From contig NZ_LGED01000158.1 in the NCBI RefSeq assembly GCF_001280085.1, positions 45,310 through 109,309 on the forward strand: 64,000 bases of DNA, read 5' to 3'. The translations under genes were made by a program, and so were the position numbers. The DNA comes from Saccharothrix sp. NRRL B-16348 (GTDB lineage: Bacteria > Actinomycetota > Actinomycetes > Mycobacteriales > Pseudonocardiaceae). Shown here in pieces: positions 1 to 64,000 of this stretch (positions are counted from its first letter, which is position 1; every line of letters starts with the position of its first letter). The notes beneath the pieces are model-generated. The model was not told where the DNA came from and made no database searches. It saw nothing but the letters and a program-made list of their open reading frames with translations.

Positions 1-977
1 TCTACGGCCTCGACGTCGGTGAACGGTGTGCCGTGCGGGCCGCCGAACTGGTCGCTCAGGCGCAGGTGGTCGGCCAGCCGCCAGGAGAAGTCGACGGCGT
101 GCGGGTAGTGGTCGGACAGCGGTTTGCCGTCCGGGTCGAGGAAGGAGGCGTGGTCGTTGCGGTAGGAGGTGGCGGTGAGGTCGATGTGGGCGTTGTCGCG
201 GTAGAAGACCTTGTCCACGACTTCGCACGTCTCCGTGACGTTCGCCGGGTCGCACACCAGCGCGGGTGCGCCGGCGGCGGGCTCGACACCTGCCCTGACC
301 CGCTCGACCCAGGCGTCGGTGAGGCCGTTGGCGCGGACCAGGTCGCGGATGTTGTCGCCCGTACGGGTGTAGCGGGTGTTGGTGTCGCCCATGATGATCA
401 CGGCGTTGCCGGCGGAGTTCCGGGTGACGTACTGCGACAGCTGGGTGATGTTCGCGCGGCGGGCGGCCAGGTCGGCGTCCGTGCTGCCGGCGTTGGCGTG
501 GACGTTGTAGAGGTCGACGTACACGCCTTCGGCCAGGCGGAGGCGGGCGTGCGTGAAGCCCTTGGGTGTCAGGCAGTCCGTGCCGTTGCACTGGCTCCAC
601 TTCACCCGCGTGAAGTCGCTGTACGGGTAGGCGGAGAGCGTGTTGAGGCCGTCGCCGAACGGCACTCCCCCGCTGGTCGGCGTGCGGTGCGGGTGGTTGT
701 CGGCGGCGTAGAGGGCGGCGTGGTAGTTGAAGTCCTCCTGCACGTTGACCACCGCGTAGTCGCGGACGCGGGCGCCGATGAGCGGCGTGTTCTTCGCCGG
801 GTCCGACCCGGAGAGCGGTTCCGGGAGCCCGGCGACGTTGTAGGTCAACACCGAGAACTGCCCGCTGGTGTCGGCGGCCGTGGTGGGCGCGGCGGATGCG
901 GTCGTTGCGGTCGTCAGCGCGGTGGTGCCCGCCGTCGCGAGCACGACGGCGAGCACGAGGCCGAGAGGTCGTCTCAC
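1..977 (-). CDS. Secreted endonuclease/exonuclease/phosphatase-fold protein with jacalin-like lectin domain (partial)
   Basis: Runs off the left edge, so about 325 N-terminal residues are visible and the C-terminus is missing. The GTG at 977 opens a signal peptide (VRRPLGLVLAVVLAT...) ending near ASAA. The body has the hallmarks of the EEP (DNase I / sphingomyelinase-like) fold: FSVLTYNVAG near the mature N-terminus, a VNVQEDF motif for the metal-binding Glu, YNVHANAG, GDTNTRYT and the terminal SDHYPHAVDF. Immediately after this, DQFGGPHGTPFTDV is the usual opening of a jacalin-like lectin domain, which continues beyond the window. Such proteins are exported, and the lectin is expected to target the catalytic domain to glycans or cell surfaces. 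Substrate (nucleic acid, phospholipid or another phosphoester) cannot be told from sequence. Confidence 0.8.
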   Translation of the reverse strand, partial: MRRPLGLVLAVVLATAGTTALTTATTASAAPTTAADTSGQFSVLTYNVAGLPEPLSGSDPAKNTPLIGARVRDYAVVNVQEDFNYHAALYAADNHPHRTPTSGGVPFGDGLNTLSAYPYSDFTRVKWSQCNGTDCLTPKGFTHARLRLAEGVYVDLYNVHANAGSTDADLAARRANITQLSQYVTRNSAGNAVIIMGDTNTRYTRTGDNIRDLVRANGLTDAWVERVRAGVEPAAGAPALVCDPANVTETCEVVDKVFYRDNAHIDLTATSYRNDHASFLDPDGKPLSDHYPHAVDFSWRLADHLRLSDQFGGPHGTPFTDVEAV

Positions 978-1127
978 GCCATCGGAGTCTGGCGGTCCCC
1001 CCGTGACGCCGGAACCCGTGACGCGAAACTTCCTCAGGTATTCACCCGGTCGGCGCCGTCCCGCACCCTCCGCGCCTTCCGCTCCCGCGCCTTCCGCTCC
1101 CGCGGCGGTCTCGGCTTCGCGTGGCGG

Positions 1128-1643
1128 TCAGGCCCGGCCCTGGCGTGCCTCCAGGACGAGGCGGCGTGAGCCGAGGGGTGCGTCGAGGGTGACGTTCAGC
1201 GGCACGTCGCGCAGTTCCTGCGTGCAGTTGCGGCCCGGCGGCGGTGTGCTGACCGTGGTGACGAGGGTGATCAACACCTGGTCGCCGGACTGGGCGGTGA
1301 CCTCGGCGCTCGCCGTCCGGCAGCCGCCCCCGACGCCGACGACCTGGATCGTGCGGCCGTCCGCCGACGTCCACGCCTGCCGCTTGTAGTGGTCTGGCAG
1401 GGTGCCCGCGTCGACCTGGGCGGCCGCCACCTCGGTCGGCCCCTCCAGCGGCGCGGCGCTGGTCCTCTGCGGTGGCGGGGTCGGTTGGGCGTCACCGGAG
1501 GATGACAACGTTGTCGGAGCCGATGGCGAACCGGTCGTGGTGACCGTGCTGGACGACTCGCCGGGCGGGGCGCTGCCGGTGGTGGTGCTGCACCCCGCGA
1601 GCGCGAGCAGGGTGAAGGCGACGGCGACCTTGACGTTCCTCAT
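1128..1643 (-). CDS. Putative lipoprotein, paralog of the next gene
   Basis: 171 residues from an ATG at 1643 chosen because it directly precedes a lipoprotein signal peptide (MRNVKVAVAFTLLALAGCS) with lipobox LAGC, so Cys17 would be lipidated and the protein held on the outer face of the membrane. A Thr/Ser/Pro-rich linker of about 50 residues follows, then a compact C-terminal domain containing two cysteines (GGGCRT and GRNC) and ending LDAPLGSRRLVLEARQ. The domain resembles that of the upstream gene at 1733-2218, which also ends with LDAPLG and has a Cys pair, so the two are tandem paralogs. No known catalytic motif is visible and I do not assign a function. Confidence 0.75.
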   Translation of the reverse strand: MRNVKVAVAFTLLALAGCSTTTGSAPPGESSSTVTTTGSPSAPTTLSSSGDAQPTPPPQRTSAAPLEGPTEVAAAQVDAGTLPDHYKRQAWTSADGRTIQVVGVGGGCRTASAEVTAQSGDQVLITLVTTVSTPPPGRNCTQELRDVPLNVTLDAPLGSRRLVLEARQGRA

Positions 1644-1687
1644 AGCTGAAGGACGGTACTCGGGGTCGTGGGGTTGCAAAGGTGTTC

Positions 1688-1724
1688 GGTGCCCGGCCGA
1701 CCGGGACGAGGTCGACCGGGCACC
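1688..1724 (-). terminator. Hairpin between the two lipoprotein genes
   Basis: GGTGCCCGGCCGACC (1688-1702) pairs with GGTCGACCGGGCACC (1710-1724) with one mismatch around a 7-base loop. It starts just after the stop codon of the 1733-2218 gene on the minus strand, so it probably ends that transcript or separates the two paralogs. Confidence 0.6.
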
Positions 1725-1732
1725 GGAGGGAT

Positions 1733-2218
1733 TTACTTCTGGTCCTGTCGGGTGCTGAGGACGACCGTGCGGTCACCGAGCGGCGCGTCGAGCTTCGCGG
1801 TCAGCGGCGGGTAGCGGATGTCCATCGTGCAGACCGGCTGGTCGAGCGGCGTGGTCTCGACCAGCACCACCTTCACCACCTGGGCGTTCTGCTCGGCGAT
1901 CTCGACGCTCGCCTTGCCGCAGCCGGCTTCCTGGGCGATGACGCCGAGCACGCTGCCGTCACCCTCGGTCCACGTGGTGGTGGGGTTGCCCTCGGGGACG
2001 GCGGCCGCGTCGATCTTGTCCTTGGGCACTTCCTTGCCGTCCGGCGGCACGGCGCTCTCGAACTCCGGCTCCGCCGGCGTCGTGGCCGGTGCCTCCGACG
2101 AGGCCGAGGTGGTCAGCGTCGGCCCACCGTTGCCCGAACCGACGGGCGTGGACGTTGCGCAGGCGGCGAGCACGACCAGCAGCACACCCGCGCCGATTGC
2201 GGTTCCCAGGCTTCTCAT
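1733..2218 (-). CDS. Putative lipoprotein, paralog of the previous gene
   Basis: 161 residues from an ATG at 2218 (MRSLGTAIGAGVLLVVLAAC), giving a clean lipobox LAAC. A Thr/Ser/Pro linker is followed by a C-terminal domain of about 110 residues with cysteines in EAGCGKASVEI and QPVCTMDI and the phrase LDAPLGDRTVVLSTRQ, which matches the neighbouring paralog. A longer reading is possible from an upstream in-frame start but would put 13 residues before the signal peptide, so the shorter start is preferred. Likely cell-surface protein of unknown role; the duplication suggests a lineage-specific family. The 5' side is separated from the sugar-acid operon by a large palindromic repeat. Confidence 0.75.
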   Translation of the reverse strand: MRSLGTAIGAGVLLVVLAACATSTPVGSGNGGPTLTTSASSEAPATTPAEPEFESAVPPDGKEVPKDKIDAAAVPEGNPTTTWTEGDGSVLGVIAQEAGCGKASVEIAEQNAQVVKVVLVETTPLDQPVCTMDIRYPPLTAKLDAPLGDRTVVLSTRQDQK

Positions 2219-2286
2219 GCTCCAAGGACGGACCAACCCACCCCTCGGGTTGCCCACCCTTCTTCACAGTTACCCAATCCAGTGAA

Positions 2287-2433
2287 CCCGCGCGTGTCCT
2301 ACGTTCGCGTCACGCGTGTCCTACGTTCGGAACACCCATGTTGAGCGTTCAGAACACCGGCTCGGCTGTTCCGAGTGTTCAACATGGGGTACCTGAACGT
2401 AGGACACGCGCGTTCGGAACGTAGGACACGCGG
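2287..2433. repeat. Large imperfect palindrome carrying four copies of a GTGTCCTACGTTC motif
   Basis: The left arm (2287-2343) and right arm (about 2378-2433) are reverse complements over most of ~57 bases. Each arm holds two copies of CGCGTGTCCTACGTTC (left at 2291 and 2313; right, inverted, ending near 2412 and 2432). The inner part adds a second stem (TGTTGA...GAACA against TGTTC...TCAACA). It lies between the end of the sugar-acid operon and the start of the lipoprotein genes. The element could fold as RNA and end the operon, or be a REP/MITE-like repeat; no ORF inside it is convincing. Confidence 0.75.
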
Positions 2434-2434
2434 G

Positions 2435-3574
2435 TTAGCGGAGGGAGTGGTTCAGGCCGGTGATGGCGTGGCGGAGGGCGTCCAGGCGGGCCGCCGAGGC
2501 CAGGCCCGCGTGGTACAGGTGGAACTCCTGGACGCCGGCCTCCGCGTAGGCCAGCCACTCCTTCAGCAGCTCGTCGCCGTCCGCCGGCTTCGGCGGCAGG
2601 GCCAGCACATACGCGGCAGTGCGCACGTCAGCCTCCGCCCGCAACGCGCGGATCGCGGGCAGCGACGCGTCCACGCCCGGCCAGCACGTCAGGGTCAGCA
2701 CGTCGACGTCGGCGTCGACTCCCCCGGCCACCGTGGCGAACGGTCCGGTGCCCCACGGGTCGGCCGTCGCGTGCGCGGCGATGCGCGTGCCCGGCGACGT
2801 CGACCTGATCAACCCCACGAGGTCACGGCGGAGCGCACGGGACAGCCCGGTGCGCACGTCGCGGACGGAGGCGGCACGCTCGCCGAGAGCCTCCTCCACG
2901 GTGGTGACAGCGTTGTCGACCCCCGCGCGCACCAGCGCCCGCAACCCCTCCGGGTCGTCATAACGCCGCACGCAAGCCCCGCAGAAGCACAGCGACAGCA
3001 GCTTCTGCTGCACCGCCGACCAGTCCGCGCCATCCGTCTTCTCGTGGTGCCCGCCGTGGAAGAACCCCAGCGGCCCGCATGCCTCCAGCACGATCCCGTC
3101 CGGCCGCCCCAGCTCCAGCACCTCGGACACCAGCGTCCGGGCGTACTCGACCACGTCGTCGTTCGCCGGGCACAGCGCGTACGGGTACAGGTCACCGAAA
3201 GCGTTACGCACGGCCACGTCCGGATGAGCATCGCCCAGCCGGCTGCTGTGCGTCAGCACGGTCCACGCGTACACCGGCAACCCGGCCGCCCGCAGGGCCT
3301 CGGCCGCCGAGCCGTAGGAGTCGTCACCCTCCATCCACGACGGCGTAGCGGGCACCAGCCGCTTGCCCCGCCACGCCTCCTCCCGCACCGGCAGGTAGAA
3401 CGCCGCGTGCCGCGCGTCCACCATCCGACGCGAAGGGTGGAACGGCGTCGCGGCCCGCACCGTGTGGTACGACGCGGCGAGGGCCACCGCGTCCACACCC
3501 AACGACGCGATCCGGTCGACGGCGGCCGGGTCGCCTACGACATCCCAGGGGTACACGTGCGCAACGGTGGTCAC
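2435..3574 (-). CDS. Conserved-looking TIM-barrel-like protein of the uronate operon, function unknown
   Basis: 379 residues. The GTG at 3574 overlaps the stop codon of glucarate dehydratase (GTGA), which implies translational coupling and decides the start. The protein opens with alternating strand/helix text (VTTVAHVYPWDVVGD..., RIASLGVDAVALAASYHTVRA) typical of a TIM barrel and has repeated His/Asp-rich segments (FHGGHHEKTD). Mid-protein there is a Cys cluster LCFCGACVRRYDD that could bind a metal. It superficially resembles glycoside-hydrolase-like barrels of unknown function, but I recognise no catalytic signature. Its place as last gene of the kdgD-gudD operon suggests a job in sugar-acid or uronide processing; this is inference from position only. 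Confidence 0.6.
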   Translation of the reverse strand: MTTVAHVYPWDVVGDPAAVDRIASLGVDAVALAASYHTVRAATPFHPSRRMVDARHAAFYLPVREEAWRGKRLVPATPSWMEGDDSYGSAAEALRAAGLPVYAWTVLTHSSRLGDAHPDVAVRNAFGDLYPYALCPANDDVVEYARTLVSEVLELGRPDGIVLEACGPLGFFHGGHHEKTDGADWSAVQQKLLSLCFCGACVRRYDDPEGLRALVRAGVDNAVTTVEEALGERAASVRDVRTGLSRALRRDLVGLIRSTSPGTRIAAHATADPWGTGPFATVAGGVDADVDVLTLTCWPGVDASLPAIRALRAEADVRTAAYVLALPPKPADGDELLKEWLAYAEAGVQEFHLYHAGLASAARLDALRHAITGLNHSLR

Positions 3575-4827
3575 CACCGGGGGCGCTTCCTCTCGTAAGA
3601 CGGGTCGTGCTTCTGCATGTAACCGGTGTCGTCGCGCTGCACGAGGCCGCACGTCCGGTAGTTCTCCGCGAGCCGCGCCAACGCGTCCCGGTCCAGCTCG
3701 ACGCCCAGCCCGGGCGTGGTCGGCACCGGGATGGCGCCATCCACGAACGTGAACGGCGTGGTGATCACGTCGTCCGCGGCGTTCCACGGGTAGTGCGTGT
3801 CGCACGCGTAGTTCAGGTTCGGCGTCGACGCGGCGAGGTGCGTCATCGCGGCCAGGCTGATGCCCAGGTGCGAGTTGGAGTGCATGGACAGGCCGATGCC
3901 GAACGTCCGGCAGATCCCGGCCAGCTCCTTCGACCGCGACAGGCCGCCCCAGTAGTGGTGGTCGGACAGGATGACCTGCACCGCGTCCACCTCCACCGAC
4001 CGGGCGATGTGCTCGAACGCGATCACGCACATGTTCGTCGCCAACGGCATCGGCGCGCGTGCCGCGACCTCCGCCATCCCGTCGATGTCCGGCGCGGGGT
4101 CCTCCAGGTACTCGACCACGCCGTCGAGCTCCTCGGCGACCTTCAGCGACGTCTCCGGCGTCCACGCCGCGTTGGGGTCCAGCCGCAGCGGGTGGTCCGG
4201 GAACGCCTCGCGCAGCGCGTGGATCGCCTCGATCTCCTGCCCGGGCGGGTACACGCCGCCCTTGAGCTTGATCGAGCCGAACCCGTGCCGTTCGATGAGC
4301 ATCCGGGCCTGCGCCACGATGCCCGCCGGGTCGAGCGCCTCGCCGAACTCGTCCGGCTCCGCGCCGGGGTGGCCGGCCCACTTGTAGAACAGGTACGCGC
4401 TGTACGGCACGGCGGTCCGCACCGCACCGCCGAGCAGGTCGCTCACCGGGCGGCCGAGCGCCTTGCCCCGGATGTCCCAGCACGCGACCTCGAACGGCGA
4501 GAACACCCGGTCCACAGTGGACTCGACGGTCAGCGGCCCGGTCAGCCCGTGCCGGTCCGACCCCGCCTCGCCGCCGAGCGACGTCGCGATCCGCGAGTGC
4601 ATCTCGTTCAACGCGTGCACGTCCAGGCCCACCAGCGCGGGCGCGGCCGTGCGCATGCGGGTGAGGTGGCCGATGTCGCCGTAGCTCTCGCCGAGCCCGG
4701 AGATCCCTTCGTCGGTGTGCACCTCCACGATGGTGCGCAGCGCCCACGGCTCGTGCACGCCCACCGAGTTCAGCAGCGGCGGGTCGCGGAACGCGACGGG
4801 GGTGATGACGATGTCGGTGATCTTCAT
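3571..4827 (-). CDS. gudD: Glucarate dehydratase
   Basis: 418 residues, enolase superfamily. The family dehydrates D-glucarate (often also L-idarate) to 5-dehydro-4-deoxy-D-glucarate. Visible support: an N-terminal capping domain (residues 1-130), the K-x-K general base motif SIKLKGG (Lys187, Lys189), Mg ligands in RLDPN (Asp217), LEDP (Glu242) and LSDHHYWGG (Asp289), and the His-containing GLSMHSNSHLG near residue 313-321. The length is close to that expected for the family. The ATG at 4827 overlaps the kdgD stop (ATGA), so the two are coupled. The product goes straight to KdgD encoded upstream in the same transcript. Some relatives act on galactarate, so exact stereospecificity is uncertain. 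Confidence 0.9.
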   Translation of the reverse strand: MKITDIVITPVAFRDPPLLNSVGVHEPWALRTIVEVHTDEGISGLGESYGDIGHLTRMRTAAPALVGLDVHALNEMHSRIATSLGGEAGSDRHGLTGPLTVESTVDRVFSPFEVACWDIRGKALGRPVSDLLGGAVRTAVPYSAYLFYKWAGHPGAEPDEFGEALDPAGIVAQARMLIERHGFGSIKLKGGVYPPGQEIEAIHALREAFPDHPLRLDPNAAWTPETSLKVAEELDGVVEYLEDPAPDIDGMAEVAARAPMPLATNMCVIAFEHIARSVEVDAVQVILSDHHYWGGLSRSKELAGICRTFGIGLSMHSNSHLGISLAAMTHLAASTPNLNYACDTHYPWNAADDVITTPFTFVDGAIPVPTTPGLGVELDRDALARLAENYRTCGLVQRDDTGYMQKHDPSYERKRPRW

Positions 4828-5726
4828 GCGGACAGGCTCCGACCGGCCGCGACGACCTTCTCCAACTCCGCCACGTGCTCGGGCGTCGGGTCGAGCAGCG
4901 GCGCGCGGACGCCGCCGACGTCGAGCCCGGTGGCCCGAACCGCCGCCTTCACCAGTGACACGGCGTAGCCGGGAACCTTGTCGCGCAACTCGACCAGCGG
5001 CTTGTAGAACTCCAGCAGGTACCGGTTGACCAACGCGTCGTCACCGTTGTGCACGGCGTGGTAGAAGCCGAGCGAGATCTCCGGCGCGAAGCAGAACACC
5101 GCCGACGAGTACAGGTCCACGCCGATGCCCCGGTACGCGGGCACGGTCAGCTCCGCGGTCGGCAGGCCGTTGAAGAACTGGAACGGCTTGTCGATCGCCG
5201 AGCGCACCGCGAGCACGATGCGGTGCAGCAGGTCGATGTCGCCGAGCCCGTCCTTGAACCCGACCACGGTCGGCAGCGACGCGACCTCCACCGCCGTCTC
5301 CGGCGTGAACACCGCGTTGTTGCGCTGGTAGACGATCAGCGACAGGTTCGACGCGCCCGCCACCTCCGTCACGTACCGGACCAGCCCCTTCGGCGGGTTG
5401 GTCACCAGGTACGGCGGCAGCAGCAGCAGACCGTCCGCACCGACCCGCTCGGCGGCCTGGGCGATCCGCTTGGCCGTCGGCAGCGGGCCGCCGACGCCCG
5501 CGAACACCGGCACCCGCCCGGCGGTCGCCTCGACCGCGACGGCCACCGCCCGTTCGACCTCCGACGGCTCCAACGCGTGGAACTCGCCCGTGCCGCAGGC
5601 CACGAACACGCCGCCCGCGCCCGCCGCCACCCCTCGTTTGACGTGCTCGGCCAGCACGTCCTCCGCGAGCGCGCCGTCCGCGTCGAACGGCGTCACCGGG
5701 AAGAACAGCACCCCATCCAGTTGCAT
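4824..5726 (-). CDS. kdgD: 5-dehydro-4-deoxyglucarate dehydratase
   Basis: 300 residues, DHDPS/N-acetylneuraminate lyase (class I aldolase-like) family. It would decarboxylate and dehydrate 5-dehydro-4-deoxyglucarate to 2,5-dioxopentanoate. The start at 5726 (MQLDGVLFFPVTPFD) is the family N-terminus; a longer frame upstream has no protein-like content. Visible residues: the CGTGE pyruvoyl-binding loop (44-48), Tyr133 in LIVYQRNN and the Schiff-base Lys158 in VGFKDG. It is the first intact gene of the leftward operon; ten bases upstream lies the stop of a permease remnant, so the gene was probably once the fourth or fifth cistron of a transporter operon. Confidence 0.9.
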   Translation of the reverse strand: MQLDGVLFFPVTPFDADGALAEDVLAEHVKRGVAAGAGGVFVACGTGEFHALEPSEVERAVAVAVEATAGRVPVFAGVGGPLPTAKRIAQAAERVGADGLLLLPPYLVTNPPKGLVRYVTEVAGASNLSLIVYQRNNAVFTPETAVEVASLPTVVGFKDGLGDIDLLHRIVLAVRSAIDKPFQFFNGLPTAELTVPAYRGIGVDLYSSAVFCFAPEISLGFYHAVHNGDDALVNRYLLEFYKPLVELRDKVPGYAVSLVKAAVRATGLDVGGVRAPLLDPTPEHVAELEKVVAAGRSLSA

Positions 5727-5736
5727 ACCCAGACCT

Positions 5737-5796
5737 TCATCCCTTGATCGCTCCCGTGGTGATCCCACGCAGGAAGGACTTGTGCGTTTCCTCGCG
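5737..5796 (-). pseudogene. C-terminal scrap of a MalG-type sugar ABC permease
   Basis: The last ~19 codons before the stop at 5737 read REETHKSFLRGITTGAIKG. Endings of the form ...GLTAGAVKG / GITTGAIKG are characteristic of MalG-type carbohydrate ABC permeases, where they form the extreme C-terminus. The stop sits 10 bases before the kdgD start, the spacing expected of an intact operon. Upstream the same frame has no membrane segments, so the rest of the permease is gone. The match is short, so the assignment rests on this ending plus context. Confidence 0.5.
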
Positions 5797-6008
5797 CGGC
5801 AGCGCGCAGGCGGCGAACGCGCTGACGCGGCGAAGTGGAGCAGCAGGGGCACCATCGGCGCTGATGAGCGAGTCCCCGCCGACGTGACAGTGGTTCGGGC
5901 GCGGTTCCGTGGGGCGACCCCGATGTCGGGATCGCCCCACGGGGTGGGCCGCGACGGCACCGCCGCCACTAGCCGTCGCCCCCACGTCCAAGGCGGTGTC
6001 GACCGGTG

Positions 6009-6314
6009 TCACCGGGCCACCCTGAGCGAATGGACGGCCCGAGTCCAGGAGTTGCGCAAACCGGGCCGTTCGCGGGAATTCACCGGTTCGGCGGAGGCCG
6101 CCGTCCCGGTGGGGTCTGCCTCGACGCGGAGCCGCGCGCCGGGAGACTTCGTGTAGACCTTGGTCGACCTCGCGGCGCGGCGCGTTCGGGCCGAGGGCGG
6201 CGCGTGGCGGTGCGCCGCTCCGTCGGACGGCCGGTAGCCGCAGGTCGGGTGCGTGATCGGGCCCGCAACGGTCACTACAGCGACGGCCGTGGCGCACCGG
6301 CGGGAGAGTGTCAT
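6009..6314 (-). pseudogene. Probable N-terminal remnant of an exported (solute-binding?) protein
   Basis: An ATG at 6314 has a good ribosome site (AGGAG nine bases upstream) and begins a signal-like stretch, MTLSRRCATAVAVVTVAGP, then runs into Arg/Pro/Ala-rich text without recognisable fold for about 80 residues. It sits where the first gene of a sugar-transporter operon (the binding protein) would be expected, downstream of the regulated promoter region and upstream of the permease scrap at 5737-5796. I read it as the start of a gene whose body was lost by deletion; it could instead be a small species-specific secreted peptide. Confidence 0.35.
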
Positions 6315-6344
6315 GGACGGCGACTCCTGTTCACGGCCATACTG

Positions 6345-6358
6345 TTCATATATGTGAA
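6345..6358. promoter_or_regulatory. Candidate IclR-type operator
   Basis: TTCATATATGTGAA is a near-palindrome with TTCA/TGAA ends in an AT-rich island (about 6335-6420) that stands out from the GC-rich surroundings. It lies between the leftward uronate operon and the rightward IclR gene, the normal location for an operator controlling both. A related half-site TTGTGAACG occurs at 6371. No binding data can be inferred beyond position and symmetry. Confidence 0.4.
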
Positions 6359-6455
6359 GCGGGGTCGTACTTGTGAACGTGTTGGGCGGACTGTAAGAAT
6401 CGGCGCAGCGACGTGTCAAGAGCGTGTTGCCGGAACGTTTCCCGTGGAGGACTTG

Positions 6456-7238
6456 GTGACTGGACCCGCGTCACCCGCTCGGCCGAACGCGGTCAAGTCG
6501 GCCGATCGGACTGTGGAACTGCTCGAAGTGCTGTCGGCATCGGACCGCCCGCTGACCCTGACCGAACTGCACCGCGAGCTGAGCTACCCGAAGTCGAGCC
6601 TCTACATGCTGTTGCAGACGCTCGTCGCCCGGGGGTGGGTGGAGCTCGACCCCACCCGCGGCACGTACGGCATCGGCGTGCGCGCCCTGCTCGTCGGCAC
6701 GTCGTACCTCGACCACGACCCGGTGGTGCAGGTCGCCATCCGCGTCATGGAGCAGGTGCGCCGGGAGATCAACGAGACGGTCCACCTGGCCCGCCTCGAC
6801 GGCGCGGACGTGGTCTACCTGGCCAGCCGCGAGTCCGAGCACCACCTGCGCGTGGTGTCCCGCGTCGGACGGCGGCTGCCCGCGCACGCCACGTCGCTCG
6901 GCAAGGCGCTGCTGGCCGCGCGCGCACCCGCCGAGGTCGACGCGATCCTGCCCGCGCGGCTGACGCCGTTGACGCCGAACACCATCATCGAACGCCCGGC
7001 GCTGCACGCCCAGCTCGCGGGGTTCCGCGCCGTCGGGTACGCGCACGAGCGCGAGGAGAACACGCCCGGCCTCGGTTGCTTCGCCGTCGCCCTGCCCTAC
7101 CGCAACCCGGTGCTCGACGCGATGAGCTGCTCGGTGCCGCTGGGCAGGCTCGACCCCGACCACGAGCGCCAGGTCATCGAAGCGCTGCTGCACGCGGCCC
7201 GCACGATCACCGAACTGCTGCGCCAGTTCGGCCGCTGA
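6456..7238 (+). CDS. IclR-family transcriptional regulator
   Basis: 260 residues from a GTG at 6456, five bases after GGAGG; this start gives the usual IclR length. Residues ~15-70 form the winged helix-turn-helix (SADRTVELLEVLSA...LTLTELHRELSYPKSSLYMLLQTL), followed by the GAF-like effector domain with LGKALLAARAP and the ENTPGLGCFAVAL ligand-pocket segment. IclR proteins of this class commonly sense uronates, sugar acids or keto-deoxy acids. The gene is divergent from kdgD-gudD and 30 bases upstream of the uronate dehydrogenase gene, so it very likely controls both arms of the pathway and its own expression. Confidence 0.85.
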   Translation: MTGPASPARPNAVKSADRTVELLEVLSASDRPLTLTELHRELSYPKSSLYMLLQTLVARGWVELDPTRGTYGIGVRALLVGTSYLDHDPVVQVAIRVMEQVRREINETVHLARLDGADVVYLASRESEHHLRVVSRVGRRLPAHATSLGKALLAARAPAEVDAILPARLTPLTPNTIIERPALHAQLAGFRAVGYAHEREENTPGLGCFAVALPYRNPVLDAMSCSVPLGRLDPDHERQVIEALLHAARTITELLRQFGR

Positions 7239-7268
7239 TTCCTGTTCCGATTTGCGAAAGGGCTCGAC

Positions 7269-8090
7269 GTGACCGGACGAATCCTCATCACCGGCGCCGC
7301 CGGCATAGTCGGCACGCTCATGCGCACCCGACTGGCCGCGCCGGACCGGACCCTGCGCCTGCTCGACATCGCGCCGCTGCCGGCCGCCGCCGACGGTGAG
7401 CGGGTCGAGCTGGTCACGGCCTCGGTGACCGACCAGGCCGCGATGGAGGAGGCGTGCGCGGGCGTCGACGCGGTGATCCACCTCGGTGGGCACAGCCTGG
7501 AGCGGCCGTGGGCGGAGATCCTGGACGTCAACATCAACGGCACGCACGTGGTGCTGGAGGCGGCGCGGCGGGCCGGGGTGTCCCGGGTGGTGCTGGCCAG
7601 CTCCAACCACGCCGTCGGGTACTACGAGCGTTCCGCCGGCGAGGCGGGCGACTACCTGTTCCCGCAGCCGGACACGTACTACGGCGTGAGCAAGGTGGCG
7701 TTGGAGGCGTTGGGCAGCCTGTACGCGTCGCGGTACGGGATGGACGTGATCGCGGTCCGGATCGGGTCGTGCTTCGAGAAGCCGCGTGACGCGCGGATGT
7801 TGTCGACGTGGCTGTCGCCGGACGACGGGGCGCGACTGTTCGAGGCGTGCCTGTCGGCGCCGTCGCCCGGGTTCCGGGTGGTGTGGGGCGTCTCGGACAA
7901 CACGCGGCGGTGGTTCTCGCTGGGCGAGGCGGAGGCGTTGGGCTACAAGTCCGCCGACAACTCCGAGGTCTACGCGGAGGAAGTGCTGGCCGCGGGCTCG
8001 CCGGATCCCGACTCCCCGGCCCTGACGTACCTGGGCGGCGTGTGGTGCACGCCCGAGTTCGACACCGCGGTGAAGGAGGCCGGTCGATGA
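7269..8090 (+). CDS. udh: NAD-dependent uronate dehydrogenase
   Basis: 273 residues, short extended SDR family. The reaction oxidises glucuronate or galacturonate at C1 to the aldarolactone, which opens to glucarate or galactarate. Visible: the NAD-binding GAAGIVG (residues 9-15), Asp33 for the NAD ribose, Ser111/112 and the catalytic Tyr138-x-x-x-Lys142 in TYYGVSK. Length and N-terminus (MTGRILITGAAGIVG) fit characterised uronate dehydrogenases (~265-275 residues). The GTG at 7269 follows GAAAGGG. It overlaps the next gene by ATGA. The alternative annotation, a generic NAD-dependent epimerase, is less likely because gudD, kdgD and the semialdehyde dehydrogenase complete the same pathway. Confidence 0.85.
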   Translation: MTGRILITGAAGIVGTLMRTRLAAPDRTLRLLDIAPLPAAADGERVELVTASVTDQAAMEEACAGVDAVIHLGGHSLERPWAEILDVNINGTHVVLEAARRAGVSRVVLASSNHAVGYYERSAGEAGDYLFPQPDTYYGVSKVALEALGSLYASRYGMDVIAVRIGSCFEKPRDARMLSTWLSPDDGARLFEACLSAPSPGFRVVWGVSDNTRRWFSLGEAEALGYKSADNSEVYAEEVLAAGSPDPDSPALTYLGGVWCTPEFDTAVKEAGR

Positions 8091-9586
8091 GCGGCGGTTC
8101 GGTGCAGGGGTACAACCCGCGGACCGGTGAGCCGGTGGGCGAGGCCGTGCCGGAGACGTCGGACGTCTCGGTGGACGAGCTGGCGCGTGCCGGTGAGGCG
8201 GCGTTCCCGGCCTGGTCGTCGTTGCCGGCCGTGGAGCGGGCTTCGGTGCTGGACGCCGTGGCGGACGCTCTCGACGCGGCTTCCGCCGAGCTGGTGGAGT
8301 TGGCGGAGGCCGAGACGGCGCTGGGCGTGCCGCGGTTGACCACGGAGCTGAAGCGGACGACGAACCAGCTGCGGCTGTTCGGCGACGTGCTGCGCGAGGG
8401 CAGCTACGTGGAGGCGACGCTGGACTCGGCGAACCCGGGCATCATCCCGCCGCGGCCCGTGCTGCGGCGCATGCTCCGTCCACTGGGGACGGTGGGCGTC
8501 TTCGCCGCGTCGAACTTCCCGTTCGCGTTCTCGGTGGCGGGCGGCGACACGGCGTCCGCGCTGGCCGCGGGCTGCCCGGTGATCGTGAAGGCGCACCCGT
8601 CGCACCCCGGCACGTCGCGGGAGACGGCGCGGATCGTGGCCTCCGTCGTGCCGGCGGGCGTGTTCGGGATCGTGCACGGGCAGCAGGCCGGCGTGACGCT
8701 GGTCAAGCACCCCGCGATCAAGGCGGTCGGCTTCACCGGCTCCACCGCGGGCGGTCGCGCGCTGTTCGACCTGGCCGCCGCCCGCCCCGACCCGATCCCG
8801 TTCTACGGCGAGCTGGGCAGCGTCAACCCGACCGTGGTCCTGCCCGACGCCGCCGCCGCGCGCCCCGAGGGCTTCGCGGCCGAGTTCGTCGGCTCGCTGA
8901 CCCTCGGCGTCGGCCAGTTCTGCACCAACCCCGGCCTGCTCTTCGCCCCGGCCTCCCTCGTCCCGGCCTTGGCGGACGCCGTCACGACCACCGCGGGCGG
9001 CCCGATGCTGAACGAGCGCATGCGCGACTCGTACCGCTCCGGCACCGACGACCTGGCCTCCTCCGGCCTGGCCGACCTGGTCGCCGAGGGCAGCGCACCC
9101 GCCGAAGGCTGGAGCGTCGAACCGCGCCTCTTCCAGGTGCCGCTGGCGACGTTCGCGGACAACCTCGACAAGCTGACCGAGGAGCACTTCGGCCCGGCGG
9201 CGGTCGTGGTGACCTACGACGACCCGGCCGAACTGGAGTCCGTCCTCCCCCGGCTGCCCGGCACCCTCACCGGCACCGTGCACGCCGCCGAGTCCGAGCA
9301 CGAGCACGCGGGACGCGTCGCCGAGGCCCTGCGGCCGGTCGTGGGTCGGCTGATCTTCAACGGCTGGCCGACCGGTGTCGCCGTGGCCTGGGGCATGCAC
9401 CACGGCGGCCCGTGGCCGGCCACCACCAGCCCGCTCCACACGTCCGTCGGGGCCACCTCGATCCGGCGGTGGGTGGCACCGGTGACCTACCAGTCCTGGC
9501 CCGACGCCCTGCTGCCGGCCGAGCTGCGTGAAGGCAACCCGTTGGGCATCCCGCGCCGGGTGGACGGGGTGCTCGGAGTCCACTGA
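8087..9586 (+). CDS. 2,5-dioxovalerate (alpha-ketoglutarate semialdehyde) dehydrogenase
   Basis: 499 residues, aldehyde dehydrogenase superfamily. It would oxidise 2,5-dioxopentanoate from KdgD to 2-oxoglutarate, feeding the TCA cycle. Visible: Asn143 in ASNFPF, the general-base Glu242 in FYGELGS, the nucleophile Cys279 in GQFCTNPG and the cofactor loop GFTGSTAGGRALFDLA. The FYGELGSVNP and GVGQFCTNPG wording and the N-terminal YNPRTGE are typical of the ketoglutarate-semialdehyde group rather than of general betaine-aldehyde enzymes. The ATG at 8087 overlaps the udh stop and is preceded by GGAGG. A repeat tract and a strong terminator follow, ending the rightward operon. Confidence 0.88.
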   Translation: MSGGSVQGYNPRTGEPVGEAVPETSDVSVDELARAGEAAFPAWSSLPAVERASVLDAVADALDAASAELVELAEAETALGVPRLTTELKRTTNQLRLFGDVLREGSYVEATLDSANPGIIPPRPVLRRMLRPLGTVGVFAASNFPFAFSVAGGDTASALAAGCPVIVKAHPSHPGTSRETARIVASVVPAGVFGIVHGQQAGVTLVKHPAIKAVGFTGSTAGGRALFDLAAARPDPIPFYGELGSVNPTVVLPDAAAARPEGFAAEFVGSLTLGVGQFCTNPGLLFAPASLVPALADAVTTTAGGPMLNERMRDSYRSGTDDLASSGLADLVAEGSAPAEGWSVEPRLFQVPLATFADNLDKLTEEHFGPAAVVVTYDDPAELESVLPRLPGTLTGTVHAAESEHEHAGRVAEALRPVVGRLIFNGWPTGVAVAWGMHHGGPWPATTSPLHTSVGATSIRRWVAPVTYQSWPDALLPAELREGNPLGIPRRVDGVLGVH

Positions 9587-9596
9587 GGCTCACTGG

Positions 9597-9668
9597 CTTC
9601 GAGCGCTTCGAGCGCTTCGAGCGCTTCGAGCGCTTCGAGCGCTTCGAGCGCTTCGAGCGCTTCGAGCT
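9597..9668. repeat. Nonamer tandem repeat, CTTCGAGCG x ~8
   Basis: Seven perfect head-to-tail copies of the 9-base unit CTTCGAGCG from 9597 to 9659 and an eighth with one change (CTTCGAGCT). The array starts 11 bases after the stop codon of the dioxovalerate dehydrogenase and runs into its terminator hairpin. A unit divisible by three would tolerate copy-number change even if read through. It is too short and lacks spacers, so it is not a CRISPR array. Confidence 0.9.
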
Positions 9669-9670
9669 TC

Positions 9671-9699
9671 GGGCCGGCTCAGCTCTGCTGAGCCGGCCC
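9671..9699 (+). terminator. Intrinsic terminator of the rightward uronate operon
   Basis: GGGCCGGCTCAG (9671-9682) and CTGAGCCGGCCC (9688-9699) are a perfect 12-bp stem with a 5-base loop. No U-run follows, which is usual in actinobacterial hairpin terminators. It lies about 85 bases after the operon stop codon. Confidence 0.75.
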
Positions 9700-9724
9700 G
9701 TTCGCGCTGTTCAGGCGTGTGTGA

Positions 9725-10060
9725 TCACGGCGCGGGGAGCGGTTCGGCGAGGAAGCCCACCACCGCGTCCACGACCGCACGGGAGTCGCCGACGTGCAGG
9801 AAGTGGCTCCGGCCCTCCAACGCGACGAACCTGGTCCCTCGCTTGTTCGGCCGCGTCGATGAGGCGCTGGGCCTGTGCCAGATCCGTCGCCACGTCGAGC
9901 ACGTAGCCGGAGCTTCGCGCTTCGATCGCGCCGGGCCCTCCCGGCACCCGCCGCAACGCCGACATGTGGGTCTGCACCGTGTCCGCCGGCGGCCGATCAC
10001 CCCACACCACGTCGGTGAGCCGATCGGCGCTCACCACCTCGCCCGCCGCAACGCGAGCAC
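9725..10060 (-). pseudogene. Degraded SARP-type regulator / alpha-beta hydrolase remnant
   Basis: Reading leftward, 10050-9831 encodes GEVVSADRLTDVVWGDRPP...SGYVLDV...DLAQAQRLIDAAEQARD, unmistakably the second half of an AfsR/SARP-type winged helix plus the first residues of a BTAD domain. The frame then shifts by one, and 9850-9725 encodes GTRFVALEGRSHFLHVGDSR...VVGFLAEPL and a stop, which is the C-terminal strand and catalytic-His region of an alpha/beta hydrolase. The N-terminal third of the regulator, the rest of BTAD and most of the hydrolase are missing. The likely ancestor is either a regulator-hydrolase fusion or two adjacent genes joined by deletion. Confidence 0.6.
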
Positions 10061-10220
10061 CGCGAGCGTGGGTGGGACTCCGGGTGGGGGGCTCGGGGTT
10101 GGGCTCGGGTTCGAGTGGGCGGTCGGACGGGGGGTTGGTCGGGCCTCCTCTTCGTTTCAACCGACGTTTCAAGGTTGTGATAACGGCGTTTCCTTTGATC
10201 CGTATTCTGAGATTCACTCG

Positions 10221-11357
10221 TTAGTGGATCCAGTGATCAGCGGACGGCCTGGTCAGCGACGGGGTGGTCGACCGAGGCCGGTCGGAAGTTGGCTGGTCGC
10301 GTGCCGAGCCGGGTCTCCTGGGGTGATCCGGCTCGGCGCGTGCGGTGAACTCGGTGAAGGCGTCCGCGGTCGGTGGGTGGGTGTTCAGGGATCTCGCCTC
10401 GCGGAAGTGGCGTTCCACGGTGGTTCGAGTGGGTGCAGGTGTGTCGGCGGACGCCTTCAGGGCCAGGTCGGTGACGGTGGCCAGGGCTTCGGCGGCGTGC
10501 ACGGCCAGCTGGCAGAGCTTGCGTCTCGCCCGGTCAGGTTCCCAGTCCACGGCGGCGACGGCGTCGGTATGCAGCACGCGCACGGCGTCGGCGCGTAGAC
10601 GCAGGCGGAGCAGGTCGGCGGTTGCCAGGTACTGCGCAACGGCGTCGATGGCACCGGACATGATGCCCAACGCCACCGACGCGCCCAGCACGACGTACCA
10701 GGGCAGCACGTGGTGCACGACGGTGTCGAACGATTGACCGTCGGCACCCAGCAGGCAGTCCACGGGGACGTGGGCCGGATCTGCCCAGACGGTGGTGGAG
10801 ACTGTGCCGCGCAGGCCGATGCCCGGACGGTCAACGGGCACCAGCAGGCCCGGGGCGTTGGCGGGCACCAGCCACAACGTGGTGGTGCCGTGGGCGGCGA
10901 GGGGTGCGCTCGACCAGACGTAACTGTCGGCCTCCCCCGCCGCCACGACACCGCTCTTTCGATCACGCAGGTCCACCACGTCACCACGACGCGAAGCCGT
11001 GCCCGCCGGCAGCAGGAAGTGCGACCCCGGCGTGAAGACGGCGACCGTGCTCAGATGCCCGCCGGCCGCGACCGTCGACCGCAACGCCCGATCGCCCAAG
11101 CGGTCCAGTGCGGCCACTGCCGCGAAGTGCGAACGCAGGACCACACCCGTGCTGCCGCACGCCGCCGCGACGCGTTCGACGACGTCCGACGCCTCGGCCA
11201 GCCCGCACCCACGACCGCCGACCGCACGGGACATCGTCATGCCGAGCAGCCCGCCCAGCGCCGTGACCGACGCCCTGGGGAACGTGCCGTCACGGTCGAC
11301 GGCCGCGGCGGCGGGTGCGACCACGCCGCGGACGATCCGGTCCAGACCGGCAGCCAT
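10221..11357 (-). CDS. Acyl-CoA dehydrogenase-like flavoprotein, atypical C-terminus
   Basis: 378 residues. The order of segments is that of acyl-CoA dehydrogenases: an N-terminal helical part (GLLGMTMSRAVGGRGCGLAEASDVVERVAAACGST), a beta middle domain with a substrate/FAD loop (WSSAPLAAHGTTTLWLVP), and a C-terminal helical bundle (LGIMSGAIDAVAQYL...). Near residue 320 the family pattern VERHFREARSLNTHPPTADAF appears, but after FTEFTAR the last ~40 residues (EPDHPRRPGSARDQPTSD...) are Pro/Arg/Ser-rich and unlike the family, so the C-terminus may be altered or extended by a frameshift. I see no clear catalytic Glu. It is the last gene of the operon beginning with the PanE-family reductase; substrate unknown. 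Confidence 0.6.
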   Translation of the reverse strand: MAAGLDRIVRGVVAPAAAAVDRDGTFPRASVTALGGLLGMTMSRAVGGRGCGLAEASDVVERVAAACGSTGVVLRSHFAAVAALDRLGDRALRSTVAAGGHLSTVAVFTPGSHFLLPAGTASRRGDVVDLRDRKSGVVAAGEADSYVWSSAPLAAHGTTTLWLVPANAPGLLVPVDRPGIGLRGTVSTTVWADPAHVPVDCLLGADGQSFDTVVHHVLPWYVVLGASVALGIMSGAIDAVAQYLATADLLRLRLRADAVRVLHTDAVAAVDWEPDRARRKLCQLAVHAAEALATVTDLALKASADTPAPTRTTVERHFREARSLNTHPPTADAFTEFTARAEPDHPRRPGSARDQPTSDRPRSTTPSLTRPSADHWIH

Positions 11358-11375
11358 GCGAGCCTCCGACCGACG

Positions 11376-12914
11376 TCAGGTGGGCGGGTACAGGGAGTAC
11401 GACGGGAAGTTGCCGTAGAGCCGTTCGCCAGGCGGGCCTTCGGTGACGGCGTGCACCAACAACGGGCCGCCGACGAACGCGCCGCGCCACGACGCCCCGC
11501 GTCCGCCGAACACCTCGTCACGGTCGCCGCGTGAGCGGGCCTTGTTGTGGCCGAACTTGAACGCGTTCACCTCACCGGCCAGCCGGCGGGCGACCGCCTC
11601 GTCATCGCACGACAGCGACGCCACCAGCGCGCCGTTGCTCGCGTTCATCGCGGCCAGCAGTTCGGCTTCCGTGTCGACCAGCACGATCGTGTCCACCGGT
11701 CCGAACGGCTCGGCGTGGTGCAGCGGCGAGGACGGCGGTGGCGCCAGGATGGCGACCGGCGCGAAGTACGCCGACGTCTGCTGGTCGGGCAGGAACCGCC
11801 CGGTGTCCAGCGAACCCCGGTGCAGCGGCACGCCGCCCTTGGCGATCGCCTCGTCCACCACGTCGGCCAGTTCCTTGGCCTTGGCGTCGGTGATCAGCGG
11901 ACCGAAGTCGAGGTCCGGCAGGTCGTCGTCCGGTGAGGTGACGGCCAGCGGGTGGCCGAACGTGATCTCGCGGACGGCTTCCAGGTACACCGCGAGGAAC
12001 GAGTCGAACAACGACCGCTGCACGACGTACCGCGGGTAGGCGGTGCAGCGCTGCTTGGCGTAGTCGAACGACTTGCGCAGCTGCGGCCGCAGCGCTGCCC
12101 AGTCGCTGAACTCCCAGACGCCCCAGCAGTTCAGCCCTTCCTGTTCCAGGACGTGCCGCTTGGTGGCGTCGAGCCCGGTGACGATCTCGCCGCCGACGCC
12201 GCGCCCGCCGACGAACGACAGGCAGCCGATGTCCGGCGAGCCGACGAGCACCGGCGACAGATCGCGCCCGCCGCCGCTGACCAGGGTGAGCGGCAGGCCG
12301 TGCCGCACGGCGAGGGCGCACGCCAGGGTCAGGCAGCTGACGCCGCCGTCGGTGGGCGCTTTCGCGATGACCGCGTTGCCCGCCAACGCCTGCACGAGCA
12401 TCGCGTGCATCAGCACGCTCATCGGGTAGTTCCAGCTGGCGATGTTGCTGACCGGGCCGTGCAGCGGCGTGCGGCCGTGGAGCATGGGGTCGATCTGCTC
12501 GACGTACCACTCGACGCCTTCGACGCACCGGTCGACGTCTGCGGTCGCCAGGCGCCACGGTTTGCCGATCTCCCACACGAGCAGCAACGCGAGCAGGTCG
12601 CGGTGGGCGCGCAGGTCGGCCAACGCCGCGAGCGTGCGGGCCTTGCGCTCCTTCAACGGCACAGCGGCCCACGCGCGGTGCCGTTCGACGGCCGCCGCGA
12701 CGGCGTGCGAAGCCTCCGCGGCGTCGAGGCGGGGTGGTCCGGCGATGGTGGAGCCGTCGACGGGTGACGTGGCCTGGCCGGGCGTGCCGGTGCGCTGCCA
12801 CCTGCCGTCGACGTGGTTGAGCAGCCGGTCGTGGTGGAACGCCTCGGGCGCGGCCTTGGCGCACCGGTCGTACAGCTCGGGCCACGAAGTGCCCGGCTTG
12901 AGCATCGGGGACAT
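11376..12914 (-). CDS. Aldehyde dehydrogenase superfamily protein, divergent
   Basis: 512 residues. The NAD(P)-binding and catalytic domains are recognisable: ASWNYPMSVLMHAMLVQALAG for the cofactor Asn, a Gly-rich SFVGGRGVGGEIV and the nucleophile Cys290 in AKQRCTAYPRY. The strand that normally reads ELGG around the general base is instead VLEQEGLNCWGVWEF, so the active site is unusual although a Glu is present. The family C-terminus is also altered (SLYPPT end). It lies between the PanE-family reductase (10 bases upstream) and an acyl-CoA dehydrogenase-like gene (18 bases downstream) in one transcript headed by a TTGYATAC operator, so it is probably part of oxalate/glyoxylate-type metabolism; the substrate is not predictable. 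Confidence 0.7.
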   Translation of the reverse strand: MSPMLKPGTSWPELYDRCAKAAPEAFHHDRLLNHVDGRWQRTGTPGQATSPVDGSTIAGPPRLDAAEASHAVAAAVERHRAWAAVPLKERKARTLAALADLRAHRDLLALLLVWEIGKPWRLATADVDRCVEGVEWYVEQIDPMLHGRTPLHGPVSNIASWNYPMSVLMHAMLVQALAGNAVIAKAPTDGGVSCLTLACALAVRHGLPLTLVSGGGRDLSPVLVGSPDIGCLSFVGGRGVGGEIVTGLDATKRHVLEQEGLNCWGVWEFSDWAALRPQLRKSFDYAKQRCTAYPRYVVQRSLFDSFLAVYLEAVREITFGHPLAVTSPDDDLPDLDFGPLITDAKAKELADVVDEAIAKGGVPLHRGSLDTGRFLPDQQTSAYFAPVAILAPPPSSPLHHAEPFGPVDTIVLVDTEAELLAAMNASNGALVASLSCDDEAVARRLAGEVNAFKFGHNKARSRGDRDEVFGGRGASWRGAFVGGPLLVHAVTEGPPGERLYGNFPSYSLYPPT

Positions 12915-12924
12915 GTCGGTCCTC

Positions 12925-13908
12925 TCAGCTAGCGGCGGTGAGTGCCTTGCGCCCCAACAGGTCGATCGCGGCGTACACGCTGCGCAGGGTGGGCGCGGCG
13001 ACGCCGGTGAGCCGGGCGATCTCGACGACCGCGCCGATGATCGCGTCGGTCTCCAGCGCTTTGCCCGCTTCGAGGTCCTGGAGCATGGACGTCTTGTGGT
13101 GGCCGACGCGGTGGGCGCCGTCGATGCGCTTCTCGATGGAGACGCGGGGGTGGCAGCCGACGGCGCGGGCCACCGCGATGGTTTCGGTCATCATGAGGGC
13201 GACGAGCTCGCGGGTGTCGCGGTGCTCGCACATCTCGACCATGGTGGCGCGGGTGAGCGCGCTGAGCGGGTTGAACGCGACGTTGCCCATGAGCTTGACC
13301 CAGATGTCGTCGCGCAGGTCGGGTTCGATGGGTGCTTTGAGGCCGCCCGCGACCATGGCCTCGCTGAGTCGCGTGCCGCGCGCGGAGACGGTGCGGTCGG
13401 GTTCGCCGAGGGAGAAGCGGGTGCCCTCGACGTGCCGGATGACGCCCGGCGCCTCGATCTCGGTCGAGCAGTAGACGACGCAGCCGATCGCGCGCCGGGT
13501 GTCGAGGACGGCGCTGACGGTGCCGCCCGGGTCGACGGCCTCGATGCGGGTGCCTTCGAGGGGGTGGCCGGCGAGCCCGTGGAAGTACCACCAGGGGATG
13601 CCGTTCTGCGCGGCGACGACGGCGGTGTCCGGGCCGAGCAGGGGTGTGATGAGCGGGCCGCAGGCGGCGTACTGGTGTGCTTTGAGCCCGAGGAACACGT
13701 AGTCGACGTGGCCGATGTCGGCCGGGTCGTCGGTGGCGTGCGGTGCGGCGGTGAAGTCGCCGCGAGGGCTGTGGACCCGGACGCCGTGGCGGCGCATGGC
13801 TTCCAGGTGCGCTCCCCGTGCGACGAGGTGCACCTCCGCCCCGGCGCGGTGCAGTGCCGCGCCGACGTACGCGCCGATGGCTCCGGCTCCGAGAACTGCG
13901 ACTTTCAT
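12925..13908 (-). CDS. panE: PanE/ApbA-family reductase, candidate oxalyl-CoA reductase
   Basis: 327 residues from the ATG at 13908, preceded by GAGGG; a longer in-frame reading upstream crosses the operator and has no protein-like content. The NADP-binding GAGAIGAYVG lies at residues 7-16, with VARG marking the cofactor specificity loop, AAQNGIPWWY, the catalytic-type Lys in WVKLMGNVAFNPLSALT, and the C-terminal helical domain. Sequence alone says 2-dehydropantoate 2-reductase. However, in Methylobacterium extorquens the oxalyl-CoA reductase of oxalate assimilation (PanE2) belongs to this family, and here the gene carries the same upstream motif as the oxc, frc and formate dehydrogenase operons. 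A role making glyoxylate from oxalyl-CoA is therefore a serious alternative to pantothenate synthesis. Confidence 0.75.
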   Translation of the reverse strand: MKVAVLGAGAIGAYVGAALHRAGAEVHLVARGAHLEAMRRHGVRVHSPRGDFTAAPHATDDPADIGHVDYVFLGLKAHQYAACGPLITPLLGPDTAVVAAQNGIPWWYFHGLAGHPLEGTRIEAVDPGGTVSAVLDTRRAIGCVVYCSTEIEAPGVIRHVEGTRFSLGEPDRTVSARGTRLSEAMVAGGLKAPIEPDLRDDIWVKLMGNVAFNPLSALTRATMVEMCEHRDTRELVALMMTETIAVARAVGCHPRVSIEKRIDGAHRVGHHKTSMLQDLEAGKALETDAIIGAVVEIARLTGVAAPTLRSVYAAIDLLGRKALTAAS

Positions 13909-13930
13909 GACGTCCCTCGCCTTCGCAATG

Positions 13931-13953
13931 ATTGCATACAGTATGTTGTATGA
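13931..13953. promoter_or_regulatory. TTGYATAC operator, copy 1 (panE operon)
   Basis: ATTGCATACAGTATGTTGTAT, 22 bases upstream of the panE-family start. Shares ATTGYATACMGTAT with sites at 23833, 31921 and (inverted) 33145. The core fits the TnGTnnACnA half-palindrome typical of GntR/FCD regulators, one of which is encoded 150 bases to the right. Confidence 0.65.
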
Positions 13954-14032
13954 ACTACGCGAGCGATAGCCCCACCGGCGGCCGACGTGCGACGCCGGGA
14001 GGGCGCCACTCGGACGAGTGATCTCAAATTGC

Positions 14033-14057
14033 TTTTTGCATACGAAAATCTGTATGC
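14033..14057. promoter_or_regulatory. TTGYATAC operator, copy 2 (regulator gene)
   Basis: TTTTTGCATACGAAAATC followed by TGTATGC. The left half matches the TTTGYATACGA form shared with the site at 14937 and the right half CTGTATGC is an inverted repeat of GCATAC. It ends 42 bases before the GntR/FCD start, consistent with autoregulation. Confidence 0.6.
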
Positions 14058-14098
14058 TGAAGATCGGGCATTCCCGACACCTGCCCGAGGAGGCGACC

Positions 14099-14836
14099 GT
14101 GAGCCAGCCCAACGCGCCGCTGATCGGCGCGGGGAACACCCGTCGCGCGGCCCGCGAGTCGCTGAGCGGCGCCGCTTCCCGCAAGGTCGAGCGGCCCGCC
14201 CCGTTGCGCCAGGCCGTCTACGAGGCCCTGCTCGACCTGATCGTCAACCGTACCCTCAAGCCCGGGCAGCACCTCGTCGAGATCGAGCTGGCCGAGCACC
14301 TCGGCGTGAGCCGTCAGCCGGTGCGCGAGGCGCTGCAACGCCTGCAGACCGAGGGCTGGGTCGACCTGCGACCGGCACAGGGCGCGTTCGTGCACACGCC
14401 GACCGACGAAGAGGCCGACCAGCTCCTGTCCGTCCGCAACGTCCTGGAGACCCACTCCGCGAAGCTCGCCGCCGAGCACGCCACGGCCGAGGACGTCGCC
14501 GAGCTCAAGGCGCTGCAACGCGAGGGCGTCGAGGCGCTGAAGCAGAAGGACGTGGAACGCGTGGTCGCGGCCAACGCCGCCCTGCACGCGCGCATCACCC
14601 GGCTGTCCGGCAACGCCGTGCTGGCGGAGATGATCGCCACGGTCGACCGCCGGGTCCGCTGGTACTACGCACCGTTGGCGCTGACCCGCGGCAAGGACGC
14701 GTGGAACGAGCACGCCGAGCTGATCAAGGCGATCGCCGACCACGACCCCGAGGCCGCCGGCCGGGTGATGAACCGGCACACCGAGCGCACCCGGACGGCG
14801 TACCAGGCCCACATCGAGGGCAACGAGAGCCGCTGA
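14099..14836 (+). CDS. GntR-family regulator, FCD subfamily; proposed master regulator of the oxalate/formate genes
   Basis: 245 residues from a GTG at 14099, five bases after GAGGAGG. Residues ~35-100 are a GntR winged helix (LRQAVYEALLDLIVNRTLKPGQ...LAEHLGVSRQPVREALQRLQTEGWV). Residues ~115-235 form the all-helical FCD effector domain with three His in the expected metal-binding helices (AALHARI, EHAELIK, MNRHTER). FCD proteins bind small carboxylates or acyl-CoA-type ligands and usually repress. An operator-like motif precedes this gene and at least five other transcripts nearby. The gene stands alone between operators and ends in its own terminator. Confidence 0.85.
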   Translation: MSQPNAPLIGAGNTRRAARESLSGAASRKVERPAPLRQAVYEALLDLIVNRTLKPGQHLVEIELAEHLGVSRQPVREALQRLQTEGWVDLRPAQGAFVHTPTDEEADQLLSVRNVLETHSAKLAAEHATAEDVAELKALQREGVEALKQKDVERVVAANAALHARITRLSGNAVLAEMIATVDRRVRWYYAPLALTRGKDAWNEHAELIKAIADHDPEAAGRVMNRHTERTRTAYQAHIEGNESR

Positions 14837-14843
14837 GCGTGAC

Positions 14844-14865
14844 GGGGCCCACCACACCGGGCCCC
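14844..14865 (+). terminator. Terminator of the GntR/FCD gene
   Basis: GGGGCCC (14844-14850) and GGGCCCC (14859-14865) form a perfect 7-bp stem with an 8-base loop, beginning 8 bases after the stop codon and followed by TCTTC. Confidence 0.6.
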
Positions 14866-14936
14866 TCTTCGGAGCACCGAAGCCCAGTTCAGAACACCTG
14901 AATCGAGTACAGGTGACGGCCCTCACGCTACAAGCG

Positions 14937-14960
14937 TTTTGTATACGATAGCCTGTATTC
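14937..14960. promoter_or_regulatory. TTGYATAC operator, copy 3 (68-residue ORF)
   Basis: TTTTGTATACGATAGCCTG followed by TATTC. Nearly the same as copy 2 (TTTGCATACGAAAATCTGTATGC), with a second half-site CTGTATTC at the same spacing. It lies 130 bases before the small ORF at 15093, suggesting this transcript belongs to the same regulon and has a leader of up to ~120 bases. Confidence 0.55.
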
Positions 14961-15092
14961 TGGATGTAGCACCTCCGGCCGGTACCCCTGGTGCAAGTGC
15001 GGTCTACTGGATCGTGGAGCCGCCCCCGATGGCGCGGGCAGGCTCCGAGGAACGCTCACACCCGAGAATGAGCAAGGAAGGACTCGAGCCAG

Positions 15093-15299
15093 ATGAGTAC
15101 ACGCATGCCCGGATGGCAGCAACTCAAGCAGGCCCTGACCCGTCCGGCGGGGTTCTCCGCCGACGGCAGGCGCATCGGCCTCGGCCTGGACACCGCGATG
15201 GACGCCCAACGCCGGGAGACCGACCACGCCGTCGCGGACATCGAGCAGTACGCGAACGACCGGCGCAGCAAGGGCGAAGAGACCAGCACCATCTCCTGA
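15093..15299 (+). CDS. Small protein of unknown function behind a regulon operator
   Basis: 68 residues, MSTRMPGWQQLKQALTRP... ending ETSTIS. AAGGAAGGA lies 12 bases upstream of the ATG, a slightly long spacing. Codon third positions are strongly G/C as in real genes of this genome. The protein is hydrophilic, with an amphipathic C-terminal helix (ETDHAVADIEQYANDRRSK), no membrane segment and no cysteines. It matches no family I recognise. Because its promoter carries the same operator as the oxalate and formate genes, it may be a small accessory or regulatory protein of that pathway. It converges on the TerC gene, with a shared terminator between. Confidence 0.55.
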   Translation: MSTRMPGWQQLKQALTRPAGFSADGRRIGLGLDTAMDAQRRETDHAVADIEQYANDRRSKGEETSTIS

Positions 15300-15321
15300 C
15301 GGCCGTGGTCAGGCCCGACGA

Positions 15322-15358
15322 GGGAGCCGGACGACGCCCACAGCAACGCCCGGCTCCC
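15322..15358. terminator. Bidirectional hairpin between the small ORF and terC
   Basis: GGGAGCCGG (15322-15330) pairs perfectly with CCGGCTCCC (15350-15358) across a 19-base loop, between the stops of two converging genes (15299 and 15363). Confidence 0.55.
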
Positions 15359-15362
15359 CGGC

Positions 15363-16355
15363 TCACGACCCGGCGGCGCCCTCCTGCCGCGCGTCCCGCT
15401 CGGCCCGCACGTCGGCCTGGCGCGACGCGAGCAGGCTCGCCGCGGTCGTGATCAGCAGCACCACGACGATGACCCCGAGGGACAGCAGGATCGGGATCTC
15501 CGGCGCCCAGGTGACGCCGTGGTGGTGCAGTGCTTCGAGGATCAGCTTCACCCCGATGAACGCGAGGATCACCGCGAGACCCTTGCCGAGGTGGACCAGC
15601 CGGTCGAGCAGGCCGCCGACCAGGAAGAACAGCTGGCGCAACCCCATCAGCGCGAACGCGTTGGCGGTGAGCACCAGGTAGGGCTCCTTGGTCAGGCCGA
15701 AGATCGCCGGGATCGAGTCCACCGCGAACAGCAGGTCCGTGGTGCCGACCGCGACCATCACGATGAGCATCGGCGTGACCACCCGCCGCCCGTCCACGCG
15801 GGTGGTCAACGCCGCGCCGTCGTACCGCGGGGAGGTCGGCAGCACGCGGCGCACCGCGCGCAGCGCCGCGTTCTCCTGGAACTCGCCCTCGTCGCCGCCC
15901 GGCCCCTCCTTCAGCAGCTTCCAGGCGGTGAAGATCAGGAACGCGCCGAAGACGTAGAACAGCCAGTCGAACCGGGAGATCGCCCCGGCCCCGAGCGCGA
16001 TGAACACCGCGCGCAGCAGCAGGGCGAGCACAACGCCGACGATCAGGACTTTCTGCCGGTACTCGCGCGGCACCGCGAACCGGCCCATGATCAGCACGAA
16101 CACGAACAGGTTGTCCACGCTGAGCGAGTACTCGGTGATCCACCCGGCGAAGAACTCGCCGCCGTACCGAGGACCCGCGAACGCGAGGACGCCGAGCCCG
16201 AACAGCACGGCCAGCCCGACGTACACCGAGACCGACACCAGCGATTCCCGGAACGACGGGTCGCGCGGGTTGCGCGCCACGAGGTAGAAGTCGAACGCGA
16301 TCACCGCGGCGATCCCGATCAACGTCGCGATCCAGACCCAGGTGGGGAGAACCAT
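15363..16355 (-). CDS. TerC/Alx-family integral membrane protein
   Basis: 330 residues with about eight to nine membrane segments. The TerC family, including Alx/MeeF-type proteins, is linked to manganese export and protection of exported metalloproteins. Visible signature segments are EYSLSVDNLFVFVLIMGRF (acidic residues of the first repeat) and LLFAVDSIPAIFGLTKEPY (second repeat), with a soluble loop between them (EGPGGDEGEFQEN...). It is the last gene of a six-gene leftward run that starts with the oxalyl-CoA decarboxylase-like gene, 24 bases after the preceding membrane-protein gene. Its position next to an Nramp-like transporter suggests paired control of a metal, perhaps linked to oxalate, which chelates divalent cations; this link is inference. 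Confidence 0.8.
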   Translation of the reverse strand: MVLPTWVWIATLIGIAAVIAFDFYLVARNPRDPSFRESLVSVSVYVGLAVLFGLGVLAFAGPRYGGEFFAGWITEYSLSVDNLFVFVLIMGRFAVPREYRQKVLIVGVVLALLLRAVFIALGAGAISRFDWLFYVFGAFLIFTAWKLLKEGPGGDEGEFQENAALRAVRRVLPTSPRYDGAALTTRVDGRRVVTPMLIVMVAVGTTDLLFAVDSIPAIFGLTKEPYLVLTANAFALMGLRQLFFLVGGLLDRLVHLGKGLAVILAFIGVKLILEALHHHGVTWAPEIPILLSLGVIVVVLLITTAASLLASRQADVRAERDARQEGAAGS

Positions 16356-16379
16356 CTGTGCGAGCCCTTCGCTAGCCGG

Positions 16380-16919
16380 TCACTTCGTCCGTGCCGTCGT
16401 CTCCCGGGCGGCACGTCTCCGCCGGGCGCGTGCCGACGACTCCCGCAGCACGCGGGCGTGCGTCACGTAGCGCTCGTACCACTGCTGGGCCAACGCGTTG
16501 CGCGCACGCACCTTGTCGAGCCAGTGCGGCGCGATCCGCTCGTGCAGCCACAGGAAGCCGATGGCCCAGCCGAAGCTGACGATGCCCTGGTAGGCGAGGA
16601 AACCGAGCACGTCGTCGGGCGGGGTGAACCCGCCGCCGAGGAGGAACCCCGTCGAGGTCTCCGCGACCAGCCTGGCTAGCGGGAAACCCACCAGCCAGTA
16701 CAGGGCGGCCGGTGCGAACACGCCGAGCCGGAACCGCCCGCCGCCGACGAGCAGGCCGAAGCCGCCGCCGAGCAGTCCGAGCGGCACGGCCATGGCCAGC
16801 GCGGTGGCGGCCGCCCACCCGGCGGGGTGGCCGACGAACGCCGACAACGCCCCGGCGATCAGGCCGCCGACCGCGCCGACGACGGCGCCGGGGACCGCCA
16901 ACTCCAGCCTGTCGCGCAT
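16380..16919 (-). CDS. Small integral membrane protein linked to the Nramp-like transporter
   Basis: 179 residues. The ATG at 16919 overlaps the stop of the transporter gene by one base (TGATG), implying coupled translation and fixing the start. Four hydrophobic stretches are visible (LAVPGAVVGAVGGLIAGAL; AATALAMAVPLGLLGGGFGLL; FAPAALYWLVGFPLARLV; FLAYQGIVSFGWAIGFLWL), followed by a basic cytoplasmic tail (SSARARRRRAARETTARTK). No family is recognised. Tight coupling suggests it is a subunit or chaperone of the Nramp-like transporter. Confidence 0.65.
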   Translation of the reverse strand: MRDRLELAVPGAVVGAVGGLIAGALSAFVGHPAGWAAATALAMAVPLGLLGGGFGLLVGGGRFRLGVFAPAALYWLVGFPLARLVAETSTGFLLGGGFTPPDDVLGFLAYQGIVSFGWAIGFLWLHERIAPHWLDKVRARNALAQQWYERYVTHARVLRESSARARRRRAARETTARTK

Positions 16920-18424
16920 CAGCCCACCACCACGCCGAACCGGAACAGGCTGTAGATCAGCATGCCGAGGTAGAACACCGCGCCGAACCCGATGATCAGG
17001 TTGGTGAGCAGCCTGGGTCGGATGGGTTTGGGCAGCATCCGGTTGTTCACCAGCAGCAGGACGACGCAGTACGCGCCCATGGCGAACGTGGACAGGAACG
17101 CGAGGATGTCGAGGATCGCGCCGGGTCCGTCGGCGGGCCCGAACAGCAGGATGACGATGCCGAACGCGATGACGCCCCACAGGAACCCGGCGTAGAGGTG
17201 GGACATGCGGAACCGCTTCGCGCCGGGCACGAAGTGGTAGGTCATGTCCGCCTGGCCGCGGGAGAACGAGTCGAACAGGCCCAGGGTGGCGTTGAGGCCG
17301 ATGAGCGCGATGAACCCGAGGAACACCCCGCCCAGCGCCGGTCCGCCCGCCGCGGCGAAGGAGTCGGACATGGCGTTGAGCGCGGCTTCCCGCTCCCCCG
17401 CCCGCAGCAGCTCCGTCACGTCGGGGCTGGTGCGGCTGGCGGCCTGCGCCAGCACCGTGAACGACACCGTGACCAGCATCGTGACGCCCCAGAACAGCAG
17501 CAGCGCGTCGAACGTGACCCAGCGTCGCCAGCCGCGCCACTTCGCCATCTCGGCGGGGTCGTCGGTGTCGAACATGAACCCGCGCGCGGGCATGGCCTCT
17601 TCCTCGCCGGCGTGGCGCAGGCCGCGGATGCGGGGGATGTGTGCGCCCATGCCGGCGCCGCTGTCGCGCAGGTGCAGCGTGTACCACATCTGCTGCATGC
17701 CGGACGGCCCGGCGAACGCGATGGAGCCGACGATGATCGGGAACCAGGCCGCGCTGAGCGCTTCGGGCGGCAGGTAGCCGAAGTGGAACATGCCGGTGAT
17801 GGTGGACACCACGTCGGACCAGGTGCCCACCATCGCGGCCACCACGGCCGTGCCGACCACGAGCAGCCCGATGAGCAGGGACAGCACGTTCTCCAGCAGG
17901 TTGTAGATCACCTTGGCCATGCTGAACAGGACGCCGACGAGGATCAGGCCGACGCACGCCGACACGGTCCACGGTATGCCGGTGAGCTCCTCCAGGGCGG
18001 CGGCGCCGGCGGAGAGGTGGCCCGGCCAGATGTAGACCAGGATCGCGACCGTGAAGAAGAACCACATGATCGGTTTGAACACGCGGGCCGCGCCGAAGAA
18101 GATGCTCTCACCGGTCGCCATCGCGTAGCGGGCCATCTCCAGCATGACCACGGCCTGCAGCGTCACGCCGATGAGGAACAGCCAGCGGATCTCCGGGCCG
18201 AACAGCAGCACCAGCCGCGGCCACATGTAGGACTCGCCCATGCCGACGCCGAGCGCGACGAGGAACACCGTCGGGCCGAGGATGTGGATGGAGGGCGGGG
18301 CGTCGGGCAGTTTCCTGATGGGCATCGCTTCCAGCCGCCCCGCCCGCCACACGCGTTCCTCCGGCGGAGGTGCGGTGACGTCCGCGCCCGACCGCGGCTC
18401 GGCGGGTGAGTTGGGTGTATCCAC
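16919..18424 (-). CDS. Distant Nramp-like transporter without the canonical metal-site motifs
   Basis: 501 residues, about eleven membrane segments in an APC/LeuT-like arrangement. It resembles the Nramp (MntH) superfamily, but TM1 reads GVGMGESYMWP where Nramp proteins have DPGN, and TM6 reads IAFAGPSGMQQMWY where they have MPH. The metal-coordinating Asp, Asn and Met are therefore absent, so ordinary Mn/Fe transport is doubtful. A long soluble loop (RDSGAGMGAHIPRIRGLRHAGEEEAM...) follows TM6. The gene is 48 bases downstream of the ADP-forming CoA ligase in the oxc operon. Oxalate uptake, metal-oxalate handling or transport of a different cation are all possible; none is shown by sequence. 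Confidence 0.65.
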   Translation of the reverse strand: MDTPNSPAEPRSGADVTAPPPEERVWRAGRLEAMPIRKLPDAPPSIHILGPTVFLVALGVGMGESYMWPRLVLLFGPEIRWLFLIGVTLQAVVMLEMARYAMATGESIFFGAARVFKPIMWFFFTVAILVYIWPGHLSAGAAALEELTGIPWTVSACVGLILVGVLFSMAKVIYNLLENVLSLLIGLLVVGTAVVAAMVGTWSDVVSTITGMFHFGYLPPEALSAAWFPIIVGSIAFAGPSGMQQMWYTLHLRDSGAGMGAHIPRIRGLRHAGEEEAMPARGFMFDTDDPAEMAKWRGWRRWVTFDALLLFWGVTMLVTVSFTVLAQAASRTSPDVTELLRAGEREAALNAMSDSFAAAGGPALGGVFLGFIALIGLNATLGLFDSFSRGQADMTYHFVPGAKRFRMSHLYAGFLWGVIAFGIVILLFGPADGPGAILDILAFLSTFAMGAYCVVLLLVNNRMLPKPIRPRLLTNLIIGFGAVFYLGMLIYSLFRFGVVVG

Positions 18425-18472
18425 AACGGACCTCCCGGTGAGTGACAGGCTTCTAAAGGCGGGGCTCCCCCT

Positions 18473-20605
18473 TCACAGCAGCCCGGCGGAGCGGGCCCAG
18501 CGGTACTTGGCGCCGAGCACGGTGACCGGCTTCTCCGTGGTGTACGGGTAGGCGACGATGCCGTGCCGGTACAGGTGTTCACTGGCTTCTTCGACTTCCA
18601 CGTCGCCGGAGAGAGAGGCGACGACGGGCTTGTGGATCCCCTGGTCCCGGTAGTGCCGGACGACCTCGACCACGAGCTCGGCGAACACCATCGGCGGCGT
18701 GACGATGGTGTGCCAGTAGCCGAGGATCAGGGCGTGCACGCGCTCGTCCTCCAGGCCGAGCGCGATGGTGTCGCGGTAGGTGGAGGGCGGTTCGCCGCCG
18801 GTGATGTCGACGGGGTTGCCCGCCGCGCCGAACGGCGGGATGAACTCGCGGAACGCCGCGTCCAGGTCGGCCGGGATCTCCATGAGGGACAGTCCGTTGT
18901 CGACGCACGCGTCGGACAGCAGCACGCCGGAGCCGCCCGCGCCGGTGATGATGACGACGTTCTCGCCCTTGGGCGTGGGCAGCAGGGGCACGCCGCGCGC
19001 GTACTCCAGCATGTCGTTGAGCCCGGGCGCCCGGATGACGCCGCTCTGCCGCAGGATGTCGTCGTAGACCTTGTCGTTGCCGGCCAGTGCGCCGGTGTGC
19101 GAACTGGCGGCTTTCGCGCCCTGGGCGGTGCGGCCCGCTTTGAGGACCACGACGGGTTTCTTCGCCGACACCCGCTTGGCGGTCTCGGCGAACGCCCGGC
19201 CGTCCTTGAGGTCTTCCAGGTGCATGGCGATGAGTTGGGTGTTGTCGTCCTGCTCGAAGAACGTGAGCAGGTCGTCCTCGTCGATGTCCGCCTTGTTGCC
19301 GACACCGACGATGGAGGACACGCCCATCCGGGCGGAGCGGCTGAACCCGAGGATCGCCATGCCGATGCCCCCGCTCTGCGAGGACAGGGCGACCCCGCCC
19401 TTCACGTCGTACGGGGTGCAAAACGTAGCTGAAAGGTTTTCAGGTGTGTAGTAGTAGCCGTAGATGTTCGGGCCGAGGATGCGCACGCCGTGCTTGCGCG
19501 CGATGGTCACGACCTCGTCCTGCAGCTCGTGGTTGCCGGTCTCGCCGAAGCCGGACGGGATGAGGATCGCGCCGGCCACGCCCTTCGCACCGACCTCTTC
19601 GAGCGCGGCGGGCACGAACTTCGCCGGGATCGCGAACACCGCCACGTCCACGTCGCCGGGCACGTCGGCGATGCTCCGGTACGCCTTGCGGTCGAGGATT
19701 TCGTCCGCTTTGGGATTGATCGGGTAGATCTCGCCCCGGTAGCCGCCGTCGACCAGGTTGCGCATCACCGAGTTGCCGATCTTGCCGGTCTCGTTGGACG
19801 CCCCGATCACCGCGACCGCGGCCGGTTTCATGATCCGGTTCATCGACGCCAGGATGGCCTCCTGGGTGAACCGGAACGGCTCGCGCGCCGCGTCGGGGTC
19901 GACCAGGATCCGCACGTCCACGGCGGTGGCGCCGTCCGGTGTGGCCAGCACCGGGTTGAGGTCCACCTCGGCCAGTTGCGGGAAGTCCGTGACCAGGTCG
20001 CCGACCCGGCGGATCAGGTCGGCGAGCGCGGCGGTGTCGGCGGGCGGCGCGCCGCGCACACCGCGCAGGATCTCGGCCGCGGCGATGCCGTCCACCATGG
20101 ACCTGGCCTCGGCGGTGGTGGTCGGGGCGAGGCGGAACGTGACGTCCTTGAGCACCTCGACCAGCACGCCGCCCAGGCCGAAGGCGACGATCTTGCCGAA
20201 CGTCTCGTCCGTGGTCGCGCCGACGATGACCTCGTGGCCGGACGTCATCAGCTGCTGCACCTGCACGCCGACGATGTCCGCGTCGGCGTTGTAAGCGACC
20301 GCGTTGGCGATGATCGTGTCGAAGCCCGCGGCCACCTCGTCGGGCGTGGTCAGGCCCACCAGCACGCCGCCGGCCTCGGTCTTGTGCAGGATGTCCGGCG
20401 AGACGATCTTGAGCACGACCGGCAGGCCGAGGTCGGCGGCCAGCGCGACCGCGTCGTCCCGCGACGCGGCGAGGCCCTCGGCGGGGGTCGTGATCCCGTA
20501 GGCCTCGCACACCAGCCTGCCCTCGGGCGCGGTCAGCGAGTCGCGCCCCTCGGCGGTGACCGCCGCGATGATCCGTTCGACCGCTGCCCGGTCGTAGTCC
20601 GGCAT
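18473..20605 (-). CDS. ADP-forming acyl-CoA synthetase (acetate-CoA ligase family)
   Basis: 710 residues, single-chain NDP-forming ligase with the domains in beta-then-alpha order. Residues ~10-225 are an ATP-grasp domain (LGLPVVLKIVSPDILHKTEAGG), ~235-350 a CoA-binding Rossmann domain (AVAVIGASNETGKIG, YPINPKADEI), followed by two flavodoxin-like ligase domains containing SQSGGIGMAI and the phosphohistidine-type SSHTGALAGNDKVY. The family interconverts acyl-CoA plus ADP and acid plus ATP. It lies between the formyl-CoA transferase gene (72 bases upstream) and the Nramp-like gene. Here it might activate oxalate or a related acid, or conserve energy from formyl-CoA as ATP plus formate; the direction and substrate are inference. 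Confidence 0.8.
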   Translation of the reverse strand: MPDYDRAAVERIIAAVTAEGRDSLTAPEGRLVCEAYGITTPAEGLAASRDDAVALAADLGLPVVLKIVSPDILHKTEAGGVLVGLTTPDEVAAGFDTIIANAVAYNADADIVGVQVQQLMTSGHEVIVGATTDETFGKIVAFGLGGVLVEVLKDVTFRLAPTTTAEARSMVDGIAAAEILRGVRGAPPADTAALADLIRRVGDLVTDFPQLAEVDLNPVLATPDGATAVDVRILVDPDAAREPFRFTQEAILASMNRIMKPAAVAVIGASNETGKIGNSVMRNLVDGGYRGEIYPINPKADEILDRKAYRSIADVPGDVDVAVFAIPAKFVPAALEEVGAKGVAGAILIPSGFGETGNHELQDEVVTIARKHGVRILGPNIYGYYYTPENLSATFCTPYDVKGGVALSSQSGGIGMAILGFSRSARMGVSSIVGVGNKADIDEDDLLTFFEQDDNTQLIAMHLEDLKDGRAFAETAKRVSAKKPVVVLKAGRTAQGAKAASSHTGALAGNDKVYDDILRQSGVIRAPGLNDMLEYARGVPLLPTPKGENVVIITGAGGSGVLLSDACVDNGLSLMEIPADLDAAFREFIPPFGAAGNPVDITGGEPPSTYRDTIALGLEDERVHALILGYWHTIVTPPMVFAELVVEVVRHYRDQGIHKPVVASLSGDVEVEEASEHLYRHGIVAYPYTTEKPVTVLGAKYRWARSAGLL

Positions 20606-20677
20606 GACGTCTCTCCTTGGGGGTTATCGGGAGTTCCTCGCGAGGCTTTGGGAGGGGTTCAGGTGCGCCCGGAAACG

Positions 20678-21907
20678 TCAGATCGCGCCGATGGCCTTGA
20701 GCTTGTCCAGCTGCTCGGGCAGGTAGCCGAGTTCGGCCAGCACCTCGCCGTTGTGCTCGCCGAGGAGTGGCGAGCGCCGGACGTCGACCGGCGAGTCGGA
20801 CAGCTTCAACGGGCTGCCCACGGTCTTGTAGGCGCCGCGCTCCGGGTGCTCGACCTCGACCACGGCGCCGAGGTCGGCCAACGTCTCGTCCTCGATCAGC
20901 TCCCGGGTCGACAGGATCGGGCCGCACGGGATGTCGTGGGAGTTGAGCGCGTCCATGACCTCCCACTTGGTGTGCCGCTCGGTCCACTCCTCGATCAGCG
21001 CGAACGCCTTGTCGAGCTTGTCCAGCCGGGCCTCCGGCGTGGCCCACGCCGGGTCGTCGGCCAGCTCCGGCTTGCCGATCAGCTCGGTGATCGGCCTCCA
21101 GCCCACCGGCTGGATGATCACGTAGATGTAGTCGTTGGGACCGCCGGGCGCGCAGCGCACCGCCCAGCCCGGCTGCCCGCCGCCCGAGGCGTTGCCCGAG
21201 CGCGGCACCTCGTCGCCGAACGCCTCGTTCGGGTACTCGCCGAGCGGGCCGTGCGCGAGCCGCTGCTGGTCGCGCAGCTTCACCCGGCACAGGTTGAGCA
21301 CCGCGTCCTGCATGGCGACCTGCACGCGCTGGCCGCGGCCGGTGGACGTGCGCTGGTAGAGGGCCGCGAGGATGCCCGCGACCAGGTGGATGCCGGTGCC
21401 CGAGTCGCCGATCTGGGCGCCGGTGGCCAGCGGCGGGCCCTCCTCGAAACCGGTGGTGCTCATCGAGCCGCCCATGGCCTGCGCGATGACCTCGTACGCC
21501 TTGAAGTGCGCGTACCGGCCGGCGCCGAAGCCCTTGATCGACGCGTACACCAGGCCGGGGTTGAGCTCCTGCAGCCGGTCCCAGGTGAACCCGAACCGGT
21601 CGACCACGCCGGGGCCGAAGTTCTCCACCAGCACGTCGGCGGTGGTGACGAGCTGGCCGAACACGGCCTTGCCCTCGTCGCTCTTCATGTTCAGCGTGAT
21701 GCTGCGCTTGTTCGCGTTCAGCATGGTGAAGTACAGGCTGTCCACGCCGGGCAGGTCGCGCAGCTGGCCGCGGGTGATGTCACCCCGGCCCGGCGCCTCG
21801 ACCTTGATCACGTCGGCGCCCAGCCACGCGAGGATCTGCGTCGCCGACGGTCCGGATTGGACATGCGTCAGGTCCAGGACCCGGACGCCGTCGAGAGCCT
21901 TGCCCAT
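20678..21907 (-). CDS. frc: Formyl-CoA:oxalate CoA-transferase
   Basis: 409 residues, class III (CaiB/BaiF) CoA transferase. The reaction is formyl-CoA plus oxalate to formate plus oxalyl-CoA. Visible: N-terminal [14 protein letters not shown] with Gln17, [13 protein letters not shown] for CoA binding, NANKRSI, and the catalytic Asp168 in [11 protein letters not shown] glycine-rich loop SGGGQP follows near residue 245. Asp and Gln at these positions and the Gly loop match the Oxalobacter-type Frc rather than generic carnitine/bile-acid transferases. It sits 88 bases downstream of the ThDP decarboxylase gene, the classic oxc-frc pairing. Confidence 0.88.
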
Positions 21908-21995
21908 GGCACGTCCTCCTTCTGTCTTCGGTCTCGCTGCCGTCTCGCTCTGTCCCGCTGGGATCGAGGAAACTCCTTGCCGTATAACGGGAGCG

Positions 21996-23753
21996 TTACT
22001 TGTACATCGTCTGGTTCATGGTTCCCGGCGCGTACGCGTCCGGGTCCACCCAGACGTTGATCAACGACGGCAGGCCGGACTCGCGGGCGCGTCGGAGGGC
22101 GGGCGCGATGTCCTTGGGGTCGCGGACCTCTTCGCCGTGGCCGCCGAGCATCCGGGCGAACTCGTCGTAGCGGACGTCGCCGAGCGTGTTGCCGACCCGT
22201 TCGCGCGCCACGCCGTACTTCTGCGCCTGCCCGTACCGGATCTGGTTCATCGACGAGTTGTTGCCGACGATCCCGACGAACGGCAGGTCGTAGCGCACCA
22301 GCGTCTCGAAGTCCCAGCCGGTGAGGCTGAACGCGCCGTCGCCGAACAGCGCCACCACTTCCTTGTCCGGCCGGGCCAGCTTCGTGGCCAGCACGAACGG
22401 CACGCCGACGCCGAGCGTGCCGAGCGGACCCGGGTCCATCCAGTGCCCAGGGGACTTCGGCTGCACCACCTGGCCGGAGAACGTGACGATGTCGCCGCCG
22501 TCGCCGATGTAGATCGAGTCCTCGGTCAGGAACTCGTTGATCTCGTGCACCAGGCGGTACGGGTGGATCGGCGTGGCGTCGGAGCGCAGCTGCGGCAACC
22601 GCTTCTCGCGCGCCTTCTCCTCGACGGCCTGGAGTTCCTCCAGCCACGGCTTGCGCGCCACCGCGCCGTTGTCCGCGCGGCCCGACGCGGCCTGGGTGAC
22701 CGCGCCGAGGACGAGGTTCGCGTCGCCGACGATGCCCAGGTCGATGTCGCGGTTCTTGCCGACCGTGCGGTAGTCGAGGTCGACCTGGACGACGGTGGCC
22801 TTGGCGGACAGGCGGCGGCCGTAGCCCATCCGGAAGTCGAACGGGGTGCCGACGATGACGATCACGTCGGCGTTGTCGAACGCGTACCGGCGGGACAGCT
22901 GGAAGTGGTGCGGGTCGCCGGGCGGCAGCGTGCCGCGGCCCGCGCCGTTCATGTACGCGGGGATGTTCAGCGCGCGGACCAGCTCGATCGCCGACCCGGT
23001 GGCGCGGGTGGTCCAGACTTGGCTGCCGAACAGGATGACCGGCTTCTTCGCGTGCACCAGCAGGTCGGCCAGCCGTTCGACCGACGCCGGGTCGCCCGCG
23101 TTGCGGGTCGACGCGCGGTAGCGGCCAGCCTCCGGGATCCGCGCCTGGTCCACGCGCACCGACGCGTCCAGCACGTCGCGCGGGATCTCCAGGAACGACG
23201 GGCCCGGCGCGCCGTTGAACGCCTCGCGGAACGCCATCGACACCAGGTCGGCGATGCGCGCCGTGGACGGCACGGTCGCCGCGAACTTCGTGATCGGGGT
23301 CATCATGTCGACGTGCGGCAGGTCTTGGAGTGAGCCCATCTTGTGCTGGCTCAGCGCGCCCTGACCGCCGATCAGCAGCATCGGGCTCTCCGCCCGGAAG
23401 GCGTTCGCCACGCCGGTGACCGCGTCGGTGGTGCCCGGACCCGCGGTCACCACGGCGCAGCCCGGCTTGCCCGTGACGCGGGCGTAGGCGTCCGCGGCGT
23501 GCGCGGCCACCTGCTCGTGCCGCACGTCGATCACCGCGATGCCCTCGTCCACGCAACCGTCGTAGATGTCGATGATGTGGCCGCCGCACAGGGTGAAGAT
23601 CGTGTCGATGCCCTCGGCCTTGAGTGCCTTGGCCACCAGGTGCCCGCCGGAGATCAGTTCCGGGCCCGTGTCGGCGTCTCCCGCCGGCCCCGCGCTGGTG
23701 CCCGTGGCGGCTTCGCTGGTGCCCGTGGCGGCCTCGGTCGCTGTCCGCGCCAT
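21996..23753 (-). CDS. oxc: ThDP-dependent enzyme, probable oxalyl-CoA decarboxylase
   Basis: 585 residues from the ATG at 23753 (GAAGGAG upstream). Typical three-domain ThDP enzyme: PYR domain with the cofactor-activating Glu in [22 protein letters not shown] (near residue 81), a central domain ([12 protein letters not shown]), and the PP domain with [10 protein letters not shown] to VGNN (about 468-496). In isolation it would be labelled an acetolactate-synthase-like protein; pairing with frc and a shared operator with formate dehydrogenase make oxalyl-CoA decarboxylase the best reading, releasing formyl-CoA and CO2. The Glu rules out glyoxylate carboligase, which lacks it. The segment after the PP motif ([12 protein letters not shown]) differs from well-studied Oxc proteins, so a 2-hydroxyacyl-CoA lyase-type activity is possible. 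A low-complexity N-terminal repeat ([14 protein letters not shown]) is strain-like decoration. Confidence 0.65.
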
Positions 23754-23832
23754 GTGCTGGTCAACTCCTTCGATCGCGGTCGGCCCGCCTCTGAGAGGTG
23801 GGGTCCCGACCCTGGAACCGGCCCGGTTGTAG

Positions 23833-23853
23833 ATTGCATACCGTATGGGGTAG
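23833..23853. promoter_or_regulatory. TTGYATAC operator, copy 4 (oxc operon / sucCD divergent promoter)
   Basis: ATTGCATACCGTATGGGG followed by TAG, in the 203-base gap between divergent oxc and sucC. It shares 13 of 14 core positions with copy 1 and sits 80 bases from the oxc start and about 104 from the sucC start, so one site could control both directions. Confidence 0.65.
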
Positions 23854-23956
23854 CCCATATAGTTACGCCTTGTTCGCGTCGATGTCCAGAGCTCGGAACG
23901 ATCGGGCCTTCAGCGCCCGTCATCGGCGCCCCACCGCGCGGAGAGGACTTTCTGCC

Positions 23957-25117
23957 GTGGATCTGCACGAACACCAAGCCAGGGACCTGTTCGCGGCGCA
24001 CGCCGTCCCGGTGCCGCACGGCCTGCTCGCCGTGACACCGGACGAGGCGCACGCCGCGGCGACGTCGATCGGCGGGACCGTCGTGGTGAAGGCGCAGGTG
24101 AAGACCGGTGGCCGGGGCAAGGCGGGCGGGGTGAAGCTCGCCCGGACGCCGGCGGAGGCGCGGGAGGTCGCGTCCGACATCCTCGGGCTGGAGATCAAAG
24201 GGCACGTGGTGCGCGAGGTGCTGGTGGTCGAGGCCAGTGACATCGCGGAGGAGTATTACTTCTCGTTCCTGCTGGACCGGGCGAACCGGACGTTCCTCGC
24301 CATGGCGTCCGTCGAGGGCGGCATGGACATCGAGGAGGTGGCGGCCACGCGGCCGGGCGCGTTGGCGCGGGTGCCGGTGACGCACGTGGACCTGGCCGTC
24401 GCGCACGAGATCGTGACGGCGGCCAAGTTCCCGCCGGAGGTGGCGGACGGTGTCGCCGATGTGGTCGTGCGGCTGTGGGAGGCGTTCGTCGCGGAGGACG
24501 CGACGCTGGTCGAGGTGAACCCGTTGGTGCGGACGCGGTCCGGTGAGGTCGTCGCGGTGGACGGGAAGGTCACGCTGGACGCGAACGCGGCGTTCCGGCA
24601 CCCGGCGCACGCGGAGCTGGCGGACGTGGCGGCGGAAGACCCGCTGGAGGCGGCGGCACGGGCGCGTGGCCTCAACTACGTGAAGCTGGACGGCCAGGTA
24701 GGCGTGATCGGGAATGGAGCCGGGCTGGTGATGTCCACTTTGGACGTGGTCGCTTATGCGGGTGAGCGGCACGGCGGCGTGCGGCCGGCGAACTTCCTGG
24801 ACATCGGAGGAGGCGCGTCCGCGCAGGTCATGGCGGACGGACTGGACATCATCCTCAACGACCCGGACGTGCGGTCGGTGTTCGTCAACGTCTTCGGCGG
24901 CATCACGGCGTGCGACGCGGTCGCGGACGGGATCGTGGCGGCGCTCGGGATGCTCGGCGACGCGGCCACCAAGCCGTTGGTGGTGCGGTTGGACGGCAAC
25001 AACGTGGAGGAGGGCAGGCGGATCCTCGCCGAGGCCGCGCACCCGTTGGTGACCGTGGTGGACACGATGGACAACGCGGCCGACAAGGCCGCCGAACTCG
25101 CCGCGGTGGGGGTGTGA
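23957..25117 (+). CDS. sucC: Succinyl-CoA synthetase-type ligase, beta subunit
   Basis: 386 residues from a GTG at 23957 ([20 protein letters not shown]), the family N-terminus. ATP-grasp domain with [18 protein letters not shown] and VEVNPLV for Mg binding; C-terminal ligase domain with [14 protein letters not shown] and the GGIT(A)CD phosphate loop ([16 protein letters not shown]). It pairs with the alpha subunit encoded next. The reaction is acid plus CoA plus ATP to acyl-CoA. Being divergent from oxc with a common operator suggests a dedicated second copy rather than the TCA housekeeping enzyme; it could supply succinyl-CoA as CoA donor for oxalate, or be a malate/other-acid ligase. Confidence 0.85.
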
Positions 25118-25118
25118 G

Positions 25119-26000
25119 ATGGCCGTCTTCATCACGTCGGGAGGTCGCGTGATCGTCCAGGGCATGACCGGGGCGGAGGGCGCGAAGCACACCAAGCGGA
25201 TGCTGAAGGCGGGCACCCGGATCGTCGGCGGGGTGAACCCGCGCAAGGCGGGCGAGGTCGTCGACTTCGACGGTCACGTGCTGCCGGTGTTCGGCGGTGT
25301 GGCGGAGGCGATGGCCGCCACGGGCGCGGACGTGACGGTGGTGTTCGTGCCGCCGGCGTTCACCAAGGACGCGGTGATCGAGGCGGTCGACGCCGGGATC
25401 GGGTTGGCGGTCGTGATCACGGAAGGCGTGCCGGTGCACGACGCGGCGGCGTTCTGGGCGCACGCGGTCGCGGCGGGTGGTCGGACGCGGATCATCGGGC
25501 CGAACTGCCCGGGCGTGGTGAGCCCGGGTAAGTCGAACGCCGGGATCATTCCCGACGACATCTGTGGGCCAGGGCCGATCGGGTTGGTGTCGAAGTCGGG
25601 GACGTTGACGTACCAGTTGATGTACGAGCTGCGGGATGTCGGGTTCACGACGGCGGTGGGGATCGGGGGCGATCCCGTGATCGGGACTACGCACATCGAT
25701 GCGTTGGCGGCGTTCGAGGAGGATCCGGAGACGTCGGCGATCGTGATGATCGGTGAGATCGGTGGGGACGCGGAGGAACGTGCGGCCGAGTACATCCGCT
25801 CGTGGGTGAGCAAGCCCGTTGTGGCGTACGTGGCCGGGTTCACCGCTCCGGAGGGACGGACGATGGGGCACGCGGGGGCGATCGTGTCCGGGTCGGCTGG
25901 GACGGCTCAGGCGAAGAAGGAAGCGTTGGAGGCGGCTGGGGTTCGGGTCGGGAAGACGCCCAGTGAGACGGCGCGGTTGTTGCGGGAGTTGTTGGGATGA
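25119..26000 (+). CDS. sucD: Succinyl-CoA synthetase-type ligase, alpha subunit
   Basis: 293 residues. The ATG at 25119 is one base after the sucC stop. CoA-binding Rossmann domain with [19 protein letters not shown] and [11 protein letters not shown]; ligase domain with [34 protein letters not shown], and the phosphorylated His in [10 protein letters not shown] near residue 245. Length is normal for the alpha chain. It must work as a heteromer with the beta subunit. A long inverted repeat follows, so it is probably the last gene of the transcript. Confidence 0.87.
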
Positions 26001-26108
26001 GATCAGGTGAGGGAGAGATCAAAGATCAAAAGCGTCCTCGCCGGACGGGCAGATCAGCAGGATGACGCCAACTGCCAGGTCAAGCGCCGGGTCCGTTGTT
26101 GGTCCGGG

Positions 26109-26254
26109 TTTCGTGTCATCCCACCGACCTCCCTACGGGCTACCACCCGCGTCAAGGGGGCGCGCGACATCAGTGCAAGCCGCGGGCAGAGGTGAACCCG
26201 CGCCCCCTTGACACGCGCGGTAGGGCGGAGCCAGGTCGGCGGGATGACACGAAG
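26109..26254. repeat. Long inverted repeat, ~56-base arms, in a gene-free gap
   Basis: The left arm (26109-26164) begins TTTCGTGTCATCCCACCGAC and ends GTCAAGGGGGCGCG; the right arm (26199-26254) is its near reverse complement, CGCGCCCCCTTGAC to GGATGACACGAAG. The middle of the arms differs, the ends match well, and the spacer is about 34 bases. It occupies much of the 371-base gap between sucD and the gene at 26372. With no ORF inside, it looks like a MITE/REP-type element or a large transcript hairpin ending sucCD. Confidence 0.7.
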
Positions 26255-26371
26255 CCCTCCCTTTGGGAGAAGGGCGGTGGTGGAGGGGTCCCGTCAGGAA
26301 CCACGGAACCGAGGTGCCGCGCGCTACGTCGTTGTGGGTGGGTTTCAGCCGACAGGACGGGGCAGGCGAGG

Positions 26372-27097
26372 GTGACCGATACCTACCGCATCTCGATCGA
26401 CGACAGGTCGGGCGCGACGCTGCGTGGACGGGTGCACATCATCAACCCCGATGCCGAGGAGGTGCCGCCCGGGCGTGACTTCGCCCTGCGGATGATCGTC
26501 GAGGTCTGGCACCGCATCCGGCACGGGTACTTCTTCACGTCCGGCGAGGGGAACCTGCCCGACGACCGGTTGCACGTCCACCTCGACGAGTTGGAGAGCG
26601 TCGTGGAGGATCCGGAGCTCAAGTCGTCGTTCGAGCTGCTCATGGGGTTGGACCACGGCACGGCGGTCTACCTGTCCGACGAGCAGGTGGCCGAGATCCG
26701 GGCGGTCCACGAGATCCGCGACCACGAGGAGAAGCGGGCGGCCAGGCAGGTGTTGATGGAGAGGTACGGCGTCAGGTCGCTCTCCGTCGGGAACGACGGC
26801 AGCCCGTACGTGCGGACGGAGCGTGACGCCCACGCGTTCTACGAACGGGCGTGTGAGGTCGTCACCGAGTACCGCCTCGGCGACGTGCGGAACTGGCCGC
26901 CGCCGTGGGACTTCGGTGACGAGGACGACGAGGACTACGACGAGGACGAGTACGCGGACAAGTTGGCGGCGATGACGCTGGAGGACTACCCGTACGTCGA
27001 GTTCGCGATCACCGTGAACGACGCTCGCCAGGTCGCGCACATGGGCGGCGGCATCCACTTCGCCACCGCCATCCACGGCGAGTTCGGCCGGCAGTGA
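26372..27097 (+). CDS. Hypothetical acidic protein
   Basis: 241 residues from a GTG at 26372, six bases after a GGCGAG-type site; upstream in-frame codons run through the inverted repeat and are not protein-like. The text is well-behaved coding sequence with strands and helices (YRISIDDRSGATLRGRVHIIN, DDRLHVHLDELESVVEDPELKSSFELLMGL), a charged linker and an acidic tract DEDDEDYDEDEYADK near residue 190, then YVEFAITVNDARQVAHMGGG. No signal peptide or membrane segment. I do not recognise the family. It converges tail-to-tail with the ECF sigma factor gene with only 9 bases between. Confidence 0.6.
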   Translation: MTDTYRISIDDRSGATLRGRVHIINPDAEEVPPGRDFALRMIVEVWHRIRHGYFFTSGEGNLPDDRLHVHLDELESVVEDPELKSSFELLMGLDHGTAVYLSDEQVAEIRAVHEIRDHEEKRAARQVLMERYGVRSLSVGNDGSPYVRTERDAHAFYERACEVVTEYRLGDVRNWPPPWDFGDEDDEDYDEDEYADKLAAMTLEDYPYVEFAITVNDARQVAHMGGGIHFATAIHGEFGRQ

Positions 27098-27106
27098 TCA
27101 GGTCGG

Positions 27107-28042
27107 TCACCACGACGCGATGAGCGGTTCGTCGTGCGCGTGACGCCTCCATTCCTCGGTCGCGCGGCCGAGGCGGGACGCGGCGGCGACGGCGCGCACG
27201 GTCGCGATCTTGCCGTCGCGGACCTCCAGGACACCTACGCCCACCACCTGGTCGTCCAGCACGGCGATCACGGCGGGGCAGCCGTTGACCACGCCGGCGT
27301 GCATCGCCAGGGTGCCGCCGACCAGCTTCCGCTTCGCCGGGGACGGCTTGAAGCCGGCCCGCAAGGCGGAGGCGACCCGCTCGGGGGCCGTGTACCGCAG
27401 CAGCTTCTCGGTCAGCCCGGCGCCGTCGGAGATCGCGGTCGCGTCGTCGGTCAGCAACGCCACCAGGCGTTCGGTCCGGCCCGAGGACGCGGCGGCGATG
27501 AACGCCTCCACGATCCGGCGGGCGGTGGCGCGGTCGACCTCGCCGGAGTTGCGGCCGGCGGCGACGTGCCGACGGGCGCGGTGGGCGTGCTGCTGGCTCG
27601 CGGACTCGGTGATGTCGAGGATCTCGGCGATCTCGGCGTGGCTGTAGGAGAAGGCCTCGCGCAGGACGTAGACGGCGCGCTCGACCGGTGGCAGGCGCTC
27701 CATGAGCATCAGCACCGCCAGCGTCACCGATTCGCGCTGCTCGAAGGTGTCGGCCGGGCCCAGCATCGGGTCGCCGTCGAGCAGGGGTTCGGGCAGCCAG
27801 GCGCCGACCGCGCGTTCACGCCGGGCCTTCGCCGAGCGGAGCCGGTCCAGGGACAGGTTGGTGACCACCTTGGTCAGCCACGCCTCGGGCACCTCGATGT
27901 GGTCCCGGTCGGCGGCCTGCCAGCGCAGGAACGCGTCCTGCACCACGTCCTCGGCGTCGGTGGCGGAGCCGAGCAGGCGGTACGCCAACGAGGCCAGCCT
28001 GTCCCGGCCGGCCTCGAAACGCGCCACGGTCGCGCTGTCCAT
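27107..28042 (-). CDS. sigJ: ECF41-type RNA polymerase sigma factor (SigJ-like)
   Basis: 311 residues from the ATG at 28042; a GTG nine bases upstream is also in frame. Region sigma-2 (residues ~10-75, LAYRLLGSATDAEDVVQDAFLRW) and sigma-4 (~110-165, LPPVERAVYVLREAFSYSHAEIAEILDITESA) are clear, joined by the WLPEPL linker typical of ECF41. A SnoaL/NTF2-like C-terminal domain (~185-295) replaces an anti-sigma factor and is known to tune activity. The conserved NPDKL near the end of ECF41 proteins is not recognisable here (VRAVAAASRLGRA). The oxidoreductase gene immediately upstream is the usual kind of ECF41 target. Confidence 0.85.
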   Translation of the reverse strand: MDSATVARFEAGRDRLASLAYRLLGSATDAEDVVQDAFLRWQAADRDHIEVPEAWLTKVVTNLSLDRLRSAKARRERAVGAWLPEPLLDGDPMLGPADTFEQRESVTLAVLMLMERLPPVERAVYVLREAFSYSHAEIAEILDITESASQQHAHRARRHVAAGRNSGEVDRATARRIVEAFIAAASSGRTERLVALLTDDATAISDGAGLTEKLLRYTAPERVASALRAGFKPSPAKRKLVGGTLAMHAGVVNGCPAVIAVLDDQVVGVGVLEVRDGKIATVRAVAAASRLGRATEEWRRHAHDEPLIASW

Positions 28043-28052
28043 GAGCGTCACG

Positions 28053-29243
28053 CTAGGCGATGACCGCCTCGGTGGAGCGCTGGGGCGCGGTGGCCAGGCG
28101 GTGCCTGCGGGTCGGCATCCCGAACGTCGGGTGGCCCATGCCGAAGGCGGCGCCCCGGAGGACGGCGGCCTTGAGGCGCGCGGCCGGGCGTCCGCGCAGA
28201 GCCCAGGTCTTCGACCGCGCGTCGCCGCCGACGGCCTGGAAGATCGCGTCCTTGCGGCCGAGGCTGATGTGGTTGCCGACGTAGGCCAGCGTGGTCTTCG
28301 GGATCTTGCGGCCGGTCAGGTCACCGACGATCGCGGCCACCGCCTGCTTGGCGGTGTACCCGGCCGAGGCGCAGGACATCGGCAGCGGCCGGCCGTTCTC
28401 GCCGATGACGTGGACGCTGTCGCCGACGGCGTAGACGTCCGGGTGCGAGACCGACCGCATCATGCGGTCGACCAGGATCTGGCCGGTGTCCGCGACCCGC
28501 AGCCCGCTGGCGGCGGCGATGGGGTGGACGGCGAAACCGGCCGTCCACACGGTGGCGTCGGCGGCGAAGGTGGTGCCGTCGGCGGCGATGGCGCCGGTCG
28601 CCTCGACGCGCTCGATCGTGGTGTGCTCGTGGACGGTGATGCCGAACCGGTCGAACGCGCGCAGCAGGTGGCGGCGGGCCTTCGGGCCGAGCCACCCGCC
28701 CAGTTCGCCGCTGGTGGCGAGGGTGACGTCGAGTCCGGGTCGGGATTCGGCGATCTCGGTGGCGGCCTCGATCGCGGTCAGGTTGCCGCCGACGACGAGC
28801 ACCGTCCCGGTCCCGCCCAGGTCGTCGAGGCGTTGCCGCAGGCGCAGCGCCGCAGGCCGGCCAGCGATGGGGAAGGCGTGCTCGGCCACGCCGGGGACGC
28901 CGTGGTCGGCGGCGGTGCTGCCGAGCGCGTAGACGAGGGTGTCGTAGTCGAGCCGGTCGGTGCCCTCGCCGTCGGTCACGGTGACCGTCCGCTGTTCGGC
29001 GTCGACGGCGGTGACCCGCGCCGGCCGCAGGCGGATGCCGGTGCCCGAGAACAGCTCCGCCAGTGCGTAGCGGCGCAGGTCCTGGCCTGCGGCGAGCTGG
29101 TGCAGGCGCATCCGCTCGACGAAGTCGGGTTCGGCGTTGACGACGGTGATCTCGACGTCGTCGGCGTGCAGGCGGCGGGCGAGTTGTCCGGCGGCGTAGC
29201 CCCCGGCGTAGCCGGCTCCCAGGACGATGATGCGGTGCTTCAT
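28053..29243 (-). CDS. FAD-dependent NAD(P)H oxidoreductase (NDH-2-like)
   Basis: 396 residues from the ATG at 29243, seven bases after AGGAG; another ATG two codons upstream is too close to that site. FAD-binding VLGAGYAGGYAAGQLARRL at residues ~6-24, NAD-binding TVLVVGGNLTAIEAATEI near 150, and the C-terminal FAD contact VYAVGDSVHV near 280. It belongs to the pyridine nucleotide-disulfide oxidoreductase group (type II NADH dehydrogenase or AIF-like). It precedes the ECF41 sigma gene by ten bases, and genes of this kind are the usual partners and targets of ECF41 factors. Physiological acceptor unknown. Confidence 0.8.
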   Translation of the reverse strand: MKHRIIVLGAGYAGGYAAGQLARRLHADDVEITVVNAEPDFVERMRLHQLAAGQDLRRYALAELFSGTGIRLRPARVTAVDAEQRTVTVTDGEGTDRLDYDTLVYALGSTAADHGVPGVAEHAFPIAGRPAALRLRQRLDDLGGTGTVLVVGGNLTAIEAATEIAESRPGLDVTLATSGELGGWLGPKARRHLLRAFDRFGITVHEHTTIERVEATGAIAADGTTFAADATVWTAGFAVHPIAAASGLRVADTGQILVDRMMRSVSHPDVYAVGDSVHVIGENGRPLPMSCASAGYTAKQAVAAIVGDLTGRKIPKTTLAYVGNHISLGRKDAIFQAVGGDARSKTWALRGRPAARLKAAVLRGAAFGMGHPTFGMPTRRHRLATAPQRSTEAVIA

Positions 29244-29338
29244 GGTCATGCTCCTGTCGGGTTGGCTCGTCCTCTGAACGGGACAGCGCCTCGATCCCTG
29301 ACAGGTTGGGGCTGTGTCGTGGGTCACCCTGGCGGGCG

Positions 29339-30166
29339 TCAGCGTTCGACCAGGCGGTGGCGGCCCGCGTAGACGTTCATCGAGGTGCCGCGCAGGAAGC
29401 CGACCAGGGTCATGCCCACCTCCGCGGCCAGGTCGACCGCCAGGGACGACGGCGCGGACACGGCGGCCAGCACCGGGATGCCGGCCATCGCCGCCTTCTG
29501 CACCAGCTCGAACGACGCCCGGCCGCTCACCATCAGCACGGTGGAGGTGAGGGGCAGGCCGCGTTCCTTCAGGCCCCAGCCGACGACCTTGTCCACCGCG
29601 TTGTGCCGGCCGACGTCCTCCCGCAGGCACAGCAGGTGGCCCTGCGCGTCGAAGAGGCCGGCGGCGTGCAGGCCACCCGTGCGGTCGAAGACGCGCTGGG
29701 CGGCGCGCAGTTCGTCCGGCAGCACGGCGAGGGTCTCGGCGTCGACGGTGAGCGGGTCGTCGGCCACCGGCCAGGTGGCGCTGGTGCGGACGGCGTCGAG
29801 GCTCGCCTTGCCGCACAAGCCGCAGGACGACGTCATGTAGAAGTTGCGCTCGATCGACGGGTCGGGCGGTGGCACGCCGGCCGCCAGCACGACGTCCAGC
29901 ACGTTGTACGTGTTGCCGCCGTCAGACGTCGCTCCCGCGCAGTAGCGGATCGAGCTGATCTGCTGGGCGCCGCGGACCACACCCTCGCTGACCAGGAAAC
30001 CCGCCGCCAGGTCGAAGTCGTCACCCGGCGTGCGCATGGTCACCGACAGCGGTTTCCCGGCGACGCGGATCTCCAGCGGCTCCTCCACGGTGAGGGTGTC
30101 CGCGCGGGCGTCGGCCACGCCGTCCACCACGCGCACTACCCGTCGCCTGCTCGTCACTCGTCCCAC
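29339..30166 (-). CDS. fdhD: Formate dehydrogenase accessory sulfurtransferase
   Basis: 275 residues from a GTG at 30166, seven bases after AGGAG. FdhD passes sulfur to the molybdenum cofactor of formate dehydrogenase and is needed for its activity. Visible: the N-terminal TLTVEEPLEIRVAGKPLSVTMRTPG, the DFDLAAGFLVSEGVV motif, the sulfur-carrying loop TSSCGLCGKASLDAV, then HAAGLFD...REDVGRHNAVDKVVGW and MVSGRASFELVQKA. It is the last gene of the OFA transporter operon and works with the fds operon encoded 3 kb away. The preceding ORF overlaps its 5' end. Confidence 0.93.
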   Translation of the reverse strand: MGRVTSRRRVVRVVDGVADARADTLTVEEPLEIRVAGKPLSVTMRTPGDDFDLAAGFLVSEGVVRGAQQISSIRYCAGATSDGGNTYNVLDVVLAAGVPPPDPSIERNFYMTSSCGLCGKASLDAVRTSATWPVADDPLTVDAETLAVLPDELRAAQRVFDRTGGLHAAGLFDAQGHLLCLREDVGRHNAVDKVVGWGLKERGLPLTSTVLMVSGRASFELVQKAAMAGIPVLAAVSAPSSLAVDLAAEVGMTLVGFLRGTSMNVYAGRHRLVER

Positions 30167-30593
30167 GGGGACACTCCTCGTCTCGGCACAGCGCGGTGCA
30201 CTCGGCCAGCAGGCGGCGCAGGGCTTCGTCGCGGTGCTCCCCCGCCCGGTCCGCCACGGTCTTGGCGGCCCGGTGCGCGGCGAGCGCGGGCCACCACCTC
30301 GTCCACCGGGCACGGGGTCGGCCCGCCGCCCGGAGGCAGTGCTCGACCAGCGCGTTCGCGCAGCGGGCCTGGGACGTGCCGATCAACGGCACCGCGAAGA
30401 CCAGCAGCGCACGGCGGCCGTCCGGCGTGCTGAGGTCGTTCACGCAGCGGGCGACGGCGCCCAGCACCGGGTGCACGGTCGCGGGCCGGTCGGTCCACAC
30501 GTCGTCCGCCAACGTGGACACCAGTTCCAGCAGGCAGCAGCCGTGCGCGGGGGTGACGTGCCGCCCCGGCGCCAACCGGGGCAGCCGGGTCAC
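30021..30593 (-). CDS. Hypothetical protein between transporter and fdhD
   Basis: 190 residues as read. The ATG at 30593 overlaps the transporter stop (ATGA), so translation is coupled. The first ~130 residues are protein-like (RLAPGRHVTPAHGCCLLELVSTLADD, VHPVLGAVARCVNDLSTPDGRRALLVFAVPLIGT), resembling a family of small actinobacterial proteins of unknown function. After ECTALCRDEECPRG the frame continues for ~50 Arg/Gly-rich residues overlapping the fdhD coding region by 146 bases, which is unusual; a shifted or earlier stop in the ancestral gene is likely. Role unknown; no enzymatic motif. Confidence 0.5.
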   Translation of the reverse strand: MTRLPRLAPGRHVTPAHGCCLLELVSTLADDVWTDRPATVHPVLGAVARCVNDLSTPDGRRALLVFAVPLIGTSQARCANALVEHCLRAAGRPRARWTRWWPALAAHRAAKTVADRAGEHRDEALRRLLAECTALCRDEECPRGTSDEQATGSARGGRRGRRPRGHPHRGGAAGDPRRRETAVGDHAHAG

Positions 30594-31900
30594 GACGCCT
30601 CACGGGGACGCGGCAGCAGGTGGTGCGGACGTCCCGGCCGGCTGAACCGCCCGCCCAGCGCCGCGCCCGCCACACCGAGCACCGCGGCGGCGAGGAACGG
30701 GCCGGGGTAGCCGTGCGACACGACGACCAGGGACGCCAGGCCGACGCCGATGACGCCGCCGAGGGCCTTCGCGCTGTAGATGACGGCGAAGTTCAGCGGC
30801 GCGGTGTCCTCGCCGAAGTACTCTCGCACCAGCCCGACCAGCAGCGAGTAGCAGCAGCTCGTGCCCAGACCGGCCACGCCCGCGCCGATCAGCAGGGCGA
30901 CGGCGTCCTGCCGCTGACCGCCGAACAGCAGTACGAGCTGGGCCAGGCCGCCGGTCGCCATCGCCAGCCGCAGCGTGCGGCGACGGCCGATGGCCTCCGA
31001 GATCCGGCCGGCCAGGATCCGTCCCGCGCCCGCCGACGCGGCCAGCACCGCCAGCGCCACCGCCGCGAACACCGTCCCGTCGGCGAACGCCGCCAGGAAC
31101 ACCAGGTCGAACAGCGACACCGCCGCCGCGAACACCACCGTCACGTACATCGGCACGAGGACACCGCTGCGCAGCGCCTCCCCCGGCTTGAAGTGGCGGA
31201 TGGCGGGCCGGTTGCTGCGGTGCGTGCGGAGTTCCCGGTGGCGCGGGTCGACGTCGGCGGGCCACCAGTTGGGCGGCGGATCGCGCAACGGCAGCCCGCA
31301 CGCGGTCACGACCACCAGCACCACGAGTGCCGCGACGGACAGGAACACGGCCGCGTTGCCTGCGTCGAACCAGAGCCCAGCGGCCAGCGCGAACGGCACG
31401 CCGCCGAGCGCGAACGCGCCGGTGACCAGGGCGATCCGGCCGGTGACCCGGTCGGGGAACCAGCGGATGACGGTGCCGACGCACGTCGCGTAGACCAAAC
31501 CGGTGCCGACGCCACCGACCAGCGAGTAGCCGAGGTAGACGACGAGCAGGTGGTCGGCGGAGCCGAGGGTGAGCAGACCGATCGCGCTCAGCACGGCGCC
31601 GAGCACGACGGCGTTGCGCGGTGGCAGCAGACCACGTTCGCGCAGCCACGCGGCGGGGAACGCGATGCCCGCCTGGAACGCCGTCCAGAGCGCGAACGCC
31701 CAGCACAGCTCGACCAGGCTCCACCGCTGCCCCAACGCGGGCACCAGGGCGCCGAACCCGTACTGGGCGGTGCCGGTGACGAGCATGGCGATGCCGCTCA
31801 GCCAGGCGATCCGGCTCCGGGGACGGCCCAGCAGCTCGTGGTCCGACTCGCCGATGCGGTAGCGGCGGCCGTAGACGTCGAGGACTTCACGCACCTGCAT
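30590..31900 (-). CDS. OFA-type (oxalate/formate antiporter family) MFS transporter
   Basis: 436 residues from the ATG at 31900; a GTG three codons upstream is an alternative. Twelve membrane segments are visible, with the central cytoplasmic loop DPPPNWWPADVDPRHRELR...AIRHFKPGEALRSG. The PPPxWxP phrase before the central loop and the N-terminal ...LVTGTAQYGFGALVPAL pattern are typical of OFA transporters, whose founding member OxlT exchanges oxalate for formate. In this regulon it would bring in oxalate and let formate out. The basic residue that binds oxalate in OxlT cannot be assigned without alignment. It heads an operon with the next ORF and fdhD, behind operator copy 5. Confidence 0.75.
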   Translation of the reverse strand: MQVREVLDVYGRRYRIGESDHELLGRPRSRIAWLSGIAMLVTGTAQYGFGALVPALGQRWSLVELCWAFALWTAFQAGIAFPAAWLRERGLLPPRNAVVLGAVLSAIGLLTLGSADHLLVVYLGYSLVGGVGTGLVYATCVGTVIRWFPDRVTGRIALVTGAFALGGVPFALAAGLWFDAGNAAVFLSVAALVVLVVVTACGLPLRDPPPNWWPADVDPRHRELRTHRSNRPAIRHFKPGEALRSGVLVPMYVTVVFAAAVSLFDLVFLAAFADGTVFAAVALAVLAASAGAGRILAGRISEAIGRRRTLRLAMATGGLAQLVLLFGGQRQDAVALLIGAGVAGLGTSCCYSLLVGLVREYFGEDTAPLNFAVIYSAKALGGVIGVGLASLVVVSHGYPGPFLAAAVLGVAGAALGGRFSRPGRPHHLLPRPREAS

Positions 31901-31920
31901 GAGGACCACCCGCCTTGCAG

Positions 31921-31960
31921 ATTGTATACAGTATTGAGTAGCCTACTACCTTGTATGCAT
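31921..31960. promoter_or_regulatory. TTGYATAC operator, copy 5 (OFA transporter / moeA divergent promoter)
   Basis: ATTGTATACAGTATTGAG at 31921-31938, followed at 31951 by a half-site TTGTATGCAT. It lies 21 bases upstream of the transporter start and ~50 bases before moeA, so it can serve both directions. Confidence 0.65.
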
Positions 31961-31990
31961 TCCTGAACACCCCTCAGGCGGGCGGCACCC

Positions 31991-33145
31991 ATGCGCATCC
32001 CCTGGACCGAGGCGAGGCAGGCGGCCCGCCAGGCGGGCAAGCCGCTTGACGTGGTGGAACTGCCGTTGACACAGGCGTCGGGCGCGGTGCTGGCGGCGCC
32101 GTTGCGGGCGCTGGCGGCCGTGCCGTCGTTCGACAACTCGGCGATGGACGGTTACGCCGTGGCCGGGCGTGGACCGTGGATCGTGGTCGGCCGGGTGCGC
32201 GCGGGCGGCGTGGCGGGTTCCCTGGACGACGGTCAGGCGGTCGAGATCGCGACCGGCGCGCCCGTGCCGTGCGGTGCGGACGCCGTGCTGCCGGTGGAGC
32301 ACGCCGAAGTCGCCGGCGCACTGGTGCTGGGCGACGTGGTGCCCGGTCGGCACATCCGGCGGGTCGGCGAGAGCTGCCCCGCCGGTGAACTGCTGCTGCC
32401 GACGGGCGCAGTGGTGACGCCCGCCGTGCTCGGGCTGGCGGCGAGCGTCGGCCACGACACCCTTGCCGTGCACCGACGCCCCCGTGTCGCGGCCGTGATG
32501 ACGGGAGACGAGGTGGTGACCGCCGGCGTGCCCGGCCCGGGACGGGTGCGCGACGCGATCGGGCCCATGCTGCCGGGGTTGGTGCGCGCGGCGGGCGGCG
32601 AGCACCTGGGGACCACGCACCTCACCGACTACCCCGGCGCGCTGATCGAGGCGTTGTGGGAGATCGACGCGGACGTGATCGTGGTTGGCGGCGCGACGTC
32701 AGTCGGACCGGCCGATCACCTGCACGAGGCGTTGCGGGTGCTGCGCGCGGACGTGCGGGTGGACGGTGTGGCGTGCCGTCCGGGTCATCCGCAGGTGTTG
32801 GCCGTGCTGCCGGACGGGCGGTGCGTGGTCGGGCTGCCCGGCAACCCGTTCGCCGCGCTGGCCGCCGGCGTCACGTTGCTGGCGCCGCTGCTGGAGGCGT
32901 TGTCGGGGCGTGAGGTCGGGCCGCCGTGGACGGTCAGGTTGCCGGCGGCGCGGGCGCACGCGCACGACACGCGGCTGGTGCCGGTGGTGGTGTCCGGGCC
33001 GGTCGGCGTGCCGGTGGGGCACGACCAGCCGGGGACGTTGTGGGGCGCGGCGTTGGCGGACGGGCTCGCGGTGGTGCCGCCGGGTTTTCGGGACGGCGTG
33101 GTGGAAGTCGTGCCTGTCCACAGCAAGACGATAAGCGTATGGTGA
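31991..33145 (+). CDS. moeA: Molybdopterin molybdotransferase
   Basis: 384 residues. MoeA inserts molybdate into adenylylated molybdopterin to finish the cofactor used by formate dehydrogenase. Visible: SFDNSAMDGYAV near residue 45-56, EIATGAPVPCGADAVLPVE, the MoCF-like domain with VAAVMTGDEVVTAGV and VVGGATSVGPADHL, and VVGLPGNPFAALAA near residue 280. The domain order and length are normal. Being placed directly before the fds genes, with its own and a further operator downstream, suggests a dedicated copy for this dehydrogenase. Its stop overlaps operator copy 6. Confidence 0.9.
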   Translation: MRIPWTEARQAARQAGKPLDVVELPLTQASGAVLAAPLRALAAVPSFDNSAMDGYAVAGRGPWIVVGRVRAGGVAGSLDDGQAVEIATGAPVPCGADAVLPVEHAEVAGALVLGDVVPGRHIRRVGESCPAGELLLPTGAVVTPAVLGLAASVGHDTLAVHRRPRVAAVMTGDEVVTAGVPGPGRVRDAIGPMLPGLVRAAGGEHLGTTHLTDYPGALIEALWEIDADVIVVGGATSVGPADHLHEALRVLRADVRVDGVACRPGHPQVLAVLPDGRCVVGLPGNPFAALAAGVTLLAPLLEALSGREVGPPWTVRLPAARAHAHDTRLVPVVVSGPVGVPVGHDQPGTLWGAALADGLAVVPPGFRDGVVEVVPVHSKTISVW

Positions 33146-33160
33146 ATACGGTATACAGTC
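33145..33160. promoter_or_regulatory. TTGYATAC operator, copy 6, inverted (fds operon)
   Basis: AATACGGTATACAGTC on the + strand; its reverse complement GACTGTATACCGTATT matches ATTGYATACMGTAT at 12-13 of 14 positions. It sits between the moeA stop and fdsG, 22 bases before the fdsG start, so the dehydrogenase operon can be controlled separately from moeA. Confidence 0.6.
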
Positions 33161-33182
33161 TGCGAGCGACAGTGGAGGCCCC

Positions 33183-33647
33183 ATGACCGTGGTGGAACGG
33201 GTGCTCGCCGTGATCGAGGCGCACCGCGGCGACCGGGGCGCGCTGCTCCCGGTCCTGCACGGCATCCAGGCCGAGTTCGGCTACGTCGACCAGTCGGTGA
33301 TCCCGCTGGTGGCCAAGGAGCTGAACCTGTCGCGTGCCGACGTGCACGGCGTCGTCACCTTCTACAGCGACTTCCGCAGCGAGCCCGCCGGCCGCGTCAC
33401 CGTGCAGCTGTGCCGCGCGGAGGCGTGCCAGTCGGTCGGGGCGGAGCGCTTGGTCGCACACGCAGAGGTGACGTACGGCGTGAAGGTGGGCCAGACCAGC
33501 GAGGACGGCGCGGTCACTCTCGGCCAGGTGTTCTGCCTCGGCAACTGCGCCCTCGGACCCGCCGCCCAGGTCAACGGGCGGCTGCACGGACGGCTCGACC
33601 CGGCCCGGCTCGACGGGCTGGTCGACGCGGAGATGGAGATGCGATGA
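33183..33647 (+). CDS. fdsG: NAD-dependent formate dehydrogenase, gamma subunit (NuoE-like)
   Basis: 154 residues, thioredoxin-like [2Fe-2S] ferredoxin family. Cluster ligands appear as two pairs: CRAEAC in LCRAEACQSVG and CLGNC in VFCLGNCALGP. The N-terminal helical part (LLPVLHGIQAEFGYVDQSVIPLVAKELNLS) is as in NuoE. It passes electrons between FdsA and the flavin subunit FdsB in the cytoplasmic complex. GTGGAGG precedes the ATG and the stop overlaps fdsB (ATGA). Confidence 0.92.
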   Translation: MTVVERVLAVIEAHRGDRGALLPVLHGIQAEFGYVDQSVIPLVAKELNLSRADVHGVVTFYSDFRSEPAGRVTVQLCRAEACQSVGAERLVAHAEVTYGVKVGQTSEDGAVTLGQVFCLGNCALGPAAQVNGRLHGRLDPARLDGLVDAEMEMR

Positions 33648-35191
33648 CCACCACCGTGTACGTCCCGCGCGACGCCGCCGCGCTCTCGGTCGGCGCGGAC
33701 GCGGTCGCCGCCGCGATCACCCGGGAAGCCGCGCTCGCGGGTCGGGCCGTCCGGGTCGTGCGCAACGGCTCGCGCGGCATGCTGTGGCTGGAGACGCTGG
33801 TCGAGGTGGTCACCGACGCCGGCCGGATCGGCTACGGGCCGGTGACCGCCGACGCCGTGCCCGCGTTGGTCGCGGCCGGGATGCTGGACGGCGCGCACCA
33901 CGAGCTGCGGGTCGGCGTGGTCGAGGAGCTGCCGTGGTTCCGGGCGCAGCACCGGCTGTGCTTCGCGCGCGTCGGCGTCACCGACCCGTTGTCGCCCGAG
34001 GACTACCTCGCGCACGGTGGGATGACCGGTCTGCGGCGGGCGTTGGAGATCGGACCGGCGGCCACGGTCGCCGAGGTGACCGACTCCGGGTTGCGCGGAC
34101 GCGGCGGCGCGGGGTTCCCGGCGGGCATCAAGTGGAAGACCGTCGCGGACACGCCCGGCGAGCTGAAGTTCGTGTGCTGCAACGCCGACGAGGGCGACAG
34201 CGGCACGTTCGCCGACCGGATGCTCATCGAGGGCGACCCGTTCTGCCTGATCGAGGGAATGGCCATCGCGGCCTTCGCGGTCGGCGCCACCGAGGGCTAC
34301 ATCTACATACGGTCGGAGTACCCCGAAGCGGTGCGGACGTTCCGCCGGGCGATCGACATCGCCTACGCGCAGGGGTGGCTCGGGGACGACGTGCTCGGGT
34401 CCGGGCTGAGGTTCGACCTGATGGTGCGGGTCGGCGCGGGCGCGTACATCTGCGGCGAGGAGACCTCCATGCTGGAGAGCCTGGAGGGCAAGCGGGGCGT
34501 GGTGCGGGCGAAACCGCCGATCCCCGCGATCACCGGCCTGTTCGGCAAGCCGACCGTGGTGAACAACGTGCTGACGCTGGCGTCCGTGCCCGCCGTGCTC
34601 GCCGACGGCGGCGCGTCCTACCAGGCGTTGGGCGTGCAGCGGTCGCGTGGCACGCAGGTGTTCCAGCTCGCGGGGAACATCGCGCGCGGCGGCGTGTTCG
34701 AGACGGCGTTCGGCATCTCGCTGCGTGACCTGGTCGAGGTGCACGGCGGCGGCACGCTGTCGGGTCGGCCGGTGCGCGCGGTGCAGGTGGGCGGGCCGCT
34801 CGGGGCGTACCTACCGGTGTCCGGGCTGGACCTGGCGATGGACTACGAGGCGTTCGCCGAGGCGGGCGCGATGCTCGGCCACGGCGGGATCGTGGTGTTC
34901 GACGACACCGTGGACATGGCGTCGATGGCGCGGTTCGCGTTCTCGTTCTGCGCGGAGGAGTCCTGCGGCAAGTGCACGCCGTGCCGGGTCGGCGCGGTGC
35001 GCGGGGTCGAGGTGATCGACCGGATCGTCGGCGGCGAGGACGTCGACGACAACCTGGCCCTGCTCGGCGACCTCTGCGAGCTGATGACCGACGGGTCGTT
35101 GTGCGCGATGGGCGGCCTCACGCCCAACCCGGTGCGGAGCGCGCTCCAGCACTTCGCCGACGACTTCACCCCAAGGAGGGTCACGCCGTGA
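33644..35191 (+). CDS. fdsB: NAD-dependent formate dehydrogenase, beta subunit (NuoF-like, NAD/FMN site)
   Basis: 515 residues from the ATG overlapping the fdsG stop. An N-terminal thioredoxin-like region (~1-110) precedes the NuoF core, as usual in Fds/Hox-type diaphorases. Visible: the FMN/NAD loop SGLRGRGGAGFPAGIKW near residue 150, NADEGDSGTFADR, GAGAYICGEETSMLESLEG, and the [4Fe-4S] ligands in ESCGKCTPCRVG plus the distal Cys in DGSLCAMGG. It reduces NAD with electrons from formate. It overlaps fdsA by GTGA. Confidence 0.94.
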   Translation: MTTTVYVPRDAAALSVGADAVAAAITREAALAGRAVRVVRNGSRGMLWLETLVEVVTDAGRIGYGPVTADAVPALVAAGMLDGAHHELRVGVVEELPWFRAQHRLCFARVGVTDPLSPEDYLAHGGMTGLRRALEIGPAATVAEVTDSGLRGRGGAGFPAGIKWKTVADTPGELKFVCCNADEGDSGTFADRMLIEGDPFCLIEGMAIAAFAVGATEGYIYIRSEYPEAVRTFRRAIDIAYAQGWLGDDVLGSGLRFDLMVRVGAGAYICGEETSMLESLEGKRGVVRAKPPIPAITGLFGKPTVVNNVLTLASVPAVLADGGASYQALGVQRSRGTQVFQLAGNIARGGVFETAFGISLRDLVEVHGGGTLSGRPVRAVQVGGPLGAYLPVSGLDLAMDYEAFAEAGAMLGHGGIVVFDDTVDMASMARFAFSFCAEESCGKCTPCRVGAVRGVEVIDRIVGGEDVDDNLALLGDLCELMTDGSLCAMGGLTPNPVRSALQHFADDFTPRRVTP

Positions 35192-37998
35192 CGATCTTGA
35201 AGGAACCGGACTTCGGCACACCGGCCTCGACGTCCTCGACCTCGGTGACGGTGGAGGTCGACGGCATCCCGGTGACCGTGCCGGCGGGCACGTCCGTCAT
35301 GCGCGCGGCCGCGACCAGCGGCATCGACATCCCCAAGCTGTGCGCGACGGACAGCCTGGAGGCGTTCGGGTCGTGCCGGCTGTGCCTGGTGGAGATCGAC
35401 GGCAGGCGCGGCACGCCCGCGTCCTGCACCACGCCCGTCGCCGACGGGATGAGGGTTCGCACACAGACGCCGAAGCTGGAGAAGCTGCGGCAGGGCGTGA
35501 TGGAGCTCTACATCTCCGACCACCCGCTGGACTGCCTGACCTGCTCGGCCAACGGCGACTGCGAGCTGCAGGACATGTCGGGCGCGGTCGGGTTGCGGCA
35601 GGTGCGGTACGGGTACGAGGGCGAGAACCACCTGTCGTTGGAGAAGGACACCAGCAACCCATACTTCGACTTCGAGCCGTCCAAGTGCATCTCGTGCTCG
35701 CGGTGCGTGCGGGCGTGCGGCGAGGTGCAGGGCACGTTCGCGTTGACCATCCAGGGGCGCGGCTTCGAGTCGCAGGTGTCCGCGGCCGGCGTGCCGTTGA
35801 TGGAGTCCGACTGCGTGTCGTGCGGCGCGTGCGTGCAGGCGTGCCCCACGGCGACGTTGCAGGAGAAGTCCGTGGTGCAGCTGGGGATGCCCAGCCGGAC
35901 GGTGCTGACGACGTGCGCGTACTGCGGTGTCGGGTGCTCGTTCAAGGCCGAGCTGCGCGGTGACGAGCTCGTGCGGATGGTGCCGTACAAGGACGGTGGC
36001 GCGAACGAGGGTCACTCGTGCGTGAAGGGTCGGTTTGCGTTCGGCTACGCCACGCACCCGGACCGGGTGATGTCGCCGATGGTGCGGGAGAAGATCACCG
36101 ATCCGTGGCGTGAGGTGTCGTGGGAGGAGGCGATCGGCTACACCGCGTCACGGATGCGGGAGATCCAGGCCGCGCACGGCGTCGGGGCGATCGGCGGCAT
36201 CACGTCGTCGCGGTGCACCAACGAAGAGGTGTACGTGGTGCAGAAGCTCGTGCGGGCGGCGTTCGGGAACAACAACGTCGACACGTGCGCGCGGGTGTGC
36301 CACTCCCCCACCGGGTACGGGCTGAAGCAGACGTTCGGCGAGTCCGCGGGCACCCAGGACTTCCGGTCGGTGGCGGCGGCGGACGTGATCGTGGTGATCG
36401 GCGCCAACCCGACCGACGGGCACCCGGTGTTCGCGTCGCGGATGAAGCGGCGGCTGCGGGAGGGCGCTTCGCTGGTCGTGGTCGACCCGCGGCGGATCGA
36501 CCTGGTGCGCTCGCCGCACGTCGAGGCCACCCACCACCTGCAGTTGCAGCCCGGCACGAACGTGGCCGTGGTGAACGCGTTCGCGCACGTCGTCGTGACC
36601 GAAGGGCTGGTGGACTCCGACTTCGTGGCGTCGCGCTGCGAGGGGTACGAGGAGTGGGCGGAGTTCATCGCGCGGCCGGAGAACAGCCCGGAGGTGGTCG
36701 AGTCGATCACGGGGGTGCCGGCCGCGGAGATCCGTGCGGCGGCGAGGCTGTACGCGACGGGCGGGAACGCCGCGATCTACTACGGGCTGGGCGTGACCGA
36801 GCACAGCCAGGGGTCGACCATGGTGATGGGCATGGCGAACCTGGCCATGGCCACCGGCAACGTCGGCCGTGACGGCGTCGGCGTGAACCCGTTGCGCGGG
36901 CAGAACAACGTGCAGGGGTCGTGCGACATGGGGTCGTTCCCGCACGAGCTGCCGGGCTACCGGCACGTGTCCGACGACGCGGTGCGCACGGTGTTCGAGC
37001 AGGTGTGGGGGCGCAGCATCCTGCCGACGCCCGGCCTGCGCATCCCGAACATGTTCGACTCGGCCATCGCCGGCACGTTCCGCGGGCTGTTCGTGCAGGG
37101 TGAGGACATCGCGCAGTCCGACCCGAACCTCGCGCACGTGACGGCGGCGTTGACCGCGATGGACCTGGTCGTGGTGCAGGACCTGTTCCTGAACGAGACG
37201 TCGAAGTTCGCGCACGTGTTCCTGCCCGGCACGTCGTTCCTGGAGAAGGACGGCACGTTCACCAACGCCGAGCGCCGGATCAACCGGGTGCGGCCGGTGA
37301 TGGCGCCGAAGACCGGCAAGCACGAGTGGCAGATCGTGTGCGAGCTGGCGGCGGCGCTGGGCTACGACATGCCCTACACGCACCCGCGCGAGATCATGGA
37401 CGAGATCGCGGCGCTGACGCCGACGTTCGCCGGGGTGTCGTTCGCCGCGCTCGACCGGCTGGGCAGCATCCAGTGGCCGTGCGACGAGGACGCGCCGGCC
37501 GGCACGCCGACCATGCACGTGGACTCGTTCACCCGCGGCAAGGGCAGGTTCGTGCCGACGTCGTTCGTGCCGACGAGCGAGCGCACGACCCGCAAGTTCC
37601 CGTTGATCCTGACGACGGGGCGGATCCTGAGCCAGTACAACGTGGGCGCGCAGACCAGGCGGACGGCGAACATCGCCTGGCACCCGGAGGACGTGCTGGA
37701 GATCCACCCGCACGACGCCGAGGTGCGCGGGATCGGCGACGGCGACTCGGTCACGCTGGCGAGCCGGGTCGGCGCGACGTCCCTGCACGCGGTCATCTCC
37801 GACCGCATGCCGGTGGGTGTCGTGTACACGACGTTCCACCACCCCGTGACCGGGGCGAACGTGGTGACCACGGAGAACTCCGACTGGGCGACCAACTGCC
37901 CGGAGTACAAGGTCACCGCGGTCCAGGTCGCCCTCCGCGCCGACGCCGCCGAGGCCGCGGCGGTCCCGGGCACGCGTGAACGGGCGGTCGTCGACTGA
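35188..37998 (+). CDS. fdsA: NAD-dependent formate dehydrogenase, alpha (molybdenum catalytic) subunit
   Basis: 936 residues. GTG at 35188 overlaps the fdsB stop. N-terminal NuoG-like electron relay: [2Fe-2S] (CATDSLEAFGSCRLC...SC), the His-ligated cluster region HPLDCLTCSANGDC, two [4Fe-4S] ferredoxin clusters (CISCSRCVRAC; CVSCGACVQAC), and the catalytic-domain [4Fe-4S] beginning CAYCGVGC. The molybdenum ligand is Cys, not selenocysteine, in CARVCHSPTGYG (near residue 371), with the following His conserved. Bis-MGD binding segments such as GANPTDGHPVF and the C-terminal NSDWATNCPEYK are intact. This oxygen-tolerant class oxidises formate to CO2 in the cytoplasm and needs FdhD. Confidence 0.95.
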   Translation: MTILKEPDFGTPASTSSTSVTVEVDGIPVTVPAGTSVMRAAATSGIDIPKLCATDSLEAFGSCRLCLVEIDGRRGTPASCTTPVADGMRVRTQTPKLEKLRQGVMELYISDHPLDCLTCSANGDCELQDMSGAVGLRQVRYGYEGENHLSLEKDTSNPYFDFEPSKCISCSRCVRACGEVQGTFALTIQGRGFESQVSAAGVPLMESDCVSCGACVQACPTATLQEKSVVQLGMPSRTVLTTCAYCGVGCSFKAELRGDELVRMVPYKDGGANEGHSCVKGRFAFGYATHPDRVMSPMVREKITDPWREVSWEEAIGYTASRMREIQAAHGVGAIGGITSSRCTNEEVYVVQKLVRAAFGNNNVDTCARVCHSPTGYGLKQTFGESAGTQDFRSVAAADVIVVIGANPTDGHPVFASRMKRRLREGASLVVVDPRRIDLVRSPHVEATHHLQLQPGTNVAVVNAFAHVVVTEGLVDSDFVASRCEGYEEWAEFIARPENSPEVVESITGVPAAEIRAAARLYATGGNAAIYYGLGVTEHSQGSTMVMGMANLAMATGNVGRDGVGVNPLRGQNNVQGSCDMGSFPHELPGYRHVSDDAVRTVFEQVWGRSILPTPGLRIPNMFDSAIAGTFRGLFVQGEDIAQSDPNLAHVTAALTAMDLVVVQDLFLNETSKFAHVFLPGTSFLEKDGTFTNAERRINRVRPVMAPKTGKHEWQIVCELAAALGYDMPYTHPREIMDEIAALTPTFAGVSFAALDRLGSIQWPCDEDAPAGTPTMHVDSFTRGKGRFVPTSFVPTSERTTRKFPLILTTGRILSQYNVGAQTRRTANIAWHPEDVLEIHPHDAEVRGIGDGDSVTLASRVGATSLHAVISDRMPVGVVYTTFHHPVTGANVVTTENSDWATNCPEYKVTAVQVALRADAAEAAAVPGTRERAVVD

Positions 37999-38213
37999 TG
38001 AGCGGCACGACCCCACCCACCGTCCGCCTGGCGAACGAGATAGCCCGCCAGTTCGCCCACCAACCCCCGTCCTCCGCCGCGACCGCCATCGCCGGCCACA
38101 TCGAGCGCTTCTGGGACCCCCGGATGCGCACCGACCTGCAACACCACGTCGCCACCGCCCCAGAGTCCCTGGACCCGGTGGCGCTGGCGGCGGCCAAGCT
38201 GGTCGGCTCCTGA
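37998..38213 (+). CDS. fdsD: Formate dehydrogenase delta subunit
   Basis: 71 residues starting at the last base of the fdsA stop (TGATG). VRLANEIARQFAHQPP, IAGHIERFWDPRMR and the C-terminal LDPVALAAAKL match the small FdsD family, which is needed for assembly or activity of soluble formate dehydrogenases. It completes the fdsGBAD set; fdhD (fdsC) lies in the divergent operon instead of inside this one. Confidence 0.9.
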   Translation: MSGTTPPTVRLANEIARQFAHQPPSSAATAIAGHIERFWDPRMRTDLQHHVATAPESLDPVALAAAKLVGS

Positions 38214-38220
38214 CCGCTGC

Positions 38221-38301
38221 GGCTCAGGACTGCCGTGGCTCAGGACTGCCGTGGCTGCCCGCTGCTCGGGGTGACCGGCCCACCTGTCCGCCGGTCACCC
38301 C
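38221..38301 (+). terminator. Tandem 16-mer and strong terminator after fdsD
   Basis: GGCTCAGGACTGCCGT is duplicated head to tail at 38221-38252. GGGGTGACCGGC (38268-38279) then pairs perfectly with GCCGGTCACCCC (38290-38301), a 12-bp stem. It separates the formate dehydrogenase operon from the convergent ABC permease gene and may act in both directions. Confidence 0.75.
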
Positions 38302-38350
38302 GCCGGCAGCCCGGCTTGGTGTGTGCCCGTGACCGCTCCGGCCGCCGACG

Positions 38351-39544
38351 TCATGGCGTTGCCAGTGCCTCCGTCGGCGAGAGGCGGCTGGCTCGGACCG
38401 CCGGGTACAGGCCGGCGACGGCGCCGATGACGGCGGTGGCGGCTATGCCGCCCAGTGTTGCCCAGGCCGGCACCAGGGAAGGCCAGCCCTGGTAGGTGGC
38501 GTAGGCCGTGGTGACCAGGACGCCCAGGACCGCGCCCGCCGCGCCGCCCAGGGCGGAGAGGAGGAGTGATTCGGTCAGGAACTGGGTGCGGATCTGGGAC
38601 CTGGTGGCGCCCAGCGATCTTCGGAGGCCTATCTCGGCTCGGCGTTCCAGGACCGAGATGACCATGGTGTTGGCCACGCCGACGCCACCGACCAGCAGGG
38701 CGACCGCGCCCAGGCCGAGGAGCAGGGCGTTGAGGGTTTCGTCGGTCGCCTGTTTGGCCGCCAGGGCGTCCGACGGTCGGGACACCTCCACTTCGTCCGG
38801 GTGTTCGGGGTTGGCGGTGGCGGCCAGGTTCGCTTGGACGCTGTGCACGGCGTCCTCGCGGGATCTGGCGTACACCGTGGTCGGGTAGCCGTCGAAGCCC
38901 AGGTGCTGCTGGGCCACCGGCCAGCCGATCAGGGCCGCGGTGTCGAGTTCGGGCGCGAGGGGTGTTGGGTGCAGGACGCCCACCACGGTGAACCACTCGC
39001 CGCCCAGGTGGACGGGTTCGTTCGGGGCGGCCACGCCGAGGCGTTCGGCGGCCTTGTCGCCGAGGACCACGGCCGGGTAGCGGGCGGTGGCGTCGTTGAG
39101 GAAGACGCCTTTGGCGACCGACGCGCCGACGGTGTCCAGGAGGTCGGTCCTGGCGGCCAGGACGGCGATGCCGCCGGATTGGGTCTCGGGGATGTGGTCG
39201 TTGCGGTAGACGTGGGCGTCGACCACCTTCCCGGTCGCGGTGGTGGAGGTGACCGGCGCCATCCGGCCGATCATGCCCACCGACTCGGCGGGCAGGTGGG
39301 TCTGCTCGCCGAACAGGGTCTGGCCGGGGCCGACGGTCAGCAGGTTGGTGCCCAGCGCGGCGAGGCGGCGGTTGAGGTCCTCGCGGCTGGAGGTCGAGAT
39401 GCCGACCACCGAGATCATCGCCGCGATGCCGATCGCGATGCCCAACGCGGACAGCACCACCCGGGTCGGCCTGGCACGCAGGCCCGCGCCGCCCACGCGC
39501 AGCACGTCGGCCGGTGAGAGGCGGGCCGGTCGCAGGTCAGGCAT
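38351..39544 (-). CDS. MacB-like ABC transporter permease (FtsX domain)
   Basis: 397 residues. One N-terminal membrane segment (VVLSALGIAIGIAAMISVVGI, residues ~29-49), a large extracytoplasmic MacB core domain, then three C-terminal segments with the FtsX signature (GVANTMVISVLERRAEIGLRRSLGATRSQIRTQFL). It ends SRLSPTEALATP, a standard ending. With the ATPase and adaptor upstream it forms a tripartite-type exporter adapted to a Gram-positive wall. The start at 39544 overlaps the ATPase gene by 8 bases. Substrate probably a peptide, lipid or antibiotic; not determinable here. Confidence 0.88.
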   Translation of the reverse strand: MPDLRPARLSPADVLRVGGAGLRARPTRVVLSALGIAIGIAAMISVVGISTSSREDLNRRLAALGTNLLTVGPGQTLFGEQTHLPAESVGMIGRMAPVTSTTATGKVVDAHVYRNDHIPETQSGGIAVLAARTDLLDTVGASVAKGVFLNDATARYPAVVLGDKAAERLGVAAPNEPVHLGGEWFTVVGVLHPTPLAPELDTAALIGWPVAQQHLGFDGYPTTVYARSREDAVHSVQANLAATANPEHPDEVEVSRPSDALAAKQATDETLNALLLGLGAVALLVGGVGVANTMVISVLERRAEIGLRRSLGATRSQIRTQFLTESLLLSALGGAAGAVLGVLVTTAYATYQGWPSLVPAWATLGGIAATAVIGAVAGLYPAVRASRLSPTEALATP

Positions 39545-40202
39545 CGCGCACCACCCGGCCGTCGCGCACGTCCACCCGGCGCGGGAGGGTCGCGGCCACT
39601 TCCTGGTCGTGCGTGATGACGAGGACCGTGGTGCCCGCGTCGTTGAGGGAGCGCAGCAGCCGGAGGACGGCCTCGCCCGACTTCGAGTCGAGGTTGCCGG
39701 TGGGTTCGTCGGCGAGCAGCAGCGCGGGCCGCCCGACCACGGCACGGGCGATCGCCACGCGTTGCCGCTCGCCGCCGGACAGCTCGTGCGGGCGGTGGGT
39801 GAGCCGGTGGCCGAGGCCGACGGTCTCCAGTGCCTCCACGGCGCGTCGGCGGCGTTGCTTCAGCCCCACGCCGGTGTAGAGCAGGCCGTCGGCGACATTG
39901 TCCACTGTGGACACACCGGCGGTCAGGTGGAACTGCTGGAACACGAACCCGATCACGCTCGCCCGCAGCGCGGACAGGGCCCGGTCCGACAGGTCGCGGA
40001 CGGCGTGGCCGTCGATGCGCACCTCGCCGTGCGTCGGCCGGTCGAGGGTGCCGATGAGGTTGAGCATCGTCGACTTGCCGGACCCGGACGGGCCGACGAT
40101 GCCCACCAACTCGCCACGCCCGACGGTGAGCGACACGTCCCGCAAGGCGACCACCCCCTGGTACTCGCGACCGACATCACGCAACTCCACGACCGGCGTC
40201 AT
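39537..40202 (-). CDS. MacB/LolD-type ABC transporter ATP-binding protein
   Basis: 221 residues. Walker A GPSGSGKST (near residue 38-46), Q-loop FVFQQFHL, ABC signature LSGGERQR, Walker B LLLADEPTGNLD and the H-loop VITHDQEVA are all intact. The DEPTGNLDSKSGE wording is typical of the MacB/LolD group that drives mechanotransmission rather than classic import or export. The start at 40202 overlaps the adaptor stop by four bases, so adaptor, ATPase and permease are one coupled unit. Confidence 0.92.
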   Translation of the reverse strand: MTPVVELRDVGREYQGVVALRDVSLTVGRGELVGIVGPSGSGKSTMLNLIGTLDRPTHGEVRIDGHAVRDLSDRALSALRASVIGFVFQQFHLTAGVSTVDNVADGLLYTGVGLKQRRRRAVEALETVGLGHRLTHRPHELSGGERQRVAIARAVVGRPALLLADEPTGNLDSKSGEAVLRLLRSLNDAGTTVLVITHDQEVAATLPRRVDVRDGRVVRDA

Positions 40203-41254
40203 CGCGGCACCCCCACTTCCACGCCCTCGGCGATGCCCTCGCCGGCGACCTCGACCTGACCGGCGGCGAACAGGCCCGTCTCGACGGGCACGTGCCGTGT
40301 CGCGCCGTTCTCGACCACTTGCACGCCGTACTTGCCTTCGCCTAGGGACACCAGGGCGCCTACCGGCACGGTCAGCACGCCTTCCTTGCGCTCCGAGACG
40401 AGCAGGACGTCCACCGGTGCCGAGTCGAGGCGGCCCAGCGCACCCTGGTCGGCGACCGAGACCACGACGTCGATCGTGGTGGTGGGAGTCGAGCCCGCTT
40501 GGGTCGGGCTGCTGGTGGCGACGGTGCCCACCGACGCCACCGTGCCCTGGACCGACTTGCCGTCCGGCAGGCCGACGGTCGCCGCCACGCCCTCGGCCAC
40601 CAGGTGCTGCTTGCCGACGTCGAGCGGCACGACCACCACCCGGGTGGTACCGGTGTAGGTGAGGACGGGGCCGGTGGCGCGGCTGCCCGGCTGGGCCTTC
40701 AGCTCGGCCACCCGCACTTCGCCGCCGGCGACCACGACGTCCGTCGCCTGCACCGCTCCCGTCTCCGGCACGCCCAGCGCCTGCTGCCACGCGCGTACCG
40801 CCGTCGCCGTGCCGGCGGTGTAGGACTCGTCCACGGTGAACCCTCCGTAACCGAGTGCGAGCAGGTTCTCCTCCAGTTGGCGGACGTCGCCGCCGGTGGC
40901 GCCGGGTGCCAGCGACCGGTAGGCCGGTGTCGCGCCGAACAGCAGGGGGACGGGCCGGTCGTCCACCTCGTACACCGCCTGACCGCGTCCGATGACGGCG
41001 CCGGGCGCGGGCAACCAGGTGACGGTGCCCTGCGCGCCGACGGGCACGGGCGTGGCCGTGCCGTGGGTCAACGTGCCGGTGACCCGTTCGGTGCGGGTCA
41101 ACGTCGTCGCCGACACCTTCGCCGTGGCCGGTGGCAGGTTCGCCGCGCTCGCGGGCACCGGATCCGCACCACCGAGCCCGACCGCCGCGACACCGCCCGC
41201 CCCCAACACCACCAGCGCCCCCGCTACCCACGCGAGCCGCGCACGTCTGCTCAT
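40199..41254 (-). CDS. Periplasmic-adaptor-like protein with peptidoglycan-binding domain
   Basis: 351 residues. A single N-terminal membrane anchor (LAWVAGALVVLGAGGVAAVGL, within residues 7-28) is followed by a barrel-sandwich segment (GTVTWLPAPGAVIGRGQAVYEVDDRPV), a peptidoglycan-binding type 1 domain (GATGGDVRQLEENLLALGYGG...VRAWQQALGV) and beta-barrel domains (VPVGALVSLGEGKYGVQVVENG). Actinobacterial exporters of this kind couple a MacB-like permease to the wall. It heads the coupled adaptor-ATPase-permease unit. Degenerate copies of its first ~25 codons fill the upstream kilobase. Confidence 0.88.
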   Translation of the reverse strand: MSRRARLAWVAGALVVLGAGGVAAVGLGGADPVPASAANLPPATAKVSATTLTRTERVTGTLTHGTATPVPVGAQGTVTWLPAPGAVIGRGQAVYEVDDRPVPLLFGATPAYRSLAPGATGGDVRQLEENLLALGYGGFTVDESYTAGTATAVRAWQQALGVPETGAVQATDVVVAGGEVRVAELKAQPGSRATGPVLTYTGTTRVVVVPLDVGKQHLVAEGVAATVGLPDGKSVQGTVASVGTVATSSPTQAGSTPTTTIDVVVSVADQGALGRLDSAPVDVLLVSERKEGVLTVPVGALVSLGEGKYGVQVVENGATRHVPVETGLFAAGQVEVAGEGIAEGVEVGVPR

Positions 41255-42371
41255 CGCTCCGACTCCTCCGACTCGGTCCAACGCACGACTCCGGCCGACC
41301 GGAACGCCGAGCCCACGCCGTCGACCCGACCCAGACCACTCAACTCGCTCTCGCTCTCGCTCCGATCCCAGCCGGCTACGCCTCCGGCCTCGTCCACGCC
41401 CGGCGCGCCTGCTCGCCTGTTCGCCGGCCCGATTCCGGCACCCGCCGCCACGACGTCTCCAACTCTCGCCACGATCGGCGCTCCCGCTTTCCCCATGGAT
41501 TTCGCACGTTTGCTCATCTGCCCAGCTCCGAATGCTCGTAACGGCACGTGCCAGGACCGACCTGAACGCCGGAGGCGCGGTCGATCTGGCCCGGACCGGT
41601 CCGCGTGCTCCCATTCCGGCACCTGTTCACGCGGCCCATCGCGCCGGCTCGCGCCCGGTCCCCGCGCCATCCACGCAGGCTTGCTCGTCCGCACGGCTCG
41701 GGCAGCTCGTCCCGGCACACATGCGGCACCGGCCACGTCCGCATCGCCCAGACGCGCTGCCGCGACGCCTCCTGCCCTTGCCCCGATCAGTGCTCCCACT
41801 CCTTGGACGAGCCGCATACGCACGTTCATCGGCCGATCCTCGGAGGCTCGTACCGGCACACGCCGAACACCAGGAGGTCGCGGTCGACCGGACCACACGG
41901 CCCATCGCGCCGGCTCGCGCCCGGTCCCCGCAGGCTTGCTCGTCCTCACAGCTCGGGCAGCTCGTCCCGGCACACGCGCGGCACCGACCAGGTCTGCATC
42001 GCCCAACCCCGCTGCCGCGATGTCTCCGGCCCGGAGCGCGATCAGTGCGCCCGCTCCTCCGACGAACCGCACGCGCCCGTTCATCGGCCCAGCCTCGGAG
42101 GCTCGTGCCGGCACACGCACAACACCAGGCGGTCGCGATCGACCCGAACCACGCGGCCCGGCACGATACGGCCCGGCGCCGGCATGGCCCGCGCACCCGC
42201 GCGCCCGTTCATCGGCCCAGCCTCGGAGGCACGATCCTGCACACGCACAACACCAGGCGGTCGCGGTCGGCTCGGACCGCACGGCCCGGCGGCCTTCCGA
42301 TCCCCGTCCGCGCGACCCGCCCCGACGCCGCCCGGCGTGGGTAGGACCGAGGTGCCCGCGCGCCTGTTCAT
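41255..42371 (-). repeat. Array of decayed copies of the lipoprotein-end / adaptor-start junction
   Basis: This 1.1-kb stretch has no standard gene. Reading leftward, ATGARC-type starts preceded by a GAGSMTSGGCNG context recur at 42371, 42212, 42084, 41829 and 41517, before the true adaptor start at 41254. Before each start the DNA resembles the 3' end of the lipoprotein gene (DR...CR...P..LGR then stop), for example GQIDRASGVQ...CRYEHSELGR ending at 41518. After several starts it resembles the adaptor N-terminus (MSKRAKSMGKAGAPIVARVG; MNVRMRLVQGVGALIGARAG; MNGRVRFVGGAGALIALRAG against MSRRARLAWVAGALVVLGAG). Two further CRDELPEL scraps lie near 41700 and 41950. The copies are spaced 128-312 bases apart and have diverged and shifted frame. 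Confidence 0.65.
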
Positions 42372-42841
42372 CGGCCCAGCTCCGGCAGCTTGTCGCGGCA
42401 CACGTCCAAGGCAGAGCGGAATGCTGGGGTGTTGCGGTCGAGTTGGCCCAGGCCGGTCAGCTTGCCGCCGTTCGGGTCCGGGTCCGGGACGTCGATGCCG
42501 TTGTCCCGCATGCACTGCGCGAACACCCTCAGCTGGTCCAGCTTCGCCGGGTCCAGCTTGGACAGATCGCCACCGCCAGGCAGGAACTCGCGGCACGCGT
42601 CCGTGGCACGTTCGAAGTCCGGATCGGTGCGGTCGACTTTGCCGAATCCGCCCGGCTTGCCCCCCGGCTCCGGGTCCGGCACGTCCACGCCGTTGTCGCG
42701 CATGCACTTCGCGAACTCCCGCGACCGCTCCTCCTGGCTCATCGCCACGCTCGACGACGACGGCGCCGCCACCTCCGCCCCGCCCGAGCCGCACGCGGTC
42801 AGTGCCAGTGCCAGCGCCGCCAGCACGATGCTGCTTCGCAT
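42368..42841 (-). CDS. Small lipoprotein with an internally duplicated Cys-containing domain
   Basis: 157 residues. MRSSIVLAALALALTACGS gives lipobox LTAC and AGGAGGGG precedes the ATG. The mature part is two copies of one ~50-residue unit: AKCMRDNGVDVPDPEPGG...DRTDPDFERATDACREFLPGG and AQCMRDNGIDVPDPDPNGG...DRNTPAFRSALDVCRDKLPELGR, each with a CMRDNG and a CRxxLP cysteine that probably form a disulfide. Such proteins often sit beside MacAB-like exporters in actinobacteria and may be extracytoplasmic partners. It is divergent from the two-component system, with a palindrome in the shared promoter. Confidence 0.75.
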   Translation of the reverse strand: MRSSIVLAALALALTACGSGGAEVAAPSSSSVAMSQEERSREFAKCMRDNGVDVPDPEPGGKPGGFGKVDRTDPDFERATDACREFLPGGGDLSKLDPAKLDQLRVFAQCMRDNGIDVPDPDPNGGKLTGLGQLDRNTPAFRSALDVCRDKLPELGR

Positions 42842-42882
42842 GTCCCCTCCTTCGTCGGTGGGGACAGTCGACCAGGGGCGCT

Positions 42883-42911
42883 ATAACCAGCGCGTTACCA
42901 AATCTGGTTAT
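42883..42911. promoter_or_regulatory. Perfect inverted repeat between exporter and two-component genes
   Basis: ATAACCAG (42883-42890) and CTGGTTAT (42904-42911) are exact inverted repeats separated by 13 bases, in the divergent gap between the lipoprotein (start 42841) and response regulator (start 42946). It is a plausible OmpR-type operator controlling both directions. Confidence 0.5.
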
Positions 42912-42945
42912 GCGGAAGTTATGGCCCCCAGAGCACCATGGACCC

Positions 42946-43602
42946 ATGCGCATCCTCGTGGTCGAAGACGAAACGACGCTGGCGGCGGCCATCGCCGAGT
43001 GGCTGCGTCGCGAGGCGTTCGCCGTCGACGTGGTCCACGACGGCGACTCCGCGCTGGAACACCTCTCGGTCAACGCCTACGACGTGCTCGTCCTCGACCG
43101 CGACATACCGCGCGTGCACGGCGACGAGGTGTGCCGCCGGGTCGCCGACTCGGGCGCCGAGACCCGGATCCTGATGCTCACGGCCGCCGCCGCGGTGCGG
43201 GACCGGGTGGCCGGGCTGGCCCTCGGCGCGGACGACTACCTGCCCAAGCCGTTCGCCTTCGTGGAGCTGTCCGCCCGGGTGCACGCGCTGCTGCGCAGAG
43301 TCAGACCGCCGAACCCTCCGGTGCTCGAACGGGCGGGGTTGCGGGTCGACCCGGCCCGTCGCCAAGTCACCCGGGCGGGTGAGTTCATTCCGTTGGCCAA
43401 CAAGGAGTTCGCGCTGCTGACCGAGCTGGTCCGGGCGGAAGGCGCCGTCGTGACGTCCGAGCACCTGCTGGAGAAGGTGTGGGACGAGCACATCGACCCG
43501 TTCACCAACACGGTGCGGGTCACCATGGTGAAGCTGCGGCGCAAGCTGGGTGAGCCGCCGCTGATCGAGACCGTGCCCGGTGTGGGATACCGGATCCCGT
43601 GA
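42946..43602 (+). CDS. OmpR/PhoB-family response regulator
   Basis: 218 residues from the ATG at 42946. Receiver domain (1-115): acidic pair in VVEDE (Glu7, Asp8), phosphoacceptor Asp51 in VLVLDRDIP, Thr79 in MLTA, and Lys101 in LPKPF. Winged-helix DNA-binding domain (~125-215) ends with VRVTMVKLRRKLGEPPLIETVPGVGYRI. The partner kinase starts within its stop codon (GTGA). The divergent MacAB-like exporter is the likely target, an arrangement common for envelope-stress or peptide-antibiotic sensing. Confidence 0.92.
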   Translation: MRILVVEDETTLAAAIAEWLRREAFAVDVVHDGDSALEHLSVNAYDVLVLDRDIPRVHGDEVCRRVADSGAETRILMLTAAAAVRDRVAGLALGADDYLPKPFAFVELSARVHALLRRVRPPNPPVLERAGLRVDPARRQVTRAGEFIPLANKEFALLTELVRAEGAVVTSEHLLEKVWDEHIDPFTNTVRVTMVKLRRKLGEPPLIETVPGVGYRIP

Positions 43603-44732
43603 TCGGCCGGTGGAGCATCCGCGGCCGGTTGACCGCGCTCTACGGCGGGCTGTTCCTGCTCGCCGGCGCCGCCCTGCTCGCGGTCACCTACCTGCTGGTG
43701 TGGCAGAGCCTCAACGGTCGGTTGCAGCCGTTCACCGACGTGGCGAGCCTGCGGGAGTTGCGCGAGGCGTCCTCCGACGAGGTGATCGAGGCCATCCGCA
43801 CCGCCCAGGTCCGCTACCGCGACGAGGTGCTGCAGTCGCTGCTGACCCGAGGAGGCCTCGCATTGCTGTGCGTGGCCGGGATCGCGGTGGCGTTCGGGTG
43901 GCTGCTGGCGCGCAGCGCGTTGCAGCCGGTGCACCGCATCACCGAGGCCGCCCGCCGGATCGCCGCCGGCCACGGCCTGCACGAGCGGATCGCGCCGACC
44001 GGGCCGCGTGACGAGGTCGCCGAACTGGCTGAAACGTTCAACGCGATGCTGGAACGGCTGGACCGCGCGTTCGACGGCCAACGCCGGTTCGTCGCCGACG
44101 CGTCGCACGAGATGCGCACCCCGCTCGCCGTCAAACGGGCGCTGATCGAGGTGTCGATCACCCGACCGGGCGCCTCGGCGGACGCCAAGCAGCTGGGCGC
44201 GGAGCTGCTGAAGGTGAACGCCCGCCACGAACGACTCATCGACGGTCTGCTCACGTTGGCCGACAGCGAGAACGAGCTCACCGAGCGCACGCTCACCTCG
44301 GTCTCCGACATCGCCGAGCACGTCCTGTGGCAGTCCAGCGCCGTCGCCGAACGGGCCGGCGTCGTCCTGCACCACGAGATGGCGCCGTGCGAGGTCGTCG
44401 GCGACCCGGTCCTGCTGGAGCGCCTGGTGCGCAACCTGGTGGACAACGCGATCAGGCACAACCACCGGAACGGGTGGGTCGACGTGAACGCCGGACCGGA
44501 CTTCCTGATGGTGGCGAACACCGGCCCGAGAATCGAGCCGTACGAGGTGGAAGGGCTGTTCCGGCCGTTCCGCAGGCTCGACCGGGACGAGACCTCGACG
44601 GGCGATCGGGGCCTGGGTCTGGGGCTCTCGATCGTCCGTGCCATCGCCGCCGCCCACGGTGCGACGGTGACCGCGACACCGGGGGCGGACGGCGGGTTGG
44701 CGGTTACCGTCAGGTTTGCCGGAGAGCCGTGA
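43599..44732 (+). CDS. Sensor histidine kinase
   Basis: 377 residues. GTG at 43599 overlaps the regulator stop. Two membrane segments (~12-34 and ~86-105) enclose a short extracytoplasmic loop of ~50 residues; a HAMP domain follows (ALQPVHRITEAARRIAAGH). The HisKA phosphoacceptor is His170 in ADASHEMRTPL, then N-box VRNLVDNAIRHN, and G-boxes VANTGP and GDRGLGLGLSIVRAI. The small sensor loop suggests intramembrane or exporter-dependent sensing. It converges with and overlaps by 23 bases the DUF397 gene on the other strand. Confidence 0.92.
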   Translation: MIGRWSIRGRLTALYGGLFLLAGAALLAVTYLLVWQSLNGRLQPFTDVASLRELREASSDEVIEAIRTAQVRYRDEVLQSLLTRGGLALLCVAGIAVAFGWLLARSALQPVHRITEAARRIAAGHGLHERIAPTGPRDEVAELAETFNAMLERLDRAFDGQRRFVADASHEMRTPLAVKRALIEVSITRPGASADAKQLGAELLKVNARHERLIDGLLTLADSENELTERTLTSVSDIAEHVLWQSSAVAERAGVVLHHEMAPCEVVGDPVLLERLVRNLVDNAIRHNHRNGWVDVNAGPDFLMVANTGPRIEPYEVEGLFRPFRRLDRDETSTGDRGLGLGLSIVRAIAAAHGATVTATPGADGGLAVTVRFAGEP

Positions 44733-44886
44733 GGAACGCCCGGAATGGACGCTCCCCAAAGGTCAATCTGGGTCCTGGTCGTTTGCTGTCCCTGACGCTG
44801 GTCGTGCTCCGTCCCACGGCCAGCTCGACGCAGTTGTTCCCCGCGCCGGAGTAAGTGCTCTTGCGCCACGCCTTGTCGTTGTTCAT
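44710..44886 (-). CDS. DUF397 protein
   Basis: 58 residues. WRKSTYSGAGNNCVELAV and VRDSKRPG are the DUF397 signature. These small proteins are almost always encoded beside a DUF5753 XRE regulator, as here, and are thought to act with it, perhaps as an inhibitor or partner. The ATG overlaps the regulator stop (ATGA). Its last 23 bases overlap the convergent histidine kinase gene. Confidence 0.9.
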   Translation of the reverse strand: MNNDKAWRKSTYSGAGNNCVELAVGRSTTSVRDSKRPGPRLTFGERPFRAFLTALRQT

Positions 44887-45737
44887 GTGTCCTTCAGTGC
44901 GGTTGCCAGTTTTCTGATCAGCGAAGCCGACTCCTTGGGCGACAGGGCGACCTCGCTCACGATTTCCTCGAAGTGCAACAGGTACTTCTGCACGTCGGCG
45001 CGATTGTCCACCCACTTGCCACCACCCGCGTACTCCAGGTACACGGCGGAAGGATCACTGTCCTCGAAGCGGAGAGCGGTCGCGCCACCGCCAGACATGG
45101 TTCCGTGGGCACCGGCGCCGAACGAAACCACTTGGATGGTGATGTTGTCCTGCTTCCCCTTCTCGAGCAAATGCGACAACTGCTCGCGCATGACCGCGGG
45201 GCCGCCGACGATCCGGTGCAGGGCCGCCTCGTCGATCACCGCGTGCAGCCTTAACCCGGGCAGCCGGCGTTGCCGGTTCGCCAGTGCCGCGGCCACCTGT
45301 TCCACGGACACCGACGAGTCCATGAACCGCTGTCCCGCGAGCCTGATCGCCGCCGCGTACGCGGGCGTCTGGAGCAGTCCCGGGATGACGATCATCTCGA
45401 TGGTGCGCACCTCCGTGGCATCGGCCTCCTGCCGGGCATAGGTCCGCGCCTCCGGGGTGAAGGCCGCGGCGTACACCAGGCGGGTGCCATCCTGTTTCGC
45501 GTCCTCCCACAACGCTTCCGCCTCGCGCCGCTCGGCATCGGTCGCCCCGTAGAGCCCGAGCAGCGCGCCCAGTTCGGTCCAACTCGGACTGATGTAACCG
45601 TTCTCCATCCGCGACAGCGTCGACTGCGTCTTCCGCGTCAGGGCGTGGTAGTCGATCTCGGTCTTGCCCGCCCGCTTGCGCAAGGCGTTGAGGAACTGCC
45701 CCAGCTTGCGCTTGCGTCGGGTTTGGACGGCTGCCAT
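44883..45737 (-). CDS. XRE-family regulator with DUF5753 domain
   Basis: 284 residues. N-terminal helix-turn-helix (residues ~10-65, LGQFLNALRKRAGKTEIDYHALTRKTQSTLSRMENGYISPSW); C-terminal DUF5753 region with the family marker IVIPGLLQTPAYAAAI and the later SFGAGAHGTMSGGG. Actinobacteria carry dozens of such regulators paired with DUF397 proteins; they influence morphogenesis and antibiotic production and some may belong to defence islands. Divergent from the ATPase/HNH module, 204 bases away. Confidence 0.9.
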   Translation of the reverse strand: MAAVQTRRKRKLGQFLNALRKRAGKTEIDYHALTRKTQSTLSRMENGYISPSWTELGALLGLYGATDAERREAEALWEDAKQDGTRLVYAAAFTPEARTYARQEADATEVRTIEMIVIPGLLQTPAYAAAIRLAGQRFMDSSVSVEQVAAALANRQRRLPGLRLHAVIDEAALHRIVGGPAVMREQLSHLLEKGKQDNITIQVVSFGAGAHGTMSGGGATALRFEDSDPSAVYLEYAGGGKWVDNRADVQKYLLHFEEIVSEVALSPKESASLIRKLATALKDT

Positions 45738-45875
45738 GCGGATCGCTCCTCGCTGAAAAGAACTGCGAACACCCTAGTGCTGTTCCGCAGCCCGCTCGCT
45801 TTCACTCGATCGAGGTCTAAAAGGTGCATATACGCCCTTGCTCGTCACCCGCCGTGGTGGCGGCCCCGACGCCGG

Positions 45876-45899
45876 CGGGCACGCCGCAGGGCGTGCCCG
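45876..45899. terminator. Perfect hairpin upstream of the ATPase/HNH module
   Basis: CGGGCACGCC (45876-45885) and GGCGTGCCCG (45890-45899) form a 10-bp stem with a GCAG tetraloop, 42 bases before the ATPase start. It could insulate the module from upstream transcription or be a regulatory stem in its leader. Confidence 0.45.
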
Positions 45900-45941
45900 A
45901 CCAACTGGACGGGTGATCAGCGCGGACTAAAGTCTGGCCAC

Positions 45942-47276
45942 ATGTACATCTCGCAGGTCCGGCTGCGGAACGTCAAGGGGTTCCACGGCGCCCGCGAAGT
46001 GGATCTCAAGCTCACCGCGCCCGGCTGGACGGTGATCGCGGGCCGCAACGGGTCCGGCAAGACCTCGTTGCTCAGGGCGATCGCGCTGGCCGTGAGCGGT
46101 CCGGCGGTGGCCCGCAACCTGGTGCCCGACTTCGAGAACTGGGTCACCGCGGGCCAGCGGGAGGGCGTCGTCCAGGTCCAGTTCACCCACGACCGGCGGG
46201 TGGAGCGGTTCGGCAAGGGCCGCCCGCCGGAGGGCAGGCTGTGGGCCGGCCTCGGCTGGACGATGCCGGACGACGAGAGCCGCCCCACCCACCGCGGCCT
46301 GCAGCCGTCGCTGAAGGAGAAGCTGGAGGGCAGCAAGACCGCCGCCCTCCGCGGACCGTGGCAGGACAACCCGACCGGGTGGTTCTGCGCGGCCTACGGC
46401 CCGTTCCGGCGGCTCGTCGGCGGCGCGGGCGAGGCGCAGCGGCTGATGCTCAGCCACGGCCCGGTGTCACGGCTGGCGAGCCTCTTCCACGAAGACGCGT
46501 CGCTGGCCGAGGGCGTCGGTTGGCTGATCGAGCAGCACCTGAGGTCCCTGGAGCGCAGGCCGGGAGCCGAGGAGCTGAAGACGGTCGCGCTCGGCGTGCT
46601 GTCGGACGGCCTGCTGCCCGACGACTACCGGATCGAGGGCGTCGACTCCGACGGCCTGTGGGTGGTCAGCGGCGGGCACCGGTTCCCGCTGCGGGAGATG
46701 AGCGACGGCTACCGGACCGTCGCCGCGCTGGTGGTGGACCTGATCAAGCAGATCCACGGTTCGTACGGCGACCTGAAGACCACGCCCACCGCGCACGGCC
46801 TCGCCCTGACCGCGCCCGGCGTGGTCATCATCGACGAGGTGGACGCGCACCTGCACGTGTCGTGGCAGAAGCGGATCGGCGGCTGGCTCAAGGAGCACTT
46901 CCCGAACATCCAGTTCATCGTCACCACGCACAGCCCGTACCTGTGCCAGGCCGCCGACCCGGGCGGGCTGATCAGGCTGCCCGGGCCGGACCAGCAGGAG
47001 CCGCCGCGGGTGGTCGACCAGGGCCTCTACGAGCGGATCGTCTACGGCAGCGGCGACGACGCGGTGCTCTCGGAGCTGTTCGGCCTCGACACGCCCTACT
47101 CCGAACGCGCGCAGCAGCTGCGGGCCGAGCTGGTGGAGCTGGAGGTGGCGGTGATCGGCGGCACGGCCGGCGCCCGCGCGGTGCGCCGCTACGAGGAGCT
47201 GCGTGCGCTGCTGACCAGCTCGCCGGTGGCGCGCACGCGCGAGGTGTCCGCGCGGCTGGAACGCGACGAGACGTGA
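45942..47276 (+). CDS. AAA/ABC-type ATPase, PtuA-like (Septu-type defence candidate)
   Basis: 444 residues from the ATG at 45942. Overcoming-lysogenization/RecF-type ATPase: MYISQVRLRNVKGF start, Walker A AGRNGSGKTS (34-42), Walker B VVIIDEVDAHLH (about 296-307), and the switch motif VTTHSPYL (near 327). Between them is REMSDGYRTVAALVVDLI, the signature region. This organisation is shared by PtuA, retron-associated ATPases and other defence ATPases. It is translationally coupled (GTGA) to an HNH nuclease, the two-gene plan of Septu, where the ATPase controls a nuclease that cuts nucleic acid during phage infection. The assignment to Septu itself is inference from architecture. Confidence 0.75.
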   Translation: MYISQVRLRNVKGFHGAREVDLKLTAPGWTVIAGRNGSGKTSLLRAIALAVSGPAVARNLVPDFENWVTAGQREGVVQVQFTHDRRVERFGKGRPPEGRLWAGLGWTMPDDESRPTHRGLQPSLKEKLEGSKTAALRGPWQDNPTGWFCAAYGPFRRLVGGAGEAQRLMLSHGPVSRLASLFHEDASLAEGVGWLIEQHLRSLERRPGAEELKTVALGVLSDGLLPDDYRIEGVDSDGLWVVSGGHRFPLREMSDGYRTVAALVVDLIKQIHGSYGDLKTTPTAHGLALTAPGVVIIDEVDAHLHVSWQKRIGGWLKEHFPNIQFIVTTHSPYLCQAADPGGLIRLPGPDQQEPPRVVDQGLYERIVYGSGDDAVLSELFGLDTPYSERAQQLRAELVELEVAVIGGTAGARAVRRYEELRALLTSSPVARTREVSARLERDET

Positions 47277-48013
47277 TCCGGCTCGTCCGGCCCGCGCTGC
47301 CCGCCGAGCTGGCCGACCGGCTGCCCGTGCTGACCGCGGAGATCGGGAACGCCGCGCACCCCACCCACACGGCCCGTGCGCTGTGGAAGCGCGCTGTGGT
47401 GCGGCGGAACGTGCTCGCGCCGTTGCGACGGCGGCTGGAGGACATGGCGCCGGGCTACCAGCGGTGCATGTACTGCGGTGACAGCCAGGGCACGGACATC
47501 GACCACTTCGAGCCGCTGTCGCTGAACCCGCTGCGCACGTTCGACTGGCTCAACCACCTGCTGGCCTGCTCGACGTGCAACAGCAACCTCAAGCGGGACC
47601 GGTTCCCGGTGGCGGACGACGGCACGCCGCTGCTGGTCGACCCCACCACCGAGGACCCGTTCGACCACTTGCTGCTCACGCTGTCACTGGGCGTGTACGT
47701 ACCGCGCACGGAGAAAGGCAAGGCCACCATAGATGTTTGCGGGCTCAACCGTCCGGTCCTGACTCAGGGGCGGGTGCACGCGAAGCGGGTGGTCCTGATG
47801 TGCCTGTCGCGGTGGACGGCCGGGCGGGCGCTGGACGCGGCGGACGAGATGCGCGAGGCCGTGCTGACCGTGCGGGGGCAGCCGTTCGCCGACGTGTGCC
47901 AGGCGATGCTGCGGCTGGCCCTGTCACCAGGCGCGGAGCGGGTGTTCGAGGAGGCGCCGTGGGCGTTGGCCGTGCTGCGGGACGACGAGCTGCGGGCGCA
48001 GCTGCTCGCGTGA
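47273..48013 (+). CDS. HNH endonuclease, PtuB-like (Septu-type defence candidate)
   Basis: 246 residues; GTG at 47273 within the ATPase stop. The HNH/zinc core lies at residues 65-110: CMYCGDSQGTDIDHFEPLS (Cys65, Cys68, Asp77-His78) and LLACSTCNSNLKRDRFP (Cys99, Cys102, Asn103). Two CxxC zinc pairs around a DHF motif are typical of PtuB-type HNH proteins. The C-terminal half is helical, probably for ATPase contact. Neither a DNA methylase nor a restriction specificity protein is nearby, so this is not a restriction-modification pair. Confidence 0.75.
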   Translation: MIRLVRPALPAELADRLPVLTAEIGNAAHPTHTARALWKRAVVRRNVLAPLRRRLEDMAPGYQRCMYCGDSQGTDIDHFEPLSLNPLRTFDWLNHLLACSTCNSNLKRDRFPVADDGTPLLVDPTTEDPFDHLLLTLSLGVYVPRTEKGKATIDVCGLNRPVLTQGRVHAKRVVLMCLSRWTAGRALDAADEMREAVLTVRGQPFADVCQAMLRLALSPGAERVFEEAPWALAVLRDDELRAQLLA

Positions 48014-48121
48014 CCGGCGGTCCGGGTCGCACCGTCCACACAGCTCACCGCCGCGCACGATTTGGGCGCGGTCCGCGAAATCCACCTGAAATTGTCGGAC
48101 CCCGGGTCCATCATGGCCCGC

Positions 48122-49102
48122 ATGGCAGACGCAATCGTGGCCGAAGGACTGGTCAAGCGCTACGGGTCGGTGGTCGCTCTCGACGGCCTCGACCTCGTGG
48201 TGCCGGAAGGGACCGTCATGGGCCTGCTCGGGCCCAACGGCGCGGGCAAGACCACGACCGTGCGCGTGCTCACCACGCTGCTGGAGCACGACGAGGGCAA
48301 GGCGACCGTCACCGGCCTGGACGTCGTCGCCGACGCCAAGGAGCTGCGCCGCCGGATCGGGCTGTCCGGCCAGTACGCGGCCGTCGACGAGAACCTGACC
48401 GGGTTCGAGAACCTGGACATGGTCGGCAGGCTCTACCACCTGGGCAAGCAGAACAGCCGGGCGCGGGCGCGCGAGCTGCTGGAGCGGTTCGACCTGGTGG
48501 AGGCGGCCGACCGGCCGGTGAAGGGCTACTCGGGCGGCATGCGCCGCCGGCTCGACCTGGCGGGCGCGCTGGTGGCCAAGCCGAGGGTGCTGTTCCTCGA
48601 CGAGCCGACCACGGGCCTCGACCCGCGCAGCCGGCTCGGCATGTGGGACGTCATCTCGGAGCTCGTGGCGGGCGGCACCACGCTGCTGCTCACCACGCAG
48701 TACCTGGAGGAGGCCGACCGGCTCGCCGACAAGATCGCGGTCATCGACCACGGCCGGGTCATCGCCCTGGGCACCGCGGACGAGCTGAAGGCCCAGGTCG
48801 GCGGTGAACGGCTGGAGCTGACCGTCAGCTCGGCCCAGGACGCGGAGACGGCGAAGGCCGCGCTGACCCCGTTGGCGATCGCGGAGATCACGGTGGACGA
48901 CCGCGGGCACCGGCTGACCGTGCCGGTGTCGGGTGGCGCCGACGTGCTGGTGGACGGTGTCCGGAGGTTGGACGCCGAGTCGGTCAAGGTGCTCGACATC
49001 GGCCTGCGCAGGCCGACGCTGGACGACGTGTTCCTGACGCTGACCGGACACGCAGCCAGCGGGACCGGCACCGAGGACAAGCAGGGGGAGCAGGCAGAAT
49101 GA
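48122..49102 (+). CDS. DrrA-type ABC exporter ATP-binding protein
   Basis: 326 residues from an ATG at 48122; an ATG three codons upstream (48113) is equally possible, and no clear ribosome site separates them. Walker A GPNGAGKTT, signature YSGGMRRRLDLA, Walker B LFLDEPTTGLDPRSR and H-loop LTTQYLEEADRL. The C-terminal ~80 residues ending LRRPTLDDVFLTLTGH are the DrrA-type extension. The family powers export of daunorubicin-like drugs, lipids or other hydrophobic molecules. It is coupled to the permease next door by ATGA. Confidence 0.92.
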   Translation: MADAIVAEGLVKRYGSVVALDGLDLVVPEGTVMGLLGPNGAGKTTTVRVLTTLLEHDEGKATVTGLDVVADAKELRRRIGLSGQYAAVDENLTGFENLDMVGRLYHLGKQNSRARARELLERFDLVEAADRPVKGYSGGMRRRLDLAGALVAKPRVLFLDEPTTGLDPRSRLGMWDVISELVAGGTTLLLTTQYLEEADRLADKIAVIDHGRVIALGTADELKAQVGGERLELTVSSAQDAETAKAALTPLAIAEITVDDRGHRLTVPVSGGADVLVDGVRRLDAESVKVLDIGLRRPTLDDVFLTLTGHAASGTGTEDKQGEQAE

Positions 49103-49902
49103 GCGCGTTCACGCAGGCGTTGGGCGACGGCGCGGTGGTCGCCAAGCGCAACCTCATCAAGATCAAGCGGGTCCCGGACCTGATCGTGTTCTCGACGTTG
49201 TCGCCGATCATGTTCGTGCTGTTGTTCGCGTACGTGTTCGGCGGCTCGATCGCCATCCCGGGCCTGGACTACCGCGAGTTCCTGATGGCCGGGATCTTCG
49301 CGCAGACCGTGGTGTTCGGCGCGACCATCACCGGCGCCGGGCTGGCCGAGGACATCCAGAAGGGCGTGATCGACCGGTTCCGGTCGCTGCCCATGGCGCG
49401 GTCGGCGGTGCTGATCGGGCGGACCACCAGCGACCTGGCGAACAACGTCATCGTCATCCTGGTGATGTCGGTGACCGGTCTGATCGTCGGCTGGCGGATC
49501 CACTCGTCGCCGCTGGAGGCGTTGGCCGGGTTCGCCCTGCTGCTGCTGTTCGCCTACGCGGTGTCGTGGGGCATGGCGATCGTCGGGCTGATGGTGCGCA
49601 GCCCGGAGGTGTTCAACAACGCCTCGTTCATCGCGATCTTCCCGTTGACGTTCATCGCGAACACGTTCGTGCAGGAGAGCAACCTGCCCGGGCCGCTGAA
49701 GACGTTCGCCGAGTGGAACCCGGTGTCGGCGGTGACGGCCGCGGCCCGTCAGCTGTTCGGCAACACCAACCCGGAGGCGCCCACGCCGAGCGCGTGGCCG
49801 TTGCAGCACCCGGTGGTGATGACGTTGATCTGGGTGGCCGTGTTCCTGCTGATCTTCGTGCCGCTGGCGATCCGCCAGTACCGCAAGGCGGTGTCCCGCT
49901 AG
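49099..49902 (+). CDS. DrrB-type ABC-2 permease
   Basis: 267 residues, six membrane segments. N-terminal KRNLIKIKRVPDLIVFSTLSPIMF and the GLAEDIQKGVIDRFRSLPMARSAVLIGR coupling segment are classic DrrB. WNPVSAVTAAARQLFG near the C-terminus is also typical. It overlaps the ATPase gene and forms the membrane half of the exporter. A hairpin follows the stop. No biosynthetic genes are near, so it is more likely general drug efflux than product export. Confidence 0.92.
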   Translation: MSAFTQALGDGAVVAKRNLIKIKRVPDLIVFSTLSPIMFVLLFAYVFGGSIAIPGLDYREFLMAGIFAQTVVFGATITGAGLAEDIQKGVIDRFRSLPMARSAVLIGRTTSDLANNVIVILVMSVTGLIVGWRIHSSPLEALAGFALLLLFAYAVSWGMAIVGLMVRSPEVFNNASFIAIFPLTFIANTFVQESNLPGPLKTFAEWNPVSAVTAAARQLFGNTNPEAPTPSAWPLQHPVVMTLIWVAVFLLIFVPLAIRQYRKAVSR

Positions 49903-49924
49903 ACGACGGACGCGAATGTGTCAA

Positions 49925-49950
49925 GGGGTTCAGGTTTCACGCCTGACCCC
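49925..49950 (+). terminator. Hairpin after the DrrAB-type genes
   Basis: GGGGTTCAGG pairs with CCTGACCCC around TTTCACG with one bulged T, 22 bases after the permease stop. Confidence 0.5.
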
Positions 49951-50006
49951 GAACGGGTAGTCCGGTGGCAGCCCAGCCAAGGGGAGATCCAGCCAGGGAG
50001 GCCGAG

Positions 50007-50573
50007 ATGTCCACCGGCACCACCATCGGCGTGATCGTCGCCGCGCTGGTCGCACTGGCGGCGATCGCGCTGCTGCTCAAGGTTGCCTTGCAGCGCAAGA
50101 GGTTGCGCGCGAAGTTCGGGCCCGAGTACGAGCGGGTCGTCCAGCGCACCGACAGCAGGATGGCGGCGGAACGGGAGCTCGTGGCACGGGAGCACGAGCA
50201 CGCCAAGCTGGAGCTGCGCCCGCTGAGCCCCGTCTCGCGGGAGAGCTACGCGCGGAACTGGACCCGCGTGCAGGAGCAGTTCGTCGACGCGCCGACGGCG
50301 GCGGTGGGCCAAGCGGACCGCTTGGTCACCGACCTGATGGCGGAACGCGGCTACCCCACCGAGGGGTACGAGAAGCAGGCGTCGATGCTGTCGGTCGACC
50401 ACGCCCGCGCGCTCGACCACTACCGCGAGGCGCACGCGATCACCGAACGCCAGGACCGCGGCGAGGCGACGACCGAAGACCTCCGCGTCGCGATGGTGCA
50501 CTACCGCAGCCTGTTCGAGGACCTGCTGGGCGAGCCCCGGGACGGGGAACGCCGGGAAGGAGCGCGGGGATGA
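50007..50573 (+). CDS. Membrane-anchored hypothetical protein, paralog of the next gene
   Basis: 188 residues from the ATG at 50007 preceded by GGGAGG. One N-terminal membrane segment (TIGVIVAALVALAAIALLLKVAL, residues 5-27), then a long charged helical region (RTDSRMAAERELVAREHEHAKLELRPLS) and a C-terminal domain with NWTRVQEQFVDAPTAAVGQADRLVTDLMAERGY. The core pattern W-x(3)-Q-x2-FVD-x-P-x2-AV-x2-AD-x-LVT recurs in the next protein. Families of this kind are common in actinobacteria without known function. The stop overlaps the next start (ATGA). Confidence 0.7.
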   Translation: MSTGTTIGVIVAALVALAAIALLLKVALQRKRLRAKFGPEYERVVQRTDSRMAAERELVAREHEHAKLELRPLSPVSRESYARNWTRVQEQFVDAPTAAVGQADRLVTDLMAERGYPTEGYEKQASMLSVDHARALDHYREAHAITERQDRGEATTEDLRVAMVHYRSLFEDLLGEPRDGERREGARG

Positions 50574-50962
50574 CCGGCCACCAGGACGCCACCGCCACCG
50601 CCGACACCACCGACGACACCACTGCTACCACCACCGAAGGCCCCGTGGACGCGGAGCTGGTCGAGCTGCACCCGGTCTCCACCACGGCGGGCGACGCGCC
50701 GCTGTTCGCCACCGAGGACGCGGAGAACTTCCAGGTCGAGTGGCGCGCGTTGCAGTCCGAGTTCGTGGACGACCCGCGTGAGGCCGTGCAGCGGGCGGAC
50801 GAGCTGGTCACGCAGGTGATGCGGACGCTCACCGACACGTTCGCCGAGCACAAGCACGCCCTGGAGGAGCAGTGGCAGCAGGGCGAGCAGGCGCAGACCG
50901 AGGAGCTGCGGCAGGCCCTCAAGCGCTACCGCGCGTTCTTCGACCGACTGCTGTCCGTCTGA
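50570..50962 (+). CDS. Soluble hypothetical protein, paralog of the previous gene
   Basis: 130 residues. A Thr/Asp-rich disordered N-terminus (TADTTDDTTATTTEGP) leads to a helical domain EWRALQSEFVDDPREAVQRADELVTQVMRTLTDTF, parallel to the domain in the upstream protein, and a final helical hairpin LRQALKRYRAFFDRLLSV similar to MVHYRSLFEDLLGE upstream. It has no membrane anchor, so the pair looks like a membrane-bound and a free version that may interact. A strong bidirectional terminator follows. Confidence 0.7.
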   Translation: MTGHQDATATADTTDDTTATTTEGPVDAELVELHPVSTTAGDAPLFATEDAENFQVEWRALQSEFVDDPREAVQRADELVTQVMRTLTDTFAEHKHALEEQWQQGEQAQTEELRQALKRYRAFFDRLLSV

Positions 50963-51015
50963 CCTCGGCCGTGATCCACCGACCGACTTCCAGGGCGACC
51001 CAGGAGTGAGGACTC

Positions 51016-51051
51016 CCCGTTGTGCGTCTGGCGACCCAGGTGCACAACGGG
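51016..51051. terminator. Long two-part hairpin terminator
   Basis: CCCGTTGTGC (51016-51025) pairs perfectly with GCACAACGGG (51042-51051), and the loop holds a further CTGG/CCAG stem. It lies between the converging genes ending at 50962 and 51073. Confidence 0.7.
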
Positions 51052-51072
51052 TGTTTCCCGTCTTCGGGGCGG

Positions 51073-51402
51073 TCAGCCCGGCAGTTCCCGGATCTCCATC
51101 TCCAGCACGTCGATCTCGTCGCTGATCGCCTCGTCCAGCATCCGGTCGAGCAGCTCGGAGCAGTCCGACGACGTCCCGATGCCGAACCGGGGCACCTGCT
51201 CCCACCACACCGCCGGGTTGTTCCAGAACGAGCCGGAGCCCTGGTCGACGCCTTCGAGGCAACGCAGCCGCGAATCGTCGTCCGGCAGCCGGCGGACGTA
51301 GTCGATGAACCGGGCCAGCGCGTCCGGGTTGATCACCGGCACCGCGCCGTACCCGCGCAGGCAGTCCTCGAGCTCCGTCAGGAACTCCTCTTTGAACGTC
51401 AC
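51073..51402 (-). CDS. Small hypothetical protein
   Basis: 109 residues from a GTG at 51402 (VTFKEEFLTELEDCLRGYGA). Acidic and helical, with FIDYVRRLPDDDSRLRCLEGVDQG and a Trp-rich SFWNNPAVWWEQVPRFGIG, then LLDRMLDEAISDEIDVLEMEIRELPG. No signal peptide or membrane segment. Upstream in-frame text before the GTG is Pro/Arg-rich and not coding-like. Family not recognised. About 228 bases without a gene separate it from the next gene; I see only a modestly AT-richer promoter-like stretch (51510-51625) there. Confidence 0.55.
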   Translation of the reverse strand: MTFKEEFLTELEDCLRGYGAVPVINPDALARFIDYVRRLPDDDSRLRCLEGVDQGSGSFWNNPAVWWEQVPRFGIGTSSDCSELLDRMLDEAISDEIDVLEMEIRELPG

Positions 51403-51630
51403 GGCGCCACCCCCGCTTCCCCCGCGACCGCGCGGGTGAGGAGGACTCACGTACCAGGGGCAACAACGGTACTCCCGCCGGGACGCGCAAAACTTGCTGC
51501 CAATGGGCGGTTTCCGGGCAAGATTCGCTAACGTTCCGCGCCCACCCGCGGCCACGGACTCCGGAATTCCACTGTTATGTCCTAAGTGGACCGACAGCGC
51601 ACGGGCGGAACAGTTACCGTTACGTGACTT

Positions 51631-52404
51631 TCACTCCGCGCGCAGCCGCGCCACGAAGCTGAACCGGTCGCCCCGGTAGAGCGAGCGGACCCGCTCGATC
51701 GGCTCGCCAACGTTGTCATGGGACACGCGGTGCAGCAGCAGCATCGGCAGCGCCGGGTTCGTGCCGATGAGCAACGCCTCGCGCGGCGTCGCCAGCACCG
51801 TCTCCACCCGCTCCTCGGCCTCGGCGAACACCACGCCCAGCCGGTCGCTCAGGCACGCGTACAGCGACGTGGTCGGGTCCAGCACCTCCAGCAACGTCGG
51901 GAACCGCGCCGCGGACAGGTAGGTCGACTCCAGCCCGACCCGCTCACCGTCGGCCAGCAGCACGCGTTCCAGGTGGACGACCTGGTCGCCACGCCCGATC
52001 CGCAGGTCCCGCGCCAGCACGTCGTCCGCGGGCAGGTGCTCGACGGTGATCACGCTGCGCGCCGCGTCGACGCCCTGCCGCCGCATGCCCTCGGTGTAGC
52101 TGAGCAGCGACAGCGGCTGCACCAGCTTGGGCGGCGCGACGTAGGTGCCGCTGCCCTGGCGGCGTTGCAGCTTGCCTTCGAGCACCAGTTCCCCGACGGC
52201 CTGGCGCAGCGTCACCCGCGACACCGCGAACCGCTCGGCCAGCTCCCGCTCCGACGGCAGCGCCGTGCCCTCGCCGAGCGCGTCGACGAGCCACAGCAGC
52301 TCGGTCTTCACCGCGTAGTAGCGGGGGATGCGGCCGTGTTCGGGGATGCCGGCGCGGACCGGCCCGTCCGCGCGGTACTGGGGCACGTAATGCGAGGCAT
52401 GCAC
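51631..52404 (-). CDS. GntR-family regulator with UTRA ligand domain
   Basis: 257 residues. GntR winged helix at ~25-95 (GTALPSERELAERFAVSRVTLRQAVGELVLEGKLQRRQGSGTYV), UTRA domain at ~110-250 (VVHLERVLLADGERVGLESTYL, LLHRVSHDNVGEPIERVRSLYRGDRFSFVARL). This is the DasR/NagR-like subgroup, which senses phosphorylated aminosugars or other sugars. GTG at 52404 gives a short N-terminal tail (HASHYVPQYR); starts further in are possible. No sugar-uptake genes adjoin it; the nearest gene is an amino-acid binding protein. Confidence 0.85.
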   Translation of the reverse strand: MHASHYVPQYRADGPVRAGIPEHGRIPRYYAVKTELLWLVDALGEGTALPSERELAERFAVSRVTLRQAVGELVLEGKLQRRQGSGTYVAPPKLVQPLSLLSYTEGMRRQGVDAARSVITVEHLPADDVLARDLRIGRGDQVVHLERVLLADGERVGLESTYLSAARFPTLLEVLDPTTSLYACLSDRLGVVFAEAEERVETVLATPREALLIGTNPALPMLLLHRVSHDNVGEPIERVRSLYRGDRFSFVARLRAE

Positions 52405-52463
52405 ACAGCCGAGCCTACGGGGCGGTCCGGGCCGGTCAGACCGCTAACGGGGTGGGTCGCAGA

Positions 52464-53297
52464 TCACGGCGCGAGCGCGGGCGGCTCCGGGATGGCGTAA
52501 CCGGAAGCACCCAGGTTGGTCTCCAACGACTTGCGCCATTCGCCGGTGTCGATCATCTTCCGAACGGCCGCGGCCACCTTGGCCTTGCTGGTCGGATCGC
52601 CCCGGCGCATGCCGATGCCGTACTCCTCCTTGCTGAACGGCCGGTTGACCACCCGCAGCAGCTCGGGGTTCTGCGCGGCGTACCCGGCGAGGATCACGTC
52701 GTCGGTCGTCATGGCGTCCACCTGCTCGGCCAGCAGCGCGGTGACGCAATCGCTGAAATTGGGATATTCCTTGAGTTCCACGGATTTCGCGAACTGGTCC
52801 TTCACGTACTGCGCCGATGTGGTGTTCGCCACCGAGCACAGCGTCAGGTTGCCGGAGTTGAGCGATTCCGGTCCGGTGATCCGCTCATCGGTCAACCGGA
52901 CCAGCAGGTCCTGCCCGGCCACGAAGTACGGTCCTACGAAGTCGATGACCTCCTTGCGCTTGTCGGTGATCGAGTAACTGGACACGACGAGATCCGCGGC
53001 GCCCTCGGTGAGCAGCTTCTCGCGCTCCGACGGCGTCGCCTCGGTGAAGGTGATGCCGGATTCGTCGACCCCCAGTTCCTTCGCCACATAACGGGCCACG
53101 TCGACGTCGAAGCCGCGGAAAGTGCCGTCCAAACGGCGCAAACCGAGCCCCGGTTGGTCGTACGCCACGGCGATGGTCAGCTTGTCGGAGCTGTCCGCCT
53201 TGCCGGCGACGGTCGTGTCGTCACCGGTGGAGCACGACGCGAGGACAAGCGCGGCGGAACACGCCACCACAAGGGCGCGTAGCGGTGCCAGAGCCAT
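52464..53297 (-). CDS. Glutamate-type ABC transporter substrate-binding lipoprotein (orphan)
   Basis: 277 residues, periplasmic binding protein family 3. AGGGGAAGA precedes the ATG; signal MALAPLRALVVACSAALVLASC with lipobox LASC. Characteristic segments: LTIAVAYDQPGLG, FRGFDVDVARYVAKELG, GAADLVVSSYSITDKRKEVIDFVGPYFVAGQDLLV, and the C-terminal EEYGIGMRRGD. It resembles GluB-like glutamate binders in actinobacteria. No permease or ATPase genes are adjacent, so it either works with a distant transporter or in signalling. Confidence 0.85.
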   Translation of the reverse strand: MALAPLRALVVACSAALVLASCSTGDDTTVAGKADSSDKLTIAVAYDQPGLGLRRLDGTFRGFDVDVARYVAKELGVDESGITFTEATPSEREKLLTEGAADLVVSSYSITDKRKEVIDFVGPYFVAGQDLLVRLTDERITGPESLNSGNLTLCSVANTTSAQYVKDQFAKSVELKEYPNFSDCVTALLAEQVDAMTTDDVILAGYAAQNPELLRVVNRPFSKEEYGIGMRRGDPTSKAKVAAAVRKMIDTGEWRKSLETNLGASGYAIPEPPALAP

Positions 53298-53432
53298 TCT
53301 TCCCCTTTTCGGGAGCTTCCTCGGGTTGCCGGAAACCTAAGCGGCCCAACGGACTTGGTCCAGAGCCAGGAGGAAGATAGGGGAAACCTGATCGGTCAAG
53401 GGTGACGGTTGTGTATCGAGACAGTGACCGGG

Positions 53433-56096
<2,664 letters not shown>

Positions 56097-56101
56097 GGCG
56101 G

Positions 56102-57277
56102 TCAGTCCCTCGGGTCGTCGGGGTCCAGGCCGTGCAGCGGGAACACCGCGCGCCGGGTCTCCATCACCGCCAGGTCGACCGGGGTGTCGAGCTGGCCGCC
56201 CCACTGCTCGAACGCGGTGTCGGAGCCGTCGGTCATGGACGACGGCAGCGGCCAGTTCGGCGCCAGGGTCGAGGCGTGGGCGACCCAGTCGGCGGGCAGC
56301 GGGGTGTTCGGGTCGACGTCCCGGTCCAGCACGGTGGCCAGCAGGTGCGTCCAACTGCGCGGCACGACCCGCAGCAGCTCGTACCCGCCGCCGCCCAGCG
56401 CCAGCCACCGTCCGTTCGCGGTCCGCTCGGCCAGCTCGCGCAGGCGGCGGTAGATCGCGCGGTGGCCGTCCACGGTGAGCGCGAGGTCGGCCAGGGGGTC
56501 CTCGCGGTGCGTGTCCACGCCGCACTGGGTGACCAGGAGCTGCGGCCCGAACGCGGTCAGCAGGGACGGGACGGTGGCCTCGAACGCGCGCAGCCACGCC
56601 TGGTCGCCGCTGCCGGGCGGCAGGGCCAGGTTCACGCTCGTGCCCTCCGCGCCCTCGCCACCCACCTCCGCGGGCCGTCCCGTGCCGGGCCAGAGGCTCA
56701 GCGGGTTCTGGTGGATCGAGACGGTGAGCACGCGCGGGTCGTCGTAGAAGGCGGCCTGCACGCCGTCGCCGTGGTGCACGTCGGTGTCGATGTAGGCGAT
56801 CCGGTCGAAGCCGTTGTCGAGCAGCCACGAGATGGCCACGGCGCAGTCGTTGTAGACGCAGAACCCGGCCGCGTGGTCGCGCATGGCGTGGTGCAGCCCG
56901 CCCGCGATGTTCACCGCCCGGTCCGCCTCACCCGAGGCGATCCGCCGTGCGGCGGCCAGCGAACCGCCCACGACCAGCGCGGACGCCTCGTGCATGCGGG
57001 CGAACACCGGGTTGTCCGCGGTGCCGAGGCCGTGGCCGACGTCCCAGCCCGCCATCGGCGCGGCCTGGACGGCGTTGAGGTAGGACGGCTCGTGCACGCG
57101 TTCGATCTCGGTGTCCGTCGCCGGGTCGGGCGCGATGAGCCCCACGCCGTCCAGCACGCCGAGCGCGCTCGCCAGCCGTACGGTCAGGTCCAGCCGGACG
57201 GGGTTGAGCGGGTGGTCCCCGCCCAGGTCGTAGCCGAGGAAGGACTCGTCCCAGACAACGGCGGCTTCCTTACCCAT
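56102..57277 (-). CDS. acuC: AcuC-type class I histone-deacetylase-like protein deacetylase
   Basis: 391 residues. Arginase/deacetylase fold with zinc ligands in YIDTDVHHGDGV (Asp and His) and the later TQCGVDTHREDPLADL; the active-site AGGLHHAM and CVYNDCAVAI are intact, as is GGGGYEL before the C-terminus. AcuC removes acetyl groups from acetyl-CoA synthetase and restores activity. Co-transcription with the GNAT/CoA-ligase protein directly downstream gives both arms of a reversible acetylation switch over acyl-CoA formation. Confidence 0.9.
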   Translation of the reverse strand: MGKEAAVVWDESFLGYDLGGDHPLNPVRLDLTVRLASALGVLDGVGLIAPDPATDTEIERVHEPSYLNAVQAAPMAGWDVGHGLGTADNPVFARMHEASALVVGGSLAAARRIASGEADRAVNIAGGLHHAMRDHAAGFCVYNDCAVAISWLLDNGFDRIAYIDTDVHHGDGVQAAFYDDPRVLTVSIHQNPLSLWPGTGRPAEVGGEGAEGTSVNLALPPGSGDQAWLRAFEATVPSLLTAFGPQLLVTQCGVDTHREDPLADLALTVDGHRAIYRRLRELAERTANGRWLALGGGGYELLRVVPRSWTHLLATVLDRDVDPNTPLPADWVAHASTLAPNWPLPSSMTDGSDTAFEQWGGQLDTPVDLAVMETRRAVFPLHGLDPDDPRD

Positions 57278-57439
57278 GTCGGCAACCTAACCCACGCGAC
57301 GCGCGGTGGCGTGATCACAGGTTGGTCGCCCCCGACGTGCGGACGCCCGGGGTGGACTTAGAGTCTGCCGAGACGACGCGGGCCAGGATTGCGGCCATCG
57401 AGGATGGAACCCCGCACGTCGGAACGGGGTCAGAGAGAC

Positions 57440-58057
57440 ATGCACCTGCGACGAGTCCCCGCCCTGACCACTGTGCTGGCCTTGGCGCTCACGCTCGGCC
57501 TCTCGGCCTGCGCCACCAAGGTCATCGGCAGCCCGGTCGCCGCGGCGGGCGGGTCGACCGGTGAGCAGACCGCGTCCGGCAAGCCGTCGTCGACCAAGAC
57601 CTCGTCGCCCAAGACGTCCAGCAAGGCGAACGCGCCGAAGACCACCGAGGCCGAGAAGCCGTCCGGCGACGTGAAGATCACGACGAAGAAGAAGACCGAG
57701 GGCTACGAGGACTGCGACATCCTCACGCCCGAGGACGTGGCCGCGGCCGTCGGCGCGTCGAAGGGCGGCGAGAAGGGCTGCGTGCAGAGCACGGAGGACC
57801 CGTTCGCGGTCGTGCTGTTCATGGTCACGTTCGCCGAGTACGAGGGTGAGGCGCGGACCATCGAGGTCGGCGGCAACACCGCGTACGAGGTGAAGGAGAA
57901 GGGCGGCGACTGCACGGTGCTGGTCATGCTGACCGACGACCCGGAGGAGATCACCCCGGCGTTCCAGGCCACCGTGACCCCGATCGACGAGATCGACCCG
58001 TGCGAGATCGCACTCAAGCTCGCCACCAAGGGCTTCGAGAAGATCCCGAATGCTTAA
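57440..58057 (+). CDS. DUF3558 lipoprotein
   Basis: 205 residues from the ATG at 57440. Signal VPALTTVLALALTLGLSACA with lipobox LSAC, then a Ser/Thr/Lys linker (TKTSSPKTSSKANAPKTTEA) and a DUF3558 domain starting DCDILTPEDVAAAVGA and ending DPCEIALKLATKG with four cysteines likely forming disulfides. The family is confined to actinobacteria; function unknown, presumably cell-surface. Monocistronic, with its own terminator. Confidence 0.85.
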   Translation: MHLRRVPALTTVLALALTLGLSACATKVIGSPVAAAGGSTGEQTASGKPSSTKTSSPKTSSKANAPKTTEAEKPSGDVKITTKKKTEGYEDCDILTPEDVAAAVGASKGGEKGCVQSTEDPFAVVLFMVTFAEYEGEARTIEVGGNTAYEVKEKGGDCTVLVMLTDDPEEITPAFQATVTPIDEIDPCEIALKLATKGFEKIPNA

Positions 58058-58066
58058 GTAGGTCCG

Positions 58067-58104
58067 GGAACGGCCGGTCGGGGTGCGCTCCGACCGGCCG
58101 TTCC
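58067..58104. terminator. Perfect 15-bp hairpin between converging genes
   Basis: GGAACGGCCGGTCGG (58067-58081) pairs exactly with CCGACCGGCCGTTCC (58090-58104), loop GGTGCGCT, followed by GCGTTTC. It separates the DUF3558 gene from the converging sulfurtransferase gene and is likely bidirectional. Confidence 0.85.
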
Positions 58105-58109
58105 GCGTT

Positions 58110-58946
58110 TCAACCGGTCGCGGCGGGTCGGGATGGGTCTGAGGACCACTGCGACCAAGAGCCCGCGTAGAGCGGCGCGGGGTGGTCCGGGGTGGTGATG
58201 CCGGCCACTTCCAGGGCCAGGACCACCGAGGACGCCGTGACGCCGGACCCGCAGTAGGCGGCGACCGGGCGGTCGGTGGTGACGCCGATGGCCTCGAAGC
58301 GTTCGGCCAGCGCCGCGGCGGGCAGCCAGCGGCCCTCGGAGGTGTGGCCCGAGGTCGGCGCGTTCAGCGCGCCCGGGATGTGCCCGGCGCGCGGGTCGAC
58401 CGGCTCGGTCTCGCCCCGGTAGCGCTCGGGGGCGCGCGCGTCGAGCAGCGTGCCGGCCTCGGTGAACGCGGCGGCCTCGTCGGCGTCCAGCACGGGCATG
58501 CCGCCGGGCTGCACGACGATGTCGCCGGGAACGGGCGTCGGGGTGTGCGCGTCGACGGGGCGGCCCTCGGCGGTCCACGCCGCGAAGCCGCCGTCCAGGA
58601 CCGCCACTTCCGGGTGACCCGCCCAGCGCAGCAGCCACCAGGCACGTGCGGCGACGGAGCCGTCACCACCGTCGTACGCCACGACCGGGTGATGCCGGCG
58701 GACACCGGCGGCGCGCAGCACGGCCTGGAGCGCAGCCGGGTCGGGCAGCGGGTGGCGGCCGCCGGCGCCGGGCGGTGAGGACAGCTCGGTGTCCAGGTCG
58801 ACGTAGACCGCACCGGGAACGTGTCCGACCTCGTAGTCTTGACGTCCCGGTGGTCCGACCAAGCGCCACCGGACGTCGAGCACGACCGGTGGTTCGGCGC
58901 CGTTCAGCGCGGAGGCCAGGGCTTCGGTGCTGATCAGTGGATGCAC
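58110..58946 (-). CDS. sseA: Thiosulfate / 3-mercaptopyruvate sulfurtransferase
   Basis: 278 residues from a GTG at 58946 (VHPLISTEALASALNG). Two rhodanese domains: the inactive N-terminal one (PVVLDVRWRLVG...VPGAVYVDLDTELSSPPGAGGRHPLP) and the active C-terminal one with LLDARAPERYRGETEPVDPRAGHIPGALN and the catalytic Cys in AAYCGSGVTAS. The CGSGVTA loop fits mercaptopyruvate-type enzymes (CGSGVTA) more than strict thiosulfate enzymes. Stand-alone gene divergent from the IdeR-like regulator. Confidence 0.9.
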   Translation of the reverse strand: MHPLISTEALASALNGAEPPVVLDVRWRLVGPPGRQDYEVGHVPGAVYVDLDTELSSPPGAGGRHPLPDPAALQAVLRAAGVRRHHPVVAYDGGDGSVAARAWWLLRWAGHPEVAVLDGGFAAWTAEGRPVDAHTPTPVPGDIVVQPGGMPVLDADEAAAFTEAGTLLDARAPERYRGETEPVDPRAGHIPGALNAPTSGHTSEGRWLPAAALAERFEAIGVTTDRPVAAYCGSGVTASSVVLALEVAGITTPDHPAPLYAGSWSQWSSDPSRPAATG

Positions 58947-59007
58947 GGCACCATCCTGCACCCGTGACCGGCCGACTAGCATTGACGCCATACGAAGGGG
59001 AGCGGGT

Positions 59008-59700
59008 GTGAACGACCTCATCGACACCACCGAGATGTACCTCCGCACGATCTACGAGCTCGAAGAAGAGGGTGTGGTGCCTCTGCGCGCCCGCATCGCC
59101 GAGCGGCTGGGCCAGAGCGGTCCGACGGTGAGCCAGACGGTCGGTCGGATGGAGCGCGACGGCCTGGTCGTCGTGGCCGACGACCGCCACCTCGAGCTCA
59201 CCGAGCAGGGCCGCAACCTGGCCATCGCGGTCATGCGCAAGCACCGGCTCGCCGAGCGCCTCCTGGTCGACATCATCGGCCTGGAGTGGGAGCACGTGCA
59301 CAGCGAGGCGTGCCGCTGGGAGCACGTCATGAGCGAGGCCGTCGAGCGCAAGCTGGTCAAGCTCCTCGGCAACCCCACCACCTCGCCCTACGGCAACCCC
59401 ATCCCCGGTCTGGACAAGCTGGGTGACGGCGAGCCCGCCCCGCCCGCCGAGGCGGACCTGGTGCGGATCGACGAGGTGGCCCGGCGCGGCGGCGGTCGCG
59501 TCGAGGTGCGCCGGATCGCCGAGCACGTGCAGCTCGACGAGGACCTGATGGCCGAGCTGAAGGCCGCCGGCGTCGTGCCGGGCGGCACGGTCGAGGTCGA
59601 CTCGCTCGGCGGCGCGAAGGTCATCCAGGTGCGCGGCAACGGCACGGTCGCCGAGTTGGACCCGGCGGTGGCGCACGCCGTCCTGGTGCAGGCCCGGTGA
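59008..59700 (+). CDS. ideR: DtxR-family metal-dependent regulator (IdeR-like)
   Basis: 230 residues from a GTG at 59008. N-terminal winged helix (LIDTTEMYLRTIYELEEEGVVPLRARIAERLGQSGPTVSQTVGRMERDGLV), dimerisation/metal domain with MRKHRLAERLLVDIIGLEWEHVHSEACRWEHVMSEAVERKL (Cys and His/Glu metal ligands), and a C-terminal SH3-like domain (VEVDSLGGAKVIQVRG). Length and motifs equal those of IdeR/DtxR, the ferrous-iron-activated repressor of uptake genes; an MntR-type role is less likely because of the SH3 domain and Cys ligand. It overlaps galK by GTGA, an arrangement of DtxR followed by galK and galE. Confidence 0.9.
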   Translation: MNDLIDTTEMYLRTIYELEEEGVVPLRARIAERLGQSGPTVSQTVGRMERDGLVVVADDRHLELTEQGRNLAIAVMRKHRLAERLLVDIIGLEWEHVHSEACRWEHVMSEAVERKLVKLLGNPTTSPYGNPIPGLDKLGDGEPAPPAEADLVRIDEVARRGGGRVEVRRIAEHVQLDEDLMAELKAAGVVPGGTVEVDSLGGAKVIQVRGNGTVAELDPAVAHAVLVQAR

Positions 59701-60857
59701 GCCCGGCGCGGCGCGCGATCGCCGCGTTCACCCGGCTGCACGGCGGCACGCCGCGCGGTGTCTGGTCCGCGCCCGGCCGGGTGAACCTGATCGGGGAGCA
59801 CACCGACTACAACGACGGCTTCGTCCTGCCGTTCGCCCTGCCCCACCGGACCGCGGTGGCCGCGTCGCCGCGTGACGACGGTCGGTTGCGCGTGGCCACG
59901 GTGGGTGACGACGGCGTGGTGCAGCAGGCCACGCCGGTGCTGGTCGCCGACTTGGAGCCCGGCGCGGTCAAGGGCTGGGCGGCGTACCCGGCGGGGGTGG
60001 CGTGGGTGCTGCGCGAGCAGGGCCTGACCGGCGGTGCGGACCTGGTGATCGCGGGCGACGTGCCGGCGGGCGCGGGCCTGTCGTCGTCGCACGCGTTGGA
60101 GTGCGCGGTGGCGTTGGCGCTGCTCGGGCTGGCCGACCACGCGGCCGACGACCTGCCGCGGATCGCGCGCTGGGTGCAGCGCTCGGAGAACGACTTCGTC
60201 GGCGCGCCCACCGGTCTGCTGGACCAGACCGCGTCGCTGTGCTGCACCGAGGCGCACGTGCTGTTCCTGGACGTGCGGTCGTTCGAGGCCGAGCAGGTGC
60301 CGTTCGACGCGGCCGAGCACGGCCTGGAAGTGCTGGTCGTCGACACGCGGGCCAGCCATTCGCACACCGACGGCGGCTACGGCGCGCGGCGCGCGGGCTG
60401 TGAGAAGGCCGCGTCGATCCTGGGGGTTCCCGCGCTGCGGGGCGTGGACGTGAGCGGGCTGGACGGCGCGCTGGCCCGGTTGCCCGAGGAGCTGCGCCCG
60501 CTGGTGCGGCACGTGGTGACCGAGAACGAACGGGTGCTGGCGGCGGTGGAGCTGCTGCGCACCGGCCGGCTGGCGGAGCTGGGACCGCTGCTGGACGCCT
60601 CCCACGCGTCGCTGCGCGACGACTACAAGGTGTCCGCGCCCGAGCTGGACGTCGCGGTGGACGCGGCGAAGGAGGCGGGCGCGTTGGGCGCGCGGATGAC
60701 CGGCGGCGGTTTCGGCGGGTCGGCGATCGCGCTGGTGCCCGTGGAGCGGCACGACGAGGTGGTGCGGCGGGTGTTGGCCGCGTTCGCCGGACGTGGTTGG
60801 ACGACACCGAGGACTTTCACGGCGGTGCCCTCGGCGGGCGCCGGCCGGGATCACTGA
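59697..60857 (+). CDS. galK: Galactokinase
   Basis: 386 residues. GTG at 59697 overlaps the regulator stop. GHMP kinase with the galactokinase signature [21 protein letters not shown], split below: [17 protein letters not shown] near residues 25-41, phosphate loop [16 protein letters not shown], catalytic-base segment [13 protein letters not shown], and C-terminal [15 protein letters not shown]. It phosphorylates galactose at C1 for the Leloir pathway. No galT is visible in the window; galE follows. Confidence 0.93.
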
Positions 60858-60885
60858 CGGACTGGGTCGAAAGCGGGGATGCAGG

Positions 60886-61848
60886 GTGAAGTTGCTCGTC
60901 ACGGGCGGCGCCGGGTACGTGGGCAGCGTCTGCGCGGCCAGGCTGGTGGAGTCCGGGCACGAGGTGGTCGTGCTGGACGACCTGTCCACCGGGCACGCGG
61001 ACGCGGTGCCGGACGGTGCGCGGCTGGTCGAGGCGGGCATCGATGACGCGATCGGTGACGTGCTCGCCGAGGGGTACGACGGTGTGCTGCACTTCGCGGC
61101 CAAGTCGCTGGTCGGCGAGTCCATGCAGGACCCGGCGAAGTACTGGCAGGGCAACGTGGTGACGTCGCTGCGGCTGCTGGACGCGATGCGCGGGCACGGC
61201 ACGCCCCGGCTGGTGTTCTCCTCCACCGCCGCGACCTACGGCGAGCCGGAACAGGTGCCGATCGCGGAGACCGCGCCGACCCGCCCCACCAACACCTACG
61301 GCGCGACGAAGCTCGCGATCGATCACGCGATCACGTCCTACGCCGCCGCGCACGGCCTGGCCGCCGTGTCGCTGCGCTACTTCAACGTGGCGGGCGCGTA
61401 CGGGCGGTTCGGCGAGCGGCACGGAGTGGAGACGCACCTCATCCCGATCGTGCTGCAGGTCGCGTCCGGCCGGCGTGAGCGCGTGCAGGTGTACGGCGAC
61501 GACTGGCCGACCGACGACGGCACGTGCGTGCGCGACTACATCCACGTCGTGGACCTCGCCGACGCGCACCTGCGGGCGCTGGAACACGCGGCGGCGGGCG
61601 AGCACCGCATCTACAACCTGGGCAACGGGCTGGGCTTCTCGGTCAAGCAGGTCGTCGACGCGTGCCGCGAGGTGACCGGCCACCCGATCCCGGCCGACGT
61701 GGCGCCGCGCCGCGCGGGCGACCCGGCGGTGCTCGTGGCCTCCAGCGACAAGGCACGCACCGAGCTGGGCTGGAAGCCCGAGCGGGTGGACCTGGCCGGC
61801 ATCGTGCGCGACGCGTGGGACTTCACCCGGTCACAACAGGGGGCGTGA
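60886..61848 (+). CDS. galE: UDP-glucose 4-epimerase
   Basis: 320 residues from a GTG at 60886 ([14 protein letters not shown]). NAD-binding GGAGYVG, Ser/Thr in [11 protein letters not shown], and the catalytic Tyr-x3-Lys in NTYGATKLA near residue 140; [12 protein letters not shown] and [18 protein letters not shown] are GalE hallmarks. It interconverts UDP-glucose and UDP-galactose. Lies 28 bases after galK and directly abuts the peptidase gene. Confidence 0.93.
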
Positions 61849-63900
61849 ATGGCAGGCAAGATCACCGAGGCCGCGTTCGGGGACCTGACCTCGTTCACCG
61901 AGATGCCGAGGCTCTCCGGGCTGGCGCTGTCGCCGGACGGCACGCGGCTGGTCACCGTGGTGGCGACGCTCTCGCCCGACGGCAAGGCGTGGCAGGGCGC
62001 GCTGTGGGAGGTCGACCCCGCCGGTGAGCGTCCCGCGCGGCGGTTGACGCGTGGCGCGAAGGGCGAGTCCGCGCCCGCGTTCACGCCCGACGGCGCGCTG
62101 CTGTTCCTGTCGGCGCGGCCCGACCAGGAGGCCAAGCCGTCCGACCGCGACTCGAAGGACAAGTCGGCGCTGTGGCTGCTGCCGCCCGTCGGCGAGGCGC
62201 GCGAGCTGTACCGCCCGGCCCGCGGGGTGTCGGAGTTCGCGGTGGCGCGGGACGCGGGCACGGTGCTGCTCGCGGCGGGCGCGCACCCGACCGCGGAGTT
62301 CGGCGAGCAGGACGAGGAGCACCGCAAGGCCCGCGAGGACGCCGGGGTGACGGCGATCCTGCACGAGTCGTACCCGGTGCGGTACTGGGACGCCGACCTC
62401 GGGCCGAGCTTCCCCCGGCTGCTGGCGACCACGTCGCCGGTGGACGTGGACCGCGACCGCATCGACCAGTCGTCCGACCTGGTGGACCTGACGCCCAACG
62501 CGGCGTCGCGGCTGGACGACTCCCCCGCGATCAGCCCCGACGGGCGGTGGGTCGTGCACACCGAGAGCGTCGCGGTGAGCGCGTCCTACGGCGCGCGGGT
62601 GCGGCTGCGGCTGACGTCGACCGACGGTGCGGCAGACCGGGTGCTGGCCGACCTCGACGGGCACTCGTTCCTGCAGCCGGTGTTCCTGCCGGACTCGTCG
62701 GGCGTGATCGCGGTGCGCGCGCTGGACTCCACCCCGGACCGCCCGTGGACGAACACGTTGGTGCGCATCGACCTGGCGTCGGGTGCGGTCGAGGAGCTGG
62801 CGGCGGACTTCGCCGAGGAACCCGACCACCCGGTGGTGAGCCCGACCGGTGACGCGGTGTACTTCACCAGCAGCCACCGGGGCCACCAGCCGATCTGGAA
62901 GCTCGACCTGGCGTCCGGCTCGGTGGTGAAGCTGACCGCGACCGGCGCGTACACCGACGTGCGGGTCAGCCCGGACGGCGCGTCGGTGTACGCGCTGCGC
63001 AACGCGTGGGACCACCCGCCGCAGCCCGTGCGGCTGTCGGCGTCCGGTGTGGACCAGGTGGCCGTGCCGCTGCCCGCGCCCGGTGCGGTGGAGTCGGTGC
63101 CGGGGACGTTGACCGAGATCGACACGGTGGTCGAGGACGGCCGGACCGTGCGGGCGTGGCTGGTGCTGCCGAGCGGCGCGTCGGCCGAGCAGCCCGCGCC
63201 GTTGCTGCTGTGGGTGCACGGCGGTCCGGTGATGAGCTGGAGCGGGTGGAGCTGGCGGTGGAACCCGTGGCTGACGGCCGCCCGGGGCTACGCGGTGCTG
63301 CTGCCGGACCCGGCGCTGTCGACCGGGTACGGGCACGACTTCGTGCGCGCCGGGTGGGCCGCGTGGGGCGGCAAGCCGTACACGGACCTGATGGCGATCA
63401 CCGACGTGGCGGTGCGGCGGAACGACGTCGACGACTCGCGGACGGCCGCCATGGGCGGGTCGTTCGGCGGGTACATGGCGAACTGGATCGCCACTCGGAC
63501 CGACCGGTTCAAGGCGATCGTGACGCACGCGTCGTTGTGGCACCTGGACGCGTTCACCGGGACCACCGACGACTCGTACTACTGGATCCGCGAGATGGGC
63601 GACCCGCTGCGGCAGCAGGACACCGTGCGGGCGAACTCGCCGCACCTGCGGGTGGCGGACGTCAAGACGCCGATGCTGGTCATCCACGGCGACAAGGACT
63701 ACCGGGTCCCGATCGGCGAGGGACAGCGCCTGTACTTCGACCTCGTGCGGCACGGGGTGCCGGCGAAGTTCCTGTACTTCCCGAGCGAGAACCACTGGAT
63801 CCTGACGCCGGGCAACGCCAAGGTCTGGTACGAGACGGTCTTCGCGTTCTTGGCGGAGCACGTGCTCGGCGAGCCCTGGGAGCGGCCGGAACTCATCTAG
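61849..63900 (+). CDS. S9-family prolyl-oligopeptidase-like serine peptidase
   Basis: 683 residues with ATG right after the galE stop. N-terminal seven-bladed beta-propeller (~1-420; repeats such as GLALSPDGTRLVTVV, APAFTPDGALLFLS, PAISPDGRWVVH, HPVVSPTGDAVYFTS). C-terminal alpha/beta-hydrolase (~430-683) with nucleophile Ser in GGSFGGYMAN, Asp in HGDKDYRVP and His in ENHWILTPG. Acylaminoacyl-peptidase / dipeptidyl-peptidase type; no signal peptide, so cytoplasmic. Probably cleaves short peptides; the link to galE is positional only. Confidence 0.92.
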   Translation: MAGKITEAAFGDLTSFTEMPRLSGLALSPDGTRLVTVVATLSPDGKAWQGALWEVDPAGERPARRLTRGAKGESAPAFTPDGALLFLSARPDQEAKPSDRDSKDKSALWLLPPVGEARELYRPARGVSEFAVARDAGTVLLAAGAHPTAEFGEQDEEHRKAREDAGVTAILHESYPVRYWDADLGPSFPRLLATTSPVDVDRDRIDQSSDLVDLTPNAASRLDDSPAISPDGRWVVHTESVAVSASYGARVRLRLTSTDGAADRVLADLDGHSFLQPVFLPDSSGVIAVRALDSTPDRPWTNTLVRIDLASGAVEELAADFAEEPDHPVVSPTGDAVYFTSSHRGHQPIWKLDLASGSVVKLTATGAYTDVRVSPDGASVYALRNAWDHPPQPVRLSASGVDQVAVPLPAPGAVESVPGTLTEIDTVVEDGRTVRAWLVLPSGASAEQPAPLLLWVHGGPVMSWSGWSWRWNPWLTAARGYAVLLPDPALSTGYGHDFVRAGWAAWGGKPYTDLMAITDVAVRRNDVDDSRTAAMGGSFGGYMANWIATRTDRFKAIVTHASLWHLDAFTGTTDDSYYWIREMGDPLRQQDTVRANSPHLRVADVKTPMLVIHGDKDYRVPIGEGQRLYFDLVRHGVPAKFLYFPSENHWILTPGNAKVWYETVFAFLAEHVLGEPWERPELI

Positions 63901-63959
63901 CGCCAATACCAGTGACTTAAGGGTTATTGCGGTAGGTTGTGGGTTCTGGAGGTGTCTGG

Positions 63960-64000
63960 ATGCCACGGCCTGGGCAACTGAAGCCCGAGACGGATGCGCG
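63960..64000 (+). CDS. 5' end of an unidentified gene (truncated by window)
   Basis: An ATG at 63960 lies seven bases after a perfect GGAGG (63948-63952) and opens MPRPGQLKPETDA before the window ends. The upstream 48 bases contain an AT-rich promoter-like stretch (TTAAGGGTTATTGCGGTAGG). Too short to identify. Confidence 0.5.
   Translation, partial: MPRPGQLKPETDA

Follow-up and report, generated by a model that had tools for sequence, protein, structure and literature searches.

A predicted local oxalate regulon under an FCD-type GntR protein in Saccharothrix, including a putative second family of oxalyl-CoA decarboxylases

A stretch of the genome of Saccharothrix sp. NRRL B-16348 raises the question of whether a motif recurring upstream of genes suggestive of oxalate use marks the operators of one regulator encoded among them, and what the enzyme standing there in the position of oxalyl-CoA decarboxylase (OXC) is. 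The window, i.e. the whole stretch of 64,000 nucleotides analysed, belongs to a genome of 10,894,815 bases in 278 contigs, where it occupies bases 45310-109309 of contig 157. The sites, their specificity and conservation, the genes that accompany them, the absence of canonical OXC and the exchange pattern described below were computed directly. We consider it quite probable that an FCD-type GntR protein controls oxalate use through a local regulon here, with a ThDP enzyme acting as a second OXC family. The genes concerned, identified as open reading frames (ORFs) and annotated with profile models, are as follows.

11376-12914: aldehyde dehydrogenase
12925..13908, minus strand: PanE/ApbA-family reductase (NF005089, 457.4 bits, cut-off 223; PF02558/PF08546), substrate putative
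14099..14836, plus strand: FCD-family GntR regulator (PF07729, 92.8 bits, cut-off 24.3; PF00392, 69.4 bits, cut-off 27); the GTG start at 14099 was picked by eye, the ORF opening at 14018
15093..15299, plus strand: 68-aa ORF behind operator 3, no Pfam match
15363..16355, minus strand: TerC/Alx family membrane protein (TIGR03718, 366.9 bits, cut-off 246.4)
16919..18424, minus strand: NRAMP-related transporter (NF037982, 478.5 bits, cut-off 50)
18473..20605, minus strand: ADP-forming acyl-CoA ligase, by its Pfam domains (NF045493, 566.5 bits, below 1300; TIGR02717, 480.4 bits, below 567.15)
20678..21907, minus strand: formyl-CoA transferase Frc (TIGR03253, 657.9 bits, cut-off 504.2)
21996..23753, minus strand: ThDP enzyme in the OXC position, predicted from sequence comparison and genome co-occurrence to be a non-canonical oxalyl-CoA decarboxylase
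23957..25117, plus strand: sucC-like CoA ligase beta subunit (NF001913, 500.1 bits, cut-off 370)
25119..26000, plus strand: sucD-like CoA ligase alpha subunit (NF004230, 427.4 bits, cut-off 336)
27107-28051: SigJ-like ECF factor (TIGR02957, 280.4 bits)
29339..30313, minus strand: FdhD, formate dehydrogenase sulfurtransferase (NF001943, 391.5 bits, cut-off 269); the ORF start is given, which lies upstream of the real start
30590..31900, minus strand: MFS transporter of the OFA/lactate kind (PF07690; all curated models below cut-off)
31991..33145, plus strand: MoeA-like molybdopterin enzyme (best models below cut-off, 195.8 of 534 bits)
33183..33647, plus strand: FdsG, NAD-formate dehydrogenase gamma subunit (NF004638, 200.4 bits, cut-off 198)
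33644..35191, plus strand: FdsB-like beta subunit (TIGR01959, 433.9 bits, below 558.65)
35188..37998, plus strand: FdsA, formate dehydrogenase alpha subunit (TIGR01591, 912.5 bits, cut-off 666.25)
37998..38213, plus strand: FdsD delta subunit (PF11390, 72.1 bits, cut-off 27)

The gene order beside the sites is the one described in the initial annotation. Frc passes the curated equivalog model of oxalate CoA-transferases, and the alpha, gamma and delta subunits of the NAD-dependent Fds exceed the cut-offs of their models, the beta subunit staying under that of TIGR01959. An ORF similar to the 68-aa one is present in some relatives.

Pattern searches on both strands recovered all six sites that the initial annotation had listed. 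With up to three mismatches, ATTGYATACMGTAT yields six rows at four places in the window, with no mismatch at 13931, 23833 and 31921 and with one mismatch on the minus strand at 33146-33159; the latter inverted site does exist, but starts at 33146 rather than at 33145 as noted before. Shuffled sequences gave a mean of 0.56 rows, and none of 100 shuffles reached six (largest, five). The sites at 14033 and 14937, previously called related, proved to be the same element as the others: GYATAC-N8-GTAK stands in register in five of the six sites (the exception being 33146), and the site at 14033 is a perfect inverted repeat, GCATAC-N8-GTATGC. The element is one and has two forms: in the first, CATAC-N-GTATG is joined by a third half-site at +8; the second, GYATAC-N8-GTATGC, lacks the middle half. 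A weight matrix of 28 positions, built from 26 28-mers among which are the six window sites, scores these sites at 24.8 to 42.6, and the other eight of the 14 top matches listed (20.3 down to 3.1) all overlap them on the other strand or in a shifted register. The predicted operators are the following.

13929..13956, plus strand: operator 1, 5' of the panE-like gene; exact match, matrix score 40.7
14033..14060, plus strand: operator 2, before the regulator gene; inverted repeat, matrix score 42.6, with a -10-like TATGCT inside its second half
14936..14963, plus strand: operator 3, before the 68-aa ORF; matrix score 35.4
23831..23858, plus strand: operator 4, in the intergenic region from which the ThDP-enzyme and sucC-like genes diverge; core CATAC-C-GTATG and, as third half, GTAG, matrix score 34.4
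31919..31946, plus strand: operator 5, between the MFS transporter gene and moeA; matrix score 38.5
33137..33164, minus strand: operator 6, before fdsG; core at 33146-33159, matrix score 24.8, the weakest
23859..23888, minus strand: predicted promoter of the ThDP-frc-acs operon; -35 TGGACA, 18 bp, -10 AACTAT, then operator 4

The scan of the whole genome that had been proposed as a check found the strict forms of the motif nowhere outside the window. GYATACN8GTAKNC has exact matches in five rows, corresponding to four places, all in the window (none for the reversed-pattern control), and TTGYATACMGTAT with at most one mismatch occurs at four places, again all in the window (one for the control). 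The looser TGYATACN8GTAKNC with one mismatch gives 11 rows, seven in the window and four elsewhere; the latter represent the chance level, since the control likewise gives four rows. Equal frequency of the motif elsewhere in the genome, the outcome named beforehand as speaking against the proposal, is thus not what is seen. The shuffles and these controlled scans also rule out an effect of chance or base composition.

To what extent the motif is shared was followed in other genomes. Scanning a collection of species with the regulator provided 74 regulator-bearing loci, and the exact 22-base form TTGYATACN8GTAKNC is present in 44 of them, lying 5' of the regulator gene, panE and the ThDP/sucC pair in loci of Saccharothrix, Amycolatopsis, Lentzea, Kutzneria and Umezawaea. 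Operator 1 is conserved in front of panE in loci of Saccharothrix, Umezawaea and Amycolatopsis, and operator 4 is near-identical among the pseudonocardialean loci. The 30 loci without the exact form are mostly from Streptomyces, with drifted sites. Among 55 loci (578 kb) with more distant regulators, which come from Streptomyces, Saccharopolyspora, Micromonospora, Nocardioides and others, include Amycolatopsis L068 and in some cases represent the same genome twice, 85 matrix matches score above 11, compared with 0.0 in five first-order Markov resamplings.

The same association emerges when the motif is taken as the starting point. In an automatically selected family sample of 120 related genomes, TTGYATACMGTAT has 36 exact matches in 19 genomes (seven matches for the reversed control). 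The ThDP enzyme is encoded in all 19, the FCD-GntR regulator in 18 of them. With thresholds of E<=1e-40 for the regulator and E<=1e-150 for the ThDP enzyme, the former is found in 47, the latter in 46 and both in 44 of the 120 genomes, and 42 of these 44 pairs lie on one contig within 12.6 kb. We examined 30 loci out of the 36 matches: 26 adjoin panE, gntR, ThDP, sucC, ofa, moeA, fds or fdhD-like genes, and in four (L088, L093, L100 and L101) nothing from the core pathway lies within 1.5 kb. Some sites lie far from the regulator gene, namely the one before fdsG in G044, 1.4 Mb away, and those before ofa-like genes in G020 and G058, on contigs other than that of the regulator; such sites show what we predict to be control at a distance. 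The links between motif and genes thus recur in other genera and at unlinked places. Mere close synteny is ruled out by the distant genera, the unlinked fds and ofa sites and the drifted sites in Streptomyces.

The existence of a predicted one-regulator regulon is therefore well supported. The coordination proposed in the initial annotation holds insofar as a shared predicted operator covers the oxalate genes, the MFS transporter, moeA and NAD-formate dehydrogenase, but not for fdhD, which has no operator of its own within the window. In a motif-first locus of another genome (L091), fdhD is the nearest matched gene.

The position of the sites relative to promoters suggests the direction of control. 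The ThDP operon is preceded by TGGACA, 17-18 bases, NANNNT and then, immediately or after one base, the operator in 17 of 21 loci examined; this fixed pattern was chosen after viewing the alignment, and its strict form is missed in L049, L052, L069 and L164. By eye, a -10-like TATNCT box lies within the second half-site in front of the regulator gene in most loci shown, and the site before fdsG in the window and in L104 stands behind a -10-like box. An operator placed directly behind the -10 box would cover the transcription start, which is the position of a repressor, and the promoter geometry thus argues for repression. A regulator that binds these sites yet activates transcription, or acts in a mixed manner, appears unlikely: that no promoter could be assigned at panE and in the MFS/moeA intergenic region would leave room for it, whereas the zero or one base between the -10 hexamer and the site at the ThDP operon, and the similar arrangement before fdsG, speak for plain repression. 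Still another reading would have the motif serve as a promoter element for an alternative sigma factor, e.g. the SigJ-like one, instead of as a GntR operator. Such a gene is, indeed, located inside the cluster, and the sites are close to the starts of transcription units; however, a similar sigma gene occurs in only one (L005) of the 74 regulator loci, the regulator accompanies the motif nearly throughout, the motif is palindrome-like with half-sites in both orientations, and at the ThDP operon it sits behind a separate -35/-10 pair. We therefore regard a sigma factor element as highly improbable and retain the operator of a GntR repressor as the preferred reading.

The two Pfam domains identify the regulator as an FCD-type GntR protein, as initially annotated; its closest named match, at 96%, is from Saccharothrix luteola. 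The recognition helix reads SRQPVREAL in ten of the 11 rows listed and SRQPIREAL in one. The metal ligands of FCD domains are an Asp and three His. In the present protein, counting from the residue that follows the start, three His (H162, H204 and H226) and an Asn (N158) at the position of the Asp are the same in all 95 rows compared. The inducer may be a metal-bound carboxylate such as oxalate. The protein resembles the FCD-GntR regulators of carboxylate metabolism (the LldR, PdhR, GlcC and NanR models) in its domains, PF00392 and PF07729, and likewise in a local regulon and a predicted site near its own gene, suggestive of autoregulation, but it misses all curated equivalog models by far, the best being phnR_burk with 107.8 of 271.5 bits. 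A search of open-licence full texts found no paper with this regulon content and operator (CATAC-N-GTATG, GYATAC-N8-GTAKNC).

What, then, is the ThDP enzyme? The name 'Oxc' given initially has to be abandoned: the score for the canonical OXC model TIGR03254 is 247.5 bits against a cut-off of 739.4, and key residues are absent. The protein scores higher with the 2-hydroxyacyl-CoA lyase model NF058623 (372.2 bits, cut-off 600) and the acetolactate-synthase-like NF004516 (522.7 bits, cut-off 587), and it remains under the cut-off for all 25 families listed. Judging by three Pfam domains, it shares the ThDP enzyme fold with canonical OXC, to which it is 28-29% identical, and both neighbour frc. 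Sequence comparison with solved structures places AcHACL closest (280 bits), followed by other lyases (233-265 bits) and OXC (190-208 bits). Y120, E121, Y483 and S553 are given as active-site residues of OXC in PMC10192776; the ThDP enzyme has Leu-Gln aligned with Tyr120-Glu121 and no Tyr or Ser aligned with Y483 and S553, the alignment being uncertain near the C terminus. Three motifs of its own, including the C-terminal YAPGT(M/V)NQTMYK, are invariant in all 47 family members, and in a phylogenetic tree 13 sampled members form one clade (99/99) apart from OXC. Some canonical OXC genes entered that tree analysis a second time under 'other', which makes the three changes counted for canonical OXC an artefact and leaves the single ThDP clade unaffected. 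Its 120 best protein matches are named acetolactate synthase, thiamine pyrophosphate-binding protein or similar; 'oxalyl-CoA decarboxylase' is not among the (shortened) names listed for them. Ordinary OXC is ruled out as the identity of the gene by the TIGR03254 score, the missing residues and the family-wide scan; nor is canonical OXC encoded elsewhere in the genome, the window ThDP gene being the only TIGR03254 match at E<=1e-60.

The distribution of the enzyme is telling. Canonical OXC above the TIGR03254 cut-off is absent from all 120 family genomes, an E. coli control scoring above it. We then turned to a class-wide sample of 296 genomes, with Frc and OXC required to exceed their cut-offs and thresholds of E<=1e-200 for the ThDP enzyme and E<=1e-50 for the regulator. 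Frc is present in 25 genomes, canonical OXC in ten and the ThDP enzyme in 20, and the 25 Frc genomes divide into 20 with the ThDP enzyme and five with canonical OXC, none having both and none neither. All 20 ThDP genomes have Frc, the two genes lying 17-97 bp apart; five of the ten canonical-OXC genomes have no Frc over the cut-off. Fisher values for co-occurrence are 9e-27 and 1.9e-5, which ignore kinship and are overstated because close relatives are not independent. The regulator is found in 27 genomes: all 20 with the ThDP enzyme, two of the five with Frc and OXC (G220 and G327, with the regulators closest to that of the window, at 67-69%) and five without Frc. Three Frc genomes (G168, G278 and G310) lack it at E<=1e-50, G310 having matrix matches by its oxc. 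In G220, one locus (L174) combines canonical OXC, fdsDABG, matrix sites and the regulator, which is 69-70% identical, and another, 12 kb on (L175), keeps the promoter and operator sequence between sucC and frc-acs, where the gap of 182 bases holds no ThDP gene; L065 and L066 display the same gap. In Streptomyces L056 and L058, canonical oxc-frc and a regulator of 63% identity are separated by roughly 1 kb. Such an exchange within the same regulon points to gene displacement, with a different family taking over the same job. We thus predict that the ThDP enzyme represents an unrecognised family of oxalyl-CoA decarboxylases commonly annotated as acetolactate synthase.

Alternatively, the ThDP enzyme could act as a short-chain 2-hydroxyacyl-CoA lyase. 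The regulon would then serve to break down a 2-hydroxy acid, yielding formyl-CoA together with an aldehyde or ketone; Frc would transfer the CoA of formyl-CoA to the 2-hydroxy acid, and Fds would remove the formate. This reading draws on the best structural match and on the higher score with the lyase model than with that of OXC (both below cut-off), on a Gln aligned with Q128 of AcHACL, on the aldehyde dehydrogenase gene near the cluster, and on the GntR gene that PMC7176365 mentions in the AcHACL cluster, too. AcHACL releases formyl-CoA, as predicted for the enzyme here. However, E493, described as catalytic in AcHACL (PMC8760513), is aligned with Ile, the gene company consists of frc and oxalate-type genes and not of hcl and mpdBC, and Frc belongs to the oxalate equivalog family. 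In addition, Frc genomes without the ThDP gene have canonical OXC instead, among them cases under the same regulator and operator. We deem a lyase quite unlikely and keep to an oxalyl-CoA decarboxylase as the preferred interpretation. The frc-oxc operons of E. coli (yfdW/yfdU) and Oxalobacter offer a parallel, as Frc of the same equivalog family stands beside a ThDP enzyme and formate dehydrogenase likewise acts downstream in the pathway; in the present locus the decarboxylase is of another family and is joined by an ADP-forming CoA ligase and a PanE-like gene, whose place in the E. coli region is taken by yfdV and yfdE.

Putting these pieces together, we infer binding, ligand, repression and all enzyme activities as follows. 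When no inducer is present, the GntR dimer would sit on the CATAC/GTATG half-sites of the six operators and block transcription, which at the ThDP-frc-acs operon would happen by occupying the transcription start immediately downstream of the -10 box. Oxalate, oxalyl-CoA, formyl-CoA or glyoxylate would bind to the FCD domain and free the sites. Oxalate might be taken up by the NRAMP-like protein of the operon and the OFA-like MFS transporter encoded at 30590 and be activated by Frc and/or the ADP-forming ligase; the ThDP enzyme would split oxalyl-CoA into formyl-CoA and CO2, Frc would hand CoA from formyl-CoA to the next oxalate, and formate would be oxidised by FdsABGD, with MoeA and FdhD assisting. 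Some of the oxalyl-CoA would be channelled by the PanE-like enzyme into glyoxylate to support growth. Both the local regulon and the pathway are of a known kind, the decarboxylase being the predicted unrecognised part, and searches of open-licence full texts yielded no account of such a regulon or of this role for the enzyme.

Should this model be correct, surveys of oxalate degraders based on oxc would miss much of the actinobacterial pathway, since 20 of the 25 class-wide Frc genomes have no canonical OXC. According to PMC7190790, 1396 OXC sequences constitute one connected network at 50% identity; at 28-29% identity, the ThDP family would not join a network drawn at that level. Formyl-CoA chemistry would gain another enzyme family to start from, and with the regulon would come a defined operator as well as a protein that may sense oxalate.

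The transporters deserve separate consideration. The presumed OFA transporter is an MFS transporter lying within the regulon, as initially proposed, but it scores below the cut-offs for the oxalate/formate antiporter (TIGR04259, 103.4 of 335 bits) and the OFA family (105.8 of 374.85 bits), so its substrate is putative. The NRAMP-like protein exceeds the cut-off of NCBIfam NF037982 and falls below that of PF01566 (16.2 of 29.8 bits), and phmmer returned no match to any solved structure at E<=1. DPGN and MPH are motifs with roles in NRAMP transporters. Neither string is present here, so in this respect and in missing the Pfam cut-off the protein differs from NRAMP metal transporters and EleNRMT, which it resembles in predicted fold: for an AlphaFold model with a mean pLDDT of 64, the best Foldseek matches are DraNramp (TM 0.63 by query, 0.80 by target) and EleNRMT. 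With low confidence, and usable for the fold class alone, the model suggests an NRAMP-type fold. We scored 49 loci with the ligase and frc, adjacent in all of them by selection. The next gene encodes an OFA-like MFS protein in 33 loci and an NRAMP-like one in 16, and terC occurs in 14 of the latter (once at only 35% identity) and in none of the former. The NRAMP-like transporter is a candidate importer of the substrate of the operon.

A more far-reaching reading would be that Actinobacteria possess a second oxalyl-CoA decarboxylase family with a different active site and that, in one branch, metal-oxalate enters via the NRAMP-type protein while surplus metal leaves by TerC. Its first half follows from the exchange with canonical OXC, its second from the transporter slot (33 versus 16) and the company of terC; taken as a whole, we hold it to be doubtful. 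Against the metal-oxalate half stand the OFA-like gene with its operator in the window itself, the presence of both transporter kinds in L027 and L031 (both among the 16) and in L179, and the fact that the two kinds follow genus lines. Open-licence literature yielded nothing on NRAMP proteins with oxalate, on oxalate enzymes of Amycolatopsis or Kribbella, or on a matching regulator. The transporter exchange opens the way to a direct test of an NRAMP-type importer of organic acids or metal-acid complexes.

Finally, the product of the panE-like gene may be an oxalyl-CoA reductase making glyoxylate, such as PanE2 of Methylobacterium extorquens. PMC3720670 reports that aerobic methylotrophs reduce oxalyl-CoA to glyoxylate. 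The initial view of a set leading from oxalate to CO2 accordingly captures the oxalate genes and formate dehydrogenase of the regulon, but leaves out a probable assimilatory branch, as the panE-like gene has an operator of its own. Several Amycolatopsis loci and L043 contain, near the cluster, presumably Gcl-like enzymes (recognised by eye from motifs that we assume to be characteristic), which are 30-31% identical to the ThDP enzyme and, together with the PanE-like gene, would fit a glyoxylate branch.

In three frc-ligase clusters of other genomes (loci L065, L066 and L175), the gene for the ThDP enzyme, the predicted non-canonical oxalyl-CoA decarboxylase, is absent between sucC and frc, and the promoter and operator sequence is retained. 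One of the three, L066, lies with L173 on contig C34 of genome G327, and this contig carries four paralogues of the regulator (62-67% to the FCD-family GntR protein of the window) as well as three copies of frc. The exact operator motif also occurs at L100 (genome G053), L101 (G041) and L088 (G066), none of which has a core pathway gene closer than 1.5 kb to the motif; these sites possibly represent additional targets of the regulator or chance occurrences.

The terC and NRAMP-like genes (window 15363-18424) travel together across loci L001-L069, and the pair occupies the slot taken in other genera by an OFA-like transporter (16 versus 33 of 49 loci). The window holds several further genes in and around the cluster:

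3571-7238, genes for a glucarate-type dehydratase and a 5-dehydro-4-deoxyglucarate dehydratase, alongside a divergent IclR-type regulator
10221-11357, acyl-CoA dehydrogenase-like ORF
15093-15299, 68-aa ORF downstream of operator 3, with no Pfam match
27107-28051, SigJ-like ECF sigma factor, within the cluster

Of the 74 regulator loci, L005 alone shows a sigma factor gene of this kind, and ORFs resembling the 68-aa one are present in several loci carrying terC and the NRAMP-like gene. The closest model to the IclR-type regulator is BhcR, matched under its cut-off (165.4 of 350 bits), and the acyl-CoA dehydrogenase-like ORF, with the N-terminal Pfam domain as its sole match and an odd C terminus, is possibly a decayed or frameshifted gene.
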